NCBI RefSeq assembly: GCF_002864685.1
Contig: NZ_NMQZ01000018.1
Coordinates: 1-64,000, forward strand
Length of the DNA: 64,000 nt
From: Alloalcanivorax mobilis
GTDB taxonomy: Bacteria; Pseudomonadota; Gammaproteobacteria; Pseudomonadales; Alcanivoracaceae
Direction: 5' to 3'
How positions within the stretch are numbered: the stretch's first letter is position 1; every line of letters begins with the position of its first letter. Shown piece after piece: positions 1 through 64,000 of the stretch. Below the pieces are notes generated by a model that was not told where the DNA came from, searched no databases, and saw nothing but the letters and a program-made list of their open reading frames with translations. The translations under genes were made by a program, and so were the position numbers.

Positions 1-93
1 GGGGGGGGGGCGGGATACACGGGGCAAGGATGTGGCGGTGACCTTCCCTGAAACGCGGGCACGGATTCGCCGCCAAGTTGGCCCTGGTCCGCG

Positions 94-114
94 TTTTAAC
101 TTTTAACTTTTAAC
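94..114. repeat. Heptamer array A (TTTTAAC x3, right-arm orientation)
   Basis: Three perfect tandem copies of TTTTAAC sit about 60 bp beyond the serB stop codon. The orientation matches the right arm of the paired element at 58323-58473, which uses the same unit. A left arm is not visible and may lie before the window. The rest of 1-176 shows no gene; the run of ten G at the very start may be a window or assembly edge effect. Confidence 0.7.
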
Positions 115-176
115 TGCCGTTCAGCCGACAGCGCGGCAGCCTTGTGTTCATCATGCCGCGTTGTGGTGGCGCCGCT

Positions 177-1409
177 TTATTTAAGCAATTCCGCCTGATC
201 CTTGTCGCGTACGCCGACCAGATAAAGAATGCCGTCCAGGCCCAGGGTGGAGATCGAGTGTTCGGCGTTTTCCTTGACCAGGGGTTTGGCGCGGAAAGCG
301 ATGCCGAGGCCGGCGGCGCCGAGCATGGGCAGGTCGTTGGCGCCGTCGCCGACGGCGATCACTTGCTCCAGATTGATGCCCTCGCGGTGCGCGATCTCGC
401 GCATCAATTCCGCTTTGCGCTCGCCGTTGACGATGGTGCCGGCGACCTCGCCGGTGACCTTGCCGTCGCGGATCTCCAGCTCGTTGGCGAACACATAATC
501 AATGCTCAGCAGCGATTGCAGCCAGTGGCCGAACCAGGTGAAGCCGCCGGAGAGAATGGCGGTGCGGTAGCCCAGGGCTTTCAGGGTGGTGATCAGGCGC
601 TCGGCGCCCTCGGTCAGTTCAATGCGCTGACGCACCCGTTCCAGAGCGCCTTCGTCGAGGCCCTTGAGCAGCGCCACGCGGGCGCGAAAGCTCTCGTTGA
701 AATCGAGCTCGCCGCGCATCGCCCGCTCGGTGATTTTGATTACCTCTTCGCCGACGCCGGCTTCGGTGGCCAGCTCGTCGATCACCTCCGAACGGATCAG
801 GGTGGAGTCCATATCGAACACCACCAGCCGCCGATTGCGGCGAAAGGCGCTGTCGCGCTGGAAGGCGATGTCCAGATTGCGTTCGTTGGCGATGCCCAGA
901 AACGCGGCGCGCATGGCGGCGGAATCCTTGGGCGCGCCGCGCACCGAGATTTCCACGCAGGCACGGGTGTCGGTATTGCCGTCGCTCTCGCCTTCCAGGT
1001 GCACGCGGCCGGAGAGGCGCGTGATGGAATCGATGTTAAGGTTGTTTTCGGCGACCACGGTGGTGACGTCGGAGAGTTGCTCCGCGGTGATCTTGCGTGA
1101 CAGCAGGGTAATAATGTGGCGGTCCTTGCCCTGGCCGGACACCCACTCTTCGTAACGGTCCTCGTCGATCGGCCGGAAGCGCACCGAAATGTTGCGTTTG
1201 TGGGCTTCGAACAGCAGGTCCTTGAGCAGCGACGAGGCCTGCGCCGCCGGCGGCACCTCCACCAGAATGCCCAGCGACAGCGTGTCGTGGATCACCGCCT
1301 GACCGATATCGAGAATGTTCAAATGGTAGCGGGCAAGAATCCGCGTAAAGGCCGCGGTCAGGCCGGGCCGGTCGCTACCGGATACCTGGATCAGAGTGAT
1401 CTCTCGCAC
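177..1409 (-). CDS. serB: Phosphoserine phosphatase SerB
   Basis: Hydrolyses phosphoserine to L-serine, the last step of serine biosynthesis, in the cytoplasm. The 410-residue protein has two ACT-like regulatory segments (about residues 1-180) and a HAD phosphatase domain. HAD motif I is VFDMDSTLI near residue 197, motif II lies in ILSGG, and the acidic motif is AVGDGANDLP. The reading frame stays open upstream to 1565, but the GTG at 1409 is preferred: it follows an AGGAG site and the protein then begins REITLIQVSGSDRPG, the usual start of the ACT domain. It is divergent from the Smp-like gene at 1564, which is also its neighbour in other gammaproteobacteria. Confidence 0.95.
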   Translation of the reverse strand: MREITLIQVSGSDRPGLTAAFTRILARYHLNILDIGQAVIHDTLSLGILVEVPPAAQASSLLKDLLFEAHKRNISVRFRPIDEDRYEEWVSGQGKDRHIITLLSRKITAEQLSDVTTVVAENNLNIDSITRLSGRVHLEGESDGNTDTRACVEISVRGAPKDSAAMRAAFLGIANERNLDIAFQRDSAFRRNRRLVVFDMDSTLIRSEVIDELATEAGVGEEVIKITERAMRGELDFNESFRARVALLKGLDEGALERVRQRIELTEGAERLITTLKALGYRTAILSGGFTWFGHWLQSLLSIDYVFANELEIRDGKVTGEVAGTIVNGERKAELMREIAHREGINLEQVIAVGDGANDLPMLGAAGLGIAFRAKPLVKENAEHSISTLGLDGILYLVGVRDKDQAELLK

Positions 1410-1563
1410 GGGTGGAGCTCCTGAAAGTCTGTTGCTGCGGCGGGCTGCGCGGGCCATAGAGTAGCAGAAAACCGGCAATCGATACTCCCGTGCGCAATCG
1501 CCGGTACGCCCGGCGCGGCGCGGGTTATACTGCCGCCACTTCGTGGAACAAGGATTTTCCGGC

Positions 1564-2805
1564 ATGTCTGTCTGGCAACAATGGCTGGGTTATTTTAGCG
1601 GCGAACGGTGTCGGCGGGAAAAGCGTCTGCTGATCGAGTTGGCGCTGATGTTGCTGATGGCGTTGGTGGTGGGTGTCTATTTTCTCGAGCACTTTTCCAG
1701 CCGTCTTGAGGCACAGCAGCGCGAGCAGTTGCAGGCGCTGGCCCATCAGACCGCGCTGCGCGCCACCGAATCGCTGGCCAGCGACGATCTCATCGGGTTG
1801 AACGTGATCGCCCGCGAGACTCAGGCGATGGCGCCGGTGGCCTCGGTGCGTTTTCTCAATACCGCCCGCGAGACGGTGACCGGCAGTGAGCCGGAGCCCG
1901 GGCTGGTGAGCGTGGAAGTGCCGGTGGCCCTGCCCGACGGCGAGCTGGCCGGCTCGGTGGTGCTGGCGGCGCCGGCGCCACTGAAGCCCCGCCAACATCT
2001 GGAAGCCGGGTTTTTGCTGGTGGTGGTCGGGCTGTTGCTGCTGCGGGTGGCCGCCGAGTTGATCCGGCGCCGTTTGCAACGCGCGCCGCCAGCGCCGGCG
2101 GTGCCGGCCGGCGAGGAGGCCGCGGCCCCGGCGTTCCGTCGTGTCGCGGAGGCGCCGGTGGCGCCGCCGGCACCGGTCACCGAATTGCGCCTCAGCGTGG
2201 TCAACTTCGACCATTTCGAGCAACGTTATACGCGCGGCGCGCTGCAGGCGCTGCTCGCCGATTACCGCGATCTGCTGAGCCAGGTGGCGACCTTGTACGG
2301 CGGTGAAGTGGTGGCCCAGGTGGGCGGCCGCGCGCGCGTTCGTTTCAGCGCCGAGCCGTTGTCGGCAAGCGCCTTTTCGGCGCTGTGTGCCGGGCTTCTG
2401 TTCCTCAGGGTGGCCCGTTTACAGGGCCCGAGGCGCAAGTCCAACCGGGCGCCGGCGCTGGAATTCAAAGCGTTGATCAGTAGCCAGTTCGACGACACCG
2501 AAAGCTGGGCCTTGTGCGTGGCCGGGGTGCCCGGCCGGCTGCACGTGCCGGACACCGAACTGACCCGCGCCGAGCTCGATGTGAAAGCGCTCTACCAGAG
2601 CGAGCGGGCCCTGGTGGTGGCGTCCGGCGAGCGCCAGGTGCGCCTGCAGCCAGTGGAGCAGCTGGCGCACCGCTACCAAACGCTGCTGCGCACTCAGGCG
2701 GAGCGGGTGATGGGCGCCGGCGACAGCGGTGAAGGGGAAACCGGCGAGGGCGACAACGGTGACGGCGACAACGGTGAGGAGGGAACGTCCTCGCCGAGCA
2801 GGTAG
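1564..2805 (+). CDS. AhpA/Smp (YtjB)-like inner-membrane protein
   Basis: A 413-residue protein with a membrane segment near residues 24-43, a periplasmic stretch, and a second membrane segment near residues 137-155 (LLVVVGLLLLRVAAEL). A Pro/Ala-rich linker and a soluble domain follow. Position next to serB and this two-helix layout fit the Smp/AhpA family, whose biochemical role is poorly defined. The ATG at 1564 follows AAGGA with nine bases of spacing and is preferred over GTG 1543. The last 30 or so residues are a low-complexity Gly/Asp/Glu/Asn tail (GDNGDGDNGEEG) that overlaps the convergent ATP-grasp gene. The family assignment is from context and architecture. Confidence 0.7.
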   Translation: MSVWQQWLGYFSGERCRREKRLLIELALMLLMALVVGVYFLEHFSSRLEAQQREQLQALAHQTALRATESLASDDLIGLNVIARETQAMAPVASVRFLNTARETVTGSEPEPGLVSVEVPVALPDGELAGSVVLAAPAPLKPRQHLEAGFLLVVVGLLLLRVAAELIRRRLQRAPPAPAVPAGEEAAAPAFRRVAEAPVAPPAPVTELRLSVVNFDHFEQRYTRGALQALLADYRDLLSQVATLYGGEVVAQVGGRARVRFSAEPLSASAFSALCAGLLFLRVARLQGPRRKSNRAPALEFKALISSQFDDTESWALCVAGVPGRLHVPDTELTRAELDVKALYQSERALVVASGERQVRLQPVEQLAHRYQTLLRTQAERVMGAGDSGEGETGEGDNGDGDNGEEGTSSPSR

Positions 2806-3545
2806 GCGCGCATGGCGTGGCCGATGCGCTGCGGCAGATCAGGAATGCCACGGTTGCCGAACAGCCGGTTGAATTCCAGTAGATACGGGTAGTTGTCCAC
2901 CCAGGCCACGTCGAAGCCGGCGTGGTCGATGCCCAGCCGCGCCGCCAGGGCGCGCACCATCTCCACCGCCGCCTCCGGCACCGGCAGATCGGTGCGCACG
3001 CGGGCGCCGCGCGCCACGTTATTGTGGAAGCTCTCGCCCTCGCGCCAATAGGCGGCGACGATTTCCCGGCCGACCACCACCACGCGCAGATCGCGCACGA
3101 TCGGCAGCAACTTCTGAATGTAGAGCACCTCGGTGTGGGCGGCGTAATCGAGCAACTGCTGGCGGTTCTCGATCAGAAACACGCCCTCGCCCTGGCTGGA
3201 GCGCACCCGCTTGGCCACATACGGGAAACGCCAGGTGTCCAGCAACTGGCTGATGCCCTGATGATTGGCGCCCAGAATCTCGGTGTCCGGCACGTGTTCC
3301 GGGCAGGCCAGGCGCAGGGCACGGGTCATCTCGACCTTGTCGTGTCCCAGGTGATAGCTGGCCAGGCTCGGAAAAATCGGGCGGCGCAGCACGTAGTGCA
3401 AGCTGTGCAGTTGCCAATAGGCGGGAAACAACAGCCAATCGGCGTCGGCCAATTCGTCGCGCTGAGTCGCCATGTGCTCGGGCTTGATGTAACGGACACC
3501 GGGCAAGCCGAGCGTGCGGAAGGGATCGAAGGTAACCAGTTTCAA
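2694..3545 (-). CDS. RimK-type ATP-grasp ligase-like protein
   Basis: A 283-residue protein with features of the ATP-grasp fold: a central segment YVAKRVRSSQGEGVFLI that resembles the ATP-binding lysine strand and glycine loop, VLYIQKLLP, and a C-terminal metal-binding type segment PYLLEFNRLFGNRGI. Members of this fold ligate amino acids or peptides to carboxylates with ATP; no substrate can be read here. The C-terminus is a Ser/Pro tail (SPLSPSPLSPSPVSP) encoded opposite the acidic tail of the convergent Smp-like gene, a 112-bp antisense overlap. The body of the fold ends before the tail, so the tail may be a recent extension. Confidence 0.7.
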   Translation of the reverse strand: MKLVTFDPFRTLGLPGVRYIKPEHMATQRDELADADWLLFPAYWQLHSLHYVLRRPIFPSLASYHLGHDKVEMTRALRLACPEHVPDTEILGANHQGISQLLDTWRFPYVAKRVRSSQGEGVFLIENRQQLLDYAAHTEVLYIQKLLPIVRDLRVVVVGREIVAAYWREGESFHNNVARGARVRTDLPVPEAAVEMVRALAARLGIDHAGFDVAWVDNYPYLLEFNRLFGNRGIPDLPQRIGHAMRAYLLGEDVPSSPLSPSPLSPSPVSPSPLSPAPITRSA

Positions 3546-3621
3546 GGCGTCAAAAACCAGCGGCGGGGATGGCGATTTATAGGACGATTCGTGGCGGCCG
3601 GCAAGAGGAATTATTGGGGGC

Positions 3622-3757
3622 GCCGGACGCCGGACGCGGGACGCTTTAACCCGCCGCTGAGATGTTTGGTTCTTTTCTGCAAGGGCATTGCAGGAAACAC
3701 GCTAAAGCTTTCAGAGCCGGGGTTGAGCGTCCGGCGTCTAGCGTCTAGCGTCCAGCG
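3622..3757. repeat. Heptamer inverted-array element B
   Basis: Left arm 3622-3645 holds three GCCGGAC-like units ending in ACGCT. Right arm 3727-3757 holds four GCGTCYR units, the complement of the left arm unit. The roughly 80-bp core contains GCTGAGATGTTT, nearly repeated in element K (GCTAAGATGTTT), and GCTTTCAG, also present in element I. It lies between the ATP-grasp gene and psd, with the right arm 9 bp from the psd stop codon. Confidence 0.8.
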
Positions 3758-3766
3758 CGATGCCTA

Positions 3767-4627
3767 TCACCCCACTGTCCCCATCTGCTGCCCCATGCGC
3801 ACCGGGCAGGTGGCGTTCAGAGCGGGATCGAAGCGGGCGGCGCCTTCGGCGAAGATCACGATGGCGGTGGAGCCGAGCATAAAGCGGCCCAGTTCGTCGC
3901 CTTTTTGCAAGGTGATGGGCTTCGGGTTGCGGTAGTCGGTGTGGGTGATGGCGTGGGGTTGCGGGGTTACCTGGCCGGCGAACACGGTCTCGATGCCGGC
4001 CACGATCATCGCCCCCACCAGTACCACCGCCATTGGCCCCACTTCGGTATCGAACACGCAGACCAGCCGTTCGTTACGGGCGAACAGGCGCGGCACGTTT
4101 TCGGCGGTGGTCTGGTTCACTGAAAACAGCGCGCCCGGCACGTAGCGGGTTTCGCGCAGGGTGCCGGTAAAGGGCATGTGCACCCGGTGGTAATCCTTCG
4201 GCGACAGATAGACGGTGGCGAAATGGCCGTTGGCGAACTCCGCGGCCAGTTGGCCGTCGCCGCCAAGCAGCTCGAACAGCGAATAGTAACGCCCCTTGGC
4301 CTGCAACAGATCGCCGCCGCGCAGGGCGCCGAGCTGGCTGACGGTGCCGTCCGCCGGGCAGGCGATGGCGTCCGCCGCCTCGGCGATGGGCCGCGCGCCG
4401 GGCTTGAGCGCCCGAGTAAAGAAAGCATTGAAGTGGTCAAAGCGATCCGGGTCCTCGATCTCCGCTTCGCTCAAATCGACCCCGAAGCGGCGGATAAAGG
4501 TATTAATAAAGGTGGTCTTGAGCCACGGAATCTCACTGCGCGCCACCCACCCCACCAAACGGGACAGCAGGTGCTGGGGAACCAGATATTGCACGGCGAT
4601 GAACAGTTTTTGTTTTAGGGTGGTCAA
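3767..4627 (-). CDS. psd: Phosphatidylserine decarboxylase proenzyme
   Basis: Decarboxylates phosphatidylserine to phosphatidylethanolamine at the inner membrane. The 286-residue proenzyme has the self-cleavage motif LGST at residues 251-254; cleavage before the serine creates the pyruvoyl group on the small alpha chain. Other family blocks are ACPADGTV and YHRVHMPFTG. Length is normal for the bacterial type I enzyme. It lies between two heptamer-array elements and on the same strand as rhdA. Confidence 0.95.
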   Translation of the reverse strand: MTTLKQKLFIAVQYLVPQHLLSRLVGWVARSEIPWLKTTFINTFIRRFGVDLSEAEIEDPDRFDHFNAFFTRALKPGARPIAEAADAIACPADGTVSQLGALRGGDLLQAKGRYYSLFELLGGDGQLAAEFANGHFATVYLSPKDYHRVHMPFTGTLRETRYVPGALFSVNQTTAENVPRLFARNERLVCVFDTEVGPMAVVLVGAMIVAGIETVFAGQVTPQPHAITHTDYRNPKPITLQKGDELGRFMLGSTAIVIFAEGAARFDPALNATCPVRMGQQMGTVG

Positions 4628-4649
4628 GGGAAAGCCTCGGGTGGGTGAA

Positions 4650-4730
4650 GCGTCTGACGTCGGATGTCTGACGTCGGACGCTAAAAAAAAGACGGGGTAA
4701 ATTTTTGACGTCAGACGTCAGACGTCAGAC
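4650..4730. repeat. Heptamer inverted-array element C
   Basis: Left arm 4650-4682 has four degenerate ACGTCKG units ending in ACGCT. Right arm 4707-4730 has three exact GACGTCA units plus GAC. A 24-bp AT-rich core separates them. The right arm touches the rhdA stop codon (4731-4733), and the left arm begins 22 bp upstream of the psd start. Confidence 0.8.
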
Positions 4731-5555
4731 CTAGTCAGATTTCTCAAACGGCGTGTCCGGGTGGTTGCCCCATTCCGACCAGGAGCCGGGGTAGCCGCGG
4801 ATGTTGTCGAAGCCGAGAATCCTGCCGATCAGCCAGGTGAAGCTGGAGCGGTGGTGCGTCTGGCAGTGGGTGATGATTTGTTTGTCCTGCTCAATACCGA
4901 GAGCGGCCAGTTCGCGGCGGATTTCTTCGCGGTCGCGCACGCGCAGGTTGCTGTGTTTGTCCATGGCATTGGTCCACTCGTAGAGGCGGGCGCCGGGAAT
5001 ATGGCCGCCTTTCTGGGCGAACGCGCGCACGCCGGCGTATTCCTCTTCCGAGCGGGCGTCCCAGATCACCGTGTCCGGGTCGCGGTAGTGCCGCCAGACG
5101 TGGTCCAGGTCCACCGAAGGGACGGGGTCGTGTTCACCGACGGTGTAGTCGCTGGCTTCGGGCTGGTGCCGCTCGCTGTCGGTGGGCAGCTCGGCGGCCA
5201 GCCAGCCGTGGATGCCGCCATTCAAATAGGCGTACTTTTTGTGGCCGATCACATCCAGGGTCCACAGCAGGCGCGCGGCCCAGCCGCCGCCCTCATCGTC
5301 GTAGGCGACCACCTGGGTATCCGGGGTCAGCCCCAGCTCCGAGAACAGGCTGGACAGCCGGGCGTCGTCGGGCAACAGCCCGGGGGCCGGCTGATTGCCG
5401 GCCAGCAGCCGCTTGAAATCCAGATGAATGGCACCGGGCACGTGGGCCTGGTCGTGCACCTGACCCTTGCTCAGATCAACGATCAGCAGATTGGCATCGT
5501 CCAGGTGCCGGGCCAGTTCCTCGGGTTCAAGCAGAAGCGGCAGGGGTGCGGTCAT
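4731..5555 (-). CDS. rhdA: Thiosulfate sulfurtransferase (tandem rhodanese)
   Basis: Transfers sulfane sulfur from thiosulfate to a thiophilic acceptor such as cyanide. Two rhodanese domains are visible; the C-terminal one carries the active loop HCQTHHRSS with the catalytic cysteine near residue 231. The loop matches the RhdA type of Pseudomonas and Azotobacter. The start is placed at the ATG at 5555 (274 residues). A TTG at 5600 is open in frame, but the intervening DNA contains TACAAT, which could be a -10 box, and the protein body begins at MTAPLPLLLEPEEL. It is adjacent to psd, as in Pseudomonas. Confidence 0.92.
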   Translation of the reverse strand: MTAPLPLLLEPEELARHLDDANLLIVDLSKGQVHDQAHVPGAIHLDFKRLLAGNQPAPGLLPDDARLSSLFSELGLTPDTQVVAYDDEGGGWAARLLWTLDVIGHKKYAYLNGGIHGWLAAELPTDSERHQPEASDYTVGEHDPVPSVDLDHVWRHYRDPDTVIWDARSEEEYAGVRAFAQKGGHIPGARLYEWTNAMDKHSNLRVRDREEIRRELAALGIEQDKQIITHCQTHHRSSFTWLIGRILGFDNIRGYPGSWSEWGNHPDTPFEKSD

Positions 5556-5633
5556 GGCGGAATCATCGTCGCTGCGGGTCGGCCCATTGTAGTCGAGCAA
5601 GCCGGCAGGTAAAGGCGGGCCGCCGGCGTGGGG

Positions 5634-6665
5634 TCAGCTCTGATAGCGGGCGCGGCCCTCTTCATCCAGGGTGTCGGCGATCTGGAAGAAGTTGGCCAGC
5701 CGCTCGGCGCTCACCTGGCCGCTCTCGGCGGCCTCGCGCAGGGCGCAGCCGGGCTCGTGGCGGTGGGTGCAATTGCGGAAGCGGCAATGGCCGGCCAGCT
5801 CGGAGAGTTCCCGGTAGCCGTGCAGCAGCTCTTCTTCGCTGATGTGCCACAGGCCGAATTCGCGAATCCCGGGGGAATCGATCAGATCGCCGCCGCCGGG
5901 CAGGTGGAACAGGCGCGCGGTGGTGGTGGTGTGCTGGCCCAGCCCCGACACTTCCGACAGGGCGCCCACGTCCAACTCCGCCTCCGGCAGCACCGCGTTG
6001 ATCAGTGAGGATTTGCCCACCCCGGACTGACCCACGAACACGCAGGTGTGACCGGCCAGGGCCTGGTTCAACTGATCCAGGCCCTGGCCGTCGCGGGCCG
6101 AAGCGTGGATCACCGGATAGCCCAGATCGCGGTACAGGGTGTCGATGCGCGCCAGCAGGTCGCGGTTGTCGTCGTCCATCAGGTCGGCTTTGTTGAGCAC
6201 CAACAGCGCTTCGATGCCAGACAACTCGGCGGCCACCAGGTAGCGATCCAGCAGCGCCGTGGAGGGGGTCGGCCGAGGCGCGAACACCACCAGCAGGCGC
6301 GCCACGTTGGCGGCCACCGGCTTGAGATTGCCGTAGTTATCGGGACGCTTGAGCACGGTCACCCGGGGTGACAGCGCGGTGACCACGCCATCGCCCTCGC
6401 TGCGCGGCGCCTGCCAGATCACCCGGTCGCCGACCACCAGTTGCTCCAGGGTGGCGCGGAAATGGCAACGGCGGCGCTCGCCGGCGTCCGCTTCGACCAG
6501 CACCTGTTGGCCAAAATGCGCCACCACCACGCCGGTCTGCTCATCGCCCAGGGCGCTGGCCACGGGATGGTCCCGCTCCACCTTGCGCTGGGCCCGTTGG
6601 CGCCGCTCTTCCTGGATCTTCTCGATCCGCCAGCGTTGTTGGCGATTCAGTTTACGTTTTGCCAT
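5634..6665 (-). CDS. rsgA: Ribosome small-subunit biogenesis GTPase RsgA
   Basis: A circularly permuted GTPase that acts late in 30S maturation. The 343-residue protein has a basic N-terminus (MAKRKLNRQQRWRI), an OB fold, the permuted G motifs (G4 NKAD before G1 GQSGVGKSS, then DSPGIREFGL) and a C-terminal zinc cluster in HCRFRNCTHRHEPGC. The start at 6665 is chosen because the open frame upstream is repeat-element sequence (element D). It is divergent from orn, a conserved arrangement. Confidence 0.95.
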   Translation of the reverse strand: MAKRKLNRQQRWRIEKIQEERRQRAQRKVERDHPVASALGDEQTGVVVAHFGQQVLVEADAGERRRCHFRATLEQLVVGDRVIWQAPRSEGDGVVTALSPRVTVLKRPDNYGNLKPVAANVARLLVVFAPRPTPSTALLDRYLVAAELSGIEALLVLNKADLMDDDNRDLLARIDTLYRDLGYPVIHASARDGQGLDQLNQALAGHTCVFVGQSGVGKSSLINAVLPEAELDVGALSEVSGLGQHTTTTARLFHLPGGGDLIDSPGIREFGLWHISEEELLHGYRELSELAGHCRFRNCTHRHEPGCALREAAESGQVSAERLANFFQIADTLDEEGRARYQS

Positions 6666-6706
6666 GGGCTCACAGAGGCATTGCCGCCGATGAAAGGGGA
6701 AAGAAC

Positions 6707-6909
6707 GATACAGGATGCAGGATACAGGGCAAAGGCGATACAGGATGCAGGATATAGCGCGAACCAGGCCGCCGGGACGGTCGGGCATCTTGCTCCGCGC
6801 ACCAGCGCCGTGGAAGCAGGAATGTTTTATTAACCTGCGTGCGCGGGCATGGCTGGGATCGCCACCCGGTCCTCCCCCGCGCTGAATCCTGTATCCTGCA
6901 TCCTGTATC
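6707..6909. repeat. Heptamer inverted-array element D
   Basis: The left side has two blocks of three GATRCAG-type units (6707-6727 and 6737-6757) and joins the core at CGCG. The right arm 6882-6909 has four units CTGAATC, CTGTATC, CTGCATC and CTGTATC, the complement of the left units. The right junction read on the opposite strand, GATTCAGCGCGGG, is identical to the junction of the single array L. The element fills most of the rsgA-orn divergent promoter region. Confidence 0.8.
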
Positions 6910-6933
6910 GTTTTTTTCCTAACCGAGACGCCC

Positions 6934-7494
6934 ATGACCGATGCCCACAGCACGCCCTCGCGCGACAACCTGATCTGGATTGACCTGGAGATGACCGGCC
7001 TGGACCCGAGCCAGGACCGCATCATCGAGATCGCCACCATCGTCACCGACGCCCACCTGAATGTGCTCGCCGAAGGGCCGGTGCTGGCGGTGCATCAGAG
7101 CGATCAACGCCTGGCGGCCATGGATCAATGGAACACCGAGCACCACACCGGCTCCGGGCTGGTCGATCGGGTGCGCGCCAGCGGCGTCGATGAAGCCGAG
7201 GCGCAGGCGCGCACGCTGGCGTTTCTGGCCGACCATGTGGAGGCGGGCATGTCGCCGATGTGCGGCAACAGCATCTGCCAGGATCGCCGTTTCCTGGCCA
7301 ACTACATGCCGGAATTGGAAGCCTTCTTCCATTACCGCAATCTGGACGTGTCCACCCTCAAGGAGCTGGCGCGGCGTTGGAAGCCGGAGATCCTGGCGGG
7401 CTTGAAAAAAGAAAACAAACACCTGGCGCTGGATGACATTCGCGAATCAATCATGGAACTCGGTTATTACCGTGAGCATCTGATTCAAGAATAA
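6934..7494 (+). CDS. orn: Oligoribonuclease
   Basis: A DEDDh 3'-5' exonuclease that degrades 2-5 nt RNAs, including pGpG from c-di-GMP turnover. The 186-residue length is typical. The acidic residues are visible in [11 protein letters not shown], in [10 protein letters not shown] and in the C-terminal [11 protein letters not shown], which carries the catalytic His and last Asp. It begins 24 bp after element D, and the cytochrome b gene follows after 18 bp. Confidence 0.96.
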
Positions 7495-7512
7495 TCGTCA
7501 GGGAGAAAAAGC

Positions 7513-8193
7513 ATGGCGTCTGCCGGGAGCGGAAGCGGGAGCAGGAGCGAAAAGGTCCGGGTGTGGGATCTGCCCACCCGATTGTTTCACTGGCTGTTGG
7601 TCGGGCTGTTCGCGTTCATGTGGTATTCCGGCGGCGCCAGCGACGAGCTGATGCATTGGCACATGCGCGCCGGCTACACCCTGCTGGCGCTGCTGATTTT
7701 CCGGGTGCTGTGGGGGCTGTGGGGCTCGCGGCACAGCCGTTTTGTCTCGTTCGTGGCGCCACCGCGCCGGGTCTGGGGCTATGCCCGGGCTGTGCTGGCA
7801 CGCCGGGTCACACCGGCGTCCGGGCATAACCCTCTGGGTGGCTGGATGGTGCTGGTGCTGCTGGCGTCACTGTTAACGCAGACCGTCACCGGCCTGTTCA
7901 GCAGCGACGACATCAGCATCGATGGCCCCCTCAATAACACGGTGTCCTCGTCCACCGCCGGCTGGCTGACCAGCGTCCACCACCTCAACTTTGATCTGTT
8001 GCTGATTCTCGCCGGGGTGCACATTGCCGCGGTGCTGGCGCACCGGGTGTTGGGCGAACCGTTGACCCTGGCGATGATCACCGGCCGCAAACGCGCCGCC
8101 GCCGGCGACACCGACGAGCCGTTCGCGCCACTCTGGCGGGCGCTGTTGCTGGCCCTGGCCGCCGGCGCGGCGGTCTGGCTGCTGGTGAGTTGA
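7513..8193 (+). CDS. Cytochrome b561-type membrane protein
   Basis: A 226-residue di-haem b-type cytochrome of the b561 / hydrogenase-1 cytochrome b superfamily. It has four main membrane helices and histidines placed for two haems: FHWLLVGLF in helix 1, HWHMRAGY at the start of helix 2, and the HH and GVH of HHLNFDLLLILAGVHIAAV. Such proteins pass electrons between quinol and a periplasmic partner. The neighbouring convergent cytochrome c' gene is a plausible partner (inference). The stop codon is followed at once by element E. Confidence 0.85.
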   Translation: MASAGSGSGSRSEKVRVWDLPTRLFHWLLVGLFAFMWYSGGASDELMHWHMRAGYTLLALLIFRVLWGLWGSRHSRFVSFVAPPRRVWGYARAVLARRVTPASGHNPLGGWMVLVLLASLLTQTVTGLFSSDDISIDGPLNNTVSSSTAGWLTSVHHLNFDLLLILAGVHIAAVLAHRVLGEPLTLAMITGRKRAAAGDTDEPFAPLWRALLLALAAGAAVWLLVS

Positions 8194-8340
8194 GCGCTTG
8201 CACGCAACACGCAGCACGCTTGCACGCTAAGTCAAAACCCGATTCTGCGGCGCCTGCGGGTGCGCAAAAACGGTTCTGCGAACCCGCAAGCGATGCAGGT
8301 CGCACTGTCGTAGCGTGCAAGCGTGCAAGCGTGCCAGCGT
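8194..8340. repeat. Inverted-array element E (8-bp right-arm unit)
   Basis: The left arm, about 8194-8228, is a degenerate 7-bp array (ACGCAAC, ACGCAGC, ACGCTTG) ending in ACGCT. The right arm 8312-8340 has an 8-bp period, AGCGTGCA x3. The core contains TCAAAACCCG, also found in element K. The left arm starts on the base after the cytochrome b stop codon, and the last base of the right arm is the first base of the cytochrome c' stop triplet, so the element exactly fills a convergent gap. Confidence 0.75.
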
Positions 8341-8777
8341 CAGTCTTTACGATATTCCTGGTGGCAGGCCTTGCAGGCTTTGCCGACTTCGCCGACCTGC
8401 GAAAACATCGCTTGCTGGTCGCCTTCGCCGGCCAGCCGCGCCAGGGTGCGCGCTTCGTTCTGGAAGGTTTCCGCTTTGCTGTCGAAGTCGGCGCGATTTT
8501 CCCAGATCGCCGGCTTGGCGTCGCTGCCTTCGGCGGAATCCGGCTGGAAGCCTTCCCAGGGCAGGGTGGACAGCTCGGCGAGGATGTTGGCTTTTTTCTC
8601 GAAGGTGGCCTGGTCGAACGGTTGCTCCCCCTTGGCCATGGCGCCCAGGGTGCCGAAGTGCCAGGCGATCACATGGAAGATGGCATGGCGGTAGGAAGCC
8701 GCTTCGTTGCGGCCTTGCGAACAGGCGGAAAGCAGAACAACGGCAAGGGGCAGAATAAACAGAGCGCGTAGTTTCAT
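8340..8777 (-). CDS. Cytochrome c'-type lipoprotein
   Basis: A 145-residue periplasmic c-type cytochrome. The N-terminus MKLRALFILPLAVVLLSAC is a lipoprotein signal with lipobox LLSAC. The single haem motif CKACH is near residues 135-139 at the extreme C-terminus, which with the all-helical composition is typical of class II (c') cytochromes. These bind NO or CO or carry electrons. It is convergent with the cytochrome b561 gene, suggesting a shared electron-transfer role. Confidence 0.85.
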   Translation of the reverse strand: MKLRALFILPLAVVLLSACSQGRNEAASYRHAIFHVIAWHFGTLGAMAKGEQPFDQATFEKKANILAELSTLPWEGFQPDSAEGSDAKPAIWENRADFDSKAETFQNEARTLARLAGEGDQQAMFSQVGEVGKACKACHQEYRKD

Positions 8778-8806
8778 GGGCGGGCCTTTTTTTCCTGAGT
8801 GTTCGG

Positions 8807-8827
8807 TTTTCAGTTTTCAGTTTTCAG
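8807..8827. repeat. Heptamer array F (TTTTCAG x3)
   Basis: Three perfect tandem TTTTCAG units lie 30 bp upstream of the cytochrome c' start codon. No complementary arm is visible before queG. About 40 bp further on, AGTCATACACGG occurs twice as a direct repeat 22 bp apart (around 8867-8905). The 270-bp gap to queG holds this array, the direct repeat and array G. Confidence 0.7.
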
Positions 8828-8958
8828 TGCAGGCGGCGCCGGGCTTTCTTGTTGGCGCCGCTGGAATAGTCATACACGGGTTTTATGAAACAGTCATACA
8901 CGGTTTGTGGGAAATCCGGAAGTCGGAGTGCCCGAAGCCATGCCCGCTACGGAGCCGC

Positions 8959-9055
8959 GTAGGAGAGGCCAGACGCCAGACGCCAGACGCCAGACGCCAG
9001 ACGCCGGACGCCAGACGCCAAAATCAAACCCGTCGCTGGCTGGGCCTGCTCCTAC
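8959..9055. repeat. Heptamer array G bracketed by REP-like half sites
   Basis: Seven consecutive GCCAGAC or GCCGGAC units occupy 8968-9016. They are bracketed by GTAGGAGAGGCC (8959-8970) and GGCCTGCTCCTAC (9043-9055), which are inverted copies of a GTAGGAG-type REP half site. TCAAACCCGTCGCT follows the array. The right REP-like half site includes the queG stop codon. The structure looks like a REP hairpin with a heptamer array in it. Confidence 0.65.
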
Positions 9056-10110
9056 AACGGGAACGCCGGTTCCAGCCGCGCCAGTGCCCATTCCACGTGT
9101 TCGCGCACCAGCGCGGAAGGGTGGTCGCGGCGTTGCCGCAGGGCGGCCAGGGCACGCGCGCTGGCGGGGCCGTTGCCGAGCGCCACCGCCAGGTTGCGCA
9201 GCCAGCGCTCAAAGCCGGCGCGGCGGATCGCGGAGCCTTCGGTGCGCGCCAGGAAGGTGGCTTCGTCCCACAGAAACAGGCTCACCAGTTCCTGGTCGTC
9301 GAGGCCGTGGCGGGGGTGGAAGGCGTGCTCGCCGGTGTGCGAGGCGAATCGGTTCCAGGGGCACATCAGCTGGCAATCGTCGCAGCCAAACACGCGGTTG
9401 CCGATGCCCGGCCGTAACGGCTCGGGGATCGGCCCGGGGTGTTCGATGGTCAGGTAGGAGATGCAGCGGCGGGCGTCCAGTTGGTAGGGGGCGACGATGG
9501 CATCGGTGGGGCACACGGTCATGCACGCGGAGCATTTGCCACAGTGGTCTTCGCCGGGGGCGTCGATGGGCAGGGGCAGGTCGGTGTAGATCTCACCGAG
9601 AAAAAACCAGCTGCCGGCTTCGCGGTTAAGCAGCAGGGTGTGTTTGCCCTGCCAGCCCAGACCGGCCTTGGCGGCGAGGGGCTTTTCCATCACCGGGGCG
9701 CTGTCCACGAAGGCGCGCGCCAGCCCGCTCTGTTGCGCTTGTTCGCGAATCCAGCCGGCCAGCCGCGCCAGCCGCTTGCGAATCAGCTTGTGGTAATCGC
9801 GGCCCAGCGCGTAGCGCGACAGGTAGGCTTTTTCTTTTTGCCGCAGCACCTTCACCGGTTGGGTGTCCGGTGGCAGATAATCCATGCGGAACGAGAGCAC
9901 CCGCAGGGTGCCCGGCTCCAGTTGCGCCGGGCGTGACCGTTTGCCGTCATGGGCGGCCATCCAGTGCATCTCGCCCTGATAGCCCGCCGCCAGCCATTGT
10001 TGCAAACGTTGCTCGGCCTGGCTCAGATCGATGTCGGCCACGCCCATTTGCTGGAAACCCAGCGTTAGGGCCTGATCGGCGATGCGCTGTTTAAGGTCGG
10101 CAAGGTCCAT
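9052..10110 (-). CDS. queG: Epoxyqueuosine reductase QueG
   Basis: A cobalamin-dependent iron-sulfur enzyme that reduces epoxyqueuosine to queuosine in tRNA. The 352-residue protein has two [4Fe-4S] cysteine sets, CGKCSACMTVCP and CDDCQLMCP, and a HEAT-like C-terminal segment. The start at 10110 (MDLADLKQRIADQA) is chosen because the in-frame extension upstream is antisense to the EamA gene. queG and nnr are usual neighbours; here a 4-kb block separates them. Confidence 0.95.
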   Translation of the reverse strand: MDLADLKQRIADQALTLGFQQMGVADIDLSQAEQRLQQWLAAGYQGEMHWMAAHDGKRSRPAQLEPGTLRVLSFRMDYLPPDTQPVKVLRQKEKAYLSRYALGRDYHKLIRKRLARLAGWIREQAQQSGLARAFVDSAPVMEKPLAAKAGLGWQGKHTLLLNREAGSWFFLGEIYTDLPLPIDAPGEDHCGKCSACMTVCPTDAIVAPYQLDARRCISYLTIEHPGPIPEPLRPGIGNRVFGCDDCQLMCPWNRFASHTGEHAFHPRHGLDDQELVSLFLWDEATFLARTEGSAIRRAGFERWLRNLAVALGNGPASARALAALRQRRDHPSALVREHVEWALARLEPAFPL

Positions 10111-10160
10111 GGACGGGTCCTGAGCGTTGGCTGTCGCGGTCGCTAGCATAGCAGCCCGGC

Positions 10161-11081
10161 TCAGGGCTCGCGTTGGTCCGCGGCGACCGGCGCCGGGGCG
10201 CGCTGGCCGGAGGCGGTGGCGTACACCGAGCCGGCCACCACCAGGGCGCCGCCGGCCAGGGCCAGCGGGCCAGGGACTTCCGCCAGCAGCACGGCGGCCA
10301 TGACGGTGGCGTAGGGGATTTGCAAGGCGAGCACAAACGACACGGTGGTGGCGTTCAGACGCCGCAGGCCATGGGTAATCAGCGTGTGCGGCACGGCCGT
10401 GAACACGGTGCCCAGCAACAGCAGCAAGGCCCACACCGGCAGGGGCGCCTGCAAGGTGGAGGCGCCGACGAACGGCGCGAACACCATGGCGGTGATGGCG
10501 CTCTGGTAGAGCATCACCTGGGCGCCGGAAACGCCTTGCAGGAAATGGCGTTGCAGCAGGTTGCGCAGCGAATAGATGGTGGCGGAGAACACCCCCAGCC
10601 CGAGCCCCAGGGGCACATTGCCGCCCAGGCCGCTGTCCTGGCCGATCAGTGCCACGCCGGCCAGCACCACCAGGCCGGCGGCGATCCGCGCGCGGGTGGG
10701 CAGGCGGCGTTCGAACAGGGGTTCCAGCACCGTGGTGATGACCGGAAAGGTGAGCAGTGCCACCACGCCCACCGCCACCGTGGACACCTGCATTGACTTG
10801 AAATAGGTCATCCAGTGAATCGCGAACATGACGCCGCCCACCGCCATCGCCAGATAGTGGCGAGCGCTTGGCAGGGCAATGCGGGAACGGCTGATCAGCA
10901 GCACCAGCAGCAGGACAAGGGCGGCGATGCCGCCGCGCAGCGCGGTGATGTCCAGCGCCGGCAGGGGAATCAGTTTGGCGAACAGCGCGGTGCCGGCGAG
11001 CATCAGCGCGGCCAGATGAATGCCATGGAGGTCGTGGCGGGCGGCGCGGTGAGTCATAAATTTCCGGTCTGAGTCGGTCAC
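10161..11081 (-). CDS. EamA-family (DMT) exporter
   Basis: A 306-residue integral membrane protein with about ten hydrophobic helices in two five-helix repeats, the drug/metabolite transporter architecture. Repeat hallmarks include ALRGGIAALVLL and, in the second half, FVLALQIPYATVMAAVLL. The substrate cannot be read from sequence. GTG 11081 gives the longest form; ATG at 11057 is an equally plausible start and neither has a strong ribosome site. It lies 50 bp upstream of queG on the same strand, inside the block that interrupts the usual queG-nnr order. Confidence 0.8.
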   Translation of the reverse strand: MTDSDRKFMTHRAARHDLHGIHLAALMLAGTALFAKLIPLPALDITALRGGIAALVLLLVLLISRSRIALPSARHYLAMAVGGVMFAIHWMTYFKSMQVSTVAVGVVALLTFPVITTVLEPLFERRLPTRARIAAGLVVLAGVALIGQDSGLGGNVPLGLGLGVFSATIYSLRNLLQRHFLQGVSGAQVMLYQSAITAMVFAPFVGASTLQAPLPVWALLLLLGTVFTAVPHTLITHGLRRLNATTVSFVLALQIPYATVMAAVLLAEVPGPLALAGGALVVAGSVYATASGQRAPAPVAADQREP

Positions 11082-11192
11082 AACGGAGAGGCGGGCGGTG
11101 GCGCCCGGCGGCGAGGCGGCAGTGTAGCATTTCGCGCGGCGGCTGCCGCGAGGGACAACCGGCCCGGGCCGAAGCCAGGGCCGGCGCAGCGG

Positions 11193-13346
11193 TTACAGCT
11201 TCCAGTTCACCGCCAGGTTCACGTTGCGTGGCTCGCCGTAGTAGGACTGATCATAAAGCAGGCTGGTCAGATGTTTTCTGTCGGTGAGGTTGTTGATGTT
11301 GAGCGTGGTGCTCCAGTGTTTGCTGATGTCGTAGTGCAGCATCAGATCCACCAGGGTGTAGTCGTCCTGTGAGAAGGTCATGCCCGGGGCGCTGGTGTAG
11401 GACACCTTGCTTTGCCAGCGCAGCCGGGTGCCGAGCCGCACGCCCTGCCATTGCGGGACGTCGTAGGCCAGCAGCAGGTGGGCACGGTGCTTGGGCACGT
11501 AACGGCGCTCGCGCACGCCCTGGTCATTTTCCACGCGCACCTGGGAGAGGCCGGCGGAAATATCCAGTTGCTCGGTGAGTTCGCCGGCCACGTCCAGTTC
11601 GTAGCCGCGGCTGGTGACGTCGGTGGGCGCGTAGGCGGTGTCGGCGCTGCCGGGGATGGTGCCGTCGGCGAGGGCGAGGTCCTTCTGCCGGGTATCGAAC
11701 ACCGACAGGGAGGCGTTGAGCCGCTGCTCGAACCAGACACCTTTGAGGCCCAGTTCGTTGCTGACTCCTTCCGCCGAGGGCAGCCGCTGGCGTTGCGCGT
11801 CCACTTCCGCCTGGGGCTGGAAGATGCGGCCGGTGCTGGCGTACACCGAATAATGGCGGCTGAGATCGTAAACCAGGCCGGCGAACAGGGCGGTATCGAT
11901 TTCATGGGTGGCGGTTTCCGAACCGTAGCTCAGGCCGCCGCTTTGGTAGTCCAGATAGCGTGCGCCGAGGGTCACGCTGAGCGGGTCGGTGAGGCTCAGG
12001 CGGGTGGACAGGTAGGCGGTTTTCGCCTTGTCGTAGATGTCCGCCCCGGGGGTACGCTCGAATTGCGGTTTCGGGAAATCGCCGTTGAGCAACTGGTCGG
12101 GGTCGCCCAGTTCGCTGCCCGCATCGACGGCGTCGTAGCTGAGCTGGCGGTCTTTCTCGTACCAGCTGTTGACGCCCATCAGCAACTGGTGTTCACGGCC
12201 GAACAGACGAAAGGGCCCGCGGGCGCGCACATCGCCCTGCCAGGAGGTGGTGCGGTCCGGGTAGCTGCCTGCGTAGTAGTAAAGGTCACTGCCGGGAGTG
12301 GTCGGGTCCGGCGCGCCGGCGAAATACAGCAGGGCGTTGTCGTCCTCGTTTTCGGTGTAGGACAGCGACGCGACCGCCTGCCAGCCGCTGTCGAAGAAAT
12401 GGGTGAGTTCCGCGAAGCTGTTGTTCAGGGTGACATCGTAATAGGTCCAGCCCGCCGAGGTGCTGGCGTGGCGAGGATAACGAAGCTGATTGCCGTTGGC
12501 GTCGAGCATCGGCAAGGCGCCCCACATTGGGGCGTTGGCGTGCTGCTCCTGATAACTGTGCCCCAGGGTCAGGGTGTCGCGGTCGCTGAGGTCGATGTCC
12601 ACCACGCCGTAGACCACGGTGCGGTCCTGGCTGTAGCGGTCCAGATAGGAGTTGCCATCCTGATAGGCGGTAACGAAGCGGCCGCGCACGGTCTTGTTCT
12701 TATTAAGCGCCCCCGACACATCCGCTTGCAGACGGTATTTGTCCCAGCTGCCGTAGCCGGCGCCGAGGCTGGCCTGAAACTCCGAGGTGGGCTTCTTGCG
12801 CACGAAGTTGATGGTCGCCGAGGGCGTGCCGGTGCCGCCCATCACCCCGTTGGCGCCGCGCAGCACTTCCACGTGGTCGTAAATGGCGGTGTCGTAATTC
12901 ATGTAGGAGCCGGCGGCGGAAGCGTCCAGCAGCGGCTGGTTAACGCCGTCGATCTGGAAGCTTTTGATGTCGAAACCCCGCGAGGTGTAATAGATGCGGT
13001 CGGTTTCCGCGGCCTCCACGGTAACGCCGGTGGCGGTGCTCAGCGCTTGCCGGGTGTCGGTGGCATTGAAATCATCAAGCTGCTGGCGGGTGATCACCGA
13101 CACCGAGCGCGGCGTTTCCCGGGGCGTGCCTTGCAGGCCGCTGGCGCTGTCGATGACGCCGATGATGTAGGTGTCGCTGTCTTCGGTGGTGTTGCTGGTG
13201 GGTTTGGCGGACACCTCCACGCTGTCCAGCGTGTAAGGCTGTTCGGCGGCGGCCAGTGCCGGGCAAAGCAAGGCGCCGGCGAGGGCGCCAGACAGCAGAG
13301 AGTGACCGCGCGCCGGGGCGCGTCGGGGTAAAAACAATGCGTTCAT
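11193..13346 (-). CDS. TonB-dependent siderophore receptor
   Basis: A 717-residue outer-membrane receptor importing ferric siderophore with TonB energy. It begins with a signal peptide ending near ALAAAEQ, followed by the TonB-box region TLDSVEVSA. A plug domain follows (TPRSVSVITRQQLDD, GVNGVMGG-type blocks, here RGANGVMGGTGTPSATINFVRKKP), then a 22-strand-type barrel ending NVNLAVNWKL. The blocks match the FhuE/FecA-like siderophore class; the ligand is unknown. The ATG at 13346 follows GGAG with eight bases of spacing and directly precedes the signal peptide. A Fur-box-like site lies 70-95 bp upstream. Confidence 0.92.
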   Translation of the reverse strand: MNALFLPRRAPARGHSLLSGALAGALLCPALAAAEQPYTLDSVEVSAKPTSNTTEDSDTYIIGVIDSASGLQGTPRETPRSVSVITRQQLDDFNATDTRQALSTATGVTVEAAETDRIYYTSRGFDIKSFQIDGVNQPLLDASAAGSYMNYDTAIYDHVEVLRGANGVMGGTGTPSATINFVRKKPTSEFQASLGAGYGSWDKYRLQADVSGALNKNKTVRGRFVTAYQDGNSYLDRYSQDRTVVYGVVDIDLSDRDTLTLGHSYQEQHANAPMWGALPMLDANGNQLRYPRHASTSAGWTYYDVTLNNSFAELTHFFDSGWQAVASLSYTENEDDNALLYFAGAPDPTTPGSDLYYYAGSYPDRTTSWQGDVRARGPFRLFGREHQLLMGVNSWYEKDRQLSYDAVDAGSELGDPDQLLNGDFPKPQFERTPGADIYDKAKTAYLSTRLSLTDPLSVTLGARYLDYQSGGLSYGSETATHEIDTALFAGLVYDLSRHYSVYASTGRIFQPQAEVDAQRQRLPSAEGVSNELGLKGVWFEQRLNASLSVFDTRQKDLALADGTIPGSADTAYAPTDVTSRGYELDVAGELTEQLDISAGLSQVRVENDQGVRERRYVPKHRAHLLLAYDVPQWQGVRLGTRLRWQSKVSYTSAPGMTFSQDDYTLVDLMLHYDISKHWSTTLNINNLTDRKHLTSLLYDQSYYGEPRNVNLAVNWKL

Positions 13347-13416
13347 GCCAGGGTCTCCAGGCGGCAAGCAAAAAAACCGGACGGAGGCTGGCGGCGGCTG
13401 GCTTGGTCGGACTTTA

Positions 13417-13438
13417 AGAATAAGAATCAATATTGTTT
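13417..13438 (-). promoter_or_regulatory. Possible Fur box upstream of the TonB receptor
   Basis: An AT-rich patch AATAAGAATCAATATTGTT in GC-rich surroundings matches 11 of 19 positions of the Fur consensus. It sits where the promoter of the TonB-dependent receptor should be. Iron regulation of such receptors is well established for the family; the site itself is an inference. Confidence 0.4.
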
Positions 13439-13510
13439 ACAGAAGTGGGTGTGTTGTCCAGAGGCGCGAGCGCGCCCGTTACTCCTGGCTTGGACGCATT
13501 CAAAAGCGAT

Positions 13511-13538
13511 GTGTTACAATGCACATCCTAGGTAACAC
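13511..13538 (+). promoter_or_regulatory. Inverted repeat, probable toxin-antitoxin operator
   Basis: GTGTTAC (13511-13517) and GTAACAC (13532-13538) form a perfect 7-bp inverted repeat about 75 bp before the antitoxin start. TTACAAT across the left half could be a -10 box. A further GTAAC half site follows near 13562. Ribbon-helix-helix antitoxins commonly autoregulate through such sites. Confidence 0.5.
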
Positions 13539-13609
13539 TATTGGTTTTTATTTATAAATCAGTAACTTAGGTAGACATTTAAAAAGATATAAATCATCGA
13601 GGACTGCCC

Positions 13610-13921
13610 ATGAGCACCATGACTTTCCGGGTCGAAGAAGACCTGAAGCATGAGTTTTCAAGGCTGGCTAGAGCTGATGATCGCAACGGAGCTCAGCTCC
13701 TGCGCGATTTCATGCGGACCTATATACGCCAGAAAAAACAAGCAGAGGATTACGACGCTTGGCTAACCACGAAAGTGGAGCAGTCGAGAGCATCGGCGGA
13801 CGCTGGAAACCTGGTGCCTGTTGCGGATGTGGAGGCCCGCTTCGCGGCTCGCCGTGCTGCGACCCGGGCAAATCTGACAAGGGGACAGGATGGAGATTTT
13901 TTGGACAAAAGAAGCGATTGA
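13610..13921 (+). CDS. Antitoxin, RelB/ribbon-helix-helix type
   Basis: A 103-residue protein beginning MSTMTFRVEEDLKHEFSRLA, a beta strand then helix typical of ribbon-helix-helix DNA-binding antitoxins of RelB/DinJ or ParD type. A charged helical toxin-binding tail follows. The gene overlaps the toxin gene by 32 bp. The local DNA, particularly the upstream region, is much more AT-rich than the neighbourhood, consistent with horizontal acquisition. RHH family assignment is from pattern only. Confidence 0.75.
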   Translation: MSTMTFRVEEDLKHEFSRLARADDRNGAQLLRDFMRTYIRQKKQAEDYDAWLTTKVEQSRASADAGNLVPVADVEARFAARRAATRANLTRGQDGDFLDKRSD

Positions 13922-14174
13922 AGACCGGTGGAATCTTTACGATTACATTGAGGAAAGGAACCCGCTTGCGGCGATGGCCCTCGATGATCTTTTTTCGGAG
14001 CAATCCGCTCGTTTGGTTGAGTATCCCCTGAGCGGGCGGGTCGGCCGAGTTCCTGGTACTCAGGAAACCGTGGTACACGAAAATTACATGATGGTTTACG
14101 ACATTGTCGGAAATCAGATCCGCATTCTGAACGTTGTTCACACAGCAAGGCAGTGGCCGCCGCCATCGTCGTAA
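13890..14174 (+). CDS. RelE/ParE-family toxin
   Basis: A 94-residue protein with the plasmid-stabilisation toxin pattern: MEIFWTKEAIEDRWNLYDYIEERNPLAA at the start, the central LVEYPLSGRVGRVPGTQE, and the terminal strand ILNVVHTARQWP. ParE members target gyrase and RelE members cleave mRNA on the ribosome; sequence alone does not decide which. The gene is transcribed with the antitoxin and overlaps it. The 140 bp between its stop and nnr shows no further gene. Confidence 0.8.
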   Translation: MEIFWTKEAIEDRWNLYDYIEERNPLAAMALDDLFSEQSARLVEYPLSGRVGRVPGTQETVVHENYMMVYDIVGNQIRILNVVHTARQWPPPSS

Positions 14175-14316
14175 GTTGATGCAACCATCGATGTCGTAGG
14201 CAGTCTGTTGCGTGTCAGCAGATCAATCGATGAAAAATGAAATGGATACTTTGGTGTGAAACCGCTTAGCCGTGTTAACGGTTCTCATCGCCACCGTCGT
14301 TAAAGGATGTCCGCCG

Positions 14317-15816
14317 ATGCCGACCCGAGTTTTGCCCGATCGACTGTACAGCGCCGAGCAGACCCGCGAACTGGATCGCCTCGCCGGTGAGGCGGGATTG
14401 AGTGGTGAGCAACTGATGGAGCGGGCCGGCCAGGCGGCGTTCGATCTGATGCTGCAGCGCTGGCCGGGGGTGCGCAATCCGGCGGTGCTGTGCGGCGGCG
14501 GCAATAATGGCGGCGACGGCTATGTGCTGGCGCGGCTGGCCTGGCAGGCCGGGCTGGAACCGGTGATCTGGCAACGCAAAGAGCCGTCGCAAATGAAAGG
14601 CGACGCCGCCCACATGGCGCGACGGGCCCGTGATGCCGGCGTACCGATGCGCACACTGACCCCGCGACAACTTCCCGAACAGGCGCCGCTGCTGGTGGAC
14701 GCTTTGCTCGGCACCGGTCTTAACGGTGCGTTGCGCGATACTGAACGGGCCCTGATCGAGGCACTGAATGGCTTGGGCAAACCGGTGCTGGCGGTGGATG
14801 TGCCGTCCGGGTTGTGCGCCGACAGTGGCGCCAGCAGCGGGGCGCTGCTGCGCGCCGACTGCACGCTGACCTTTATCGGTGTGAATCGCGGCCTGCTCAC
14901 CGGCGACGGCCCGGCGTGCACCGGCGAACTGTGGTTCGACGATCTGGGCGTGCCGGCGCGGCTGCACCGGCACATCGATGCGCCAGTGTGGCGGCCGACG
15001 CCGGCGGACCGTCGCCATTGGCTGCCGGCGCGGCGCCGCGACGCCCACAAGGGCCATTTCGGCCATGTGCTGGTGGTGGGGGGCGATCACGGTTTTGCCG
15101 GTGCTCCCTTGATGAGCGCCCAGGCCGCTGGGCATTGTGGTGCTGGCCTGGTCAGCCTGGCCACCCGGGCGGAGCACCTGCCGGCGATGTTGGCGCGGCA
15201 GCCGGAATTAATGGCGCGCGCCGTCGACAGCGCCGACGCGCTCAAGCCGTTGCTGGAAAAGGCCACGGTGGTGGCGGTGGGGCCGGGGCTGGGCGCTGGC
15301 GATTGGGGGCGCGCTCTGCTGGAATGCGTGCTGGAAAGCGGCCTGCCGCTGGTGATCGACGCGGACGGCCTGAACCTGCTGGCGAGCTGGAAGGTGGACG
15401 CCCGTGACGACTGGATTCTCACCCCGCACCCCGGCGAGGCGGCACGTTTGCTCGGTGAGCACGGCGCGCTCGCCAAACAGGATCGCTTCGCCGCCGTGGA
15501 AGCGCTGGCCGCCCGCTACGGTGGCACCGTGCTGCTTAAGGGGCAGGGCACCCTGGTGCGCGGCGAGGCCGGCACGGCCCTGATCAGCGACGGCAACCCG
15601 GGCATGGCCAGCGGTGGCATGGGCGACGTGCTCACCGGTGTGATCGCCGCGTTGTATGCTCAGGGGCTGGCGCCGTTCCAGGCCGCCGCGCTGGGCGCCA
15701 TGGTGCACGCCCGCGCCGCCGACCGGGCCGCCCACGAAGAGGGCGAGCGCGGCCTGTTGGCCACCGATTTACTGTCGCCTTTGCGCCGGGAGTTGAATGG
15801 AAAAGAAACGGACTGA
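14317..15816 (+). CDS. nnr: Bifunctional NAD(P)H-hydrate epimerase / ADP-dependent dehydratase
   Basis: Repairs damaged NAD(P)HX. The N-terminal YjeF domain (about residues 1-215, GGGNNGGDGYVLARL) epimerises R-NADHX, and the C-terminal ribokinase-like domain (about 225-490, GHFGHVLVVGGD, NPGMASGGMGDVLTG) dehydrates the S epimer using ADP. The 499-residue length fits the fused enzyme. The ATG at 14317 follows AAAGGA and is preferred over one 15 codons upstream. The 3' end overlaps tsaE by 20 bp, indicating translational coupling. Confidence 0.95.
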   Translation: MPTRVLPDRLYSAEQTRELDRLAGEAGLSGEQLMERAGQAAFDLMLQRWPGVRNPAVLCGGGNNGGDGYVLARLAWQAGLEPVIWQRKEPSQMKGDAAHMARRARDAGVPMRTLTPRQLPEQAPLLVDALLGTGLNGALRDTERALIEALNGLGKPVLAVDVPSGLCADSGASSGALLRADCTLTFIGVNRGLLTGDGPACTGELWFDDLGVPARLHRHIDAPVWRPTPADRRHWLPARRRDAHKGHFGHVLVVGGDHGFAGAPLMSAQAAGHCGAGLVSLATRAEHLPAMLARQPELMARAVDSADALKPLLEKATVVAVGPGLGAGDWGRALLECVLESGLPLVIDADGLNLLASWKVDARDDWILTPHPGEAARLLGEHGALAKQDRFAAVEALAARYGGTVLLKGQGTLVRGEAGTALISDGNPGMASGGMGDVLTGVIAALYAQGLAPFQAAALGAMVHARAADRAAHEEGERGLLATDLLSPLRRELNGKETD

Positions 15817-16237
15817 GCGCCGCTGGCTGGCCGACGAAGCGGCCACCCTGGCGCTGGGCGCGGAGCTGGCCGAGGCGCTGCGCGCCGGCCAGTGTGTGTA
15901 TCTGCTGGGCGAACTGGGTGCCGGCAAGACCACCCTGGTGCGCGGTTTGCTGCGACACCTGGGGCATCAGGGCGCGGTCAAGAGCCCCACCTACACGCTG
16001 GTGGAACCCTACGAGGCCGGCGGCGTCCATATCTATCATTTCGATCTATACCGGCTGGGCGATCCGCGGGAATTGGAGTTCATTGGCGTGCGCGATTATT
16101 TTGACGGCCACGCCCTGTGCGTGCTGGAGTGGCCGCAGCGCGGGCAGGGCATGATCCCCGCCGCCGACCTCACTGTGACCCTGGCCGTGGAGGGACAGGG
16201 AAGACATGCGAATCTGGAATGGGCCGATGGCCGTTGA
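15797..16237 (+). CDS. tsaE: tRNA t6A biosynthesis ATPase TsaE
   Basis: An ATPase partner of TsaB-TsaD in making N6-threonylcarbamoyladenosine at position 37 of ANN-decoding tRNAs. The 146-residue protein has Walker A GELGAGKTT, the family segment SPTYTLVEPYE and YHFDLYRL. Length is normal. It overlaps nnr upstream and amiB downstream, forming a tight operon as in other gammaproteobacteria. Confidence 0.95.
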   Translation: MEKKRTERRWLADEAATLALGAELAEALRAGQCVYLLGELGAGKTTLVRGLLRHLGHQGAVKSPTYTLVEPYEAGGVHIYHFDLYRLGDPRELEFIGVRDYFDGHALCVLEWPQRGQGMIPAADLTVTLAVEGQGRHANLEWADGR

Positions 16238-17588
16238 AATGTCGTTGAAGCGTTATCCGGCCTCCCGCCAGTGGCTCTGGTTGGGCCTGCTGATGGCGGT
16301 GTGCGCGCTGCTGGGCGGTGCCGCGCGCGCCGCCGTGGTGGTCGATTCGGTGCGCCTGCATCGCTCTCCGGATTCCACCCGCATCGTGTTCGACCTGCCG
16401 GCGCCGGTGGAGCATAAGCTCGATAAGCTCGCCAACCCGGACCGGGTGGTGGTGGATCTGCTCGACGCCGAATTGAATTTCGACGTCACCGGCCTGGATT
16501 ACAAGGACAGCCCGATCGAAAACATTCGTGTCGGCAAGCACCAGGGCCTGACCCGGGTGGTGTTCGATCTCAAAGAGGCGGTGCGGCCGCGCACCAACCT
16601 GCTCAAACCGGTGGACCCGCACGGTTGGCGACTGGTGTTGGACCTGTTCGACAAGGACCCTAAATCCACCAAGCAGGTCAGCCAGCCTCCCGCCGCCAGC
16701 GGCAAACCCCGAGACATGATCGTTGCCATCGACGCCGGTCACGGCGGCGAAGATCCGGGCGCCCATGGCCCGCGCGGCACCCGCGAAAAAGACGTGGTGC
16801 TGCAGATCGCCAAGCGCTTGAAAGCGCTGATGGAAAAGACTCCGGGTGTTCAGCCAGTGATGGTGCGCGACGGCGATTACTACGTGCCGCTGGCGGAACG
16901 CCGGCGCATTGCCCGGCAGGAAAACCACGCCGACGTGTTTATTTCCATCCACGCCGACGCCTTCACTGACGCCAGCGCCCACGGTGCCAGCGTGTTCGCC
17001 TTGTCCAATCGCGGCGCCACCAGCGCCCGCGCCCGCTATCTGGCGAAAATCGCCAACGAATCGGACAAGGTCGCAGGGGTCTACGAGGAAGAAAAAGACG
17101 ACTCCAACCTGCTCAGTGTGCTGGCGGACATGCGCATGAGCGGTTCGATGGCGCACAGCCTGTACCTGGGCCGGCAGATTCTCGATGAGCTGGATGGCGT
17201 GGCGCGCCTGCACGGCGGCCGCAAGACCGTGGAGCAGGCCGCCTTCGCGGTGCTCAAGGAGCCCGAGATGGTGTCGGTGCTGGTGGAGACCGGGTTTATC
17301 TCCAACCGCCAGGAAGAGCAGAATTTGCGCTCCGCCAGCCACCAGGAGAAAATCGCCCGCTCCATTCTCAATGGCACGCAGCGCTACTTCCAGACCCACC
17401 CGGCGCCGGGCAGCTGGTTCGCCGCCCAGCGCAGCGGCAACGGCGATCAGTACCGTATCCAGCCCGGTGACACGCTGTCCGGCATCGCCCGGCAGTATCA
17501 GGTCAGCGAGCAATCCCTGCGCAGCGCCAATAACATCAACGGCGATCAGATCATGGTCGGGCAGACGCTGACGATTCCGCGTTCCTGA
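16206..17588 (+). CDS. amiB: N-acetylmuramoyl-L-alanine amidase (AmiB/AmiC type)
   Basis: A periplasmic amidase that cleaves septal peptidoglycan during cell separation. The 460-residue protein has a signal peptide ending near GAARA, an AMIN domain (about 43-140), an Amidase_3 domain (about 168-385) and a C-terminal LysM domain (about 412-457). Zinc ligands appear in [19 protein letters not shown] and ISIHAD, with the catalytic Glu in VETGFISN. The start could be ATG 16206, 16227 or 16239; the first overlaps tsaE by 32 bp. Confidence 0.93.
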
Positions 17589-17632
17589 GGCCATGCCGGC
17601 ACCCCAACCCGCCTAACGGAGGTTTTGCGATT

Positions 17633-19501
17633 TTGGCCAAGATTCAGCTCCTCGATTCCCGGCTCGCCAACCAGATCGCCGCCGGCGAGGTGGTGGAACG
17701 CCCCGCGTCGGTGCTTAAGGAGCTGCTGGAAAACGCCCTCGACGCCGGCGCCCGGCAGATCAGCGTGGACGTGGAGCAGGGCGGCAGCAAACTGATCCGG
17801 GTGCGCGACGACGGCGGCGGCATCGACCACGACGATCTGCCGCTGGCCATGTCGCGCCACGCCACCAGCAAGATTCGTGGCCTCGATGACCTGGAAGCGA
17901 TCGGCACCCTGGGCTTTCGCGGTGAAGCGCTGGCGGCGATCAGCTCGGTGTCGCGGTTGACGCTGGCCAGCAACACCGGTGAGCAGGCGGAAGGCTGGGA
18001 AGTGACCGTGGAGGGCCGCGACATGGCGCCCTCGGTGGCGCCGGCGGCGCACCCGCGCGGCACCACGGTGACGATGCGCGATCTGTTTTTCAACACGCCG
18101 GCGCGGCGCCGCTTCCTGCGCACCGAGAAAACCGAATTCAATCACCTGGAAGAGGTGTTCCGGCGCATCGCGCTCAGCGAATTCCAGACCGGCTTCCGGC
18201 TCAGCCACAACCAGAAAGTGATTCACCAGATGCCCCCCGGCGATGACCCGGCGCTGCGCGCCGCCCGGGTTGGCCGGCTGTGCGGACGCACCTTCATCGA
18301 GCAATCGCTGAGCGTGGACGTGGAGCTGGGGGGGCTGCGTCTGCACGGCTGGATGGGCCTGCCGACCTTTTCGCGCTCGCAGGCGGACCTGCAGTATTTC
18401 TACGTTAACGGCCGGGTGATCCGCGACAAGGTGGTCAGCCACGCGGTGCGTCAGGCCTATGCGGACGTGCTCTACCATGGCCGGCATCCGGCCTATGTGC
18501 TGTTCTTCGAGGTCGATCCGGCGCTGGTGGACGTCAACGTGCACCCCACCAAGCACGAAGTGCGCTTCCGTGAGCAGCGCATGGTGCACGATTTCCTGTT
18601 CCGTTCTTTGCACCGGGCGATCGCTGATGTGCGCCCCAGCAGTGAGCCGCGCGCCGTGGCCAGCCTGGCGGACAGCGCCGGGATGGCGCCCAGCCAGGGC
18701 AGCATGCCGTTGACCAGCGCGCCGCCGGCCGCCGGCGACGCGCCTGCCGGGTTCGGTGGGGTCGGCGGCGGTTATGGCGGTGGCTACGGCGCCGGCTATC
18801 AGAGCACCCCGGGCGGTGGCCCGCGCCGGCTTGCCGATGGCGCCGGCCAGGCCGGCGCCTATGGCGCGCTGGTGGCCGGCGGCGCTGGCGACGCCGCCGC
18901 ACCGCAACCCGGGCAGACCCCGCCCCTGGGCTACGCGGTGGCGCAGCTGCACGGCATTTTTATCGTCGCCGAGAACGAACAGGGCATGGTGCTGGTGGAC
19001 ATGCACGCCGCCCATGAGCGCATTACCTACGAGCGCCTGAAACGCGATTGGGCGGAACAGAAAGTCCGCAGCCAGCCGTTGCTGGTGCCGGTGTCGATGG
19101 CGGTGTCGTCCCGCGAGGCGGATTTCGCCGAGCAGCAACCCGAGGTGTTCGGGCGGCTTGGTTTCGCGGTCGAGCGCGCCGGGCCGGAGACCCTGGTGGT
19201 GCGCGAAGTGCCGGCGCTGTTGCGCAACGCGGACAGCGAAACCCTGGTGCGCGATGTGCTCTCCGATCTGCTCGCCCAGGGCAGCAGCGAGCGCATCGAG
19301 CGCCACCTGGACGCGCTGCTTTCCTCCATGGCCTGCCACGGCAGCGTGCGCGCAAACCGCCGCCTCACCGTCCCGGAAATGAACGCCCTGCTGCGCGACA
19401 TGGAAGCCACCGAACGCTCCGGCCAATGCAACCACGGCCGCCCCACCTGGACGCAGATGAGCGTCAAGGAACTGGACCGCCTGTTTATGCGGGGGCAATG
19501 A
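17633..19501 (+). CDS. mutL: DNA mismatch repair protein MutL
   Basis: Couples mismatch recognition by MutS to strand incision and removal. The 622-residue protein has the GHKL ATPase core ([27 protein letters not shown]), a linker and a C-terminal dimerisation domain. The latter contains [12 protein letters not shown], which fits the D-x-H-A-x2-E-x4-E metal motif of nicking-endonuclease MutL proteins such as that of Pseudomonas, and unlike E. coli MutL. The linker is a Gly-rich run ([15 protein letters not shown], about residues 377-400). The start is TTG at 17633 after GGAGG with ten bases of spacing. Confidence 0.96.
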
Positions 19502-20539
19502 ATGTCTGAAGTCGGACGTCGGACGTCGGACGTCAACCCCGTCGCTCCTGACGTCCGACGTCCGACGTCCGACCCGGTTATTTTGCTTATGGGCCCAACG
19601 GCGGCGGGCAAGACCGAGTTGGCGATCCGCGCCGCCGAGACCTTGCCGATTTCGTTGATCAATGTGGATTCGGCGCTGGTGTACCGGGGCTTGAGCATTG
19701 GCGCGGCGCGGCCTTCCGACGCGGAGCTGGCCCGGGCGCCGCATCGTCTGCTCGGTTTCCGCGACCCCGCCGAGCCCTATTCCGCCGCTGACTTCCGCCA
19801 CGACGCCCTGCGCGAAATCCAGGCCATTCACGCGGATGGCCGGCTGCCGCTGCTGGTGGGCGGCACCATGCTGTATTTCAAGGCTTTGGTGGAAGGGCTG
19901 GCACCGTTGCCGGAGGCCGACCCGGTGGTGCGCGGGGAAATCGCCGCGCTGGCTGCCGCCGAGGGCTGGCCAGCGGTGCACCGCGAATTGGCGAAGGTAG
20001 ACCCGGCCAGTGCCGCGCGTCTCAAGCCCACCGACAAGCAACGTCTGCAACGGGCGCTGGAAGTGCATCGCCTCACCGGGCGGGCGCTGTCTGAATTCCA
20101 TGATCAGCACGACACTGGCGCGCGCGCGGCCGAAAACGGCTTTTATCGTTTTCCCGGCTTGCCCCATCCAGTGCTCAGCCTGGTGGTGTCACCGCCCCGC
20201 GCGGAACTGCACCGGCGCATCGAAGCGCGCTTTCACGCCATGCTTGAACAGGGGCTGGTGGAAGAGGTGCGGGCGCTGCGCGCGCGCGCCGATCTGCACG
20301 CCGATCTGCCAGCCATGAAAGCGGTGGGGTACCGGCAGGTCTGGCGCTATCTGGAGGGCGAATGGGATTACGCCAGCATGGTGGAAAGGGGTATCATCGC
20401 CACGCGTCAACTGGCCAAACGGCAAATCACCTGGTTGCGCAAATGGCCCGGCCCCGAGACCTTCGACAGCACCTTGCCGGAGCAGCGCGAAGCCTGTCTC
20501 AAGCGGCTTGCAGGGGTTTGTAAAACCGTGTTTAGTTAG
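19502..20539 (+). CDS. miaA: tRNA dimethylallyltransferase MiaA
   Basis: Adds dimethylallyl to A37 of UNN-decoding tRNAs. The 345-residue reading has the P-loop [10 protein letters not shown] near residues 31-40, then [11 protein letters not shown], the substrate block [15 protein letters not shown] and the terminal [15 protein letters not shown]. The oddity is the N-terminus: about residues 4-24 (VGRRTSDV...DVRRPTSD) are the translation of heptamer element H. The ATG at 19502 follows the mutL stop directly. A later start (TTG 19583 or ATG 19589) would remove the repeat but also most of the first beta strand VILLMGPT, so the upstream start is more likely in use. Confidence 0.93.
19511..19573. 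repeat. Heptamer inverted-array element H inside miaA
   Basis: Left arm 19511-19534 is GTCGGAC x3 plus GTC; right arm 19550-19573 is GACGTCC x3 plus GAC. The arms are a perfect 24-bp inverted repeat around a 15-nt core. The element begins nine bases after the miaA ATG at 19502 and stays in frame for its whole length. The transcript would form a very strong hairpin at the start of the gene. Confidence 0.85.
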
Positions 20540-20685
20540 TCTGTCTGGCTACTTGTTTTACGCTGGGGGCGACCCATATAACAGCCGAAGCCAGGTATTG
20601 GGGCTCACGAAGGCTCGGGGCAGAAACTTTTTCTCGGGAGCATTGCCAGAAGATTTCGCTGACCCGGACTCGGTCGCCAAGGAGG

Positions 20686-20815
20686 GCTTGGAACCTCTGG
20701 ATCCATTCATAACGGTTAGCCGACGGTCTCCACGTTGTGGGAAGCGTGCCGCTGGCGGGTGTGTCGACGGATTGGCCACACCGATGGGTATCAATGGATC
20801 CAGGTTTCCAAAGCG
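20686..20815. repeat. Palindromic repeat unit in the miaA-hfq gap
   Basis: The miaA-hfq gap (20540-20875, 336 bp) is unusually long and holds no convincing gene. Imperfect inverted arms of about 25 bp lie at 20687-20711 and 20789-20813, with the perfect core GGATCCATT / AATGGATCC. The structure resembles a small dispersed palindromic unit rather than a regulatory leader. Whether it recurs elsewhere cannot be seen from this window. Confidence 0.5.
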
Positions 20816-20875
20816 CTGATGAACATTGCCCGAACGGTTGGGCGCTCACTTTTTATACAGTTAAGGAGAATTGCC

Positions 20876-21172
20876 ATGTCAAAGGGGCACTCGCTACAAG
20901 ACCCTTTTCTCAATGCGCTGAGAAAGGAACGTATACCAGTTTCCATTTTTCTTGTGAACGGCATCAAATTGCAAGGTCAAATTGAGTCCTTCGACCAGTA
21001 CGTGGTGCTGTTGAAAAACGCGGTCAGCCAGATGGTATACAAACACGCCATCTCCACCGTGGTGCCTTCTCGCAATCCGCGGGCATCCGGTACCGCGGGC
21101 GGCAACCCGGCGATGCACGGCACCAACGGTGCACCCACGGGCGGACCCGGTGACGACTTCGGCAATCAGTAA
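20876..21172 (+). CDS. hfq: RNA chaperone Hfq
   Basis: A hexameric Sm-like chaperone that pairs small RNAs with mRNAs. The 98-residue protein has Sm1 ([21 protein letters not shown]) and Sm2 ([11 protein letters not shown]) with the YKH RNA-binding residues, then a Gly/Asn-rich tail. The ATG at 20876 follows AAGGAG with seven bases of spacing. TATACA about 20 bp upstream could be a -10 box. A strong terminator follows. Confidence 0.98.
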
Positions 21173-21200
21173 ACGTCCGTTCCGTCATCTTCCTCCCCCA

Positions 21201-21230
21201 AAGCCACGCCTGATCGGGCGTGGCTTTGTC
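21201..21230 (+). terminator. Rho-independent terminator after hfq
   Basis: An 11-bp perfect stem AAAGCCACGCC / GGCGTGGCTTT with a 6-nt loop, followed by a short T-rich stretch, 28 bp after the hfq stop. It separates hfq from hflX. Confidence 0.85.
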
Positions 21231-21364
21231 TTGTCCCGGGCCGGCGCCGTCGGCGGGGCGATCCCGTCGCTTTGCTCCGTGGCCGGCGCGGTTGAACAGG
21301 GCCGCCGCACATCCACTGAATTTGCACTACAGGCTGCTTCCAGGCGCCTGTTAGACTGAGGTTT

Positions 21365-22732
21365 ATGGATCTATTTGATCGTACCGAACAGGCACGTACC
21401 GGTGTTGGCGAGCGCGCCGTGCTGGTGCACATCGACCTGCCCGATGCCGTGGGCCGCGAAGACCTGGATGAATTCCATCATCTGGTGACCTCCGCCGGGG
21501 TGATCCCCGAGGCGCAGTTGTTGGGCAAGCGCGACCGGCCCGACCCGGCGCTGTTCATCGGTTCCGGCAAGAGCGAGGAGCTGGCGGCGCTGGTGCGCGA
21601 AAGCGAAGCGGACGTGGTGCTGTTCAATCATTCTCTCAGTCCCGCCCAGGAGCGCAATCTGGAGCGTGCGGTGAAATGCCGCGTGCTCGATCGCACCGGT
21701 TTGATTCTGGACATTTTCGCGCAGCGGGCGGCCACCCACGAAGGGCGTCTGCAGGTGGAGCTGGCGCAATTGCGCCACCTGTCCACCCGGCTGGTGCGCG
21801 GCTGGACTCACCTGGAGCGCCAGAAAGGCGGCATCGGCCTGCGCGGTCCGGGCGAAACCCAGTTGGAAACCGACCGCCGCTTGCTGCGTGATCGCATCCG
21901 TGCCATTGAGGCGCGCCTGGAAAAGGTGCGCAAGCAGCGCGCCCAGGGCCGCCGCGCCCGGGACCGCTCGGAGACGCCGCTGATTTCGCTGGTGGGTTAC
22001 ACCAACGCCGGCAAATCAACCCTGTTCAATGCGCTCACCACCGGCGACGTGTACGTGGCGGATCAATTGTTCGCCACCCTCGACCCGACCCTGCGCAAGG
22101 TGCGCGTGCCCGGTGTCGGCCCGGCCATTCTCGCCGATACGGTGGGTTTTATCCGCCATTTGCCGCACCGTTTGGTGCAGGCGTTTCGCGCCACCTTGGA
22201 AGAGACGGTGAATGCGTCCTTGCTGCTTCACGTTACCGACAGTAGTGTGGACGAGCGTTCCGATAATGTGGCGGCGGTGGAAGAGGTGCTCACCGAGATC
22301 GGCGCCGAACAGGTGCCGGTTTTGCATGTCTACAATAAAGTGGACCGGCTGGGCATGGTCCCGCACATTGAACGCAATGAAGAGGGGCTGCCCTGGCGGG
22401 TATGGATTTCCGCGCAAACCGGCGAAGGTTTTGAATTGTTGTTCGAAGCCATTGCCGAACGGCTCGCGGATCGCTGGGTGGATCGCTGGCTGCGGCTGCC
22501 GCCAGAGGCGGGCCGCCTGCGTTCGCGCTTGCATGAGGCCGGCGAAGTGCTGGCCGAGGAAGCCGCCACCGATGGCGGCATGTTGTTACGTGTGCACCTT
22601 AACCGGGTCCATTTCGAGCGCCTGTTGCGCGAAGCCGGCCTGCGTGAAGATCAGGTCCGGGTACCTGACCCTTCGGTTGCAGATACGGATACCCCTTCCT
22701 ACAATCCTGAACGCTCGCACAGGGCGGGATAA
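21365..22732 (+). CDS. hflX: GTPase HflX
   Basis: A ribosome-associated GTPase that splits stalled 70S ribosomes under stress. The 455-residue protein has the N-terminal HflX domain with the glycine-rich GGIGLRGPGETQLETDRR, then the G domain (G1 GYTNAGKST, G3 DTVGF, G4 NKVD). The C-terminal part continues past the G domain for about 80 residues. It leads hflK-hflC, as in most gammaproteobacteria. Confidence 0.96.
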   Translation: MDLFDRTEQARTGVGERAVLVHIDLPDAVGREDLDEFHHLVTSAGVIPEAQLLGKRDRPDPALFIGSGKSEELAALVRESEADVVLFNHSLSPAQERNLERAVKCRVLDRTGLILDIFAQRAATHEGRLQVELAQLRHLSTRLVRGWTHLERQKGGIGLRGPGETQLETDRRLLRDRIRAIEARLEKVRKQRAQGRRARDRSETPLISLVGYTNAGKSTLFNALTTGDVYVADQLFATLDPTLRKVRVPGVGPAILADTVGFIRHLPHRLVQAFRATLEETVNASLLLHVTDSSVDERSDNVAAVEEVLTEIGAEQVPVLHVYNKVDRLGMVPHIERNEEGLPWRVWISAQTGEGFELLFEAIAERLADRWVDRWLRLPPEAGRLRSRLHEAGEVLAEEAATDGGMLLRVHLNRVHFERLLREAGLREDQVRVPDPSVADTDTPSYNPERSHRAG

Positions 22733-22743
22733 CGGAGAACTCA

Positions 22744-23943
22744 ATGGCCTGGAATGAACCCGGCGGAAATAAGCCCAGGGACCCCTGGGGCGGGGGCGGT
22801 GGTGGCGGCGATCAGCGGCCGCCCGATCTCGATGAAGCGCTGAAGAATCTTAAAGACCGGATCAACAATCTTTTTGGCGGCAAAAGCGGTAACGGCAACG
22901 GTGGCGGTGGCGGCAAAAGCACCGGCGGCGGCTTGCCGGTGGGCGTGCTGATCGCCGCGCTGGTGGTGGTCGCGGTCGGTTATGCGCTGATGGGGTTCTA
23001 TCAGGTCGATCAGAGCGAGCGCGCGGTGGTGCTGCGTTTCGGCAAGTTTGATCGCATGGTGGACCCGGGCCTGAACTGGCGCGCACCGATCATCGAAGAA
23101 AGCATGAAGGTGGATGTCAGCCAGAACCGCACCTATGAACTCAGCGAAGAGATGCTCACCCGCGACACCAACATCGTCGCCGTGACCCTCGGCGTGCAGT
23201 ACCGGGTGGTCGATCCGAAGGCGTTCCTGCTGCGGGTGGCGGCGCCGGAGACCATTCTTGAGCACGCCACCAGCTCGGCGCTGCGCCATGTGGTGGGCTC
23301 CTCGACCATGGACGGTGTGCTCAAGGACCGCCGCGAAGAGATTCGCATGGAGGTGCGCAAGCGCCTGCAGGAATATCTGGACCGCTACAACACCGGCCTG
23401 GAAATCAACCAGGTGGTGCTGGATCGCACCGCCGCGCCGGACCCGGTCAGCGACGCCTTCGACGACGTAGCCAAGGCCCGTGAAGACGAAGACCGCTTCA
23501 AGAAAGAGGCCGAGGCGTACTACAACTCGGTGATTCCCGAGGCGCGTGGTAAGGCCGCACGGGTGACCGAAGAGGCGGAAGCCTACAAAACCCGGGTGGT
23601 CGCCGAGGCCCAGGGTGACGCCAGCCGCTTCCTGGATCTGGTGGCCGAGTACCAGAAGGCGCCCAAGGTCACCCGTGACCGGCTCTATCTGGATACCCTC
23701 ACGGCGGTGCTCAGTGATTCCAGTAAAATCCTGGTGGACGTGAAAGACGGCGACAACGTCATGTACCTGCCGCTGGACCAGCTGATGAAAAACCGTTCCA
23801 CGTCCGGCACCCAGGACAGCTCCGGAGACAGCGGCAGCGCCAAGCGCCGCACCACCTCCGACGCTGGCGCCGATGATGGTGGTGGCAGTCGTCGCAGCGC
23901 CCCGCGCAGCCTCTACAACAGCAACAGCACGGAGATTCGCTGA
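22744..23943 (+). CDS. hflK: FtsH-regulatory protease modulator HflK
   Basis: An SPFH-domain protein that with HflC cages the FtsH protease at the inner membrane. The 399-residue protein has a Gly-rich cytoplasmic start, one membrane helix near residues 63-83 (GVLIAALVVVAVGYALMGFY) and a periplasmic SPFH domain followed by a long helical segment rich in Ala, Glu and Arg. Its stop overlaps the hflC start by one base. Confidence 0.96.
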   Translation: MAWNEPGGNKPRDPWGGGGGGGDQRPPDLDEALKNLKDRINNLFGGKSGNGNGGGGGKSTGGGLPVGVLIAALVVVAVGYALMGFYQVDQSERAVVLRFGKFDRMVDPGLNWRAPIIEESMKVDVSQNRTYELSEEMLTRDTNIVAVTLGVQYRVVDPKAFLLRVAAPETILEHATSSALRHVVGSSTMDGVLKDRREEIRMEVRKRLQEYLDRYNTGLEINQVVLDRTAAPDPVSDAFDDVAKAREDEDRFKKEAEAYYNSVIPEARGKAARVTEEAEAYKTRVVAEAQGDASRFLDLVAEYQKAPKVTRDRLYLDTLTAVLSDSSKILVDVKDGDNVMYLPLDQLMKNRSTSGTQDSSGDSGSAKRRTTSDAGADDGGGSRRSAPRSLYNSNSTEIR

Positions 23944-25001
23944 TGGGCACACGTAGCTGGTTGATGCTGGTGGCAATAGGCGTGCTGTTGCTGCTGGCAC
24001 TGGATTCTTTTTACATCGTCAACGAAACCGACAAAGCGGTACTCAAGCGCTTCAGCCGGGTCGAGAAAACCGACATCGAGCCGGGCATCTACTTCAAGGT
24101 GCCGATGATCGATGACGTGGTGCGCGTGGACGGGCGTCTGCTCACCCATAACGTGCCCTCGCAGTCGTTCCTGACCAGCGAGAAGAAGCGCCTCTCCGTG
24201 GACGCTTTCGTCACCTGGCGAATCGCCGACGTGCAGCGCTTTATCGTCAGTGTCGGAGCCGGTGCCACCAACGGCGCTGCCATGGAGCGCCGCGCCCGGG
24301 AGATGCTCGACCCGCGCATCAACGAAGCGCTGCGTAACCAGTTCGCCTCGCGCACGGTTCAGGAAGTGGTAGCTGGCCGCGGCGGGGAACTGCCCGACGA
24401 AGCGCTCGACCCGACCGCAGTGCAAAAAGCCGGTGGCGACGCCGCCATCGACCCGATTGCCCGTGAAGAGGACGAGCAGTTTCAGCGCGAGGTGGCCAAG
24501 AAGGGCGCCACCCAGGCTCTGCTGGACGACAAGAACGACCAGCGCGAGAAGCTGATGAACTCGGTGGCCAACGAGGTCAACGCCGCCACCCTGGAAGATC
24601 TGGGCATCGAAGTGGTGGACGTGCGGGTCAAGCAGGTGGATTGGCCAGAGGAGGTGCGTGGCCGGGTGTTTGACCGGATGCGCGCGGAGCGCGCCCGCGA
24701 CGCCGCCGAGCACCGTGCCCGGGGCCGTGAGGAAGCGGAGCGGATTCGCGCCGCCGCCGACCGCGAAGAGATCGAGACCGTGGCCCAGGCCTACGAGAAA
24801 GCGCAGAAAGTGCGCGGTGAGGGTGATGCCCGAGCCGCCAGCATCTTTGCCCGCGCCTACTCACGGGACCAGGAGTTCTTCCGCTTCTACCGCAGCCTGC
24901 AGGCTTACCGGGAGACGTTCGACTCCGACAACGACTTGATGGTGTTGTCGCCAGACAGCGAGTTCTTCCGCTATCTGAAAGACGCCAACGGCAACCGTTA
25001 A
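23943..25001 (+). CDS. hflC: FtsH-regulatory protease modulator HflC
   Basis: Partner of HflK. The 352-residue protein starts with a membrane anchor (SWLMLVAIGVLLLLALDSFYIV) and an SPFH domain (KRFSRVEKTDIEPGIYFKVP). An acidic insertion of about 60 residues, around residues 140-200 (GGELPDEALDP...), makes it longer than the E. coli protein (334). It is translationally coupled to hflK. Confidence 0.95.
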   Translation: MGTRSWLMLVAIGVLLLLALDSFYIVNETDKAVLKRFSRVEKTDIEPGIYFKVPMIDDVVRVDGRLLTHNVPSQSFLTSEKKRLSVDAFVTWRIADVQRFIVSVGAGATNGAAMERRAREMLDPRINEALRNQFASRTVQEVVAGRGGELPDEALDPTAVQKAGGDAAIDPIAREEDEQFQREVAKKGATQALLDDKNDQREKLMNSVANEVNAATLEDLGIEVVDVRVKQVDWPEEVRGRVFDRMRAERARDAAEHRARGREEAERIRAAADREEIETVAQAYEKAQKVRGEGDARAASIFARAYSRDQEFFRFYRSLQAYRETFDSDNDLMVLSPDSEFFRYLKDANGNR

Positions 25002-25018
25002 ACGCGTTGGCATGACCC

Positions 25019-25044
25019 ACAAAGCCCGCTCCGGCGGGCTTTGT
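25019..25044 (+). terminator. Terminator-like hairpin after hflC
   Basis: An ACAAAGCCCGC / GCGGGCTTTGT stem (11 bp) with loop TCCG lies 17 bp after the hflC stop. The following T tract is weak (TTTGTGG), so termination is probable but not certain. Confidence 0.7.
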
Positions 25045-25117
25045 GGTGTCGGTGGGTGGGGGCCGGCGTGGCGTCCGCGATGGTATCTGCTCCCCGGTGG
25101 ACGTGGTAGAATGCATC

Positions 25118-25145
25118 AACCGGGTCGAGATACCCGGTTTTTTTG
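25118..25145 (+). terminator. Second terminator-like hairpin with T tract
   Basis: AACCGGGT / ACCCGGTT with loop CGAGAT runs into seven T residues. TAGAAT at 25107-25112 just upstream resembles a -10 box, so this could end a very short transcript, or be a second terminator for hflC. Confidence 0.6.
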
Positions 25146-25276
25146 TGGCTATCGGGTGGCCTTTGGTGGCCTCCGGGCGGGTCGGCCACGGCCCCTCGCT
25201 GACCGGCCGCACACTGCGAATCATCGGTCTGGTACTCAGGATGCTGGGTGCCGGCCTGTTGCTGGCGGGCCGTTGA
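25146..25276 (+). pseudogene. Remnant of a DUF2065 (YjeT-like) small membrane protein
   Basis: In related genomes a DUF2065 gene of about 60 codons sits between hflC and hisZ. Here the frame ending at 25276 closes with LTGRTLRIIGLVLRMLGAGLLLAG, which resembles the C-terminal half of that family. The N-terminal hydrophobic half is absent; a terminator hairpin and unrelated sequence stand in its place. It reads as a decayed gene. The rest of the 355-bp gap (25002-25356) holds only the two hairpins. Confidence 0.5.
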
Positions 25277-25356
25277 ACAACGGCCTGTGACGGTGGCTTG
25301 GAAGGGCCGGCGAAGGCTTTTTCGGCACACTGCTACTGATGCGCTAACGGTTATCC

Positions 25357-26538
25357 ATGATGAATCAGGAAGAACAGTGGTTGTTGCCCGACGGTGTCGA
25401 GGAGGTGCTCCCCGAACGCGCCCGGGCCATCGAACAACTGCGCCGTCGTGCTCTGGACCTGTATGCGTCCTGGGGTTACGAACTGGTATTCCCGCCGCTG
25501 ATCGAATTCCTGGAATCCCTGCTCAACGGCGCCGGCCGTGATCTCGAGCGAGAGACCTTCAAAATCACCGATCAGCTCAGCGGCCGCCTGATGGGTGTGC
25601 GCGCGGACATCACTCCGCAGGTGGCGCGCATCGACGCCCACAGCCTGCACCGCAAAGGCCCGGCCCGGCTCTGTTATTGTTCCACCGCGCTGCGCGCGCG
25701 GCCGGCCCAGGCCGGCGGCTCCCGGCTGCCCTATCAGCTGGGTGTCGAGTTGTTCGGCCCGGCCGGTGGCGACAGCGATCTGGAAGTGATTCTGCTGATG
25801 CTGGAAACCCTGGCGTTGCCGGGCATCGATCAGCCGCTGGTGCTGGACCTCGGCCACGTCGGCATTTTTCGCGCGCTGGTGGACGCCTGTGGCCTGGATC
25901 AGGGCGACCAGGCACGCCTGGAAGACATCTACCTGCGCAAGGCGCGCGCGGAGCTGGATGCCTTTCTGGGTGAGCACGAGCTGCCCGCCGGCGCCGCGCG
26001 CGCCCTGGCGGCGCTGCCGTTTCTGGACGGTGACGCCGGCGTGTTCGCCGACGCCCACGCGCTGCTCCAGGACTGCCCGCCGGCGCTCACCGCGCTGGCC
26101 GAGCTGGAATGGCTGGTGGCGGCCCTGCAGGGCAGCGGCGCCCGCGTGCACCTGGACCTGGGCGAACTGCGTGGCTATCACTACCACACCGGCTGCGTGT
26201 TCGCCGCCTACCGCGCCGGCGACAGCGAACCGCTGGCCAAGGGCGGCCGCTATGACCACATCGGTGAAGTGTTTGGTCGTGCCCGCCCGGCCACCGGCTT
26301 CAGCGCCGATCTGAAAAAACTCGCCTCGCTTGCCCCGGTATCCCTGGGCGGCGGCATCCTCGCCCGCGGCGACCTGAGCGACCCGGCGTTCGCCGCTGAA
26401 GTGGCGCGCCTGCGCGCCGGCGGTGAACGCGTGGTACTGGCGCTCAGTGGCGCCGACAACGATCCGGTGGAGCTCGGCTGCGACCGACAACTGCTGGCCG
26501 CCGACGGCGGCTGGGCTCTGCAATCCATTTCCTCCTGA
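25357..26538 (+). CDS. hisZ: ATP phosphoribosyltransferase regulatory subunit HisZ
   Basis: A histidyl-tRNA-synthetase paralogue that activates and confers histidine feedback on short-form HisG, the first enzyme of histidine synthesis. The 393-residue protein has a class II synthetase-like fold (WLLPDGVEEVLPERA, RADITPQVARIDA, the HisRS-like YHTGCVFAAY) and lacks the anticodon-binding domain. It precedes purA with a 21-bp gap. Confidence 0.93.
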   Translation: MMNQEEQWLLPDGVEEVLPERARAIEQLRRRALDLYASWGYELVFPPLIEFLESLLNGAGRDLERETFKITDQLSGRLMGVRADITPQVARIDAHSLHRKGPARLCYCSTALRARPAQAGGSRLPYQLGVELFGPAGGDSDLEVILLMLETLALPGIDQPLVLDLGHVGIFRALVDACGLDQGDQARLEDIYLRKARAELDAFLGEHELPAGAARALAALPFLDGDAGVFADAHALLQDCPPALTALAELEWLVAALQGSGARVHLDLGELRGYHYHTGCVFAAYRAGDSEPLAKGGRYDHIGEVFGRARPATGFSADLKKLASLAPVSLGGGILARGDLSDPAFAAEVARLRAGGERVVLALSGADNDPVELGCDRQLLAADGGWALQSISS

Positions 26539-26541
26539 TAG

Positions 26542-27852
<1,311 letters not shown>

Positions 27853-27864
27853 ACCGATCGACCG

Positions 27865-27903
27865 CCACCGCTGCCGCGCGGCGCCCGCGCGCGGCAGCGG
27901 TGG
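27865..27903 (+). terminator. 16-bp perfect hairpin after purA
   Basis: CCACCGCTGCCGCGCG pairs perfectly with CGCGCGGCAGCGGTGG around a 7-nt loop. There is no T tract, so it may act as an mRNA end-stabiliser or a Rho-assisted terminator rather than an intrinsic terminator. Confidence 0.6.
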
Positions 27904-27927
27904 TCAGGGCGATCCTCCCCGCTTCGC

Positions 27928-27968
27928 CTGTCACATAACCTTTCTTATTTCTGTGACTCTACTGTCAC
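27928..27968 (+). promoter_or_regulatory. Pho-box-like direct repeats upstream of phoX-type gene
   Basis: CTGTGAC (27951) TCTA CTGTCAC (27962) gives two 7-bp half sites with the 4-bp AT-rich spacer of a PhoB box. Another CTGTCAC at 27928 is followed 11 bp later by CCTTTCT. The block ends 53 bp before the phosphatase-like gene. PhoB control of PhoX enzymes is established in related bacteria; binding here is inference. Confidence 0.6.
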
Positions 27969-28021
27969 AGTTGTCCGCTTCACTACTCCCGCAGATAACA
28001 AATCTTTCTGGGAGACTTTCA

Positions 28022-29836
28022 ATGATTCCGTTTGCCAAAACCCCCCTGGCGGTGAAGATCGGCACCGTCATGGTGGGCATTGCTTTGCTGAGCGCCTGCG
28101 GCAGTGATTCAGACCACGACAACGACGGCGGCGCCAGCGCGCGCACGCTTTCTTTCCAAGGGGTGGAGGCGCCGGCCTCGGATTCGGAGAAGCGTCAGGT
28201 GCTGGCGGCACCCGTCGCCACCGTTAACGGCCAGGATTACGACATCGGCTACCACACCCTGCTGCGCTCCGGCGACTCCATCGGTCCGGACGTGGTGTTC
28301 GGCCAACTGGTGGATCAACTCGGTCAGCCCCTGTATTTCGATGAGCCCTATCCCGCGGTGACCGACTCCAACGAACACACGTCTCTGTTGCCGATCGGTG
28401 ATCGCCTGTTCTCGGTTTCGCAGATGGAGACCAAGCCGGGCGCGATGTTCCTGATCGAGCTGGATCAGAATCCGGAGAACGGTCTGCTGACGCCGAAGCA
28501 ATTGTGGCAAGTTGATCAGTCGGGCGTGAACGGCGGCTGGACCCACTGCGCGGCGTCGGTGACCCCCTGGAACACGCACCTGGCCAGCGAAGAGTACGAG
28601 CCGGACGCGGCCTCCCCCGGCAGTGCCAACAGCATGGCCGCCTACTTCGGCGGCGACACCTCGGTGATCAACCCCTACTGGTGGGGCTGGAACATCGAAG
28701 TGAAGGTCAACGCGGAAGGCGACGCGGAGCCCACCACCGACCTCACTAAGCACTACGCCATGGGCCGGTTGGCCTTCGAGCTCTCTTACGTGATGCCCGA
28801 TGAAAAAACCGTCTACATGAGCGACGACGGCACCAACGTGGGCTTCTACATGTTCGTCGCCGACACCGCCGGCGACCTGAGCGCCGGCACCCTGTACGCG
28901 GCCAAGTGGAACCAGACCTCCGGTGAAGGTCTGGGCAGCGCCGATCTGGAATGGATCAGCCTGGGTCATGCCAGCGACGACGACATCGAGCCCTATCTGG
29001 AAGGCGCCGGCGCGCTGACCTTCGAGGACATCTTCACCACCGGCACCGCCACCGGCGACGCCTGCGACGACGGTTTCACCGCGGTCATGGCCAACGGCAG
29101 CGACGTGGAGTGCCTGAAGATCAACGACGGCATGGAGCTGGCCGCCTCGCGCATGGAAGCCCGCCGTTACGCCGCCATGCACGGCGCCACCACCGAGTTC
29201 CGCAAGGAAGAGGGCATCACCTTCGACCCCAAGGGCAACCACCTCTACGTGGCGATGAGCGATGTAAGCAGTGGCATGCTTAACAACGGCGGCAGCGATC
29301 TGGCCAGTGCCAATCACATCCGTCTCGAAGAGGCCAACAGCTGCGGCGGTGTCTACCAACTGGAAATGGGCAGTGACGGGGAGATCGGTTCCGATTTTGT
29401 CGCCACCACCATGCGCGGTCTGATCGCCGGTGTGCCCACCGATCAGTATGGCGAAGACAGCCCCTACGCCAGCTACACCTGCGACAAGGACGGCCTCGCC
29501 AGCCCGGACAACATCACCTTCATCACCGGCTACAACACCCTGATGATCGGTGAGGACACCGGTTCCGGCCACCAGAACGACGTGGTCTGGGCGCTGGATC
29601 TGGCCCAGGTCTCCGCCGAGGATCAGACCGCCGGCCTGACCCGGGTGCAGACCACCCCCTACGGTTCCGAATCCACCTCGCTGTACTGGTACCCGAACAT
29701 CAACGGCTTCGGCTACCTGATGAGCGTGATTCAACATCCGTACGGTGAGTCGGATGAGGGCAAAATACCGGACGGCTCCCTGGATCACCGCGCCTACACC
29801 GGCTACGTCGGGCCGTTCCCGGCAATGGATCAGTAA
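28022..29836 (+). CDS. PhoX-type alkaline phosphatase-like lipoprotein
   Basis: A 604-residue exported protein. The signal peptide ends in lipobox LLSAC followed by an Asp/Ser-rich linker. The body looks like a DUF839/PhoX beta-propeller protein: EEGITFDPKGNHLYVAMSDV, IGEDTGSGHQNDVVWALDL and the repeated Trp/Tyr-rich blades. PhoX enzymes are calcium-dependent phosphomonoesterases. The assignment is from family pattern. The ATG at 28022 follows GGGAG; longer frames upstream run into purA. Pho-box-like repeats precede it, and an intrinsic terminator follows. Confidence 0.75.
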   Translation: MIPFAKTPLAVKIGTVMVGIALLSACGSDSDHDNDGGASARTLSFQGVEAPASDSEKRQVLAAPVATVNGQDYDIGYHTLLRSGDSIGPDVVFGQLVDQLGQPLYFDEPYPAVTDSNEHTSLLPIGDRLFSVSQMETKPGAMFLIELDQNPENGLLTPKQLWQVDQSGVNGGWTHCAASVTPWNTHLASEEYEPDAASPGSANSMAAYFGGDTSVINPYWWGWNIEVKVNAEGDAEPTTDLTKHYAMGRLAFELSYVMPDEKTVYMSDDGTNVGFYMFVADTAGDLSAGTLYAAKWNQTSGEGLGSADLEWISLGHASDDDIEPYLEGAGALTFEDIFTTGTATGDACDDGFTAVMANGSDVECLKINDGMELAASRMEARRYAAMHGATTEFRKEEGITFDPKGNHLYVAMSDVSSGMLNNGGSDLASANHIRLEEANSCGGVYQLEMGSDGEIGSDFVATTMRGLIAGVPTDQYGEDSPYASYTCDKDGLASPDNITFITGYNTLMIGEDTGSGHQNDVVWALDLAQVSAEDQTAGLTRVQTTPYGSESTSLYWYPNINGFGYLMSVIQHPYGESDEGKIPDGSLDHRAYTGYVGPFPAMDQ

Positions 29837-29855
29837 GCGTTATTGCGACACCACG

Positions 29856-29880
29856 GCCGGGGCCTTCGCCCCGGCTTTTT
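29856..29880 (+). terminator. Rho-independent terminator after the PhoX-type gene
   Basis: A GCCGGGGC / GCCCCGGC stem with loop CTTC, followed by five T, lies 20 bp after the stop codon. Confidence 0.9.
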
Positions 29881-29909
29881 CATGTCGGGCGAACCATGTT
29901 GAGTAACCA

Positions 29910-31583
29910 ATGAAGAACTTTCTTTTAGCCGGCAGCCTGGCCGTTTTGGTATGGCCCCTGAGCGGGTGCGACGACAGCGCCGCCGCGGAACAACAAAACC
30001 TGGGGCGGCTGTATCTCTCCAACCCGGCGGCGATCACCCCGCCTCAGTGCTATACCAAAACGGAGAACCCCGGTGGCGAGGCCAGCAACCCCTGCTACGC
30101 CTGCCACACGGAAAGCCAGAAACCGAATTACACCAACGATCTCGACCTGCAACTTGCCTACGACTTCGCCGCCCCGGCGCGCATCAACCGATGGGAGAAC
30201 CAGTTCAAGGATCGCAGTGCCTATCTGGCCGCCATGGACGACCAGGCGATTCTCGACTACGTGCGTGAAAACAACTACCAAGACTCGACCGGCACCGTGC
30301 CATTGGCCACCACCCTCACCGAGCGCCTGCCGGATCACTGGGACGGCAACCGCAACGGCCGCTGGGACGGCTACGTGCCGGACGTGGGCTTTCACTTCGA
30401 CCGCCAGGGCTTCGACCACGATGCCAGCGGGTCATTGACCGGTTGGCGCGCGCTCGCCTACACACCTTTCCCGGGCACCTTCTTCCCCACCAACGGCGCC
30501 ACCGACGACGTGCTGATTCGCCTGCCGGAACGCTACCGCATTAACGAAGCCGGGGGACCCGACCTGACCGTGTACCGGGTCAACCTGGCCATCGTCGAGG
30601 CGTTGATCAAACGCCAGGACGTGGCCATCGACCCGGTGGACGAAGCGTCGCTGAACGTGGATCTGGACAAAAATGGCAGGCTGGAAACCGCCACCGTTAT
30701 CACCTATGACTGGGCACCCCTGGAAAAACGCTTCATGCATTACGTGGGCCAAGCCCGGCTGGCTCAGGAGAGCGGCGAGGCGCGGTTGTCCGCCGGCCTT
30801 TACCCGCTCGGCACCGAGTTTCTGCACACGGTGCGCTATCTGGACATCGACGACCAGGGCCAGGTGGCCATGGCGCCGCGCATGAAAGAGCTGCGCTACG
30901 CGCGCAAAACCAGTTGGACCAGCTACTACCAGCATAATGAGCTGGTGTTCGAGGAGCTGAAAGACGCCCATGACTTCCCCGACCGGCTGGAGCCGGTGAT
31001 TGGTGACATCGAAGTGGGTGTCAGCAACCGGCGTGGCTGGCGCTACAGCGGCTTTATCGAAGACAAAAAAGGGGATTTGAGGCCGCAATCGTTCGAGGAG
31101 CTGGCCACCTGCGCCGGCTGCCACGGCGCCATCGGCGCCACCACCGACGGCACCTTCGCCATGGCCCGCAAGCTGAACGCCGCCGACAGCTTCCAGCGTG
31201 GCTGGTACCACTGGGACCAGAAGAGCCTGGCGGGCACGCCGGAACCCAAGCGTGAAGACGGCAGCGGCGAATACGCGTTTTATCTCAAGCAGGTGGGCAA
31301 CGCCGACGAGTACCGCGCCAACAGCGAAGTGCGCGCCCGCTTCTTCGATGCCGAAGGTAACCTGAAACCGGACCAACTCGCCGCCCTGCAACAGGACATC
31401 GCTGCGCTGATCCTGCCTTCCGAACGGCGAGCCCTGGATCTGAACAAGGCCTACCGGGCGATTGTCGAGGAGCAGAGTTACATCAAGGGCCGCGACGCGG
31501 TGCTGGCGCCCCGCGAGAACATTTATCAGGAGGTGCCCGAGGGGCAGCGGACCGGGGTCAAAGCGCCGGTGCCTTACCGGTAA
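29910..31583 (+). CDS. Dihaem c-type cytochrome lipoprotein, uncharacterised
   Basis: A 557-residue exported protein. The signal peptide ends in a lipobox (PLSGC). Two haem motifs are visible: CYACH near residue 64 in the N-terminal part and CAGCH near residue 399 in the C-terminal part. Between them is a long region rich in aromatic and charged residues with no domain that I recognise. It follows the PhoX-type gene after a terminator. An extracytoplasmic redox enzyme or electron carrier is likely; the substrate is unknown. Confidence 0.75.
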   Translation: MKNFLLAGSLAVLVWPLSGCDDSAAAEQQNLGRLYLSNPAAITPPQCYTKTENPGGEASNPCYACHTESQKPNYTNDLDLQLAYDFAAPARINRWENQFKDRSAYLAAMDDQAILDYVRENNYQDSTGTVPLATTLTERLPDHWDGNRNGRWDGYVPDVGFHFDRQGFDHDASGSLTGWRALAYTPFPGTFFPTNGATDDVLIRLPERYRINEAGGPDLTVYRVNLAIVEALIKRQDVAIDPVDEASLNVDLDKNGRLETATVITYDWAPLEKRFMHYVGQARLAQESGEARLSAGLYPLGTEFLHTVRYLDIDDQGQVAMAPRMKELRYARKTSWTSYYQHNELVFEELKDAHDFPDRLEPVIGDIEVGVSNRRGWRYSGFIEDKKGDLRPQSFEELATCAGCHGAIGATTDGTFAMARKLNAADSFQRGWYHWDQKSLAGTPEPKREDGSGEYAFYLKQVGNADEYRANSEVRARFFDAEGNLKPDQLAALQQDIAALILPSERRALDLNKAYRAIVEEQSYIKGRDAVLAPRENIYQEVPEGQRTGVKAPVPYR

Positions 31584-31724
31584 AAGAGGCTTTCCGTCAT
31601 TATTGGAAACGGTTGGGCGGCGTTCCGTTTTAACTGCGGTGCCGTATTGCTTTCAGCCTGGATGTTTAACAATTCACGGCTTCCCAAAAATTCGCGCTTT
31701 ACCCTCCAGGCGGGTCGCGAGTCA

Positions 31725-31820
31725 CCGGGCCGGGCCGCCCAGGACACGCCACGAGTGCGTCCCTGTAGGCTCGCGTTTGGCCTTCCCTGGCCAAACACGG
31801 TCCTGGGCGGCCCGGCCCGG
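31725..31820. repeat. Large nested palindrome in the 31.6-31.9 kb gap
   Basis: The outer arms 31725-31745 and 31800-31820 are a perfect 21-bp inverted repeat beginning CCGGGCCGGGCC. Inside lies GTTTGGCC (31775-31782) / GGCCAAAC (31789-31796), a second perfect stem. The 316-bp gap 31584-31899 contains no gene apart from this. The structure resembles dispersed palindromic units seen in proteobacterial intergenic regions. Confidence 0.7.
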
Positions 31821-31899
31821 CGCCTCGCCGGTGCGATCGGGGTCGGTGGTCTGGCCGAAGCCTGGCGGCTGCCCTATCGATAGAGAAGAGGGGGGCGAT

Positions 31900-32124
31900 T
31901 TACTTGCGGCGGGTAAAGAAAATCAGCGCGATGGTGATGCCCAGGGCGGCGGCGGGAAACAGCAGCAGCATGCGTTCGCGGTGGGCGATCTGCTCGCGTT
32001 GGGCGTCCGCCTTTTGCACTTCCGGGTTGACGGCCTGATCGGCCAGGGTCGGGGTGGCGCACAGCAGCGAGCCGGTCAGAACCAGGCCGGCGAGCAGGGC
32101 ACGGAGGGGTTTCGTCAGGTTCAT
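31900..32124 (-). CDS. Small exported membrane protein, unknown
   Basis: A 74-residue protein with a signal peptide (MNLTKPLRALLAGLVLTGSLLCATPTLA), a short charged helix and a C-terminal membrane segment (MLLLFPAAALGITIALIFF) ending in RRK. A GAGAAAG site precedes the ATG at 32124. No family is recognised. It lies downstream of tRNA-Leu on the same strand and may be co-transcribed with it. Confidence 0.6.
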   Translation of the reverse strand: MNLTKPLRALLAGLVLTGSLLCATPTLADQAVNPEVQKADAQREQIAHRERMLLLFPAAALGITIALIFFTRRK

Positions 32125-32282
32125 GGGCTTTCTCGCGAAATGAACGATGTGGGCCGGGAGTCCTTCCGAGAAAAAATCGCCGGGAGCGATTTTTGACGTC
32201 GCAACGCGACGGTCCGGGAGGATGGCCGCCAGGGAGGGCGGCCACAAACAGAAAAGGCTCCCATTGGGAGCCTATCCTTAAT

Positions 32283-32369
32283 TGGTGCCGAGGAGAGGAC
32301 TTGAACCTCCACGGGGTTGCCCCCACTAGCACCTGAAGCTAGCGTGTCTACCAATTTCACCACCTCGGC
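32283..32369 (-). tRNA. tRNA-Leu(CAG)
   Basis: An 87-nt class II tRNA with encoded CCA. The acceptor stem starts GCCGAGG and closes CCTCGGC. The anticodon arm reads CTAGC TTCAGGT GCTAG with anticodon CAG, a long variable arm follows, and the T loop GGTTCAAGTCC is intact. It has a strong promoter at 32421-32448. Confidence 0.97.
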
Positions 32370-32420
32370 TTGCTGAAGAAGGGCCACGGAAAATGGGCCG
32401 TTCATCGCGAAAGCGCGTGC

Positions 32421-32448
32421 ATTCTAGTATATGATGCCCCGATGTCAA
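32421..32448 (-). promoter_or_regulatory. Sigma-70 promoter of tRNA-Leu
   Basis: On the minus strand, TTGACA and TAGAAT are separated by 16 bp, about 50 bp before the tRNA. The rest of the 356-bp gap to rnr (to 32725) holds a CGCCCGC/GCGGGCG hairpin near 32672-32693 and an AT-rich TATACATATTAT near 32696-32707 that could be the rnr -10 region; no gene is seen. Confidence 0.8.
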
Positions 32449-32725
32449 ACGGTTTATTTGGAAAAGGCCGCCGGAGGCACTCTTGATTCGAGGTCGGTTT
32501 TCGCCGGCGCCGGGGTGCCAGAGCCTGTTTTTTGTCGGGCCGCGCGCGTTCCTTGCCTGGCCGGGGACGATGTCCCGCCGGGCCGCCCACGGCACCTCCA
32601 GCTCCCTATGACGTTGCCCGCACTCCGCCGGCTTGATGATTTCGTCGGCGTCGCGGGTACGGTAAGGTGGCGCCCGCCGGGAAGCGGGCGGCGGCCTATA
32701 CATATTATTTTTCAGAGGTTAATGA

Positions 32726-35203
32726 ATGTCATCCAGGAAACGCTACAAGGATCCCCACGCGGAACGGGAAGCGGCCAACTATGAAAATCCGGTCCCCAGC
32801 CGTGAGCTGATCCTGCAAGTCCTCGACGACCAGGGCCGGCCGCTGGACCAGCATGAGCTGGCGGGGTTTCTGGACGTGGGCGAGGAAGGCGCGGTCGGCC
32901 TGGAGCGCCGTCTTAAGGCGATGCTTCGCGATGGTCAGTTGGTGGAAAACCGCAAAGGCCAGCTCGGCCTGGTGTCGCGCATGGATCTGATCCCCGGCAA
33001 GGTGCAGGGCCACCGTGATGGCTTTGGCTTTCTGATCCCCGAGGATCGCGAGCGCAAGGATCTGTTCCTGGCGCCGCGCCAGATGCAAAAGGTGATGGAC
33101 GGCGACCGGGTGCTGGTGAGCGTCGAGGGCGTCAATCGCTTTGGCAAGGAAGAGGCGCGCATCGTCGAGATCGTCGAGCGCGGTACCACCGAGGTGGTCG
33201 GCCGCTATGACCGCGAAGGTGGCGTCAGCTTTATCGAGCCGGAAAACCGCCGCGCCAGCAAGGAAGTGGTGGTCGAGGACCACAACGGCCTGAACCCCAA
33301 TCCGGGCGACCATGTGCGCGCCGAGATCACCCAGTACCCGTCCCGCGATCATCGCGTGCTGGTGCGTCTGGTGGAGATCATCGCCGCGCCGGATCAGCCG
33401 GGCATGGAAGTGGAAGTGGCGTTGCGCCGTTTCGAGATTCCCCACCAGTGGCCCCAGGGCGTGGAAGAGGAAGCGCGGCGTTTTGGCGCCGAGGTGCCCC
33501 ACGAGGCCAAGGCCCACCGTGTCGACCTGCGCGATTTGCCGCTGGTGACCATTGACGGCGAGGACGCCCGCGACTTCGATGACGCGGTGTATGTGTCGCG
33601 CCGCCGCCGTGGCGGCTGGCGGCTGATCGTGGCGATCGCCGACGTCAGCCATTACGTGCACCCGGGCTCGGCGCTGGACAACGAAGGCCACCGCCGGGGC
33701 AATTCGGTGTACTTCCCCAATCGGGTGGTGCCGATGCTGCCCGAAGAGCTCTCCAACGGGCTGTGTTCGCTCAACCCCCACGTGGACCGGCTGTGCTTGT
33801 ATTGCGACATGCTGGTGTCCGCCAACGGTCGCATTTCCCGGTTCGTGTTCCGCGAAGGGGTGATGCGCTCCCGTCACCGCCTCACCTACAACAAGGTGGG
33901 CGCGATGATCGAGGAACCGGAATCCGAGCTGGCGCAGCAGACCGTAGCCAGCCTGGACGACGACAGCATCGACACCTTGTGGGCGTTCCACGAGATGTAC
34001 CTGGCGCTGCGCGCACGCCGGGAGCTGCGTGGCGCGATCGATTTCGAGAGCGATGAAAGCCGCATTCTCTACGACGAAAACCAGAAGATCCGCGACATCG
34101 TGCCGGTGGTGCGCAACGTCGCCCACGTGATGATCGAAGAGGCGATGCTGGCCGCCAACATCTGCTCCGCGCACCTGCTGGAAAAATCCGGCCTGCCGGC
34201 GTTGTATCGCAACCACGAGGCACCCAAGGAAGAGCGGCTCAGCAATCTGCAGCAGTTCCTCGGCGGTCTGGGGTTGAGCATCCCCTGGTCGGAAGGGGCG
34301 ATCGGGCCGCAGGTGTTCCAGGCGCTGGGCCAGCAGATCGCCGAGCGCGCCGACCGCTCGCTGATCCAGACGATGATGCTGCGCACCATGAGCCAGGCCC
34401 GCTACGAGGCGGTCAACAAGGGTCACTTCGGCCTGGCCTACAACGCCTACACCCACTTCACCTCACCGATTCGCCGTTATCCGGATTTGCTGGTGCACCG
34501 CGCGATCCGTTATCTGATCCGCGAGGGTGGCGAGAACCCCCATGTGGACAATCCGGGTGAGCTGCCGAAGATTCCCAAGGCGAAAATTCTGCCGTACTCC
34601 GAGCAGGATATGGTGGCCATGGGCGAGCACTGCTCGATGACCGAGCGGCGCGCCGACGACGCCACCCGCGACGTGGTCCAGTGGCTCAAGTGCCAGTACA
34701 TGGAAGATCATCTCGGCGAAGAGTTCGAAGGGGTGATCAGCGGCGTGGCAGCGTTCGGTCTGTTCGTGCAGATCAACGATCTGCACATCGATGGCCTTGC
34801 CCATGTCGCCAACCTGGACAGCGACTATTACCACTTCGACGACATTAATATGGCCCTGGTGGGCGAATCCTCCGGGCGGCAGTTCAGCCTGGGCGACGCG
34901 GTGGTGGTGAAGGTCGCCGGGGTGCACACCGAAGAGCGCAAGATCGATCTTGAGCTGATCAGCAGCACCCCCTCCAAACCGCGCCGCGCCGGCAAGCCCG
35001 CCGCCAAACGCGGCGGTCGCGGTGGTGGCAAGGGCGGCGGCGATAAAAAAGGCGACAAAAAAGCCGACAAAAAGCCCGCCGCCAAGGCCGCCGACGGCGC
35101 TTCCGAGCGCGATAAGCTGGCCCGTGGCGAGGTGCCTTCGGCGCGCAAGGGGCGCAGCAAGGCCAGCGGTGGCGGTGAGCGCAAAGGGCGCCGCCGTCGA
35201 TGA
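32726..35203 (+). CDS. rnr: Ribonuclease R
   Basis: A processive 3'-5' exoribonuclease that degrades structured RNA. The 825-residue protein has an N-terminal winged-helix segment, cold-shock OB folds (LIPGKVQGHRDGFGFLIPED), the RNB catalytic domain with DGEDARDFDDAV and an S1 domain (GVAAFGLFVQINDLHIDGL). A Lys/Gly-rich basic tail of about 80 residues follows, as in other RNase R. It overlaps rlmB by four bases (ATGA). Confidence 0.97.
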   Translation: MSSRKRYKDPHAEREAANYENPVPSRELILQVLDDQGRPLDQHELAGFLDVGEEGAVGLERRLKAMLRDGQLVENRKGQLGLVSRMDLIPGKVQGHRDGFGFLIPEDRERKDLFLAPRQMQKVMDGDRVLVSVEGVNRFGKEEARIVEIVERGTTEVVGRYDREGGVSFIEPENRRASKEVVVEDHNGLNPNPGDHVRAEITQYPSRDHRVLVRLVEIIAAPDQPGMEVEVALRRFEIPHQWPQGVEEEARRFGAEVPHEAKAHRVDLRDLPLVTIDGEDARDFDDAVYVSRRRRGGWRLIVAIADVSHYVHPGSALDNEGHRRGNSVYFPNRVVPMLPEELSNGLCSLNPHVDRLCLYCDMLVSANGRISRFVFREGVMRSRHRLTYNKVGAMIEEPESELAQQTVASLDDDSIDTLWAFHEMYLALRARRELRGAIDFESDESRILYDENQKIRDIVPVVRNVAHVMIEEAMLAANICSAHLLEKSGLPALYRNHEAPKEERLSNLQQFLGGLGLSIPWSEGAIGPQVFQALGQQIAERADRSLIQTMMLRTMSQARYEAVNKGHFGLAYNAYTHFTSPIRRYPDLLVHRAIRYLIREGGENPHVDNPGELPKIPKAKILPYSEQDMVAMGEHCSMTERRADDATRDVVQWLKCQYMEDHLGEEFEGVISGVAAFGLFVQINDLHIDGLAHVANLDSDYYHFDDINMALVGESSGRQFSLGDAVVVKVAGVHTEERKIDLELISSTPSKPRRAGKPAAKRGGRGGGKGGGDKKGDKKADKKPAAKAADGASERDKLARGEVPSARKGRSKASGGGERKGRRRR

Positions 35204-36018
35204 ACGCAGGCAAACCTTCAGGGCGCTCCGGTGCCCCACCGCGCGGCGCTAAGCGCGCCAAGGGCAGCCTCGCCAAACCCTTGATGTATTCGGGCATCCA
35301 CGCGGTGGAATCGCTGCTGCGCCATCGCCCGGAAGGGGTGTTGGAGCTGTTTGTGCTGGACGCCCGCGCCAAGCGCGGCGACGCCCGGCTGGAGACGCTG
35401 ATCGTGGCGGCCCGGGATCAGGGCATCGCGGTGCAGTTCGCCCACCGGGACGCCCTGGAAAAGCTGGCCGGCCCGCAGAACCAGGGCGTGGTGGCCCGCG
35501 CCCGGGCCCGTGAGCCGGGCTCCGACGCCGCTCTGGAAGCACTGCTTGAGCGCCGCCCGGAACCGCTGCTGCTGATTCTCGAAGGCGTCACCGACCCGCA
35601 CAACCTGGGAGCCTGCCTGCGCAGCGCCGACGCCGCCGGCGTGGACGCGGTGATCGTGCCGCGCCACCACGCCGCCGGGCTGACCCCGGTGGCCTGCCGC
35701 AGCGCCGCCGGCGCCGCCGAATCCCTGCCGTATTTCGAGGTCGGCAATCTGGCCCAGTTGATCGAACGGCTGCAACAGCGCGGCATCACCGTGGCCGGCA
35801 CCGCCCTGGCGCCGGGCAGCGTGTCGCTGTTCGACTACACGCCCCCCGCCGCCCTGGCCCTGGTGATGGGCGCCGAAGGCGAAGGCCTGCGCCGCCTCAC
35901 CCTGGAACGCTGCGACACGCTGCTTTCGATTCCGATGGCCGGGGATGTGCAGAGTTTGAATGTGTCGGTGGCGACCGGGGTGGTGCTTTTTCATGTGCGC
36001 AGCGCGCTAGCGCGCTAG
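35200..36018 (+). CDS. rlmB: 23S rRNA 2'-O-ribose methyltransferase RlmB
   Basis: Methylates Gm2251 of 23S rRNA. The 272-residue SPOUT methyltransferase has the knot motifs GVTDPHNLGACLRSADAAG, MGAEGEGL and IPMAGDVQSLNVSVATGV. A basic N-terminal extension of about 25 residues precedes the substrate-binding domain. It is coupled to rnr. Element I begins on the base after the stop codon. Confidence 0.96.
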   Translation: MNAGKPSGRSGAPPRGAKRAKGSLAKPLMYSGIHAVESLLRHRPEGVLELFVLDARAKRGDARLETLIVAARDQGIAVQFAHRDALEKLAGPQNQGVVARARAREPGSDAALEALLERRPEPLLLILEGVTDPHNLGACLRSADAAGVDAVIVPRHHAAGLTPVACRSAAGAAESLPYFEVGNLAQLIERLQQRGITVAGTALAPGSVSLFDYTPPAALALVMGAEGEGLRRLTLERCDTLLSIPMAGDVQSLNVSVATGVVLFHVRSALAR

Positions 36019-36154
36019 ACGCCGGACGCCGGACGCCGGACGCTCAACCCGGAACAGAGCCTCTTCGTGTGTTTCCTGCGATGCTTTCAGTAAACACGGC
36101 TCACCGCTCCGATTGGGGGTTAAGCGTCCAGCGTCTGGCGTCCAGCGTCCAGCG
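36019..36154. repeat. Heptamer inverted-array element I
   Basis: The left arm (to 36044) holds three exact GCCGGAC units and ends in ACGCT. The right arm 36124-36154 holds four GCGTCCA or GCGTCTG units. The core contains CAACCCGG, GTGTTTCCTGCG and GCTTTCAG; the last is shared with element B. It directly follows the rlmB stop and abuts the 24-bp palindrome that carries the rpsF promoter. Confidence 0.8.
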
Positions 36155-36155
36155 A

Positions 36156-36205
36156 GCGGCCCCAGGCTCAAGGGCCGCGGGCGCGGCCCTTGAGCCTGGG
36201 GCCGC
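36156..36205. repeat. 24-bp perfect palindrome before rpsF
   Basis: 36156-36179 and 36182-36205 are exact inverted copies (each beginning or ending in GCGGCCCCAGG or its complement) around a 2-nt centre. The duplex would extrude as a near-continuous cruciform. The right arm includes the -35 element of the rpsF promoter. Confidence 0.85.
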
Positions 36206-36218
36206 TCTAAGCTAGAAT
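36190..36218 (+). promoter_or_regulatory. Sigma-70 promoter of the rpsF operon
   Basis: TTGAGC (36190-36195) and TAGAAT (36213-36218) are separated by 17 bp, about 85 bp before rpsF. The -35 lies in the right arm of the palindrome, so cruciform or hairpin formation could mask it. Confidence 0.65.
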
Positions 36219-36302
36219 CCCCGCCCTTCCGCTGCCTCCGGGTCGCGGAACTCCTTGCCTCACCGCATCGTGCGGGAGGCTGCCAATCCGTAAGGAGCCA
36301 CA

Positions 36303-36644
36303 ATGCGTCATTACGAAGTTGTGTTCCTGGTCCATCCGGATCAGAGCGAACAAGTGCCCGCCATGATCGAGCGTTACAGCGCGATCGTTACCGATGGCAA
36401 AGGCACGATTCACCGCCTTGAAGACTGGGGCCGCCGTCAGTTGGCTTTCCCGATCAACAAGATCCACAAAGCACACTACGTGCTGCTGAACATCGAATGT
36501 GACGGCGAAACCCTCGCCGAGCTGGAAAACACCTTCCGGTTCAACGATGCCGTAATCCGTCACCTCGTGATTCGCCGTGATAAGGCCATCACCGAGCCGT
36601 CGCATCTGGCGAAATCCACCGAGAAGGAGGAGGTCGCCAGCTGA
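36303..36644 (+). CDS. rpsF: 30S ribosomal protein S6
   Basis: A component of the 30S platform that pairs with S18. The 113-residue protein begins [19 protein letters not shown] and has the [20 protein letters not shown] block. AGGAG lies just before the ATG. It is first in the rpsF-priB-rpsR-rplI operon; its stop overlaps the start region of priB. Confidence 0.98.
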
Positions 36645-36955
36645 TTTCCGAGCACAATCTCTGCGAACTGACCGGCGTTATCGTCACCCTTGAAAAGGTG
36701 GCGCGCTCTCCGGCCGGGGTGCCCCGCCAGCGAATCTGGCTCGAGCACCGCTCCCGGCAAGAGGAAGACGGTCACCCCCGCGATGTTCAACTGCGGATCG
36801 CCGTGGTTCTGGTGGGCAGCAAAACCGGAACGCTGAACACGGCACGCGAAGGACAGCGGGTCAGGGTGACGGGATTTCTCAGCCGCGCCGGCTACAAAGG
36901 CGACGCCCGGGACCGTTTGCAGATGATCGCGGAAACACTGGTTCTCCTGGACTGA
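36641..36955 (+). CDS. priB: Primosomal replication protein N (PriB), non-ATG start
   Basis: A single-strand-DNA-binding OB protein of the restart primosome. The frame reads [37 protein letters not shown]...VTGFLSR, matching PriB, but there is no ATG, GTG or TTG ahead of the first strand. CTG at 36641, overlapping the rpsF stop, or ATT at 36644 is the likely start, served by AGGAGGAGG 7-10 bases upstream inside rpsF. An ATG-based call would begin after residue 19 and lose the first strand. The position between rpsF and rpsR is diagnostic. Confidence 0.85.
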
Positions 36956-36972
36956 CATCGAGAGGAAATGAC

Positions 36973-37203
36973 ATGGCCCGTTTTTATCGCCGCCGCAAAT
37001 TCTGCCGCTTCACCGCGGAAGGTGTTGAGTACATCGATTTCAAGGATCTCGACACCCTGAAAGCCTATATCACCGAAACTGGCAAGATCGTGCCCAGCCG
37101 TATTACCGGCACCCGGGCGCGCTATCAGCGTCAGCTGGCCAGTGCTGTCAAGCAGGCCCGCTTCCTGGCGCTGCTGCCGTACTCCGACAGCCACGACAAC
37201 TAA
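36973..37203 (+). CDS. rpsR: 30S ribosomal protein S18
   Basis: A 76-residue platform protein that dimerises with S6. It begins [14 protein letters not shown] and contains the conserved [19 protein letters not shown] block. GAGAGGAAATGAC gives a good ribosome site. It is the third gene of the rpsF operon. Confidence 0.98.
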
Positions 37204-37218
37204 GCCGAGGGGACCGTC

Positions 37219-37671
37219 ATGCAAGTGATCCTGCTGGAAACCATCAAGAACCTGGGTGACCTGGGCTCCGTGGTGGACGTTCGCCCCGGTTACGGCCGCA
37301 ACTTTCTGATTCCGCAAGGCAAGGCCCTGCCCGCCACCAAGGGCAACTTGGCCGAAGTGGAAACCCGTCGCGCCGAGCTTGAAAAGCACGCCTCCGAGCA
37401 GCGCTCCGGCGCCGAGGCGCGGGCCGAGAAACTGGCTGAAGCCACCGTGACCGTGCCCGCCAAGGCCGGTGACGAAGGCAAGCTGTTCGGCTCCGTCGGC
37501 ACCCGTGATATCGCCGAAGCGATCTCCGAGCAAACCGGCGTGGAAGTGACCAAGGCGGAAGTGAAGCTGCCTCACGGCGCCCTGCGCCAGACCGGCGAGT
37601 ACGACCTCGACCTGGCTCTGCACGCGGACGTGACCGTGACCATCAAGCTGGCCGTGGTACCGGCTGAGTAA
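37219..37671 (+). CDS. rplI: 50S ribosomal protein L9
   Basis: A 150-residue two-domain protein binding 23S rRNA near the L1 stalk. The N-terminal block [36 protein letters not shown] and the long connecting helix are clear. It is the last gene of the operon. Confidence 0.98.
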
Positions 37672-37730
37672 ACAGAGCCGAACGGCTCTGGTCATCGTTT
37701 GCCCCCCGGGGGGCGCGGTGACACAATCAG

Positions 37731-37762
37731 GGCACTGTCCGGCAGCGGACGGTGCCTTTTTT
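37731..37762 (+). terminator. Rho-independent terminator of the rpsF-rplI operon
   Basis: GGCACTGTCCG pairs with CGGACGGTGCC (one G-T pair) around GCAG, followed by six T. It lies 60 bp after rplI and ends 49 bp before dnaB. Confidence 0.85.
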
Positions 37763-37811
37763 GTTTGTTCGCGGGCCCGCCCGGGCCTGCCCCCTAGCCA
37801 TCGGACCCATC

Positions 37812-39212
37812 ATGAACGAACCCCTGAGCCTGCCACTGGACGATCACCTGCCAGAGAACCTGCGCGTGCCGCCGCATTCGCTGGAAGCGGAGCAGGCGGT
37901 GCTGGGCGGCCTGCTGCTCAATAACGAGGCCTGGGACGAAGTCGCCGAGCGAGTCGGCGAAAAGGATTTCTACCGCAAGGAGCACCGCCAGATCTTCGCC
38001 GTGATCGGGCAGCTGGTGGAAGAAGAGAAGCCCTGCGATCTGGTGACCGTCTCCCAGGCGCTCACCCACCTTGGCCAGCTCGACCAGATCGGCGGCATGA
38101 GCTACCTCTCGGAACTGGCCCGCAACACCCCCAGCGCCGCCAACATCAACGCCTACTCGGACATTGTCCGCGAGCGCAGCATTCTGCGGCAGTTGATCCA
38201 GGTGTCCCACGACGTCGCGGCGATGTCATTCAACCCCAAGGGCAAGCCGTCCCTGGAGATTCTCGACAGCGCCGAAGCGGCCATCTTTGAAATCGCCGAG
38301 CAGCAGAACAAGGGCTCCGGGCCCCAGGGCATCAAGGACGTGCTCAAGCGCACCGTGGACCGCATCGACGAGCTGTACAAAAACAAGAATTCCCTGACCG
38401 GCCTGACCACCGGCTTCGAGGAATTCGACAAAATGACCGCCGGCCTGCAGCCCGCCGACATGGTGGTGGTGGCCGGGCGGCCGTCGATGGGGAAAACCAC
38501 CTTCGCCATGAACCTGTGCGAAAACGTGGCGCTGAAAGCGAACAAACCGGTGCTGGTGTTTTCCATGGAAATGCCCGCCGACTCGCTGGTGATGCGGATG
38601 CTCTCTTCCCTGGGGCGCATCAATCAAAGCGCGATTCGCTCCGGGCGCCTGGAACAGGACGACTGGCCACGCATCACCTCGGCGATTCAGATGCTCAGCG
38701 AGCAGAAGTTCTTTATCGACGACACGCCGGCGCTCAGCCCGTTGGAAATGCGCGCTCGGGCGCGCCGGGTGGCGCGCGAATGCGGCGGCGAGTTAGGCGC
38801 GATCATGGTCGATTATCTGCAATTGATGCAGGTGCCGGGCTCCGACAACCGGGTCAACGAAATCTCGGAGATTTCCCGTTCCCTGAAGGGCCTGGCGAAG
38901 GAACTGAATTGCCCGGTGATCGCGCTGTCACAGCTTAACCGGTCGCTGGAACAACGCCCCAACAAGCGCCCGGTGATGTCCGACCTGCGGGAATCCGGCG
39001 CCATCGAGCAGGACGCCGACCTGATCGTGTTTCTGTACCGCGATGAGGTCTACAACAAGGAATCCACCGAGAAGGGCATTGCCGAGATCATCATCGGCAA
39101 ACAGCGGAACGGCCCGATCGGCACCGTGCGCCTGGCGTTCCGGGGCGAATTCACCCGCTTCGACGACCTGGCGCCGGAGTACTATCAGCAATATTCCGGC
39201 GGCGACGAGTAG
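37812..39212 (+). CDS. dnaB: Replicative DNA helicase DnaB
   Basis: The hexameric 5'-3' helicase of the replication fork. The 466-residue protein begins MNEPLSLPLDDHLPENLRVPPHSLEAEQAVLGG. It has the N-terminal primase-binding domain and the RecA-like domain with Walker A GRPSMGKTT and MVDYLQLM. The open frame upstream of 37812 runs through the rplI terminator and is rejected. No intein is present. Confidence 0.97.
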   Translation: MNEPLSLPLDDHLPENLRVPPHSLEAEQAVLGGLLLNNEAWDEVAERVGEKDFYRKEHRQIFAVIGQLVEEEKPCDLVTVSQALTHLGQLDQIGGMSYLSELARNTPSAANINAYSDIVRERSILRQLIQVSHDVAAMSFNPKGKPSLEILDSAEAAIFEIAEQQNKGSGPQGIKDVLKRTVDRIDELYKNKNSLTGLTTGFEEFDKMTAGLQPADMVVVAGRPSMGKTTFAMNLCENVALKANKPVLVFSMEMPADSLVMRMLSSLGRINQSAIRSGRLEQDDWPRITSAIQMLSEQKFFIDDTPALSPLEMRARARRVARECGGELGAIMVDYLQLMQVPGSDNRVNEISEISRSLKGLAKELNCPVIALSQLNRSLEQRPNKRPVMSDLRESGAIEQDADLIVFLYRDEVYNKESTEKGIAEIIIGKQRNGPIGTVRLAFRGEFTRFDDLAPEYYQQYSGGDE

Positions 39213-39284
39213 CCGCCGGACTCGCGGCAAGGAGACCCGCTTGTCCCTCCCCCTGTGTTCATCGCCCGCCCGGAGTGCCGTCTG

Positions 39285-40352
39285 ATGCGCGGTACCGTGC
39301 TGGAATTGCGCCCCGCCGCGCTCGCCCACAACGCCCGCCGCGCCCGCGCCCTGGCCGATGGCGCCCGGGTGCTGGCGATGGTCAAGGCGAACGGTTACGG
39401 CCACGGCCTGGGGCTGGCGGCGCGGGCCATGGCCAATCAGGTCGATGGCCTGGGCGTGGCGCTGCTGGAGGAAGCCCAGGCTCTGCGTCACCTGGGGTTG
39501 GCCCACCCGTTGCTGGTGGCGGAGGGCTTCTTCGACGCCGACGAGCTGCGCCTGGCGGCGCGCCTGCACGCCGAAGTGGTGGTGCACTCGCCCTGGCAGG
39601 TGGACCTGCTGGCGGCCAACCCGGCGCCCTTGAACGTCTGGCTGAAGGTCAACACCGGCATGAACCGGCTCGGCATGGCGCCGGATCTGGCCCGCGCCCA
39701 GGCGGCGCGCCTGCGCGGCGTGCCCGGCGTTAAGTTGCTGGGGGTGATGAACCACTTTTCCTGCGCCGATCTGCACGACGACCCGCACAGCGACGCGCAG
39801 CTGGCCATGGCTGGCGCCCTGGCCCGGGAGCTGGGGGTGGCGCTCACCGCCGCCAACTCCGCCGCCCTGATCCGCTACCCCGAGGCCCGCGCCGACCGGG
39901 TGCGCCCGGGCATCATGCTCTATGGCAGTTCGCCGTTCGCCTGGCGCAGCGCCGCCGAGCTGGACCTGCGCGTCACGGAACGCTTCCGCGCCCGCCTGAT
40001 CGCCATCAACCCGATCCAGGCCGGCGACAGCGTCGGCTACGGCGCCACCTGGCGCGCCGACGGCCCGGGCCGCATCGGCGTGGTGGCGGTGGGCTACGGC
40101 GACGGCTACCCGCGCCACGCGCCCAGTGGCACACCGCTGGCGGTCAATGGCCAGCGCACCCGGCTGGTGGGGCGGGTCTCCATGGACATGCTCACCGTTG
40201 ACCTGAACGGCATCGACGCCCGCGTTGGCGACGAAGTGGAATTGTGGGGCGACGTGATACCGGTGGACGAAGTGGCGGCGGCGTGCGGCACGATCAGTTA
40301 TGAGTTGTTTTGTCAGGTCACCGCGCGGCCGGTGAGAGTCATCGCGGAATAG
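39285..40352 (+). CDS. alr: Alanine racemase
   Basis: A PLP enzyme interconverting L- and D-alanine for peptidoglycan. The 355-residue protein has the PLP lysine in VKANGYGHG (K34), the catalytic tyrosine in SVGYGATW and the RPGIMLYG block. The ATG at 39285 follows GGAG and begins at MRGTVLELRPAAL; a GTG ten codons upstream is less likely. Next to dnaB, as in Pseudomonas and enterobacteria. The last base of its stop codon begins element J. Confidence 0.95.
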   Translation: MRGTVLELRPAALAHNARRARALADGARVLAMVKANGYGHGLGLAARAMANQVDGLGVALLEEAQALRHLGLAHPLLVAEGFFDADELRLAARLHAEVVVHSPWQVDLLAANPAPLNVWLKVNTGMNRLGMAPDLARAQAARLRGVPGVKLLGVMNHFSCADLHDDPHSDAQLAMAGALARELGVALTAANSAALIRYPEARADRVRPGIMLYGSSPFAWRSAAELDLRVTERFRARLIAINPIQAGDSVGYGATWRADGPGRIGVVAVGYGDGYPRHAPSGTPLAVNGQRTRLVGRVSMDMLTVDLNGIDARVGDEVELWGDVIPVDEVAAACGTISYELFCQVTARPVRVIAE

Positions 40353-40420
40353 CTGCAAGCCGCAAGCTTCAAGCGACAAGCAGGTCGGGCTTGCGGCTTG
40401 AAGCTTGCGACTTGTAGCTT
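40352..40420. repeat. Heptamer inverted-array element J
   Basis: The left arm 40352-40383 has four GCYNCAA units and the right arm 40390-40420 has four CTTGNNG units, complementary to the left. Only six bases separate the arms, so this is nearly a pure hairpin. It occupies most of the alr-radA gap. Confidence 0.8.
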
Positions 40421-40456
40421 ACCACTCACAACGCACCCGCCCTTGAGGAGCTCTCC

Positions 40457-41821
40457 GTGGCGAAAAAGAAAACGGCGTTCGTCTGCACCGAGTGCGGTGC
40501 GGACTTTCCCAAATGGCAGGGGCAGTGCCCGGCCTGTGGCGCTTGGAATACCCTGCAGGAATTCGTGGTGGACCCGGCCACGCCCAAGACTCGGGGCGCG
40601 GAGCGCACCGGGTTCAGCGGCGAGCGGGCGGAAGTGCGCAACCTCAATGAGATCGTGCTGGAGGAAACGCCGCGCATCAGCGCCGGCATGGGCGAGCTGG
40701 ACCGGGTGCTTGGTGGTGGCCTGGTGCCCGGCTCGGCGATCCTGATCGGCGGTCATCCGGGCGCTGGCAAGTCCACCTTGCTGTTGCAGGTGCTGTGCCG
40801 GCTGGCCGACAAACAACGCTGCCTGTACGTCACCGGCGAGGAGTCGTTGTCCCAGGTGGCGATGCGCGCGGACCGCCTCAAACTGCCCAAGGAGGCACTG
40901 CGCCTGGCGGCGGAAACCGACGTGGAACGCATCCTGGAGCTGGCCCACAAGGAACGGCCGCGGTTGCTGGTGGTGGATTCCATTCAGGTGATGTATCTGG
41001 CCGGGCTGCAATCGGCGCCCGGCTCGGTGGCCCAGGTGCGCGAGTGCGCCGCCGCCTTGACGCGTTTCGCCAAACAAACCGGTACCGTGTTGTTGCTGGT
41101 CGGGCACGTCACCAAGGACGGCACCCTGGCTGGGCCTAAGGTGCTGGAGCACATGATCGATTGCTCGCTGATGCTGGAGGGTTCCTCGGACGCCCGGTTC
41201 CGTACCCTGCGCGGGCTCAAGAACCGCTTCGGCGCGGTCAACGAGCTGGGCGTGTTCGCGATGACCGGCGAGGGGCTCAAGGAGGTCAAGAACCCCTCGG
41301 CGATCTTCCTCAATCGCGCCGATGACATCGCCGCCGGCTCGCTGGTGACGGTGGTCTGGGAGGGCACCCGGCCGCTGCTGGTGGAATTGCAGGCGCTGGT
41401 CGACGCCAGCCACTTCGGCAACCCGCGCCGGGTGTGCGTGGGGCTGGAAGCCAACCGCCTGGCCATGCTGCTGGCGGTGTTGCACCGCCACGGCGGCATT
41501 CAGGTCGGTGATCAGGACGTGTTCGCCAACGTGGTGGGCGGCGTCAAGGTCAGCGAAACCGCCGCCGACCTGGCGCTGGTGCAGGCGATTGTCTCCAGCT
41601 TCCGCGACCGGCCGCTGGCCCGCGACCTGGTGGTGTTCGGCGAAATCGGCCTGTCCGGCGAAATCCGCCCCGTGCCCCAGGGCCAGGAACGCCTCCACGA
41701 AGCCGTCAAACACGGCTTCCGCCGCGCCATCATCCCCAAAGCCAATTTGCCCCGGCAAATGCCCGACGGGGTGGAGGTGGTGGCGGTGAGCACGCTCGCG
41801 GAAGCGTTGGAGCAGTTGTAG
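40457..41821 (+). CDS. radA: DNA repair protein RadA
   Basis: A RecA-related helicase that drives branch migration in recombination. The 454-residue protein has the zinc ribbon CTECG...CPACG (residues 10-30), Walker A GGHPGAGKST, the RadA signature KNRFG and a C-terminal Lon-like domain. Standard length. The radA stop is followed after one base by element K. Confidence 0.96.
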   Translation: MAKKKTAFVCTECGADFPKWQGQCPACGAWNTLQEFVVDPATPKTRGAERTGFSGERAEVRNLNEIVLEETPRISAGMGELDRVLGGGLVPGSAILIGGHPGAGKSTLLLQVLCRLADKQRCLYVTGEESLSQVAMRADRLKLPKEALRLAAETDVERILELAHKERPRLLVVDSIQVMYLAGLQSAPGSVAQVRECAAALTRFAKQTGTVLLLVGHVTKDGTLAGPKVLEHMIDCSLMLEGSSDARFRTLRGLKNRFGAVNELGVFAMTGEGLKEVKNPSAIFLNRADDIAAGSLVTVVWEGTRPLLVELQALVDASHFGNPRRVCVGLEANRLAMLLAVLHRHGGIQVGDQDVFANVVGGVKVSETAADLALVQAIVSSFRDRPLARDLVVFGEIGLSGEIRPVPQGQERLHEAVKHGFRRAIIPKANLPRQMPDGVEVVAVSTLAEALEQL

Positions 41822-41822
41822 C

Positions 41823-41971
41823 GCTGGACGCTGGACGCCGGACGCCGGACGCTAAAATCAAAACCCGGGTTTGCCAGCGTTGCGGATTTGCACTGACCGA
41901 TTGCGGAGCCGCAAACAGGCTCGGCTAAGATGTTTAAAAAGCGTCAAGCGTCAAGCGTCCGGCGTCTAGCG
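41823..41971. repeat. Heptamer inverted-array element K
   Basis: The left arm 41823-41853 has four GCTGGAC or GCCGGAC units ending in ACGCT. The right arm 41941-41971 has four GCGTCAA, GCGTCCG or GCGTCTA units. The core starts with AAAATCAAAACCCG (compare elements E and G) and contains GCTAAGATGTTT (compare element B). It fills the radA-ktrA gap. Confidence 0.8.
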
Positions 41972-41992
41972 CCACGACCAAAAGGAGTGCTC

Positions 41993-42640
41993 ATGAAAAA
42001 ACAGTTCGCGGTAATCGGCTTGGGTGGTTTTGGCGAGGCGGTGGCGGTGGAGTTGATGCGGCTGGGCCATGAGGTGCTGGGCGTGGACAACAGCGAAGAC
42101 CGGGCCAATCGGCTGGCGGATAAGCTGACCCAGACGGTGATCACCGACGCCACCGACGAGGAGGCGTTGAAGGAGCTGGATCTGCATCGTTTCGACGCGG
42201 TGCTGGTGGCGATTGGCGAGAACATCGAGGCCAGCATTCTGTGCACCATGGTGGTGATCTCGCTGGAAGCGAAGGAAGTGTGGGTCAAGGCGATCACGCC
42301 GGCGGACCATCAGATTGTCGCCAAGCTGGGCGCGCACCGTATTTTCCACCCCGAGTACGAGATGGGCCTGCGCGTGGCGCAGAACATGGCGCACCCGAAC
42401 ATGCTCGATTACATCAGCCTGGGCGACAACTACTTCGTGATCGAAATCCGCCCCGGCGAAGTCCTTGAGGACCGCCCGCTTTCCGAGCTGAAGATCGACA
42501 AGGACGTGCGCCTGCTGGCGATCAAACATGGCCAGAGCGTGTCCCTTCATCCGCAGCCGGATCAGCGTCTGCGCCGCAACGACCACTTGGTGTTGCTGGG
42601 CGAGGAAGACGCCCTGCGGCATTTTTCCGATAACCTGTGA
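41993..42640 (+). CDS. ktrA: KtrA/TrkA-type potassium channel regulator
   Basis: A cytoplasmic RCK protein that gates a KtrB channel in response to nucleotides. The 215-residue protein has an N-terminal Rossmann fold (VIGLGGFGEAVAVEL, acidic D of LGVDNSED) and a C-terminal RCK_C/TrkA-C domain. The single-RCK size fits KtrA rather than the double-length TrkA. AGGAG lies before the ATG at 41993. Its stop overlaps the first channel gene by four bases. Confidence 0.88.
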   Translation: MKKQFAVIGLGGFGEAVAVELMRLGHEVLGVDNSEDRANRLADKLTQTVITDATDEEALKELDLHRFDAVLVAIGENIEASILCTMVVISLEAKEVWVKAITPADHQIVAKLGAHRIFHPEYEMGLRVAQNMAHPNMLDYISLGDNYFVIEIRPGEVLEDRPLSELKIDKDVRLLAIKHGQSVSLHPQPDQRLRRNDHLVLLGEEDALRHFSDNL

Positions 42641-44004
42641 GAATCTGGACGCCCGATCTGCGCGGTCGCCTGGACGTGACCCTGCGGCTGTCGCGGGTGC
42701 GCCGCTACAGCCCGCCACTGGTGCTGGCGGTGAGCTTCTTTTTGCTGATTCTGATCGGCGCGCTGCTGTTGTGGCTGGGGCCGGCCAGTGAGCCGGGCAT
42801 GACGCTCTGGCAGGCGCTGTTCACCGCCTGCTCCTCGGTGACCGTGACCGGCCTGGCGGTGGTCGACCTGAACGATCTTACCCTCTACGGGCAGCTGGTG
42901 ATTCTGGTGCTGTTCCACCTCGGTGGGCTGGGGCTGATGACCTTCGCCGCGCTCACGGTGATGGTGCTGGGCGGCCGGCTGGGCCTGGGCGGGCAGAGGC
43001 TGGTGCGCGAAGCGATGGACCAGACCGCCCCCGGTGATGTGCTGGTGCTGGTGCGCTACGTGGCGATTCTGGCCCTGAGCCTGGAAGCGCTGGGCACGCT
43101 GGCGCTGGCCACCGTGTGGGTGCCGGAGCTGGGTTGGTGGCAAGGGCTCTGGTTCAGTTTCTTTCATGCCGCCTCGGCGTTCAACAACGCCGGCGTCAGC
43201 CTGTTGCCCGAGGGGCTTACGCCGTGGGCGGCCCACCCGCTGGTCAACCTGGTGGTCACCGGCCTGTTCATCGTCGGTGGGCTGGGCTTCACCGTGCTCA
43301 CCGACCTGTGGCGAAAACGGCGTTTCTCGCGGCTGAGCCTGCACAGCAAGCTGACGCTGTCGGGCACCGCGCTGCTGGCGTTGTCGGCGTGGCTGCTGAT
43401 CATGATGTTCGAATGGCAAAACGCCAACACCCTGGCGGTGCTGCCAGAGACCCAGCGGCCGTTGCTGGCCTGGTTCATGGCGGTGACGCCACGCAGCTCG
43501 GGCTTCGGTATTGTCGAGGTGAACGCGCTGAACGCCTCCAGCACCCTGCTGATCATGTTTCTGATGTTCGTCGGTGGCGGCAGCAACTCCACCGCCTCGG
43601 GCATCAAGGTGAGCACTTTCATGGTGGTGATCCTGGCCACCCGCGCCTTCCTGAAAGGCGAGCAGCAGCCCACCGCCTTCGGCCGCACGGTGGCGCTGAG
43701 TTCGGTGTTCCGCGCCTATACGGTGGTGGTGCTGAGTTTGCTGCTGGTGATGCTGGCCAACTTCCTGCTGGTGATTCTGGAGCCGGACATGAAGACCATG
43801 GACCTGATTTTCGAGGGCTTTTCGGCGTTCGGCACGGTCGGCCTTAGCCGCGGCATCACCATGGATTTGTCGATGCCCAGTCAGGCGGTGCTGATGGCGA
43901 CCATGTTCGCCGGCCGCATCGGCCCTCTAGCGCTGGCGTTCTCGATGGCACGGCCACGCCGGGCCCGGGTGCGCTACACCGAAGACCAGGTACAGATCGG
44001 TTGA
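42637..44004 (+). CDS. ktrB: KtrB/TrkH-type potassium channel subunit, copy 1
   Basis: A 455-residue membrane protein with the fourfold M1-P-M2 layout. P-loop segments: SVTVTGLAVVD, SAFNNAGVS, RSSGFGIVE and FGTVGLSRGI. The third differs from the usual RTAGFNTID seen in copy 2. The conserved GGGSNSTASGIKVSTF block of the M2C region is present. It begins at GTG 42637, coupled to ktrA, and copy 2 follows after 19 bp. Confidence 0.88.
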   Translation: MRIWTPDLRGRLDVTLRLSRVRRYSPPLVLAVSFFLLILIGALLLWLGPASEPGMTLWQALFTACSSVTVTGLAVVDLNDLTLYGQLVILVLFHLGGLGLMTFAALTVMVLGGRLGLGGQRLVREAMDQTAPGDVLVLVRYVAILALSLEALGTLALATVWVPELGWWQGLWFSFFHAASAFNNAGVSLLPEGLTPWAAHPLVNLVVTGLFIVGGLGFTVLTDLWRKRRFSRLSLHSKLTLSGTALLALSAWLLIMMFEWQNANTLAVLPETQRPLLAWFMAVTPRSSGFGIVEVNALNASSTLLIMFLMFVGGGSNSTASGIKVSTFMVVILATRAFLKGEQQPTAFGRTVALSSVFRAYTVVVLSLLLVMLANFLLVILEPDMKTMDLIFEGFSAFGTVGLSRGITMDLSMPSQAVLMATMFAGRIGPLALAFSMARPRRARVRYTEDQVQIG

Positions 44005-44023
44005 GCCGGTCATGTGAAGGCCA

Positions 44024-45394
44024 ATGAGAGTCTGGCTCCCCCATCTCAAACGGCGGCTCGATGATACCCTGAGCCTCACCCAGGTCCGCCAGGCCAGCCC
44101 ACCGCTGGTGCTGGCGGTGAGCTTTCTGCTGCTGATTCTGCTCGGCTCGCTGCTGTTGTGGCTGCCGGTCGCCAGCCACCGCGGCTTGAGCTATTGGCAA
44201 GCGCTGTTCACGGCCTGCTCGGCGGTCACCGTGACCGGCCTGTCGGTGGTCGATCTGGGCAGCCACATGACGCTGTTCGGGCAAGCTGTGGTGATGGGGC
44301 TGATCCAGCTCGGCGGGTTGGGGCTAATGACCTTCGCCGGGCTGTCAGTGATCGCCCTGGGCGGCCAGCTCGGCTTGCGCGGGCAAAAGCTGGTGCGCGA
44401 AGCGCTCGACCAAACCGCCCCGGGAGACATTCTGGTGATGGTACGCCACGTGGCGATGCTGGCGTTCGTGTTGGAAGCACTGGGCGCGTGCGCGCTGGCC
44501 ACGGTCTGGGTGCCGCAACTGGGCTGGGGGCGAGGGCTGTGGTTCAGCCTGTTTCACTCGGTGTCGGCGTTCAATAACGCCGGCTTCGGGCTGTTGCCGG
44601 ACAGCCTGACGCGCTGGGCGGGCAGCCCGGTGGTCAACCTGGTGATCACCGCGTTGCTGATCATTGGCGGGCTGGGCTTCACCGTGTTGATGGATCTGTG
44701 GCGCCGGCGCGGCTTTGCCCGGCTCAGCCTGCACAGCAAATTGACTCTGTCCGGCACGGTGATCCTGGCGTTGGGCGCCTGGGGGCTGATCATGCTGTTT
44801 GAGTGGCATAACGCCGACACCCTGGCGGCGCTGGCGCCGGCCGACCGCCCCTGGGCGGCCTGGTTCGCCGCGGTGACGCCGCGCACCGCCGGCTTCAACA
44901 CCATTGATGTGGCTGGCCTCAGCGCGCCCTCCACCTTATTGACGATGTTCCTGATGTTTATCGGCGGCGGCAGCAACTCCACCGCCTCGGGGATCAAGGT
45001 GAGCACCTTCATGGTGGTGATTCTGGCCACCCGGACGTTTCTCAAAGGCGCCGCGCAGCCGGTGGCGTTTCGCCGGGCGGTGGCCATGGGCGCGGTATTC
45101 CGGGCCTACACGGTGGTGGTGTTGAGCCTGTTGCTGGTGATGCTCGCCTGCTTTCTGCTGGTGATCCTGCAGCCGCAGATGCGCCCCATGGACTTGCTGT
45201 TCGAGGGGTTTTCCGCGTTTGGCACGGTGGGGTTGAGCCGCGGTATCACCGCCGACTTGTCCATGCCCGGCCAGGCGGTGCTGATGGTGCTGATGTTCGC
45301 CGGCCGCATCGGGCCGCTGGCGCTGGCGTTTTCTCTGGCCCGCCCGCATCGCGGCAAGGTCCGCTACAGCGAGGATCAGGTGCAGATCGGGTAG
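44024..45394 (+). CDS. ktrB: KtrB/TrkH-type potassium channel subunit, copy 2
   Basis: A 456-residue paralogue of the preceding gene, similar along its whole length (shared blocks LSLHSKLTLSGT, GGGSNSTASGIKVSTFMVV, FGTVGLSRGI). Its P loops are canonical, with RTAGFNTID at the third site. One KtrA with two KtrB in tandem suggests two channels with different affinity or selectivity sharing a regulator (inference). Confidence 0.88.
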   Translation: MRVWLPHLKRRLDDTLSLTQVRQASPPLVLAVSFLLLILLGSLLLWLPVASHRGLSYWQALFTACSAVTVTGLSVVDLGSHMTLFGQAVVMGLIQLGGLGLMTFAGLSVIALGGQLGLRGQKLVREALDQTAPGDILVMVRHVAMLAFVLEALGACALATVWVPQLGWGRGLWFSLFHSVSAFNNAGFGLLPDSLTRWAGSPVVNLVITALLIIGGLGFTVLMDLWRRRGFARLSLHSKLTLSGTVILALGAWGLIMLFEWHNADTLAALAPADRPWAAWFAAVTPRTAGFNTIDVAGLSAPSTLLTMFLMFIGGGSNSTASGIKVSTFMVVILATRTFLKGAAQPVAFRRAVAMGAVFRAYTVVVLSLLLVMLACFLLVILQPQMRPMDLLFEGFSAFGTVGLSRGITADLSMPGQAVLMVLMFAGRIGPLALAFSLARPHRGKVRYSEDQVQIG

Positions 45395-45404
45395 CGCGGT
45401 TCGG

Positions 45405-45425
45405 GATACAGGATTCAGGATTCAG
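45405..45425. repeat. Single heptamer array L
   Basis: GATACAG, GATTCAG, GATTCAG followed by CGCGGG lies ten bases after the second ktrB stop. The junction GATTCAGCGCGGG is identical to that of element D on its other strand. No opposing arm is visible before the convergent gene end at 45516, so it looks like a half element. Confidence 0.7.
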
Positions 45426-45515
45426 CGCGGGCGAGGTCGAGGGATTGCCGGCTGGCCGTGCCCGCGCCCGGGGCGTCTCCGGGATCACGGTCGGCTCGGT
45501 GAAGGCGGTAACCGA

Positions 45516-45935
45516 TCAGCGGTTGGCGAACCGCTCGCCCTGCCACCAGCGCCAGGATTCGACCACATCAAAAAACAACGTCACGGCGGTGACCATCACC
45601 GCCAGTACCGCCAGCGCCCATTCGCCGGGTTCGATTTCGTCGGGCCCCCAGCCGCCCACCAGCCGGCTGACCAGCAACATCAGCAGGGGCACCCAGGCGA
45701 TCAGCTGCGGGATCGACAGCAGCCGACTCATGCCGGCACGGTGCCAGAGCAGGGCGGCGTTGCTGGTGAGCACGAACAGGGCGGCGATGGCGATCACCCA
45801 GCCACTGACGGTGTGCAGCATGAAAAAGCCGGCGGCGTTGACCGGCACCACCACCAGCACGATCCACAGCCGTGCCCACAAAGGCAACGAGCGAATCGAC
45901 AGGGTGATTTGGCGCAGCCGCTGTTCGGTGTTCAT
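45516..45935 (-). CDS. Small inner-membrane protein, unknown
   Basis: A 139-residue protein with four predicted membrane segments (LWIVLVVVPVNAAGFFML, GWVIAIAALFVLTSNAALLW, LIAWVPLLMLLVSRLV, WALAVLAVMVTAVTLFF). No family is recognised. The ATG at 45935 shares its A with the stop codon of the DUF547 gene (TGATG) and follows GAGGAG, so the two are translationally coupled. Confidence 0.75.
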   Translation of the reverse strand: MNTEQRLRQITLSIRSLPLWARLWIVLVVVPVNAAGFFMLHTVSGWVIAIAALFVLTSNAALLWHRAGMSRLLSIPQLIAWVPLLMLLVSRLVGGWGPDEIEPGEWALAVLAVMVTAVTLFFDVVESWRWWQGERFANR

Positions 45936-46723
45936 CAAGACTCCTCAAGGCGATTCAAAGACCAGTCGTACAATTCGAAGCGGATTTTAAGATCGCCCTG
46001 GTCAAGAGCGCGGCGAGCCGCCTCGGGCAGCGCCAGGGCGTCAGCGTAGCGGGCCAGAAACGCCGACAGGCTGCCGGCGGCGTCGACGAAATCCTCGTTG
46101 TACCACTCAAAAATCCGTGACACCCGCAGGGCCTGTTGCTCCGCATCGAAATAATTGCGGCTGCGATCAGAAAGAAAACGCCGCGTGCTGTCGGTGAGCT
46201 GACTGTCCAGCCGTTCGCCCTGGTAGGCCTCCGGGCGCAGCGCCGGGCAGCCCAGCGACGCGCAGTTGACCGCGAAGTGAATGCGCGGGTCCATCAGCGC
46301 CGGGTTGCCGCGGATCAGGTCGTGCTCCACTTCGTCCAGCGTGCGCTCCTTGCCCAGCAGGGTGAAAAAGCGCTGGCTCCAGGGGCCGGAAAACACCGAG
46401 CCGATGTCGCGGATCGAGTCGGGCAGGGTGTCCTGATCGAGAATCAGCTTCACGGTAAAAGCGTTGTAGGCGTTGATCAGGAACGCCAGTTGTTCGGCCT
46501 CGTCGAAGGCATTGAAGTGGGCCTGGTCCACCGCCGAGAGGCGCCCCAGGTAGCCGTCGAGTTTTTCGCGGTCGGCGCGCAGGCCGGGATAATCCACCGT
46601 CGAAGCCACGCCGCCGCGCTGCCATTGCACGTGGGCTTTAAGCAATTGGTTCCAGGCGCCGTGGTCGAACGCCTGGGCCACCGAACTGAGCAGTAATAGC
46701 GCGAATGTCAGTGTTTTTAACAT
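45935..46723 (-). CDS. DUF547 family exported protein
   Basis: A 262-residue protein with a signal peptide (MLKTLTFALLLLSSVAQAF). Features of the DUF547 family are AFLINAYNAFTVKLIL, the DPRIHFAVNCASLGCPALRPEAY block and the terminal FEWYNEDF. The conserved cysteines and histidine suggest a cysteine-hydrolase-like fold, but its activity is not established. The ATG at 46723 follows AAGGA. It lies downstream of the TVP38-reductase fusion on the same strand. Confidence 0.85.
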   Translation of the reverse strand: MLKTLTFALLLLSSVAQAFDHGAWNQLLKAHVQWQRGGVASTVDYPGLRADREKLDGYLGRLSAVDQAHFNAFDEAEQLAFLINAYNAFTVKLILDQDTLPDSIRDIGSVFSGPWSQRFFTLLGKERTLDEVEHDLIRGNPALMDPRIHFAVNCASLGCPALRPEAYQGERLDSQLTDSTRRFLSDRSRNYFDAEQQALRVSRIFEWYNEDFVDAAGSLSAFLARYADALALPEAARRALDQGDLKIRFELYDWSLNRLEES

Positions 46724-46752
46724 AGCCGTCCTTTGTGGTGATGCTGGCCGTT

Positions 46753-48897
46753 TCAGCGCTGCCAGGCGTGGAAACGCTCCACCCAGCGCAGCAGCGCTTC
46801 CGGTTTGTGCGCCTTCTTCCATTCCCCGGCGGCGTATTTGTTGGCCTCCGCCAGGGTCGGGTAGATATGAATGGTGCCGAGAATTTTGTTCAACCCCAGA
46901 CCATGCTTCATCGCCAACACGAATTCGGCGATCAGATCCGAGGCGGATTCGCCGACAATAGTGACGCCCAGTATCTTATCCTTGCCCTTGGCGGTCAGCA
47001 CCTTAACGAAGCCCCGGTCGCTGCCGTCGGCGATGGCCCGATCCAGGTCGTCGATGCCGTAGCGGGTGATTTCGACCTCAATGCCCTGCTCGCGGGCCTG
47101 TTCCTCGTTGAGGCCGACCCGCGCCACTTCAGGATCGGTAAAGGTGGCCCAGGGAATCACCCGGTAATCCACCTTGAAGCTCTTTAAGCGCCCGAACAGG
47201 GCGTTCACCGCGGCGTACCAGGCCTGGTGCGCCGCCACATGGGTGAACTGGTAGGGGCCGGCCACATCGCCGCAGGCATAGATGTTGGGAAAGCGCGTCT
47301 GCAGCAGATCATTGACCGCCACGGTACCGTTTTTCCGCACCTCGATGCCCAGTGCTTCCAACCCCAGCCCATCGGTATTGGCGCGCCGCCCCACCGCCAC
47401 CAGAACGGCGTCGAAGGGCAGCCGCAGGGTCTCGTCGTGGTGTTGCGCGTACAGCACCTTTTCGCCTTCTTCCACGGCGAATCGGGCGGCTTCGTGGTCG
47501 GTCAGCACGCGCACGCCGTCCCTTTCCAGCGCCTCGGTCACCAGCGCCGCCGCCTCCGGATCTTCGCGGGGCATCAGCCGGGGCAGCATTTCAACCTGGG
47601 TGACCTGACTGCCAAGCCGGGCGAAGCTTTGCGCCAGCTCGCAGCCAATCGGGCCGCCGCCCAGCACGATCAGCCGCCGTGGCTGGCTTTGCAGTTGCCA
47701 GAGGTTCTCCGAGGTGAGGATGTCGATCTGCTCGATGCCCGGAATCGGCGGAACCAGTGGGCGCGCTCCCGAGGCGATCACGATATTGCGGGTGGTGAGG
47801 GTTTTCTCGCCCTCGGCGGTGTCCACCGTCACCTGCCACGGCGAGGTGATGCGCGCGCTGCCCTGGACGCAATCCACGCCCAGCTCGGTGTAACGTTGCA
47901 CCGAATCATGGGGCTCGATCTTTTCGATCACCTTATGAATGCGTGCCATGATCTCGGCGAAGCGAAAGGTCGGTGTGACCGAATCAAAGCCGTAGCGGCC
48001 GGCGCTGTGCTCCAGGTGCGCGATCTTGGCGCTTTTGATCAGTGCCTTGGAGGGCACGCAGCCGGTGTTCAGGCAATCGCCGCCCATCTTTTCCTTTTCG
48101 ATCAGCGTTACTTTTGCTTTCACGGTGGCGGCGATGTAGGCGCTTACCAAGCCGGCGGAGCCGGCGCCGATCACCACCAGATTGCGGTCAAAGTGTTTGG
48201 GCTTTTGATGGCCCTTGTAGACCTTGCGCCGCTGCAGCACGCCCATCACCAGTTTGGCGACCCAGGGGAAAATGCCCAGCAACACGAAGGCGCCGATCAA
48301 CCCCGGCGAGAGCAATCCGGAGAGGCTGTCCAGCTGCCCGATCTGGGTGCCCGCGTTCACGTACACGGCGGTGCCGGCGAGCATGCCGAGTTGGCTCACC
48401 CAATAAAAGGTGCGTGTTTTCAGGGGCGTGAGCCCCATCACCAGATTGATGACAAAAAACGGTACCACTGGAATCAGGCGCAGGCTGAACAGATAAAAAG
48501 CGCCGTCTTTTTCCACGCCCGCGTTGATTTTCTTCAGCCGCTCGGCGAAGCGCTGTTGCACCGCGTCGCGAAACACAAAGCGCGAGGCCAGGAAGGCGAG
48601 GGTGGCGCCAATGCTGGAGGCAAAGGAAATCAGCAGCAGAGCGACCCAGAAGCCGAACAAGGCGCCGCCGGCCAGGGTCATGATCGCGGCACCGGGCAGG
48701 CTCAAGGCGGTCACCAGCACGTACAGCGCGAAGAAGCCGCCCAGCACCGCGGCCGGATGATCGGCGGTGAGCGCCTGGAAGGCGCCACGCTGTGCCTTGA
48801 GGTAATCCAGGCTGAGATAGTGGCCCAGATCGAACACAAAGAACGCGGCGATCAGTGCAACGATGACCGCCAACAGCAAAAACTTCCTGGCCTGCAT
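46753..48897 (-). CDS. TVP38/TMEM64 - pyridine nucleotide-disulfide reductase fusion
   Basis: A 714-residue two-part protein. Residues 1-230 are a TVP38/TMEM64 (DedA-like) membrane domain (SLPGAAIMTLAGGALFG, RLIPVVPFFVINLVMGLTPL). From about residue 238 comes a class I flavoprotein disulfide reductase: FAD motif GAGSAGLVSA, redox pair GGDCLNTGCVPSK, NAD motif LGGGPIGCELA, and C-terminal YACGDVAG and IHIYPTLAE. No N-terminal heavy-metal domain is seen, so MerA function is unlikely. The ATG at 48897 has a better-spaced AAGGA than that at 48906. The fusion implies a membrane-tethered thiol redox activity; the substrate is unknown. Confidence 0.88.
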   Translation of the reverse strand: MQARKFLLLAVIVALIAAFFVFDLGHYLSLDYLKAQRGAFQALTADHPAAVLGGFFALYVLVTALSLPGAAIMTLAGGALFGFWVALLLISFASSIGATLAFLASRFVFRDAVQQRFAERLKKINAGVEKDGAFYLFSLRLIPVVPFFVINLVMGLTPLKTRTFYWVSQLGMLAGTAVYVNAGTQIGQLDSLSGLLSPGLIGAFVLLGIFPWVAKLVMGVLQRRKVYKGHQKPKHFDRNLVVIGAGSAGLVSAYIAATVKAKVTLIEKEKMGGDCLNTGCVPSKALIKSAKIAHLEHSAGRYGFDSVTPTFRFAEIMARIHKVIEKIEPHDSVQRYTELGVDCVQGSARITSPWQVTVDTAEGEKTLTTRNIVIASGARPLVPPIPGIEQIDILTSENLWQLQSQPRRLIVLGGGPIGCELAQSFARLGSQVTQVEMLPRLMPREDPEAAALVTEALERDGVRVLTDHEAARFAVEEGEKVLYAQHHDETLRLPFDAVLVAVGRRANTDGLGLEALGIEVRKNGTVAVNDLLQTRFPNIYACGDVAGPYQFTHVAAHQAWYAAVNALFGRLKSFKVDYRVIPWATFTDPEVARVGLNEEQAREQGIEVEITRYGIDDLDRAIADGSDRGFVKVLTAKGKDKILGVTIVGESASDLIAEFVLAMKHGLGLNKILGTIHIYPTLAEANKYAAGEWKKAHKPEALLRWVERFHAWQR

Positions 48898-49028
48898 TCC
48901 GCCCATCCTTATTCAGAGGTTCCGTAGGAGACAGCGCCAGCGCTGACACCACCCGTGGCAAGATACCAGTGCATGGATGCAGGGTAGCGTGCTTTGTTAC
49001 ATCGGCGCGTCAATGGCGCGCGGCCGGT

Positions 49029-51355
<2,327 letters not shown>

Positions 51356-51356
<1 letters not shown>

Positions 51357-52225
51357 CAGGATGCTCCGTGATCGCGGCACGGCGCCGGGCTGTACAGCCG
51401 CGGCCCGCCATGACGGGGTTGGTGAATCAGGTTCAGGCCGCAGCGGCGCGCGTGGCGCACGCTCAGCGACGACGGCGACGACAGGCTGACCAGGGTGCCG
51501 GCGCCCGCTCTCACGGTTTTGTGGATCAGCTCCAGGCCGCAGCGGCTGGTGATCGCCAGAAAGCCGTCGGCCGGGTCCAGGCCGGCGCGCAGGCAGGCGC
51601 CGATCAGTTTATCCAGGGCATTATGGCGGCCGATGTCCTCGCGGCACAGGCGGGTCTCGCCACGGCCATCCACATAGAGGGCGGCGTGCATGGCGCCGCT
51701 GTGGCGGGCCAGGGTCTGAGTGGCCGCGAAGCGCTCGCGCAGCCCGCCCAGATCGGCGCCGGGCGGCAACCGCGCCGGCGCGCGCCGTGGCAGCGCTGGC
51801 AGCGCCTGGTCCAGGGCTTCCACCCCGCACAGGCCGCAGCCGCCGCTGCCGGCCTGCCCCCGGCGCTGCTGTTTGAACGCGGCGAACGCACGGCTGCTCA
51901 GGGTCACCTCCGCGCGCACCGCTTCTTCGCCGATTTCCAGCTCAATGTCGTGGATCGCGCCGGCATTGTCGATCAGCCCGCTGGTCAGCGTGAAGCCGGT
52001 AATGAAGTCTTCCAGGTGCTCGGGGGTGGCCATCATCACCGCGTGGTTGAGGCCGTTATAGCTGATCGCCACCGCCGTCTCGGCGGCCATGGCGTGTTCG
52101 CCGATCACCGGGTCGCGGGCCGGGTCGGAGCCGTATTCCAGATAGTCGTAGCACGGCGTCGGGTCCGCCTGCGGCTGCTGGCTGTCGTGCTGCCCGGCGG
52201 TAAACCGGGACGGGGACGCCATCAT
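51356..52225 (-). CDS. fdhD: Formate dehydrogenase accessory sulfurtransferase FdhD
   Basis: Transfers sulfur from IscS to the molybdenum cofactor of formate dehydrogenase-type enzymes. The 289-residue protein has the CxxC motif in GGCGLCGVEAL and the blocks EDIGRHNALDKLIG and SRCGLELIHKTVRAG. Start at ATG 52225 or 52222 after GAGG; the longer open frame to 52300 lacks a ribosome site. Its stop shares one base with the next start codon, so it is coupled to the YdeP-type gene, its probable client. Confidence 0.93.
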
Positions 52226-52339
52226 CGATACCTCGCGAAGGGGTGGGCGCGAAAGGGCAATCAGGCCTTCAGAATAGGACGATTGTGGTATCAGGTCCAA
52301 GGTTGGTGGGGGCGACCAAAGTCTTGGGGGAGGATTGAG

Positions 52340-52360
52340 TTTTCAGTGTTCAGTTTTCAG
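52340..52360. repeat. Single heptamer array M
   Basis: TTTTCAG, TGTTCAG, TTTTCAG, overlapping the stop codon of the zinc-finger gene (52357-52359). Same unit as array F. No opposing arm is visible upstream to fdhD. Confidence 0.65.
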
Positions 52361-52596
52361 GGGGGCGACTGGTCAGGGTCGAGGCGCTGTAGAACGCTGT
52401 GGGTTTGGGCGTCGTCCGCTGGGGGTGGGGCGCGGCGGTTCAGGTGGGCGGTGAGTGCGCGCAACTGGCGCAGGTAGCGGCGGCAGTGGCGGCAGATCAT
52501 CAGGTGGGCGCGCAAGGCAAAGCGCTGCCCGGGGCGCAGCTCGGCGCCGTCGATCAGCCGGTCGGCGTTGTCGACCAGGTGCTTGCAGCTCAGCAT
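52357..52596 (-). CDS. Zinc-finger anti-sigma factor
   Basis: A 79-residue protein with the HAHLMICRHCRRYLRQ segment, an H-x3-C-x2-C zinc-binding anti-sigma pattern (zf-HC2 / ZAS type). In this group oxidation or metal exchange at the site releases the cognate sigma factor. There is no membrane helix, so it is cytoplasmic. It overlaps the ECF sigma gene by seven bases, indicating that it controls that sigma factor. Confidence 0.85.
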   Translation of the reverse strand: MLSCKHLVDNADRLIDGAELRPGQRFALRAHLMICRHCRRYLRQLRALTAHLNRRAPPPADDAQTHSVLQRLDPDQSPP

Positions 52597-53207
52597 TCGC
52601 CGGTCTCCTGAAAGTGGTCCACCAGTTGAAAAATGCGCGCACGGGCCCGGTGCAGCAGTACGCGCACATTGGATGCACTGACGTCCAGACTGTTACAGAT
52701 GGCGTCGAAATCCATGCCTTGAATGTCGCGCAGCTGCAGCACCAGGCGCTGGTTGTCGGGCATCGCCGCCAGGTTCTTCTCCAGGCAGTGCTGCAGTTCG
52801 TCGCGGGTGAGCAGGGCGTCCGGGCCGGCCATCTCCCAGTTCAGCGGCGGCTGCCGCCAATGGCCGAAGCGGTTGAAACGGTGCGCCAGGGCGTCGTCGC
52901 CCTCGCTCTCCTGAGGGTCGAACAGCACTTCCCGGCCGGACCGGCGCAACTGCATGCGAGCCTGGTTGATGACGATGCGGGTGAGCCAGGTGAGCAGAGC
53001 GCTGCGGCCCTCGAATCGGGGCAGGGCACGGTGCGCGGCAATCCAGGCCTCCTGCACCGCCTCTTCCGCGTCCGCCGGATTCACCAGAGTACGGGCGACG
53101 GCCAGCAGGCGGTTGTGATGGGCCCGCACCAGCCGCGCGAACGCACCCCGATCGCCCGCGCGCAGGCGCTCGATGAAGTCGCTGCTCTCCAGATCCGGCT
53201 CGGTCAT
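52590..53207 (-). CDS. ECF RNA polymerase sigma factor
   Basis: A 205-residue extracytoplasmic-function sigma factor. Region 2 runs from about residue 22 to 90 (FARLVRAHHNRLLAVARTLVNPADAEEAVQEAWIAAHRAL) and region 4 from about 140 to 195 (LAAMPDNQRLVLQLRDIQGMDFDAICNSLDVSASNVRVLLHRARARI). It is coupled to a zinc-binding anti-sigma gene. The regulon is not visible here. Confidence 0.92.
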   Translation of the reverse strand: MTEPDLESSDFIERLRAGDRGAFARLVRAHHNRLLAVARTLVNPADAEEAVQEAWIAAHRALPRFEGRSALLTWLTRIVINQARMQLRRSGREVLFDPQESEGDDALAHRFNRFGHWRQPPLNWEMAGPDALLTRDELQHCLEKNLAAMPDNQRLVLQLRDIQGMDFDAICNSLDVSASNVRVLLHRARARIFQLVDHFQETGEC

Positions 53208-53227
53208 GATCCCTCGCGGGTTGGCGG

Positions 53228-53330
53228 CCCCCTCTCCCTGTCCCTCTCCCGCCAGGGGAGAGGGGACCTGTCTGAAACGCCTGCTTTAAAGCCCCTCTCC
53301 CCTCGCGGGAGAGGGGTTGGGGAGAGGGGG
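53228..53330. repeat. CCCTCTCCC-type palindromic repeat
   Basis: Polypyrimidine blocks (CCCCCTCTCCC, CCCTCTCCCGCC) are mirrored by complementary polypurine blocks (GGGGAGAGGGG, GGGAGAGGGG) in two nested hairpins between the ECF sigma and ettA genes. Similar CCCTCTCCC units are common dispersed intergenic repeats in proteobacteria. It may act as a terminator or mRNA stabiliser. Confidence 0.7.
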
Positions 53331-53347
53331 GGGCCGGGCTGAAGGTT

Positions 53348-55015
<1,668 letters not shown>

Positions 55016-55134
55016 AAAAAGCGTTTGCCTGAATGCAATGGAGGCCCCGGGAACCGGGGCGGGCGAGGTTTCCTAAACTAACCGAAGCCGGGGCGCGATG
55101 AAAGTCCAGGGCCATTGAACGGGGCCCGCCAGGC

Positions 55135-55161
55135 TCAAGATCCCCTGGCCCTGGCCGATAA
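55135..55161 (+). promoter_or_regulatory. FliA (sigma-28) type promoter of the chemoreceptor
   Basis: TCAAGATC (55135-55142), an 11-bp spacer and GCCGATAA (55154-55161) match the flagellar sigma-28 consensus exactly in the -10 and in spacing. It lies 65 bp upstream of the methyl-accepting chemotaxis gene. An AGGGGC/GCCCCT hairpin lies between it and the start codon. Confidence 0.8.
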
Positions 55162-55225
55162 CCTCGCCGAATCCTTTTAGGGGCGTCTTTGCCCCTTCCT
55201 ATGCGTCGACCGGGAGTGGCTGAGA

Positions 55226-56878
55226 GTGCGGAATGTGTTGCGGAAACTGAATCGAATCAATGTGAAGTACGCGATTGCCTTTATCGGCGTGGCGTTGTCT
55301 CTGGGGCTGGTGGTGGTGGCCAACGTGGTGTTGGTCAATACCGTGCAGCAACGCATGGACGACTTCAGTGACACCTTTAATCAGGCCACCCGGGTGATCC
55401 TTAACGGCGACCGTGACCTCTATCAGGCGCGCCTGGCGGAAACCGACTACCTGCGAGGCGTGCCCGGCATGCCCGAGGCGGAAGCGTCCCTGGCGGACTA
55501 TAAAGAGAACGCCGGACAGGCCCGTGAGCGCCTGGAGCGCTTCGCCGACCTGATGAAAGGCTACCCCGACGTGCTGGCGCCGCTGGCGGAATTCCCGGCC
55601 CTGTTCGCCGCCTGGCAGGAAGCCTCGCAGCGCACCTTCAGCCTCTACGACGCGGTGCAGGTCACCGAGGCGATGGATCAGATCGGTGGTGAATCCAACG
55701 ACACCTTTCTGGCCCTGCGCCAGGTCTACGAGGAGGCCGGCAATGCCCTGGAAGTGGCCGCCGATGAGCTGCAGGCCAGCACCGCCGCCCAGGTGCGCGC
55801 CCAGCGCATCGCGGTGACCGCGTTCGCCGCCATTGTTGGCCTGATCGCCGTGGCCATTGCCTTGATCGGCCCGCACCTGATGTCCAAGGCGATCCGCCAG
55901 ATCACCCGGCGTATCCGCGAAATCACCGACGGCGACGGCGACCTGACCGCCCGCATCGACAGCCCGCGCAACGACGAAATCGGCGATCTCGCCCGGCAGT
56001 TCAACGGCTTTATCAGCCGCATCGACGACACCCTGCAGCAGGTCAAGAGCAGCACCGTGACGGTCAGCACCGCCTCCGGCGAGATTGCCCGCAGCAGCCA
56101 GGATCTGGCCTCGCGCACCGAGCAGACCGCCGCTAATCTGCAAGAGACCTCCGCGTCCATGGAGCAGATCACCACCACCGTGGGCCACACCTCCGACGCC
56201 ACCCGCGAAGCCAACGAGCTGGCGCTTTCCACCGTGGAGGTGGCGCGCCGTGGCCACGCCGCCATGCGCGACGTGGAAAGCACCATGGCGCGCATCAGCG
56301 CCTCCTCGGCGCAGATCAAGGAGATCATCACGCTGATCGATGGCATCGCTTTCCAGACCAATATTCTGGCGCTGAACGCCTCGGTGGAAGCGGCCCGTGC
56401 CGGCGAGCATGGCCGGGGTTTCGCGGTGGTGGCCCAGGAAGTGCGCACCCTGGCCGGGCGCTCCGCGGACGCCTCCCGGGACATCCGCGAGCTGGTCGAC
56501 AACTCGGTGGCGAGCAGCGAATCCGGCGCCACCCTGGTCACCAGCACCGGCCGCACCATGGAGGAAATCGTCAGCGGCATTGAGCGGGTTACCAAGGTGA
56601 TTGGTGAAATCAGTGCCGGTGCCCGCGAGCAGAGCACTGGCATCGGCCAGGTCAATACGGCGGTCGCGGAGCTCGATCAAATGACCCAGGACAACGCCAC
56701 CGTGGTGGAGCAAACCAACCGCGCCGCCGAAGACATGCGCCTGCAGGCCGAGCGCCTCAGCGCCCTGGTGGCCGGCTTCCGGCTCAGCGGCGAACAGGCC
56801 GGCGAGCCGGCCGAAGGGTTGCGGCTGGTGGCGTCCCGGGAAGAGCCGGTGTTCGCCGATCACCGGATCAGCGCCTGA
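55226..56878 (+). CDS. Methyl-accepting chemotaxis protein
   Basis: A 550-residue transmembrane chemoreceptor. TM1 spans about residues 14-37; the periplasmic region of about 155 residues is helical ([25 protein letters not shown]); TM2 lies near 195-215, then a HAMP domain ([26 protein letters not shown]). The cytoplasmic signalling domain has the hairpin tip [34 protein letters not shown]. No CheR-docking pentapeptide is present at the end. The start is GTG 55226. The ligand is unknown. The FliA-type promoter upstream links it to motility. Confidence 0.93.
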
Positions 56879-56965
56879 ACGACGCCCGGCCCGCGCGCCC
56901 ATCCGATGAGCCGCGTTCACCGGATTGATGAACCGGCTTCATGTGCCAAAGCGCCTGCTTTTGGG

Positions 56966-57020
56966 TAGAATACGCGGCCTCAGACGCCGCCGGTGGCGCC
57001 CGCTTCGGGCCGCCGGCGGC
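56966..57020 (+). promoter_or_regulatory. glyA leader: -10 box and GC-rich hairpin
   Basis: TAGAAT at 56966-56971 resembles a -10 box, without a clear -35. The leader then forms a hairpin with outer stem GCCGCCGG / CCGGCGGC (56986-56993 and 57013-57020) around an inner GCCCG/CGGGC stem. No glycine riboswitch or other known aptamer is recognised. Confidence 0.45.
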
Positions 57021-57055
57021 CGGGCCTTATTCAATCCCCAACGCACAGGTAGCCC

Positions 57056-58312
57056 ATGTTCCCGAAAAGCATGTCCATCGCCGAGTTCGACCCGGAAATC
57101 CAGGCCGCCATCGACGCCGAGCGCGAGCGCCAGGAACAGCACATCGAGCTGATCGCCTCCGAGAACTACGCCTCGCCCCGGGCGATGGAAGCGCAGGGCT
57201 CCGTGCTCACCAACAAATACGCCGAGGGCTACCCGGGCAAGCGCTACTACGGCGGTTGCGAAAACGTCGATGTGGTCGAACAACTGGCCATTGACCGCGC
57301 CTGCAAACTGTTCGGCGCCGACTGGGCCAACGTGCAGCCGCACGCTGGCTCGCAAGCCAACGCGGCGGTCTACATGGCGGTGCTCAAGCCCGGCGACACC
57401 GTGCTGGGCATGAGCCTGGACGCCGGCGGCCACCTCACCCACGGCGCCAAGCCGAACTTCTCTGGCAAGATGTACAACGCCATTCAATACGGCCTGGACA
57501 ACGCCACCGGCCTGATCGACTACGACCAGGTGGACAAGCTGGCCCGTGAGCACAAACCGAAAATGATCGTCGCCGGCTTCTCCGCCTACTCCCAAGTAGT
57601 GGATTGGCAGCGCTTTCGCGACATCGCCGACGAAGTGGGCGCCGTTTTGCTGGTGGACATGGCCCACGTGGCCGGCCTGGTCGCCGCGGGTGTTTACCCC
57701 AGCCCGGTGGGCATCGCCGACATCACCACCACCACCACCCACAAAACCCTGGGCGGCCCGCGCGGCGGCCTGATCATGGGTAAGGCCAACGAAGACCTGC
57801 AGAAGAAGATCAACTCCGCCGTGTTCCCCGGTGGCCAGGGCGGCCCGCTTGAGCACGTCATCGCCGCCAAGGCGATCTGCTTCAAGGAAGCCATGGAGCC
57901 GGAGTTCAAGACCTACCAGCAGCAGGTGGTGAAAAACGCCCAGGCGATGGCCAAGGTGTTTATCGACCGGGGTTTTGACGTGGTTTCCAACGGCACCGAG
58001 AACCACCTGTTCCTGCTTAGTCTGATCAAGCAGGACATCACCGGCAAAGACGCCGACGCCGCCCTGGGCCGCGCCCACATCACCGTCAACAAAAACGCCG
58101 TGCCCAACGACCCGCGCTCGCCCTTCGTCACCTCCGGCCTGCGCATCGGCTCCCCGGCCATCACCCGCCGTGGCTTCAATGAAGCCGACGCCACCGCCCT
58201 CGCCGGCTGGATTTGCGACATCCTCGACAACATGGGCGACGAATCGGTGATCGATGCAGTGCGTGGCAAGGTCGGTGAGATCTGTAAGCGGCTGCCGGTT
58301 TACGAGCGCTAA
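57056..58312 (+). CDS. glyA: Serine hydroxymethyltransferase
   Basis: A PLP enzyme converting serine and tetrahydrofolate to glycine and methylene-THF, the main one-carbon source. The 418-residue protein has the PLP lysine in [15 protein letters not shown] and the start block [37 protein letters not shown]. Standard length. nrdR and ribD follow, a conserved arrangement. Confidence 0.97.
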
Positions 58313-58322
58313 GAAGACGCGG

Positions 58323-58473
58323 TTAAAAGTTGAAAGTTAAAAGTTGAAGGCGCGCGCGGGCCTCGTCATGATATTTGACGCTGCTCGCCGCGCCTTTTCC
58401 TTAAGCGCGGCCTGAAGCGCCCAAAAGAGAGTGACCTCGCCCGCGTTTCAACTTTTAACTTTTCACTTTCAAC
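58323..58473. repeat. Heptamer inverted-array element N
   Basis: The left arm 58323-58350 has four units TTAAAAG, TTGAAAG, TTAAAAG, TTGAAGG followed by CGCGCG. The right arm 58446-58473 has TTTCAAC, TTTTAAC, TTTTCAC, TTTCAAC preceded by CCCGCG. The core also has a CGCGGGC/GCCCGCG inner pair. It starts 10 bp after the glyA stop and ends 25 bp before nrdR. The AT-rich arms contrast with the GC-rich arms of other elements. Confidence 0.8.
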
Positions 58474-58498
58474 GTGTTTGTTCTGGCCGGAGGCCGCC

Positions 58499-58984
58499 AT
58501 GTATTGTCCGTTCTGCGGTGCCCAAGACACCAAAGTCATCGATTCCCGGCTGGTCGCGGATGGCGGCCAGGTGCGGCGGCGGCGTGAGTGTTTGAGCTGC
58601 AACGAGCGGTTCACGACTTTCGAGACCGCCGAGCTGGTGATGCCCCGGTTGATCAAATCCGATGGCACCCGCGAGCCGTTCGATGAGAACAAATTGCGCG
58701 CCGGCATGATGCGCGCGCTGGAAAAGCGGCCGGTCAGCCTGGAAGATCTGGAAGCGGCGATCAGCCGTATTTGTCACCAATTGCGCGCCACCGGCGAGCG
58801 GGAAGTGCCGGCTCGGGAACTGGGCGAGCGGGTCATGGAAGCCCTGCAGCAGCTCGACGATGTGGCCTATGTGCGCTTCGCCTCGGTGTATCGCAGCTTT
58901 CAGGACATCTCCGAATTCGCCGCCGAAGTGGACCGCCTGCGCAAGGCGGGCGGAAAGAAAGGCGGCGGCAAGGGCGACGCATGA
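58499..58984 (+). CDS. nrdR: Transcriptional repressor NrdR
   Basis: Represses ribonucleotide reductase genes through NrdR boxes, sensing dATP/ATP. The 161-residue protein has the zinc ribbon CPFC...CLSC and an ATP-cone domain ([21 protein letters not shown]). The ATG at 58499 follows GGAGG; the upstream in-frame codons overlap the repeat region and are rejected. A Lys/Gly-rich tail overlaps ribD by four bases. Confidence 0.96.
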
Positions 58985-60093
58985 GTGGCGCCTTCGATCA
59001 GCACTGCATGATTCGCGCCGTGCAACTGGCCCGGCGCGGCCTGTACACCACCGATCCCAATCCCCGTGTTGGCTGCGTGATCGCCAAGCACGGCCAGATC
59101 ATCGCCGAGGGCTTCCATGCCCGCGCCGGTGAACCCCACGCCGAACGCCACGCGCTGGCCGCCGCCGGCGAGCAGGCGCGCGGCGCCACCGCCTACGTGA
59201 CCCTGGAGCCCTGCTCGCACACCGGCCGCACCGGCCCCTGCGCCGCCGCGTTGATTCAGGCTGGGGTGGCGCGAGTGGTCGCCGCCATGGAAGACCCCAA
59301 CCCACAAGTGGCCGGCAACGGCTTTCGCGCATTGCGCGAAGCGGGTATCGCCGTGGAGATCGGCTTGCAGGAAAACGACGCCCGCGCGTTGAACCCGGGC
59401 TTTATCCGCCGCATGCGCGGCGAGCGGCCCTACATTCGCATCAAGGCCGCCGCCAGCCTGGACGGGCGCACCGCCATGGCCAGTGGCGAATCGCAATGGA
59501 TCACCGGCCCCGCCGCCCGCGAAGACGTGCAGCGTCTGCGCGCGCGCAGCTCGGCAATCATCACTGGCATTGGCACGGTGCTGGCGGACCGCCCCTCCTA
59601 CACGGTGCGCCCAGCACAATGGACGCTCGCCGATTACGGCAGCGACACGGTGCGCCAGCCGCTGCGCGTGATTCTGGATCGGCGTTTGCGCACCCCGGCG
59701 GATGCGCCGGTGGTCACCGCCGAGGGGCGGTGTCTGATCGTCGGTGGCCAGGCACACCCGGGGCGCGAGAGCGCCCTGCAAGCCGCCGGTGCCGAGGTGA
59801 TGCACCGGCCGGCTTCCGAGTCGGGGGGCGCCCTTCAGGCCCTGCTCGCCGAGCTGGCGCGCCGTGAGTGCAACGAAATTCTGGTGGAATGCGGCGCCAC
59901 CCTGGCCGGTGCTTTCGTGCGCGAAGGCCTGTTCGATGAGTTGATTGTCTATCTGGCGCCGACCCTGCTCGGCAGCGACGCCCGTGGCCTGTTCGCCCTG
60001 CCGTTCGCGCGCATGGTGGAGCGGGTCCCGCTGCAATGGCGCGACGTTCGGCGGGTCGGCGACGATCTGGGTGTGACGCTGATCCCCGCCTGA
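58981..60093 (+). CDS. ribD: Bifunctional riboflavin deaminase/reductase RibD
   Basis: Performs deamination then side-chain reduction in riboflavin synthesis. The 370-residue protein has the zinc deaminase motifs HAERHAL and [11 protein letters not shown] (about residues 50-90) and a C-terminal NADPH-dependent reductase domain ([24 protein letters not shown]). Coupled to nrdR by the ATGA overlap. Confidence 0.96.
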
Positions 60094-60116
60094 TATTCCG
60101 AATGCCCTTTCCGCTT

Positions 60117-61376
60117 TTAAGCAATGGAGAGCCGATTGCGGCCCTCGGACTTGGCCCGATAGAGCGCTTCGTCGGCACGCTTTAAGGTGTCGCGCCAATC
60201 CACATCGGTGAGCTCGGCAAAGCCCATGCTGGCGCCAATGTCGATGCCGGTGACACCATCGAGCTCGATGGTCGCGAAGGCGGCCAGCAGCCGCGCCACG
60301 ATGGGCGGCGCGGAATTCGAGTGGGCCTCGGCCAGGTACACCACGAATTCATCGCCGCCCCAGCGGCAGGCGATGTCGCCCTCGCGCATGGTGCTGCGAA
60401 GGCGCTCCGCCACCAGACGAATCAGCCGGTCGCCATGGCCGTGGCCGAAGCGGTCGTTGACCAGCTTGAAGTGATCCAGATCGATAAACAGCAAGCCGCC
60501 ACCGGCACCGCCCAGGTGATCCAGCCGGTTCTCCAGATAAGTCCGATTGAACAGCCCGGAAAGCGGATCGCGGTTGGCTTCGTCGGTGAGTCGTTGAAGC
60601 TGATGGCTGTGCTGGGTGCGTTCGCTGAGCGTGCGTGAGTAATGAATCGCCATGGCCGCGAACGCGCCCAGGTGGAAACAGGCGCAACCCAGGGTCAGGG
60701 CGCTGAACGGCAGCAATTCCACACGCAGCTCGCGCAGCGTGTCGTGGACGCCGGCGAGAAAGAAAATCGCGAAGCCAAACACGGTCAATCGCCACACCAG
60801 CACGCCGCCGGCGCGGCGCGCCCGGTGCAGGAGACGCCACGAAGCCATCGCGAACAGCAGCAGGCAAACGCCGAAAAACGGCGCCGCGCCAGTGCCGTAA
60901 TCCGCGAACACGCCATTGCCGCTCACCATGAAGCGATCGCTGGCGATAATCAGCCAGGGGTGGCGCAGCCACAGCAGGGATGAAAACAGCAGCCCCGTGG
61001 CATACAGAGCCAGCAGCGGGCCGGCCGGCGTGTCGCGCTGGCGCAGCACTCTCTGCAAGCAGATGAAGGCCACCAGCGCCATCACCACCGCCGCCAAAGA
61101 CAGCCGATAAGGCAGCATCACCTGGTCCGGCTGGCCCTGGCGCAGATGAATGCCCACGGCGATGTCGCCGGTAACGTAGGCGGTGGCGAACAGATTGGCG
61201 AGGGTGAAATGCAACGCCACCGGCGCCTCCCGGTCGCGGTGCCGGTACAGCGCCAGCGTAAACACCGCCAACAGCAGCAGCGCCAGGGTGGCGCCGGTGG
61301 CCATGATCTTCACCCACAGCGTCCAGGTGTCCTCGCCCCCCGCGATCAAGCCGGTGGCCACAATTTCATCAGGCAT
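60117..61376 (-). CDS. Membrane-bound diguanylate cyclase
   Basis: A 419-residue protein that makes c-di-GMP. About seven hydrophobic segments occupy residues 20-245 and form an uncharacterised membrane sensor. The GGDEF domain follows (DPLSGLFNRTYLENRLDHL, FIDLDHFKLVNDRFGHGHGDRL, WGGDEF). REGD five residues before GGDEF is an inhibitory I-site, so product feedback is expected. It is convergent with ribD. Confidence 0.93.
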   Translation of the reverse strand: MPDEIVATGLIAGGEDTWTLWVKIMATGATLALLLLAVFTLALYRHRDREAPVALHFTLANLFATAYVTGDIAVGIHLRQGQPDQVMLPYRLSLAAVVMALVAFICLQRVLRQRDTPAGPLLALYATGLLFSSLLWLRHPWLIIASDRFMVSGNGVFADYGTGAAPFFGVCLLLFAMASWRLLHRARRAGGVLVWRLTVFGFAIFFLAGVHDTLRELRVELLPFSALTLGCACFHLGAFAAMAIHYSRTLSERTQHSHQLQRLTDEANRDPLSGLFNRTYLENRLDHLGGAGGGLLFIDLDHFKLVNDRFGHGHGDRLIRLVAERLRSTMREGDIACRWGGDEFVVYLAEAHSNSAPPIVARLLAAFATIELDGVTGIDIGASMGFAELTDVDWRDTLKRADEALYRAKSEGRNRLSIA

Positions 61377-61514
61377 ATTGCCCCATCGATAACGAATCGC
61401 TCCCCTCGGCGAAGAGTAGCAAAAAAGCGCCAGAGCGCCGCTGTGTTATCCGCGCGTCGGGCTGGGCAACCGCGCCTGGGAATGCCTGTTCATGGTGGTT
61501 AAGAGTGGAGGGTA

Positions 61515-61700
61515 ATGTATCGGATCATTGTATCAGGGCGGAATCGGCGGCCTTGGATGGTGGCCTGTAAGGTGGCGAAAAAGCGGTGAAAACCCGGAAA
61601 TAGAGCCGTTCAGAGTGATTTCTGGTCAAGGCGTGATCGGCGCTTTCAGAAATGACACGAAAATAGTAATTTGACATGAAATTATGTATCGTATAAAAAT
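61515..61700 (+). promoter_or_regulatory. paa operon promoter region
   Basis: The 390-bp gap 61377-61766 has no gene. TTGACA at 61672-61677 is followed by an AT-rich tract with TATAAA or TAAAAA at 15-17 bp, a likely sigma-70 promoter 70 bp before paaA. ATGTATCG occurs twice, at 61515-61522 and at 61684-61691 overlapping the -10 region; these could be sites for the pathway regulator (inference). Confidence 0.55.
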
Positions 61701-61766
61701 AAACACATTGGCGGATCACCGCCACCCAGTTGGCAGGGCGGGCGATGCCCGGCAGGGAGAGAAACC

Positions 61767-62753
61767 ATGTACGCACAACAGGTGGACACCGGCAGCAAGG
61801 GCCTGAAAAGCCTGGATGAAATGAGCCCGGAAGAGCGGCACTTTCAAGAGAAGGTGAACGCGGAAACCAAGATCGAGCCCAAGAACTGGATGCCCGACGG
61901 CTACCGCAAGACGCTGATTCGCCAGATATCCCAGCACGCCCACTCGGAAATCGTCGGTATGCTGCCCGAAGGCAACTGGCTGACCCGCGCCCCCAGCCTC
62001 AAGCGCAAGCTGCAACTGATGGCCAAGATCCAGGACGAAGCCGGCCACGGCCTGTACCTGTACAGCGCCATGGAAACCCTGGGCGCCGACCGCGACGACG
62101 AGATCGATAAGCTGCACCGGGGCGAGGTGAAGTTCTCCTCCATCTTCACTTATCCGACCCTCACCTGGGCGGACATGGGCGCCATCGGCTGGCTCGTCGA
62201 CGGCGCCGCCATCGTCAACCAGGTGCCGCTGCAGCGTTGCTCCTACGGCCCCTATGCGCGGGCCATGATTCGCGTGTGCAAGGAAGAGAGCTTCCACCAG
62301 CGTCAGGGCTACGAAATCCTGCTGACCATGATGCGCGAAGGCACCGACGAGCAGAAAGCCATGGTGCAGGACGCCATCAACCGCTTCTGGTGGCCGTCGC
62401 TGATGATGTTCGGCCCCTCCGACGCGGACTCGCCCAACTCCGCGCAATCCATGGCATGGAAAATCAAACGCCACGGCAACGACGACCTGCGCCAGCGCTT
62501 CCTCGACCAGACCGTGCCGCAACTGGAATTCCTCGGCTGCACCGCCCCGGACCCGGACCTGAAATGGAATGAGGAAACCGGCCACTACGACTTCGGTGAA
62601 ATCCAATGGCAGGAATTCTTCGACGTGCTCAAGGGCCACAGCCCTTGCGGCGTGGAGCGGATTCAGCAGCGCAAGAACGCCATCGACGAAGGCCAGTGGG
62701 TGCGTGACGCCGCCGTGGCCTACGCCGACAAGCAGAAAGCGAACGCCGCCTGA
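61767..62753 (+). CDS. paaA: Phenylacetyl-CoA 1,2-epoxidase subunit PaaA
   Basis: The catalytic diiron subunit that epoxidises phenylacetyl-CoA. The 328-residue protein has the carboxylate-bridged diiron ligands in [24 protein letters not shown] and [20 protein letters not shown] site precedes the ATG at 61767. It starts the paaABCD operon. Confidence 0.96.
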
Positions 62754-62762
62754 GGCGGCGCT

Positions 62763-62790
62763 GATGCAGGATTCAGGATACAGGATGAAG
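62763..62790. repeat. Single heptamer array O between paaA and paaB
   Basis: GATGCAG, GATTCAG, GATACAG, GATGAAG followed by GCGCGG lies nine bases after the paaA stop. Same unit family as elements D and L. The 96-bp paaA-paaB gap is unusually wide for this operon. No opposing arm is visible. Confidence 0.7.
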
Positions 62791-62849
62791 GCGCGGCCTC
62801 TGGCCGCGTAATCCATCGGAAAAGACGCAGCACCAACCGGAAAACGAAC

Positions 62850-63131
62850 ATGGCTGAATGGACCCTCTTTGAAGTCTTCGTGCGCAGCAAGCACGGCCTC
62901 AACCACAAACACGTGGGCAGCGTGCACGCCGCCGACGCCACCATGGCCCTGGAAAACGCCCGCGAGCTCTACACCCGTAGAAGCGAAGGCGTCAGCCTGT
63001 GGGTGGTGCCCGCCGCGCAGATTACCGCCAGCGCCGGCGACGAAAAAGAACCCTTCTTCGACCCCGCCGACGACAAGGTCTACCGCCACGCCAGCTTCTA
63101 CAAGCTGCCCCCGGAAGTGGATCAGATGTGA
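62850..63131 (+). CDS. paaB: Phenylacetyl-CoA 1,2-epoxidase subunit PaaB
   Basis: A 93-residue subunit of the PaaABCE epoxidase that bridges the PaaAC heterodimers. It begins MAEWTLFEVFVRSKHGLNHKHVGSVHAADA, and the RSEGVSLWVVPA block is characteristic. Its stop shares one base with the paaC start (TGATG). Confidence 0.96.
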   Translation: MAEWTLFEVFVRSKHGLNHKHVGSVHAADATMALENARELYTRRSEGVSLWVVPAAQITASAGDEKEPFFDPADDKVYRHASFYKLPPEVDQM

Positions 63132-63898
63132 TGAGCGTCGCCATGCAAAACAATCAAGCTCTTGTCGAATACCTTCTTCGTCTCGCCGACACCGACATGG
63201 TGCTCGCCCAGCGCTTCTGCGAATGGTGCGGCAACGCCCCGGCCCTGGAAGAAGAAGTGGCGATGATGAACGTGGGCCTGGACCTGCTCGGCCAGGCGCG
63301 CAACTGGTACGACTACGCCGCCGAATTGCGCGACGACGGCCGCGACGCGGACTTTCTCGCCTTCCGCCGCAACGAACGGGAATACCGGAATTTATTGATC
63401 GCCGAACAGCCGCGCGGTGATTACGCGGTGACCACGGCCAAGCAATTTTTCTTCGACGTCTGGCACCACCTGGTGCTCACGGGCCTGACCGAATCCAGCG
63501 ACGAACGCATCGCCGGCCTCGCTGCCAAGGGCCTGAAAGAATCCACCTACCACCGCCGTCGCTCCAGCGAATGGATGCTGCGGTTAGGGCAGGGCACCGA
63601 AGAAAGCCACCGCCGTCTTACCGACGCCGTGCAGAACCTGTGGCGCTTCACCTACGAGCTCACCGACACCGATGAGATCGAGGACCAGCTCGCCGAAGCG
63701 GGCATCGGCGCCGGCAACGTGGGCGACGCCTGGCGCGCCGAAGTGGCCCGCGTGTTCGCTGAAGCCGGCCTGGACCTGCCGGAACCGGCGCGCCACTTCT
63801 ACATGGACGGCAAGAACGGCAAACACACCGAGCATCTCGGTTTCTTATTGGCCGAGATGCAGTCCCTGCCGCGGGCCTACCCCGATGCAACCTGGTGA
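63131..63898 (+). CDS. paaC: Phenylacetyl-CoA 1,2-epoxidase subunit PaaC
   Basis: The structural partner of PaaA with a degenerate diiron fold. The 255-residue protein has EYLLRLADTDMVLAQRFCEWCG, the GLDLLGQARNWYDYAAE block and KESTYHRRRSSEWMLRLGQGTEESH. The start at 63131 overlaps the paaB stop; the longer open frame starting at 62999 is antiregister to paaB and rejected. Confidence 0.95.
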   Translation: MSVAMQNNQALVEYLLRLADTDMVLAQRFCEWCGNAPALEEEVAMMNVGLDLLGQARNWYDYAAELRDDGRDADFLAFRRNEREYRNLLIAEQPRGDYAVTTAKQFFFDVWHHLVLTGLTESSDERIAGLAAKGLKESTYHRRRSSEWMLRLGQGTEESHRRLTDAVQNLWRFTYELTDTDEIEDQLAEAGIGAGNVGDAWRAEVARVFAEAGLDLPEPARHFYMDGKNGKHTEHLGFLLAEMQSLPRAYPDATW

Positions 63899-64000
63899 TT
63901 TTATTTTTCGCGAGCGTCAGCCTTTCCGGGGCGAACCGCTCAGCGAAGCGGATTTGCCCCGCGCCTGGGACTGTCTCGTCCAGGTGATGGACCCGGAGGT
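63885..64000 (+). CDS. paaD: Phenylacetate pathway protein PaaD (5' end only)
   Basis: The first 38 codons of a MIP18/DUF59-family protein involved in iron-sulfur maturation of the epoxidase system. The visible part ends in CLVQVMDPEV, matching the family's DPEI segment near the N-terminus. The ATG at 63885 overlaps paaC by 14 bp. The gene runs off the window. Confidence 0.85.
   Translation, partial: MQPGDFIFRERQPFRGEPLSEADLPRAWDCLVQVMDPE

Follow-up and report, generated by a model that had tools for sequence, protein, structure and literature searches.

Arrays of tandem seven-base units, dispersed through the intergenic gaps of the marine bacterium Alloalcanivorax mobilis, are probably the arms of a family of selfish elements. 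We analysed a stretch of 64,000 nucleotides (contig NZ_NMQZ01000018.1, positions 1 to 64,000; hereafter the window). The palindromes in the window would be gene-less members of the family. A form bearing an S23 gene is present elsewhere, and the family would include the intervening sequences of rRNA. The data suggest that two old puzzles, heptamer palindromes and S23 genes (even those inside 23S rRNA), belong to a single kind of element. Earlier descriptions left each of three things unexplained: S23 proteins, rRNA intervening sequences and heptamer repeats. What is new here is the linkage of an S23/PF05635 gene to heptamer-armed elements, and the shared architecture makes all three testable together.

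Heptamer arrays in the window and its genome

A scan of 837.5 kb of the window genome returned 120 period-7 arrays with a score of at least 14. At the same score, and in the same sequence, those tested periods between 2 and 30 that are not multiples of 7 gave 0–10 arrays each. As a control, order-2 Markov sequence gave none at any period. The arrays are real and strictly period-7. Genome-wide, a single unit pattern had 348 + 313 matches (overlapping, with at most one mismatch) and its reversed control had 0 + 0. There were 162 arrays in 837,500 bases, 38 of them without a partner. The main units were GACGCYG, GTTRAAA, AAGCNNC, CTGAAMA, GATNCAG, GACGTCN and CACGCNN. The class of unit differs among loci, in agreement with the dispersed, multi-class family first described. 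Across the taxonomic class, the class C unit was present in 5 of 274 genomes; hence, there is no broad heptamer class by sequence. The exact hairpin GTGTTTCCTG...CAGGAAACAC was rare (7 places). An Rfam scan of the window, at the gathering threshold, gave a single match, to a tRNA, and no known RNA family at the elements.

Our recount of array sites in the window also came to fifteen. Nine were inverted pairs and six were single sites; a tenth pair claimed earlier was not recovered. The sites are listed below by window position, without strand.

94..115, single class B array (TTTTAAC)
3618..3757, class A pair (GACGCYG), hairpin-containing core of 82 bp, predicted stop codon 9 bp away; fold z −8.8
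4652..4730, class F pair (GACGTCN), short core; fold z −8.2
6707..6909, class E pair (GATNCAG), long core, flanking predicted genes divergent; fold z −6.6
8214..8340, class G-like pair whose units step by 8 bp (AGCGTGCA)
8799..8828, single class D array (TTTTCAG)
8964..9020, single class A array of about 8 units, with a GTAG-type palindrome half nearby
19504..19573, class F pair with perfect 25-bp arms, 2 bp past a predicted stop codon and ahead of miaA; fold z −8.0
36018..36154, class A pair after rlmB, the last base of the stop codon being the first base of the element; fold z −6.9
40351..40420, class C pair (CAAGCNN) in the alr–radA gap; fold z −7.3
41822..41971, class A pair immediately 3′ of the radA stop codon; fold z −4.6 (41822–41966)
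45404..45425, single class E array, 9 bp past the stop codon of a TrkH-type gene
52335..52360, single class D array where a short predicted gene has its stop codon
58322..58473, class B pair (GTTRAAA) in the glyA–nrdR gap; fold z −7.1
62763..62786, single class E array, 9 bp past the paaA stop codon

Eight of the nine pairs, all but 8214–8340, were folded, and the predicted hairpins were long and strong, with z between −4.6 and −8.8. No open reading frame of the PF05635/TIGR02436 family was found inside the window elements.

Position relative to genes

The preference for stop codons noted earlier is borne out. With gene calls from a simple codon model made for this analysis, 73 of 120 element-to-stop distances in the window genome were 15 bp or less (median 8.5 bp), whereas this held for 5 of 66 element-to-start distances, whose median was 74. 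Of the 15 sites in the window, 11 had a predicted stop codon no more than 20 bp away. Only 2 of 101 elements lay inside genes. Convergent gaps were over-represented: they held 33 of 93 elements but made up 58 of the 410 gaps that were at least 60 bp long. Divergent gaps were under-represented, with 6 of the 93 elements and 100 of the same 410 gaps.

Matching of the two arms

According to the first-pass annotation, the arms of one locus always carry complementary versions of the same unit. At the level of unit class this is largely correct. Among 63 pairs of adjacent arrays, 51 had both arms in one class, whereas 10,000 permutations gave a mean of 16.3 and at most 28; the other 12 pairs were mismatched, so "always" is too strong. 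Copy by copy, the claim fails in the window genome. Within one class, arms from the same locus were no more alike than arms taken from separate loci (A, n = 26; B, n = 12; C, n = 5; D, n = 5; usable pairs of the remaining classes numbered one for E, two for G and none for F). Thus, homogenisation of arms is not supported in the window genome for classes A, B, C and D. Conversely, the earlier argument for co-generated or homogenised arms is supported in Alcanivorax jadensis. Here, the arms of 19 elements matched at 0.937 versus 0.817, and 0 of 5,000 permutations reached 0.937. Two types of core end, CGCG and AAAACCC, are common to different arm classes. Hence, a reading based on the inverted ends of class A alone is too narrow.

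S23 genes often lie between heptamer arms

We scored period-7 arrays (score of at least 9) within 190 bp of genes matching PF05635. In all loci from the genome searches the gene was placed at 1501–1806, and sides refer to left and right rather than upstream and downstream. Of 30 loci in relatives, 26 had an array on one side or both, and 19 had arrays on both; control windows, which here and below were mostly coding, gave 7 of 293. In a sample across phyla the corresponding counts were 23 and 13 of 29 (control windows, 5 of 278), counts that are one too low owing to locus L303. The contig of L303 starts too late for the 1501–1806 placement; its gene, at 1263–1553, is flanked by arrays at 1155–1191 and 1583–1647. 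For plasmids of Cyanobacteria, Bacteroidota, Alphaproteobacteria and Gemmatimonadota, the counts were 7 and 6 of 9 (control windows, 0 of 17). With a stricter score of 11, both-sided counts dropped to 9 of 30, 9 of 29 and 4 of 9, respectively. In two sets of ordinary genes of similar size, arrays flanked 4 of 117 and 0 of 56 genes on both sides, and 22 of 117 and 12 of 56 on at least one side. No array of score 9 was detected at L252, L254, L266, L268, L290, L291, L297, L298, L304, L313 or L315, and degenerate repeats were seen by eye at several of these. The strongest arrays of L296 and L309 were on the same strand.

The arm units within one S23 element agree (distance 0.74, against 3.06 when permuted; n = 42). 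Furthermore, the distance between S23 proteins correlates with the distance between units, for 41 representatives (r = 0.18, P = 0.0004) and for 16 from relatives only (r = 0.39, P = 0.0008). By eye, all 7/7 arm classes of the window flank an S23 gene somewhere in the family (A at L249; B at L257 and L260; C at L258, L259 and L271; D at L253; E at L263; F at L248 and L250; G at L251, L252, L254 and L255). The protein of L271 matched PF05635 with an E-value of 1.5e-31. The window arm classes have inverted ends in common with a gene-bearing relative, a feature of MITEs and of transposons with inverted ends. The window genome has two S23 genes, both outside the window, with arms of class A and class C. 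For classes B, D, E, F and G this genome now lacks a matching S23 gene, which counts against our reading. Only two loci, L264 and L311, lie in 23S rRNA genes. The first-pass annotation rightly asked for a linked gene that tracks the elements. The gene found encodes an S23/PF05635 four-helix bundle, and not the nuclease or reverse transcriptase suggested (PF00078 had 0 matches in the genome).

Comparison among relatives

In nine relatives without a PF05635 match, the 367,328 bases scanned contained 0 arrays, whereas the window genome had 162 in 837,500 bases. Descent confounds this comparison for 8 of the 9. Genome G034 is PF05635-negative, array-free and congeneric with array-rich genomes. Two genomes are exceptions to this tracking. 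G012 has arrays and no PF05635 match; G008 has two PF05635 genes, yet 1 array in the 200 kb sampled. By unit pattern G008 has 428 matches, so these may be clustered.

Orthologous gaps were found in empty and filled states. The glyA–nrdR gap holds a gene-less class B pair in the window; in relatives it carries an S23 gene flanked by class K/M arms, and in outer relatives it is nearly empty. In relatives, the alr–radA gap, which has a class C pair in the window, contains either other classes or no element. Elements at one gap differ between genomes of 95–98% median protein identity. Neither a target duplication nor a base-exact empty site was found; no pair of genomes was close enough for the empty gaps to be aligned base by base. 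In one test stretch, other genus members were 73–82% identical to the window genome at the best place.

Orthologous arrays vary in length, a property consistent with plain replication slippage at hairpins. Polymerase slippage would grow period-7 repeats in gaps, selection would retain long hairpins that form the ends of transcripts or are cut by RNase III, and S23 would be a passenger. The strong predicted hairpins, and the bias for convergent and against divergent gaps, also fit. However, slippage leaves unexplained the S23 genes between heptamer arrays in several phyla, the correlation between S23 protein and unit, and the lack of arrays in the PF05635-negative relatives sampled. We consider this explanation unlikely.

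Relation to known repeats

The elements were first said to belong to no named family, which is only partly wrong. In the available text of the two reports, inverted heptamer pairs are described for Xanthomonas (PMC4692102), and heptamers beside S23 in an intervening sequence (PMC4990558). Our literature search found no paper linking heptamer palindromes with S23 genes.

Xanthomonas GGGAATC and Nostoc GGGGA(T/C)T form intergenic heptamer arrays near gene 3′ ends, of species-variable length and unknown function. Two Xanthomonas genomes have 70 and 75 convergent inverted pairs, interpreted as G-quadruplexes (PMC4692102, available text). Intergenic heptamer arrays in convergent pairs are common to the window genome elements. 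Conversely, that study has one unit type, against at least seven classes in the window genome, and the available text names no core element or linked gene; its main text does not contain the terms S23, four-helix or XCC0516, the last being the Xanthomonas gene behind PDB entry 2gsc. The G-rich, quadruplex-capable GGGAATC is not among the main units of the window genome.

In Coxiella burnetii, the 23S rRNA intervening sequence has an S23 ORF with tandem GACAGAT heptamers upstream, in strain-variable copy number. RNase III excises the sequence and its mobility was proposed earlier. It lies inside rRNA and, in the text available, is tied neither to intergenic heptamer palindromes nor to a general heptamer rule (PMC4990558). 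Location in rRNA is a feature of intervening sequences with S23 ORFs. The window elements are intergenic and the window has no rRNA match; hence, we do not file them as rRNA intervening sequences. The TAACTGA arrays of Beggiatoaceae are intergenic and also occur in Cyanobacteria and Bacteroidetes, but are direct repeats, mostly just ahead of start codons, with one inverted case. S23, 23S and helix bundle are absent from the text available (PMC4679880).

A REP/BIME-type identity of the palindromes, with movement by Y1 (RAYT) transposases, is very unlikely. The genome does have three Y1_Tnp genes, and in relatives the same gaps hold GTAG-type palindromes, in one case at the place where a relative has a heptamer element. 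According to the abstract of PMC3733652, REP/BIME elements are tagged palindromes of 20–40 bp, for which a RAYT transposase is proposed, and are likewise intergenic, behind genes, of high copy and often in opposite-facing pairs. However, that abstract mentions no heptamer arrays, which are what the arms consist of. By eye, the elements do not have a GTAG/CGTC tag beside a 20–40 bp palindrome and, at the loci read, heptamer arms enclose S23 rather than a Y1 transposase. GCGTC does occur in class A units, where it recurs with the repeat rather than standing as a lone tag.

Slightly more doubtful still is that the arrays are tandem sites for a host regulator of mRNA 3′ ends, with S23 genes as the regulator's autoregulated copies. 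Stop-codon positions and the S23 protein–unit correlation would suit this, but elements in the same gap differ between genomes of such high protein identity, unlike a conserved regulon. Least likely of all, a reverse transcriptase would write the repeats aided by an Avd-like S23 protein, as in diversity-generating retroelements; homology of PF05635 to Avd has been proposed (PMC10053308, available text) and one S23 protein weakly matches Avd models (E 8e-5, below their cut-offs), but Avd partners with a reverse transcriptase, and the lack of any RVT_1 (PF00078) match in the window genome speaks against such a writer.

A model for the spread of heptamer-armed elements

We favour a family of selfish elements with heptamer arms. 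The gene-bearing form would comprise an inverted heptamer array, one small S23-type (PF05635/TIGR02436) four-helix-bundle gene and a second inverted heptamer array. Since S23 lineages occur with their own heptamers, we infer that an S23 oligomer binds the arms. The elements would be mobile, with polymerase and nuclease activity supplied by host enzymes. Copies, and gene-less derivatives with the same arms, would spread where a transcribed hairpin harms little: immediately after stop codons, between convergent genes and in 23S rRNA helices. The arms would be inherited as element ends, and slippage would alter array length. Recombination between arms would sometimes invert the core and even out the arms; two core inversions were seen between close relatives (0.92 versus 0.70 and 0.84 versus 0.72). 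We know of no activity for the S23 family, which counts against the model. The model predicts that S23 binds its own heptamer, and that heptamer-rich genomes hold, or once held, S23 genes.

More tentatively, these elements may represent widespread selfish DNA that encodes neither a nuclease nor a polymerase. The heptamers of the inverted arms would form a code specific to each lineage and read by an S23 oligomer, and the remaining steps would fall to host enzymes. Traces would include rRNA intervening sequences, the Xanthomonas heptamer repeats and the short tandem heptamers of cyanobacteria, and such spread would explain the over-representation of seven-base repeats in bacterial genomes. If S23 moves or writes elements without its own nuclease or polymerase, it would represent a new mode of DNA spread. 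Two solved structures, 2gsc and 2rld, are related to the S23 protein by sequence.

Heptamer arrays in the window and its genome

Tandem heptamers occur at fifteen sites in the window (64 kb, 64.8% G+C; contig 10 of a 4.1-Mb genome), as the first-pass annotation had counted; of its ten inverted pairs, we count nine. RadA comparison gives Alloalcanivorax and Alcanivorax as the closest named relatives (≤94% amino-acid identity). The genome-wide scan proposed at that stage was run on 837.5 kb (the window and 40 further stretches) and returned 120 period-7 arrays. Among periods 2 to 30, those that are not multiples of 7 gave 0–10 arrays each, and a Markov sequence control gave none. A lower threshold raised the total to 162. 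Four of these fall outside the seven main unit classes:

class A, unit GACGCYG
class B, unit GTTRAAA
class C, unit AAGCNNC
class D, unit CTGAAMA
class E, unit GATNCAG
class F, unit GACGTCN
class G, unit CACGCNN

Placement was scored for 101 elements (61 array pairs and 40 singles), using gene positions predicted by a simple codon model. Only two lay inside genes. The 93 with two neighbours occupied 54 tandem, 33 convergent and 6 divergent gaps; background gaps of at least 60 bp were 252 tandem, 58 convergent and 100 divergent. Elements lay a median of 8.5 bp from a stop codon (≤15 bp in 73 of 120 cases) and 74 bp from a start codon (≤15 bp in 5 of 66). The stop codon preference first noticed in the window also holds in the wider sample.

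Arms mostly match by class; core-end types recur across classes

Neighbouring arrays less than 260 bp apart had opposite-strand, same-class arms in 51 of 63 pairs from the window genome. Permuting partners gave a mean of 16.3 class matches and a maximum of 28 in 10,000 trials. The other 12 of the 63 pairs lacked this arrangement, and 38 of the 162 arrays had no partner. The claim that the arms of one locus always match is borne out by class for most pairs, but is not supported within classes A to D of this genome. Class A arms were no closer within a locus than between loci (79 of 150 variable positions; 0.527 vs 0.526). Alignment scores within versus between loci were 20.4 vs 20.8 (A), 18.6 vs 19.1 (B), 13.4 vs 14.9 (C) and 18.2 vs 20.5 (D).

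Arms do match within loci in Alcanivorax jadensis, as had been claimed. Among the matches listed, 20 RTKRAYA loci were taken and 19 had two arms. Their agreement was 0.937, against 0.817 with permuted partners (0 of 5,000 permutations), and it held in two subclasses (9 loci, P 0.036; 10 loci, P 0.0008). Class B pairs pooled from several genomes (24 among the matches listed) showed a weak excess (0.53 vs 0.42, P 0.03).

Class A cores are 76–95 bp long in 25 of 27 cases. By eye, most end in TAAACCC...GGGTTTA-like sequence and carry one of two kinds of inner hairpin. A second core-end type, starting CGCG, is often common to other arm classes; hence, one core-end type pairs with several arm classes. 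At a few loci, mixed arm classes surround one core. The RTKRAYA cores of A. jadensis (L228–L246) are near constant in length (99–107 bp in 13 of 19) and often contain a GAGGCCGCG... central hairpin, with locus-specific spacers. RNA folding of eight of the nine window pairs predicted long hairpins throughout (z-scores −4.6 to −8.8). Separately, the class A element in the rlmB-rpsF gap is immediately followed by a perfect 26-bp inverted repeat (window 36154–36207).

An S23 gene lies between the arms at some loci

At one of the 19 A. jadensis loci (L241) the arms are 408 bp apart and enclose a reading frame of S23 type (PF05635). Matches to PF05635 were found in 21 of 57 relatives searched and in none of 14 control genomes. 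The window genome has two S23 genes, one (C18) with class A arms and the other (C64) with class C arms.

We looked for a period-7 array within 190 bp of each S23 gene. At a score of at least 9, an array lay to the left of the gene at 21 of the 30 loci from relatives and to the right at 24; 19 loci had both and 26 had at least one. Of 293 control windows from these loci, 7 had one. At a score of 11 the counts were 16, 15, 9 and 22 (controls, 5 of 293). Of 117 ordinary genes of 250–520 bp in the window genome, 4 had arrays on both sides and 22 on at least one; for 56 such genes of the A. jadensis group the counts were 0 and 12. The first-pass annotation had proposed a search for a linked nuclease, polymerase or reverse transcriptase; the linked gene found, with an array beside it at 26 of 30 loci, is of S23 type.

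A phylum-wide sample had PF05635 in 58 of 398 genomes. From it, 29 new loci were taken as best-scoring matches, skewed towards a few families. Arrays flanked at least one side in 23 of 29 and both in 13 at score 9 (controls, 5 of 278), and 21 and 9 at score 11; each count is one too low, since locus L303, positioned correctly, adds one. Many units, such as GTAGGCA, AGTAGTG and GAGTGAG, are unlike those of the window. Nine of 21 plasmid records were picked for spread (Nostoc, Stanieria, Pseudanabaena, Geminocystis, Picosynechococcus, Calothrix, Riemerella, Azospirillum and Gemmatirosa). Here, at score 9, arrays stood on one or both sides of the gene at 7 of 9 loci and on both at 6 (controls, 0 of 17); at score 11 these numbers were 5 and 4. 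An ungapped inverted repeat (score 14–28; no control set) surrounded the gene at all nine. Other periods occurred at 0–2 loci per set, except period 8 (4 of 9 plasmid loci). On two cyanobacterial plasmids (L309 and L313) the S23 gene is flanked by CRISPR-associated genes, cas6/cas4 and cas10/cmr3. Cyanobacteria also have STRR repeats, which are short tandem heptamers.

Protein and unit vary together

At 42 two-armed S23 loci, the consensus units of the two arms differed at 0.74 positions on average, against 3.06 with permuted partners. Protein distance correlated with unit distance (r 0.18, P 0.0004; 41 representatives below 75% identity, from 58 loci with a unit), including among 16 representatives from L241–L277 (r 0.39, P 0.0008). 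In the S23 tree, neighbouring proteins mostly have similar units. All proteins of the nrdR locus group together as a clade (100/100); neither of the other two loci has its proteins in a single clade. By eye, all seven window classes flank an S23 gene somewhere in the family, class D on one side only. The S23 protein may bind the heptamer arms.

Arrays and PF05635 across genomes

All five of the following array-bearing genomes have S23 genes: the window genome (162 arrays in 837,500 bases), G332 (82 in 400,000), A. jadensis G330 (10 in 160,000), G337 (17 in 160,000) and G334 (7 in 62,718). Seventeen family members lack PF05635; ten were sampled, and nine of these had no arrays in 367,328 bases. 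One of the nine, G034, is of the same genus as G332 and G330 and had 0 arrays in 100,000 bases, where 20 (G332 rate) or 6 (G330 rate) were expected. The other eight are of other genera, and descent therefore confounds the comparison. There were two exceptions. The tenth genome with no PF05635 match, G012, has 9 arrays in 200,000 bases. Conversely, G008 has two PF05635 genes but one array in 200,000 bases, of a class other than A; its 428 class A pattern matches genome-wide (L178–L187) may be clustered.

Intervening sequences and solved structures

Two S23 loci, L264 and L311, are 23S rRNA genes in which AGAGGAC-type repeats flank the S23 gene, the arrangement of the classical intervening sequence. 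In the Coxiella example, tandem heptamers of strain-variable number lie upstream of the S23 frame, RNase III excises the sequence, and older work proposed mobility (PMC4990558). The element hairpins might be tolerated since a transcript can be cut at them. Solved structures exist for two relatives, 2gsc (XCC0516, Xanthomonas campestris) and 2rld, with five chains each; in the X. campestris protein, four-helix bundles are described as forming a ring-shaped pentamer (PMC4990558). Inverted heptamer pairs, too, are described from Xanthomonas (PMC4692102). We predict that the XCC0516 gene sits between inverted heptamer repeats. Among open-licence papers searched, heptamer repeats and S23 intervening sequences were treated as separate subjects, with the Coxiella note in addition; none joining them was found.

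The same gaps in relatives

In the window, the glyA-nrdR gap contains a class B element without a gene (58322–58473). Eleven relatives have an S23 gene flanked by K or M arms at this place (G330, G337, G334, G332, L087, L265, L266, L267, L275, L276 and L277). The gap shrinks to a few bases in outer relatives, L102, L098 and L103 among them. Filled and empty versions, a comparison suggested earlier, were also found at alr-radA. Arms are class C in the window and class E in L072 and L073. The pair in L087 is B-like and the element in L089 A-like; a GTAG-type palindrome occupies the gap in L071, L077 and L091, and in L074–L076 it is just 9 bp long.

A gap-by-gap comparison covered three closely related Alcanivorax genomes (95–98% median protein identity). 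Fifteen gaps bear arrays in G330 or G337: five align over ≥90% of their length, four over ≤25% and six are intermediate. By eye, some are complete swaps: a GTAG palindrome pair for a class B element, or an AGTTGCA array for a class A pair. Two gaps have cores that lie in opposite orientations in different species (identity as reverse complement versus direct, 0.92 vs 0.70 and 0.84 vs 0.72). Elements would be gained as whole units, in a reaction probably carried out by host enzymes.

The GTAG-type palindromes (TGTAGGAGC...; window 8950–9060, and L071, L077 and L091) adjoin or replace heptamer elements in the same gaps. Three Y1 transposase genes of the window genome (C51, C44 and C14; L151–L153) are possible movers of these palindromes. 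A 24-bp direct repeat (AGTCATACACGGGTT..., two copies; window 8868–8914) shares a gap with class D and class A arrays.
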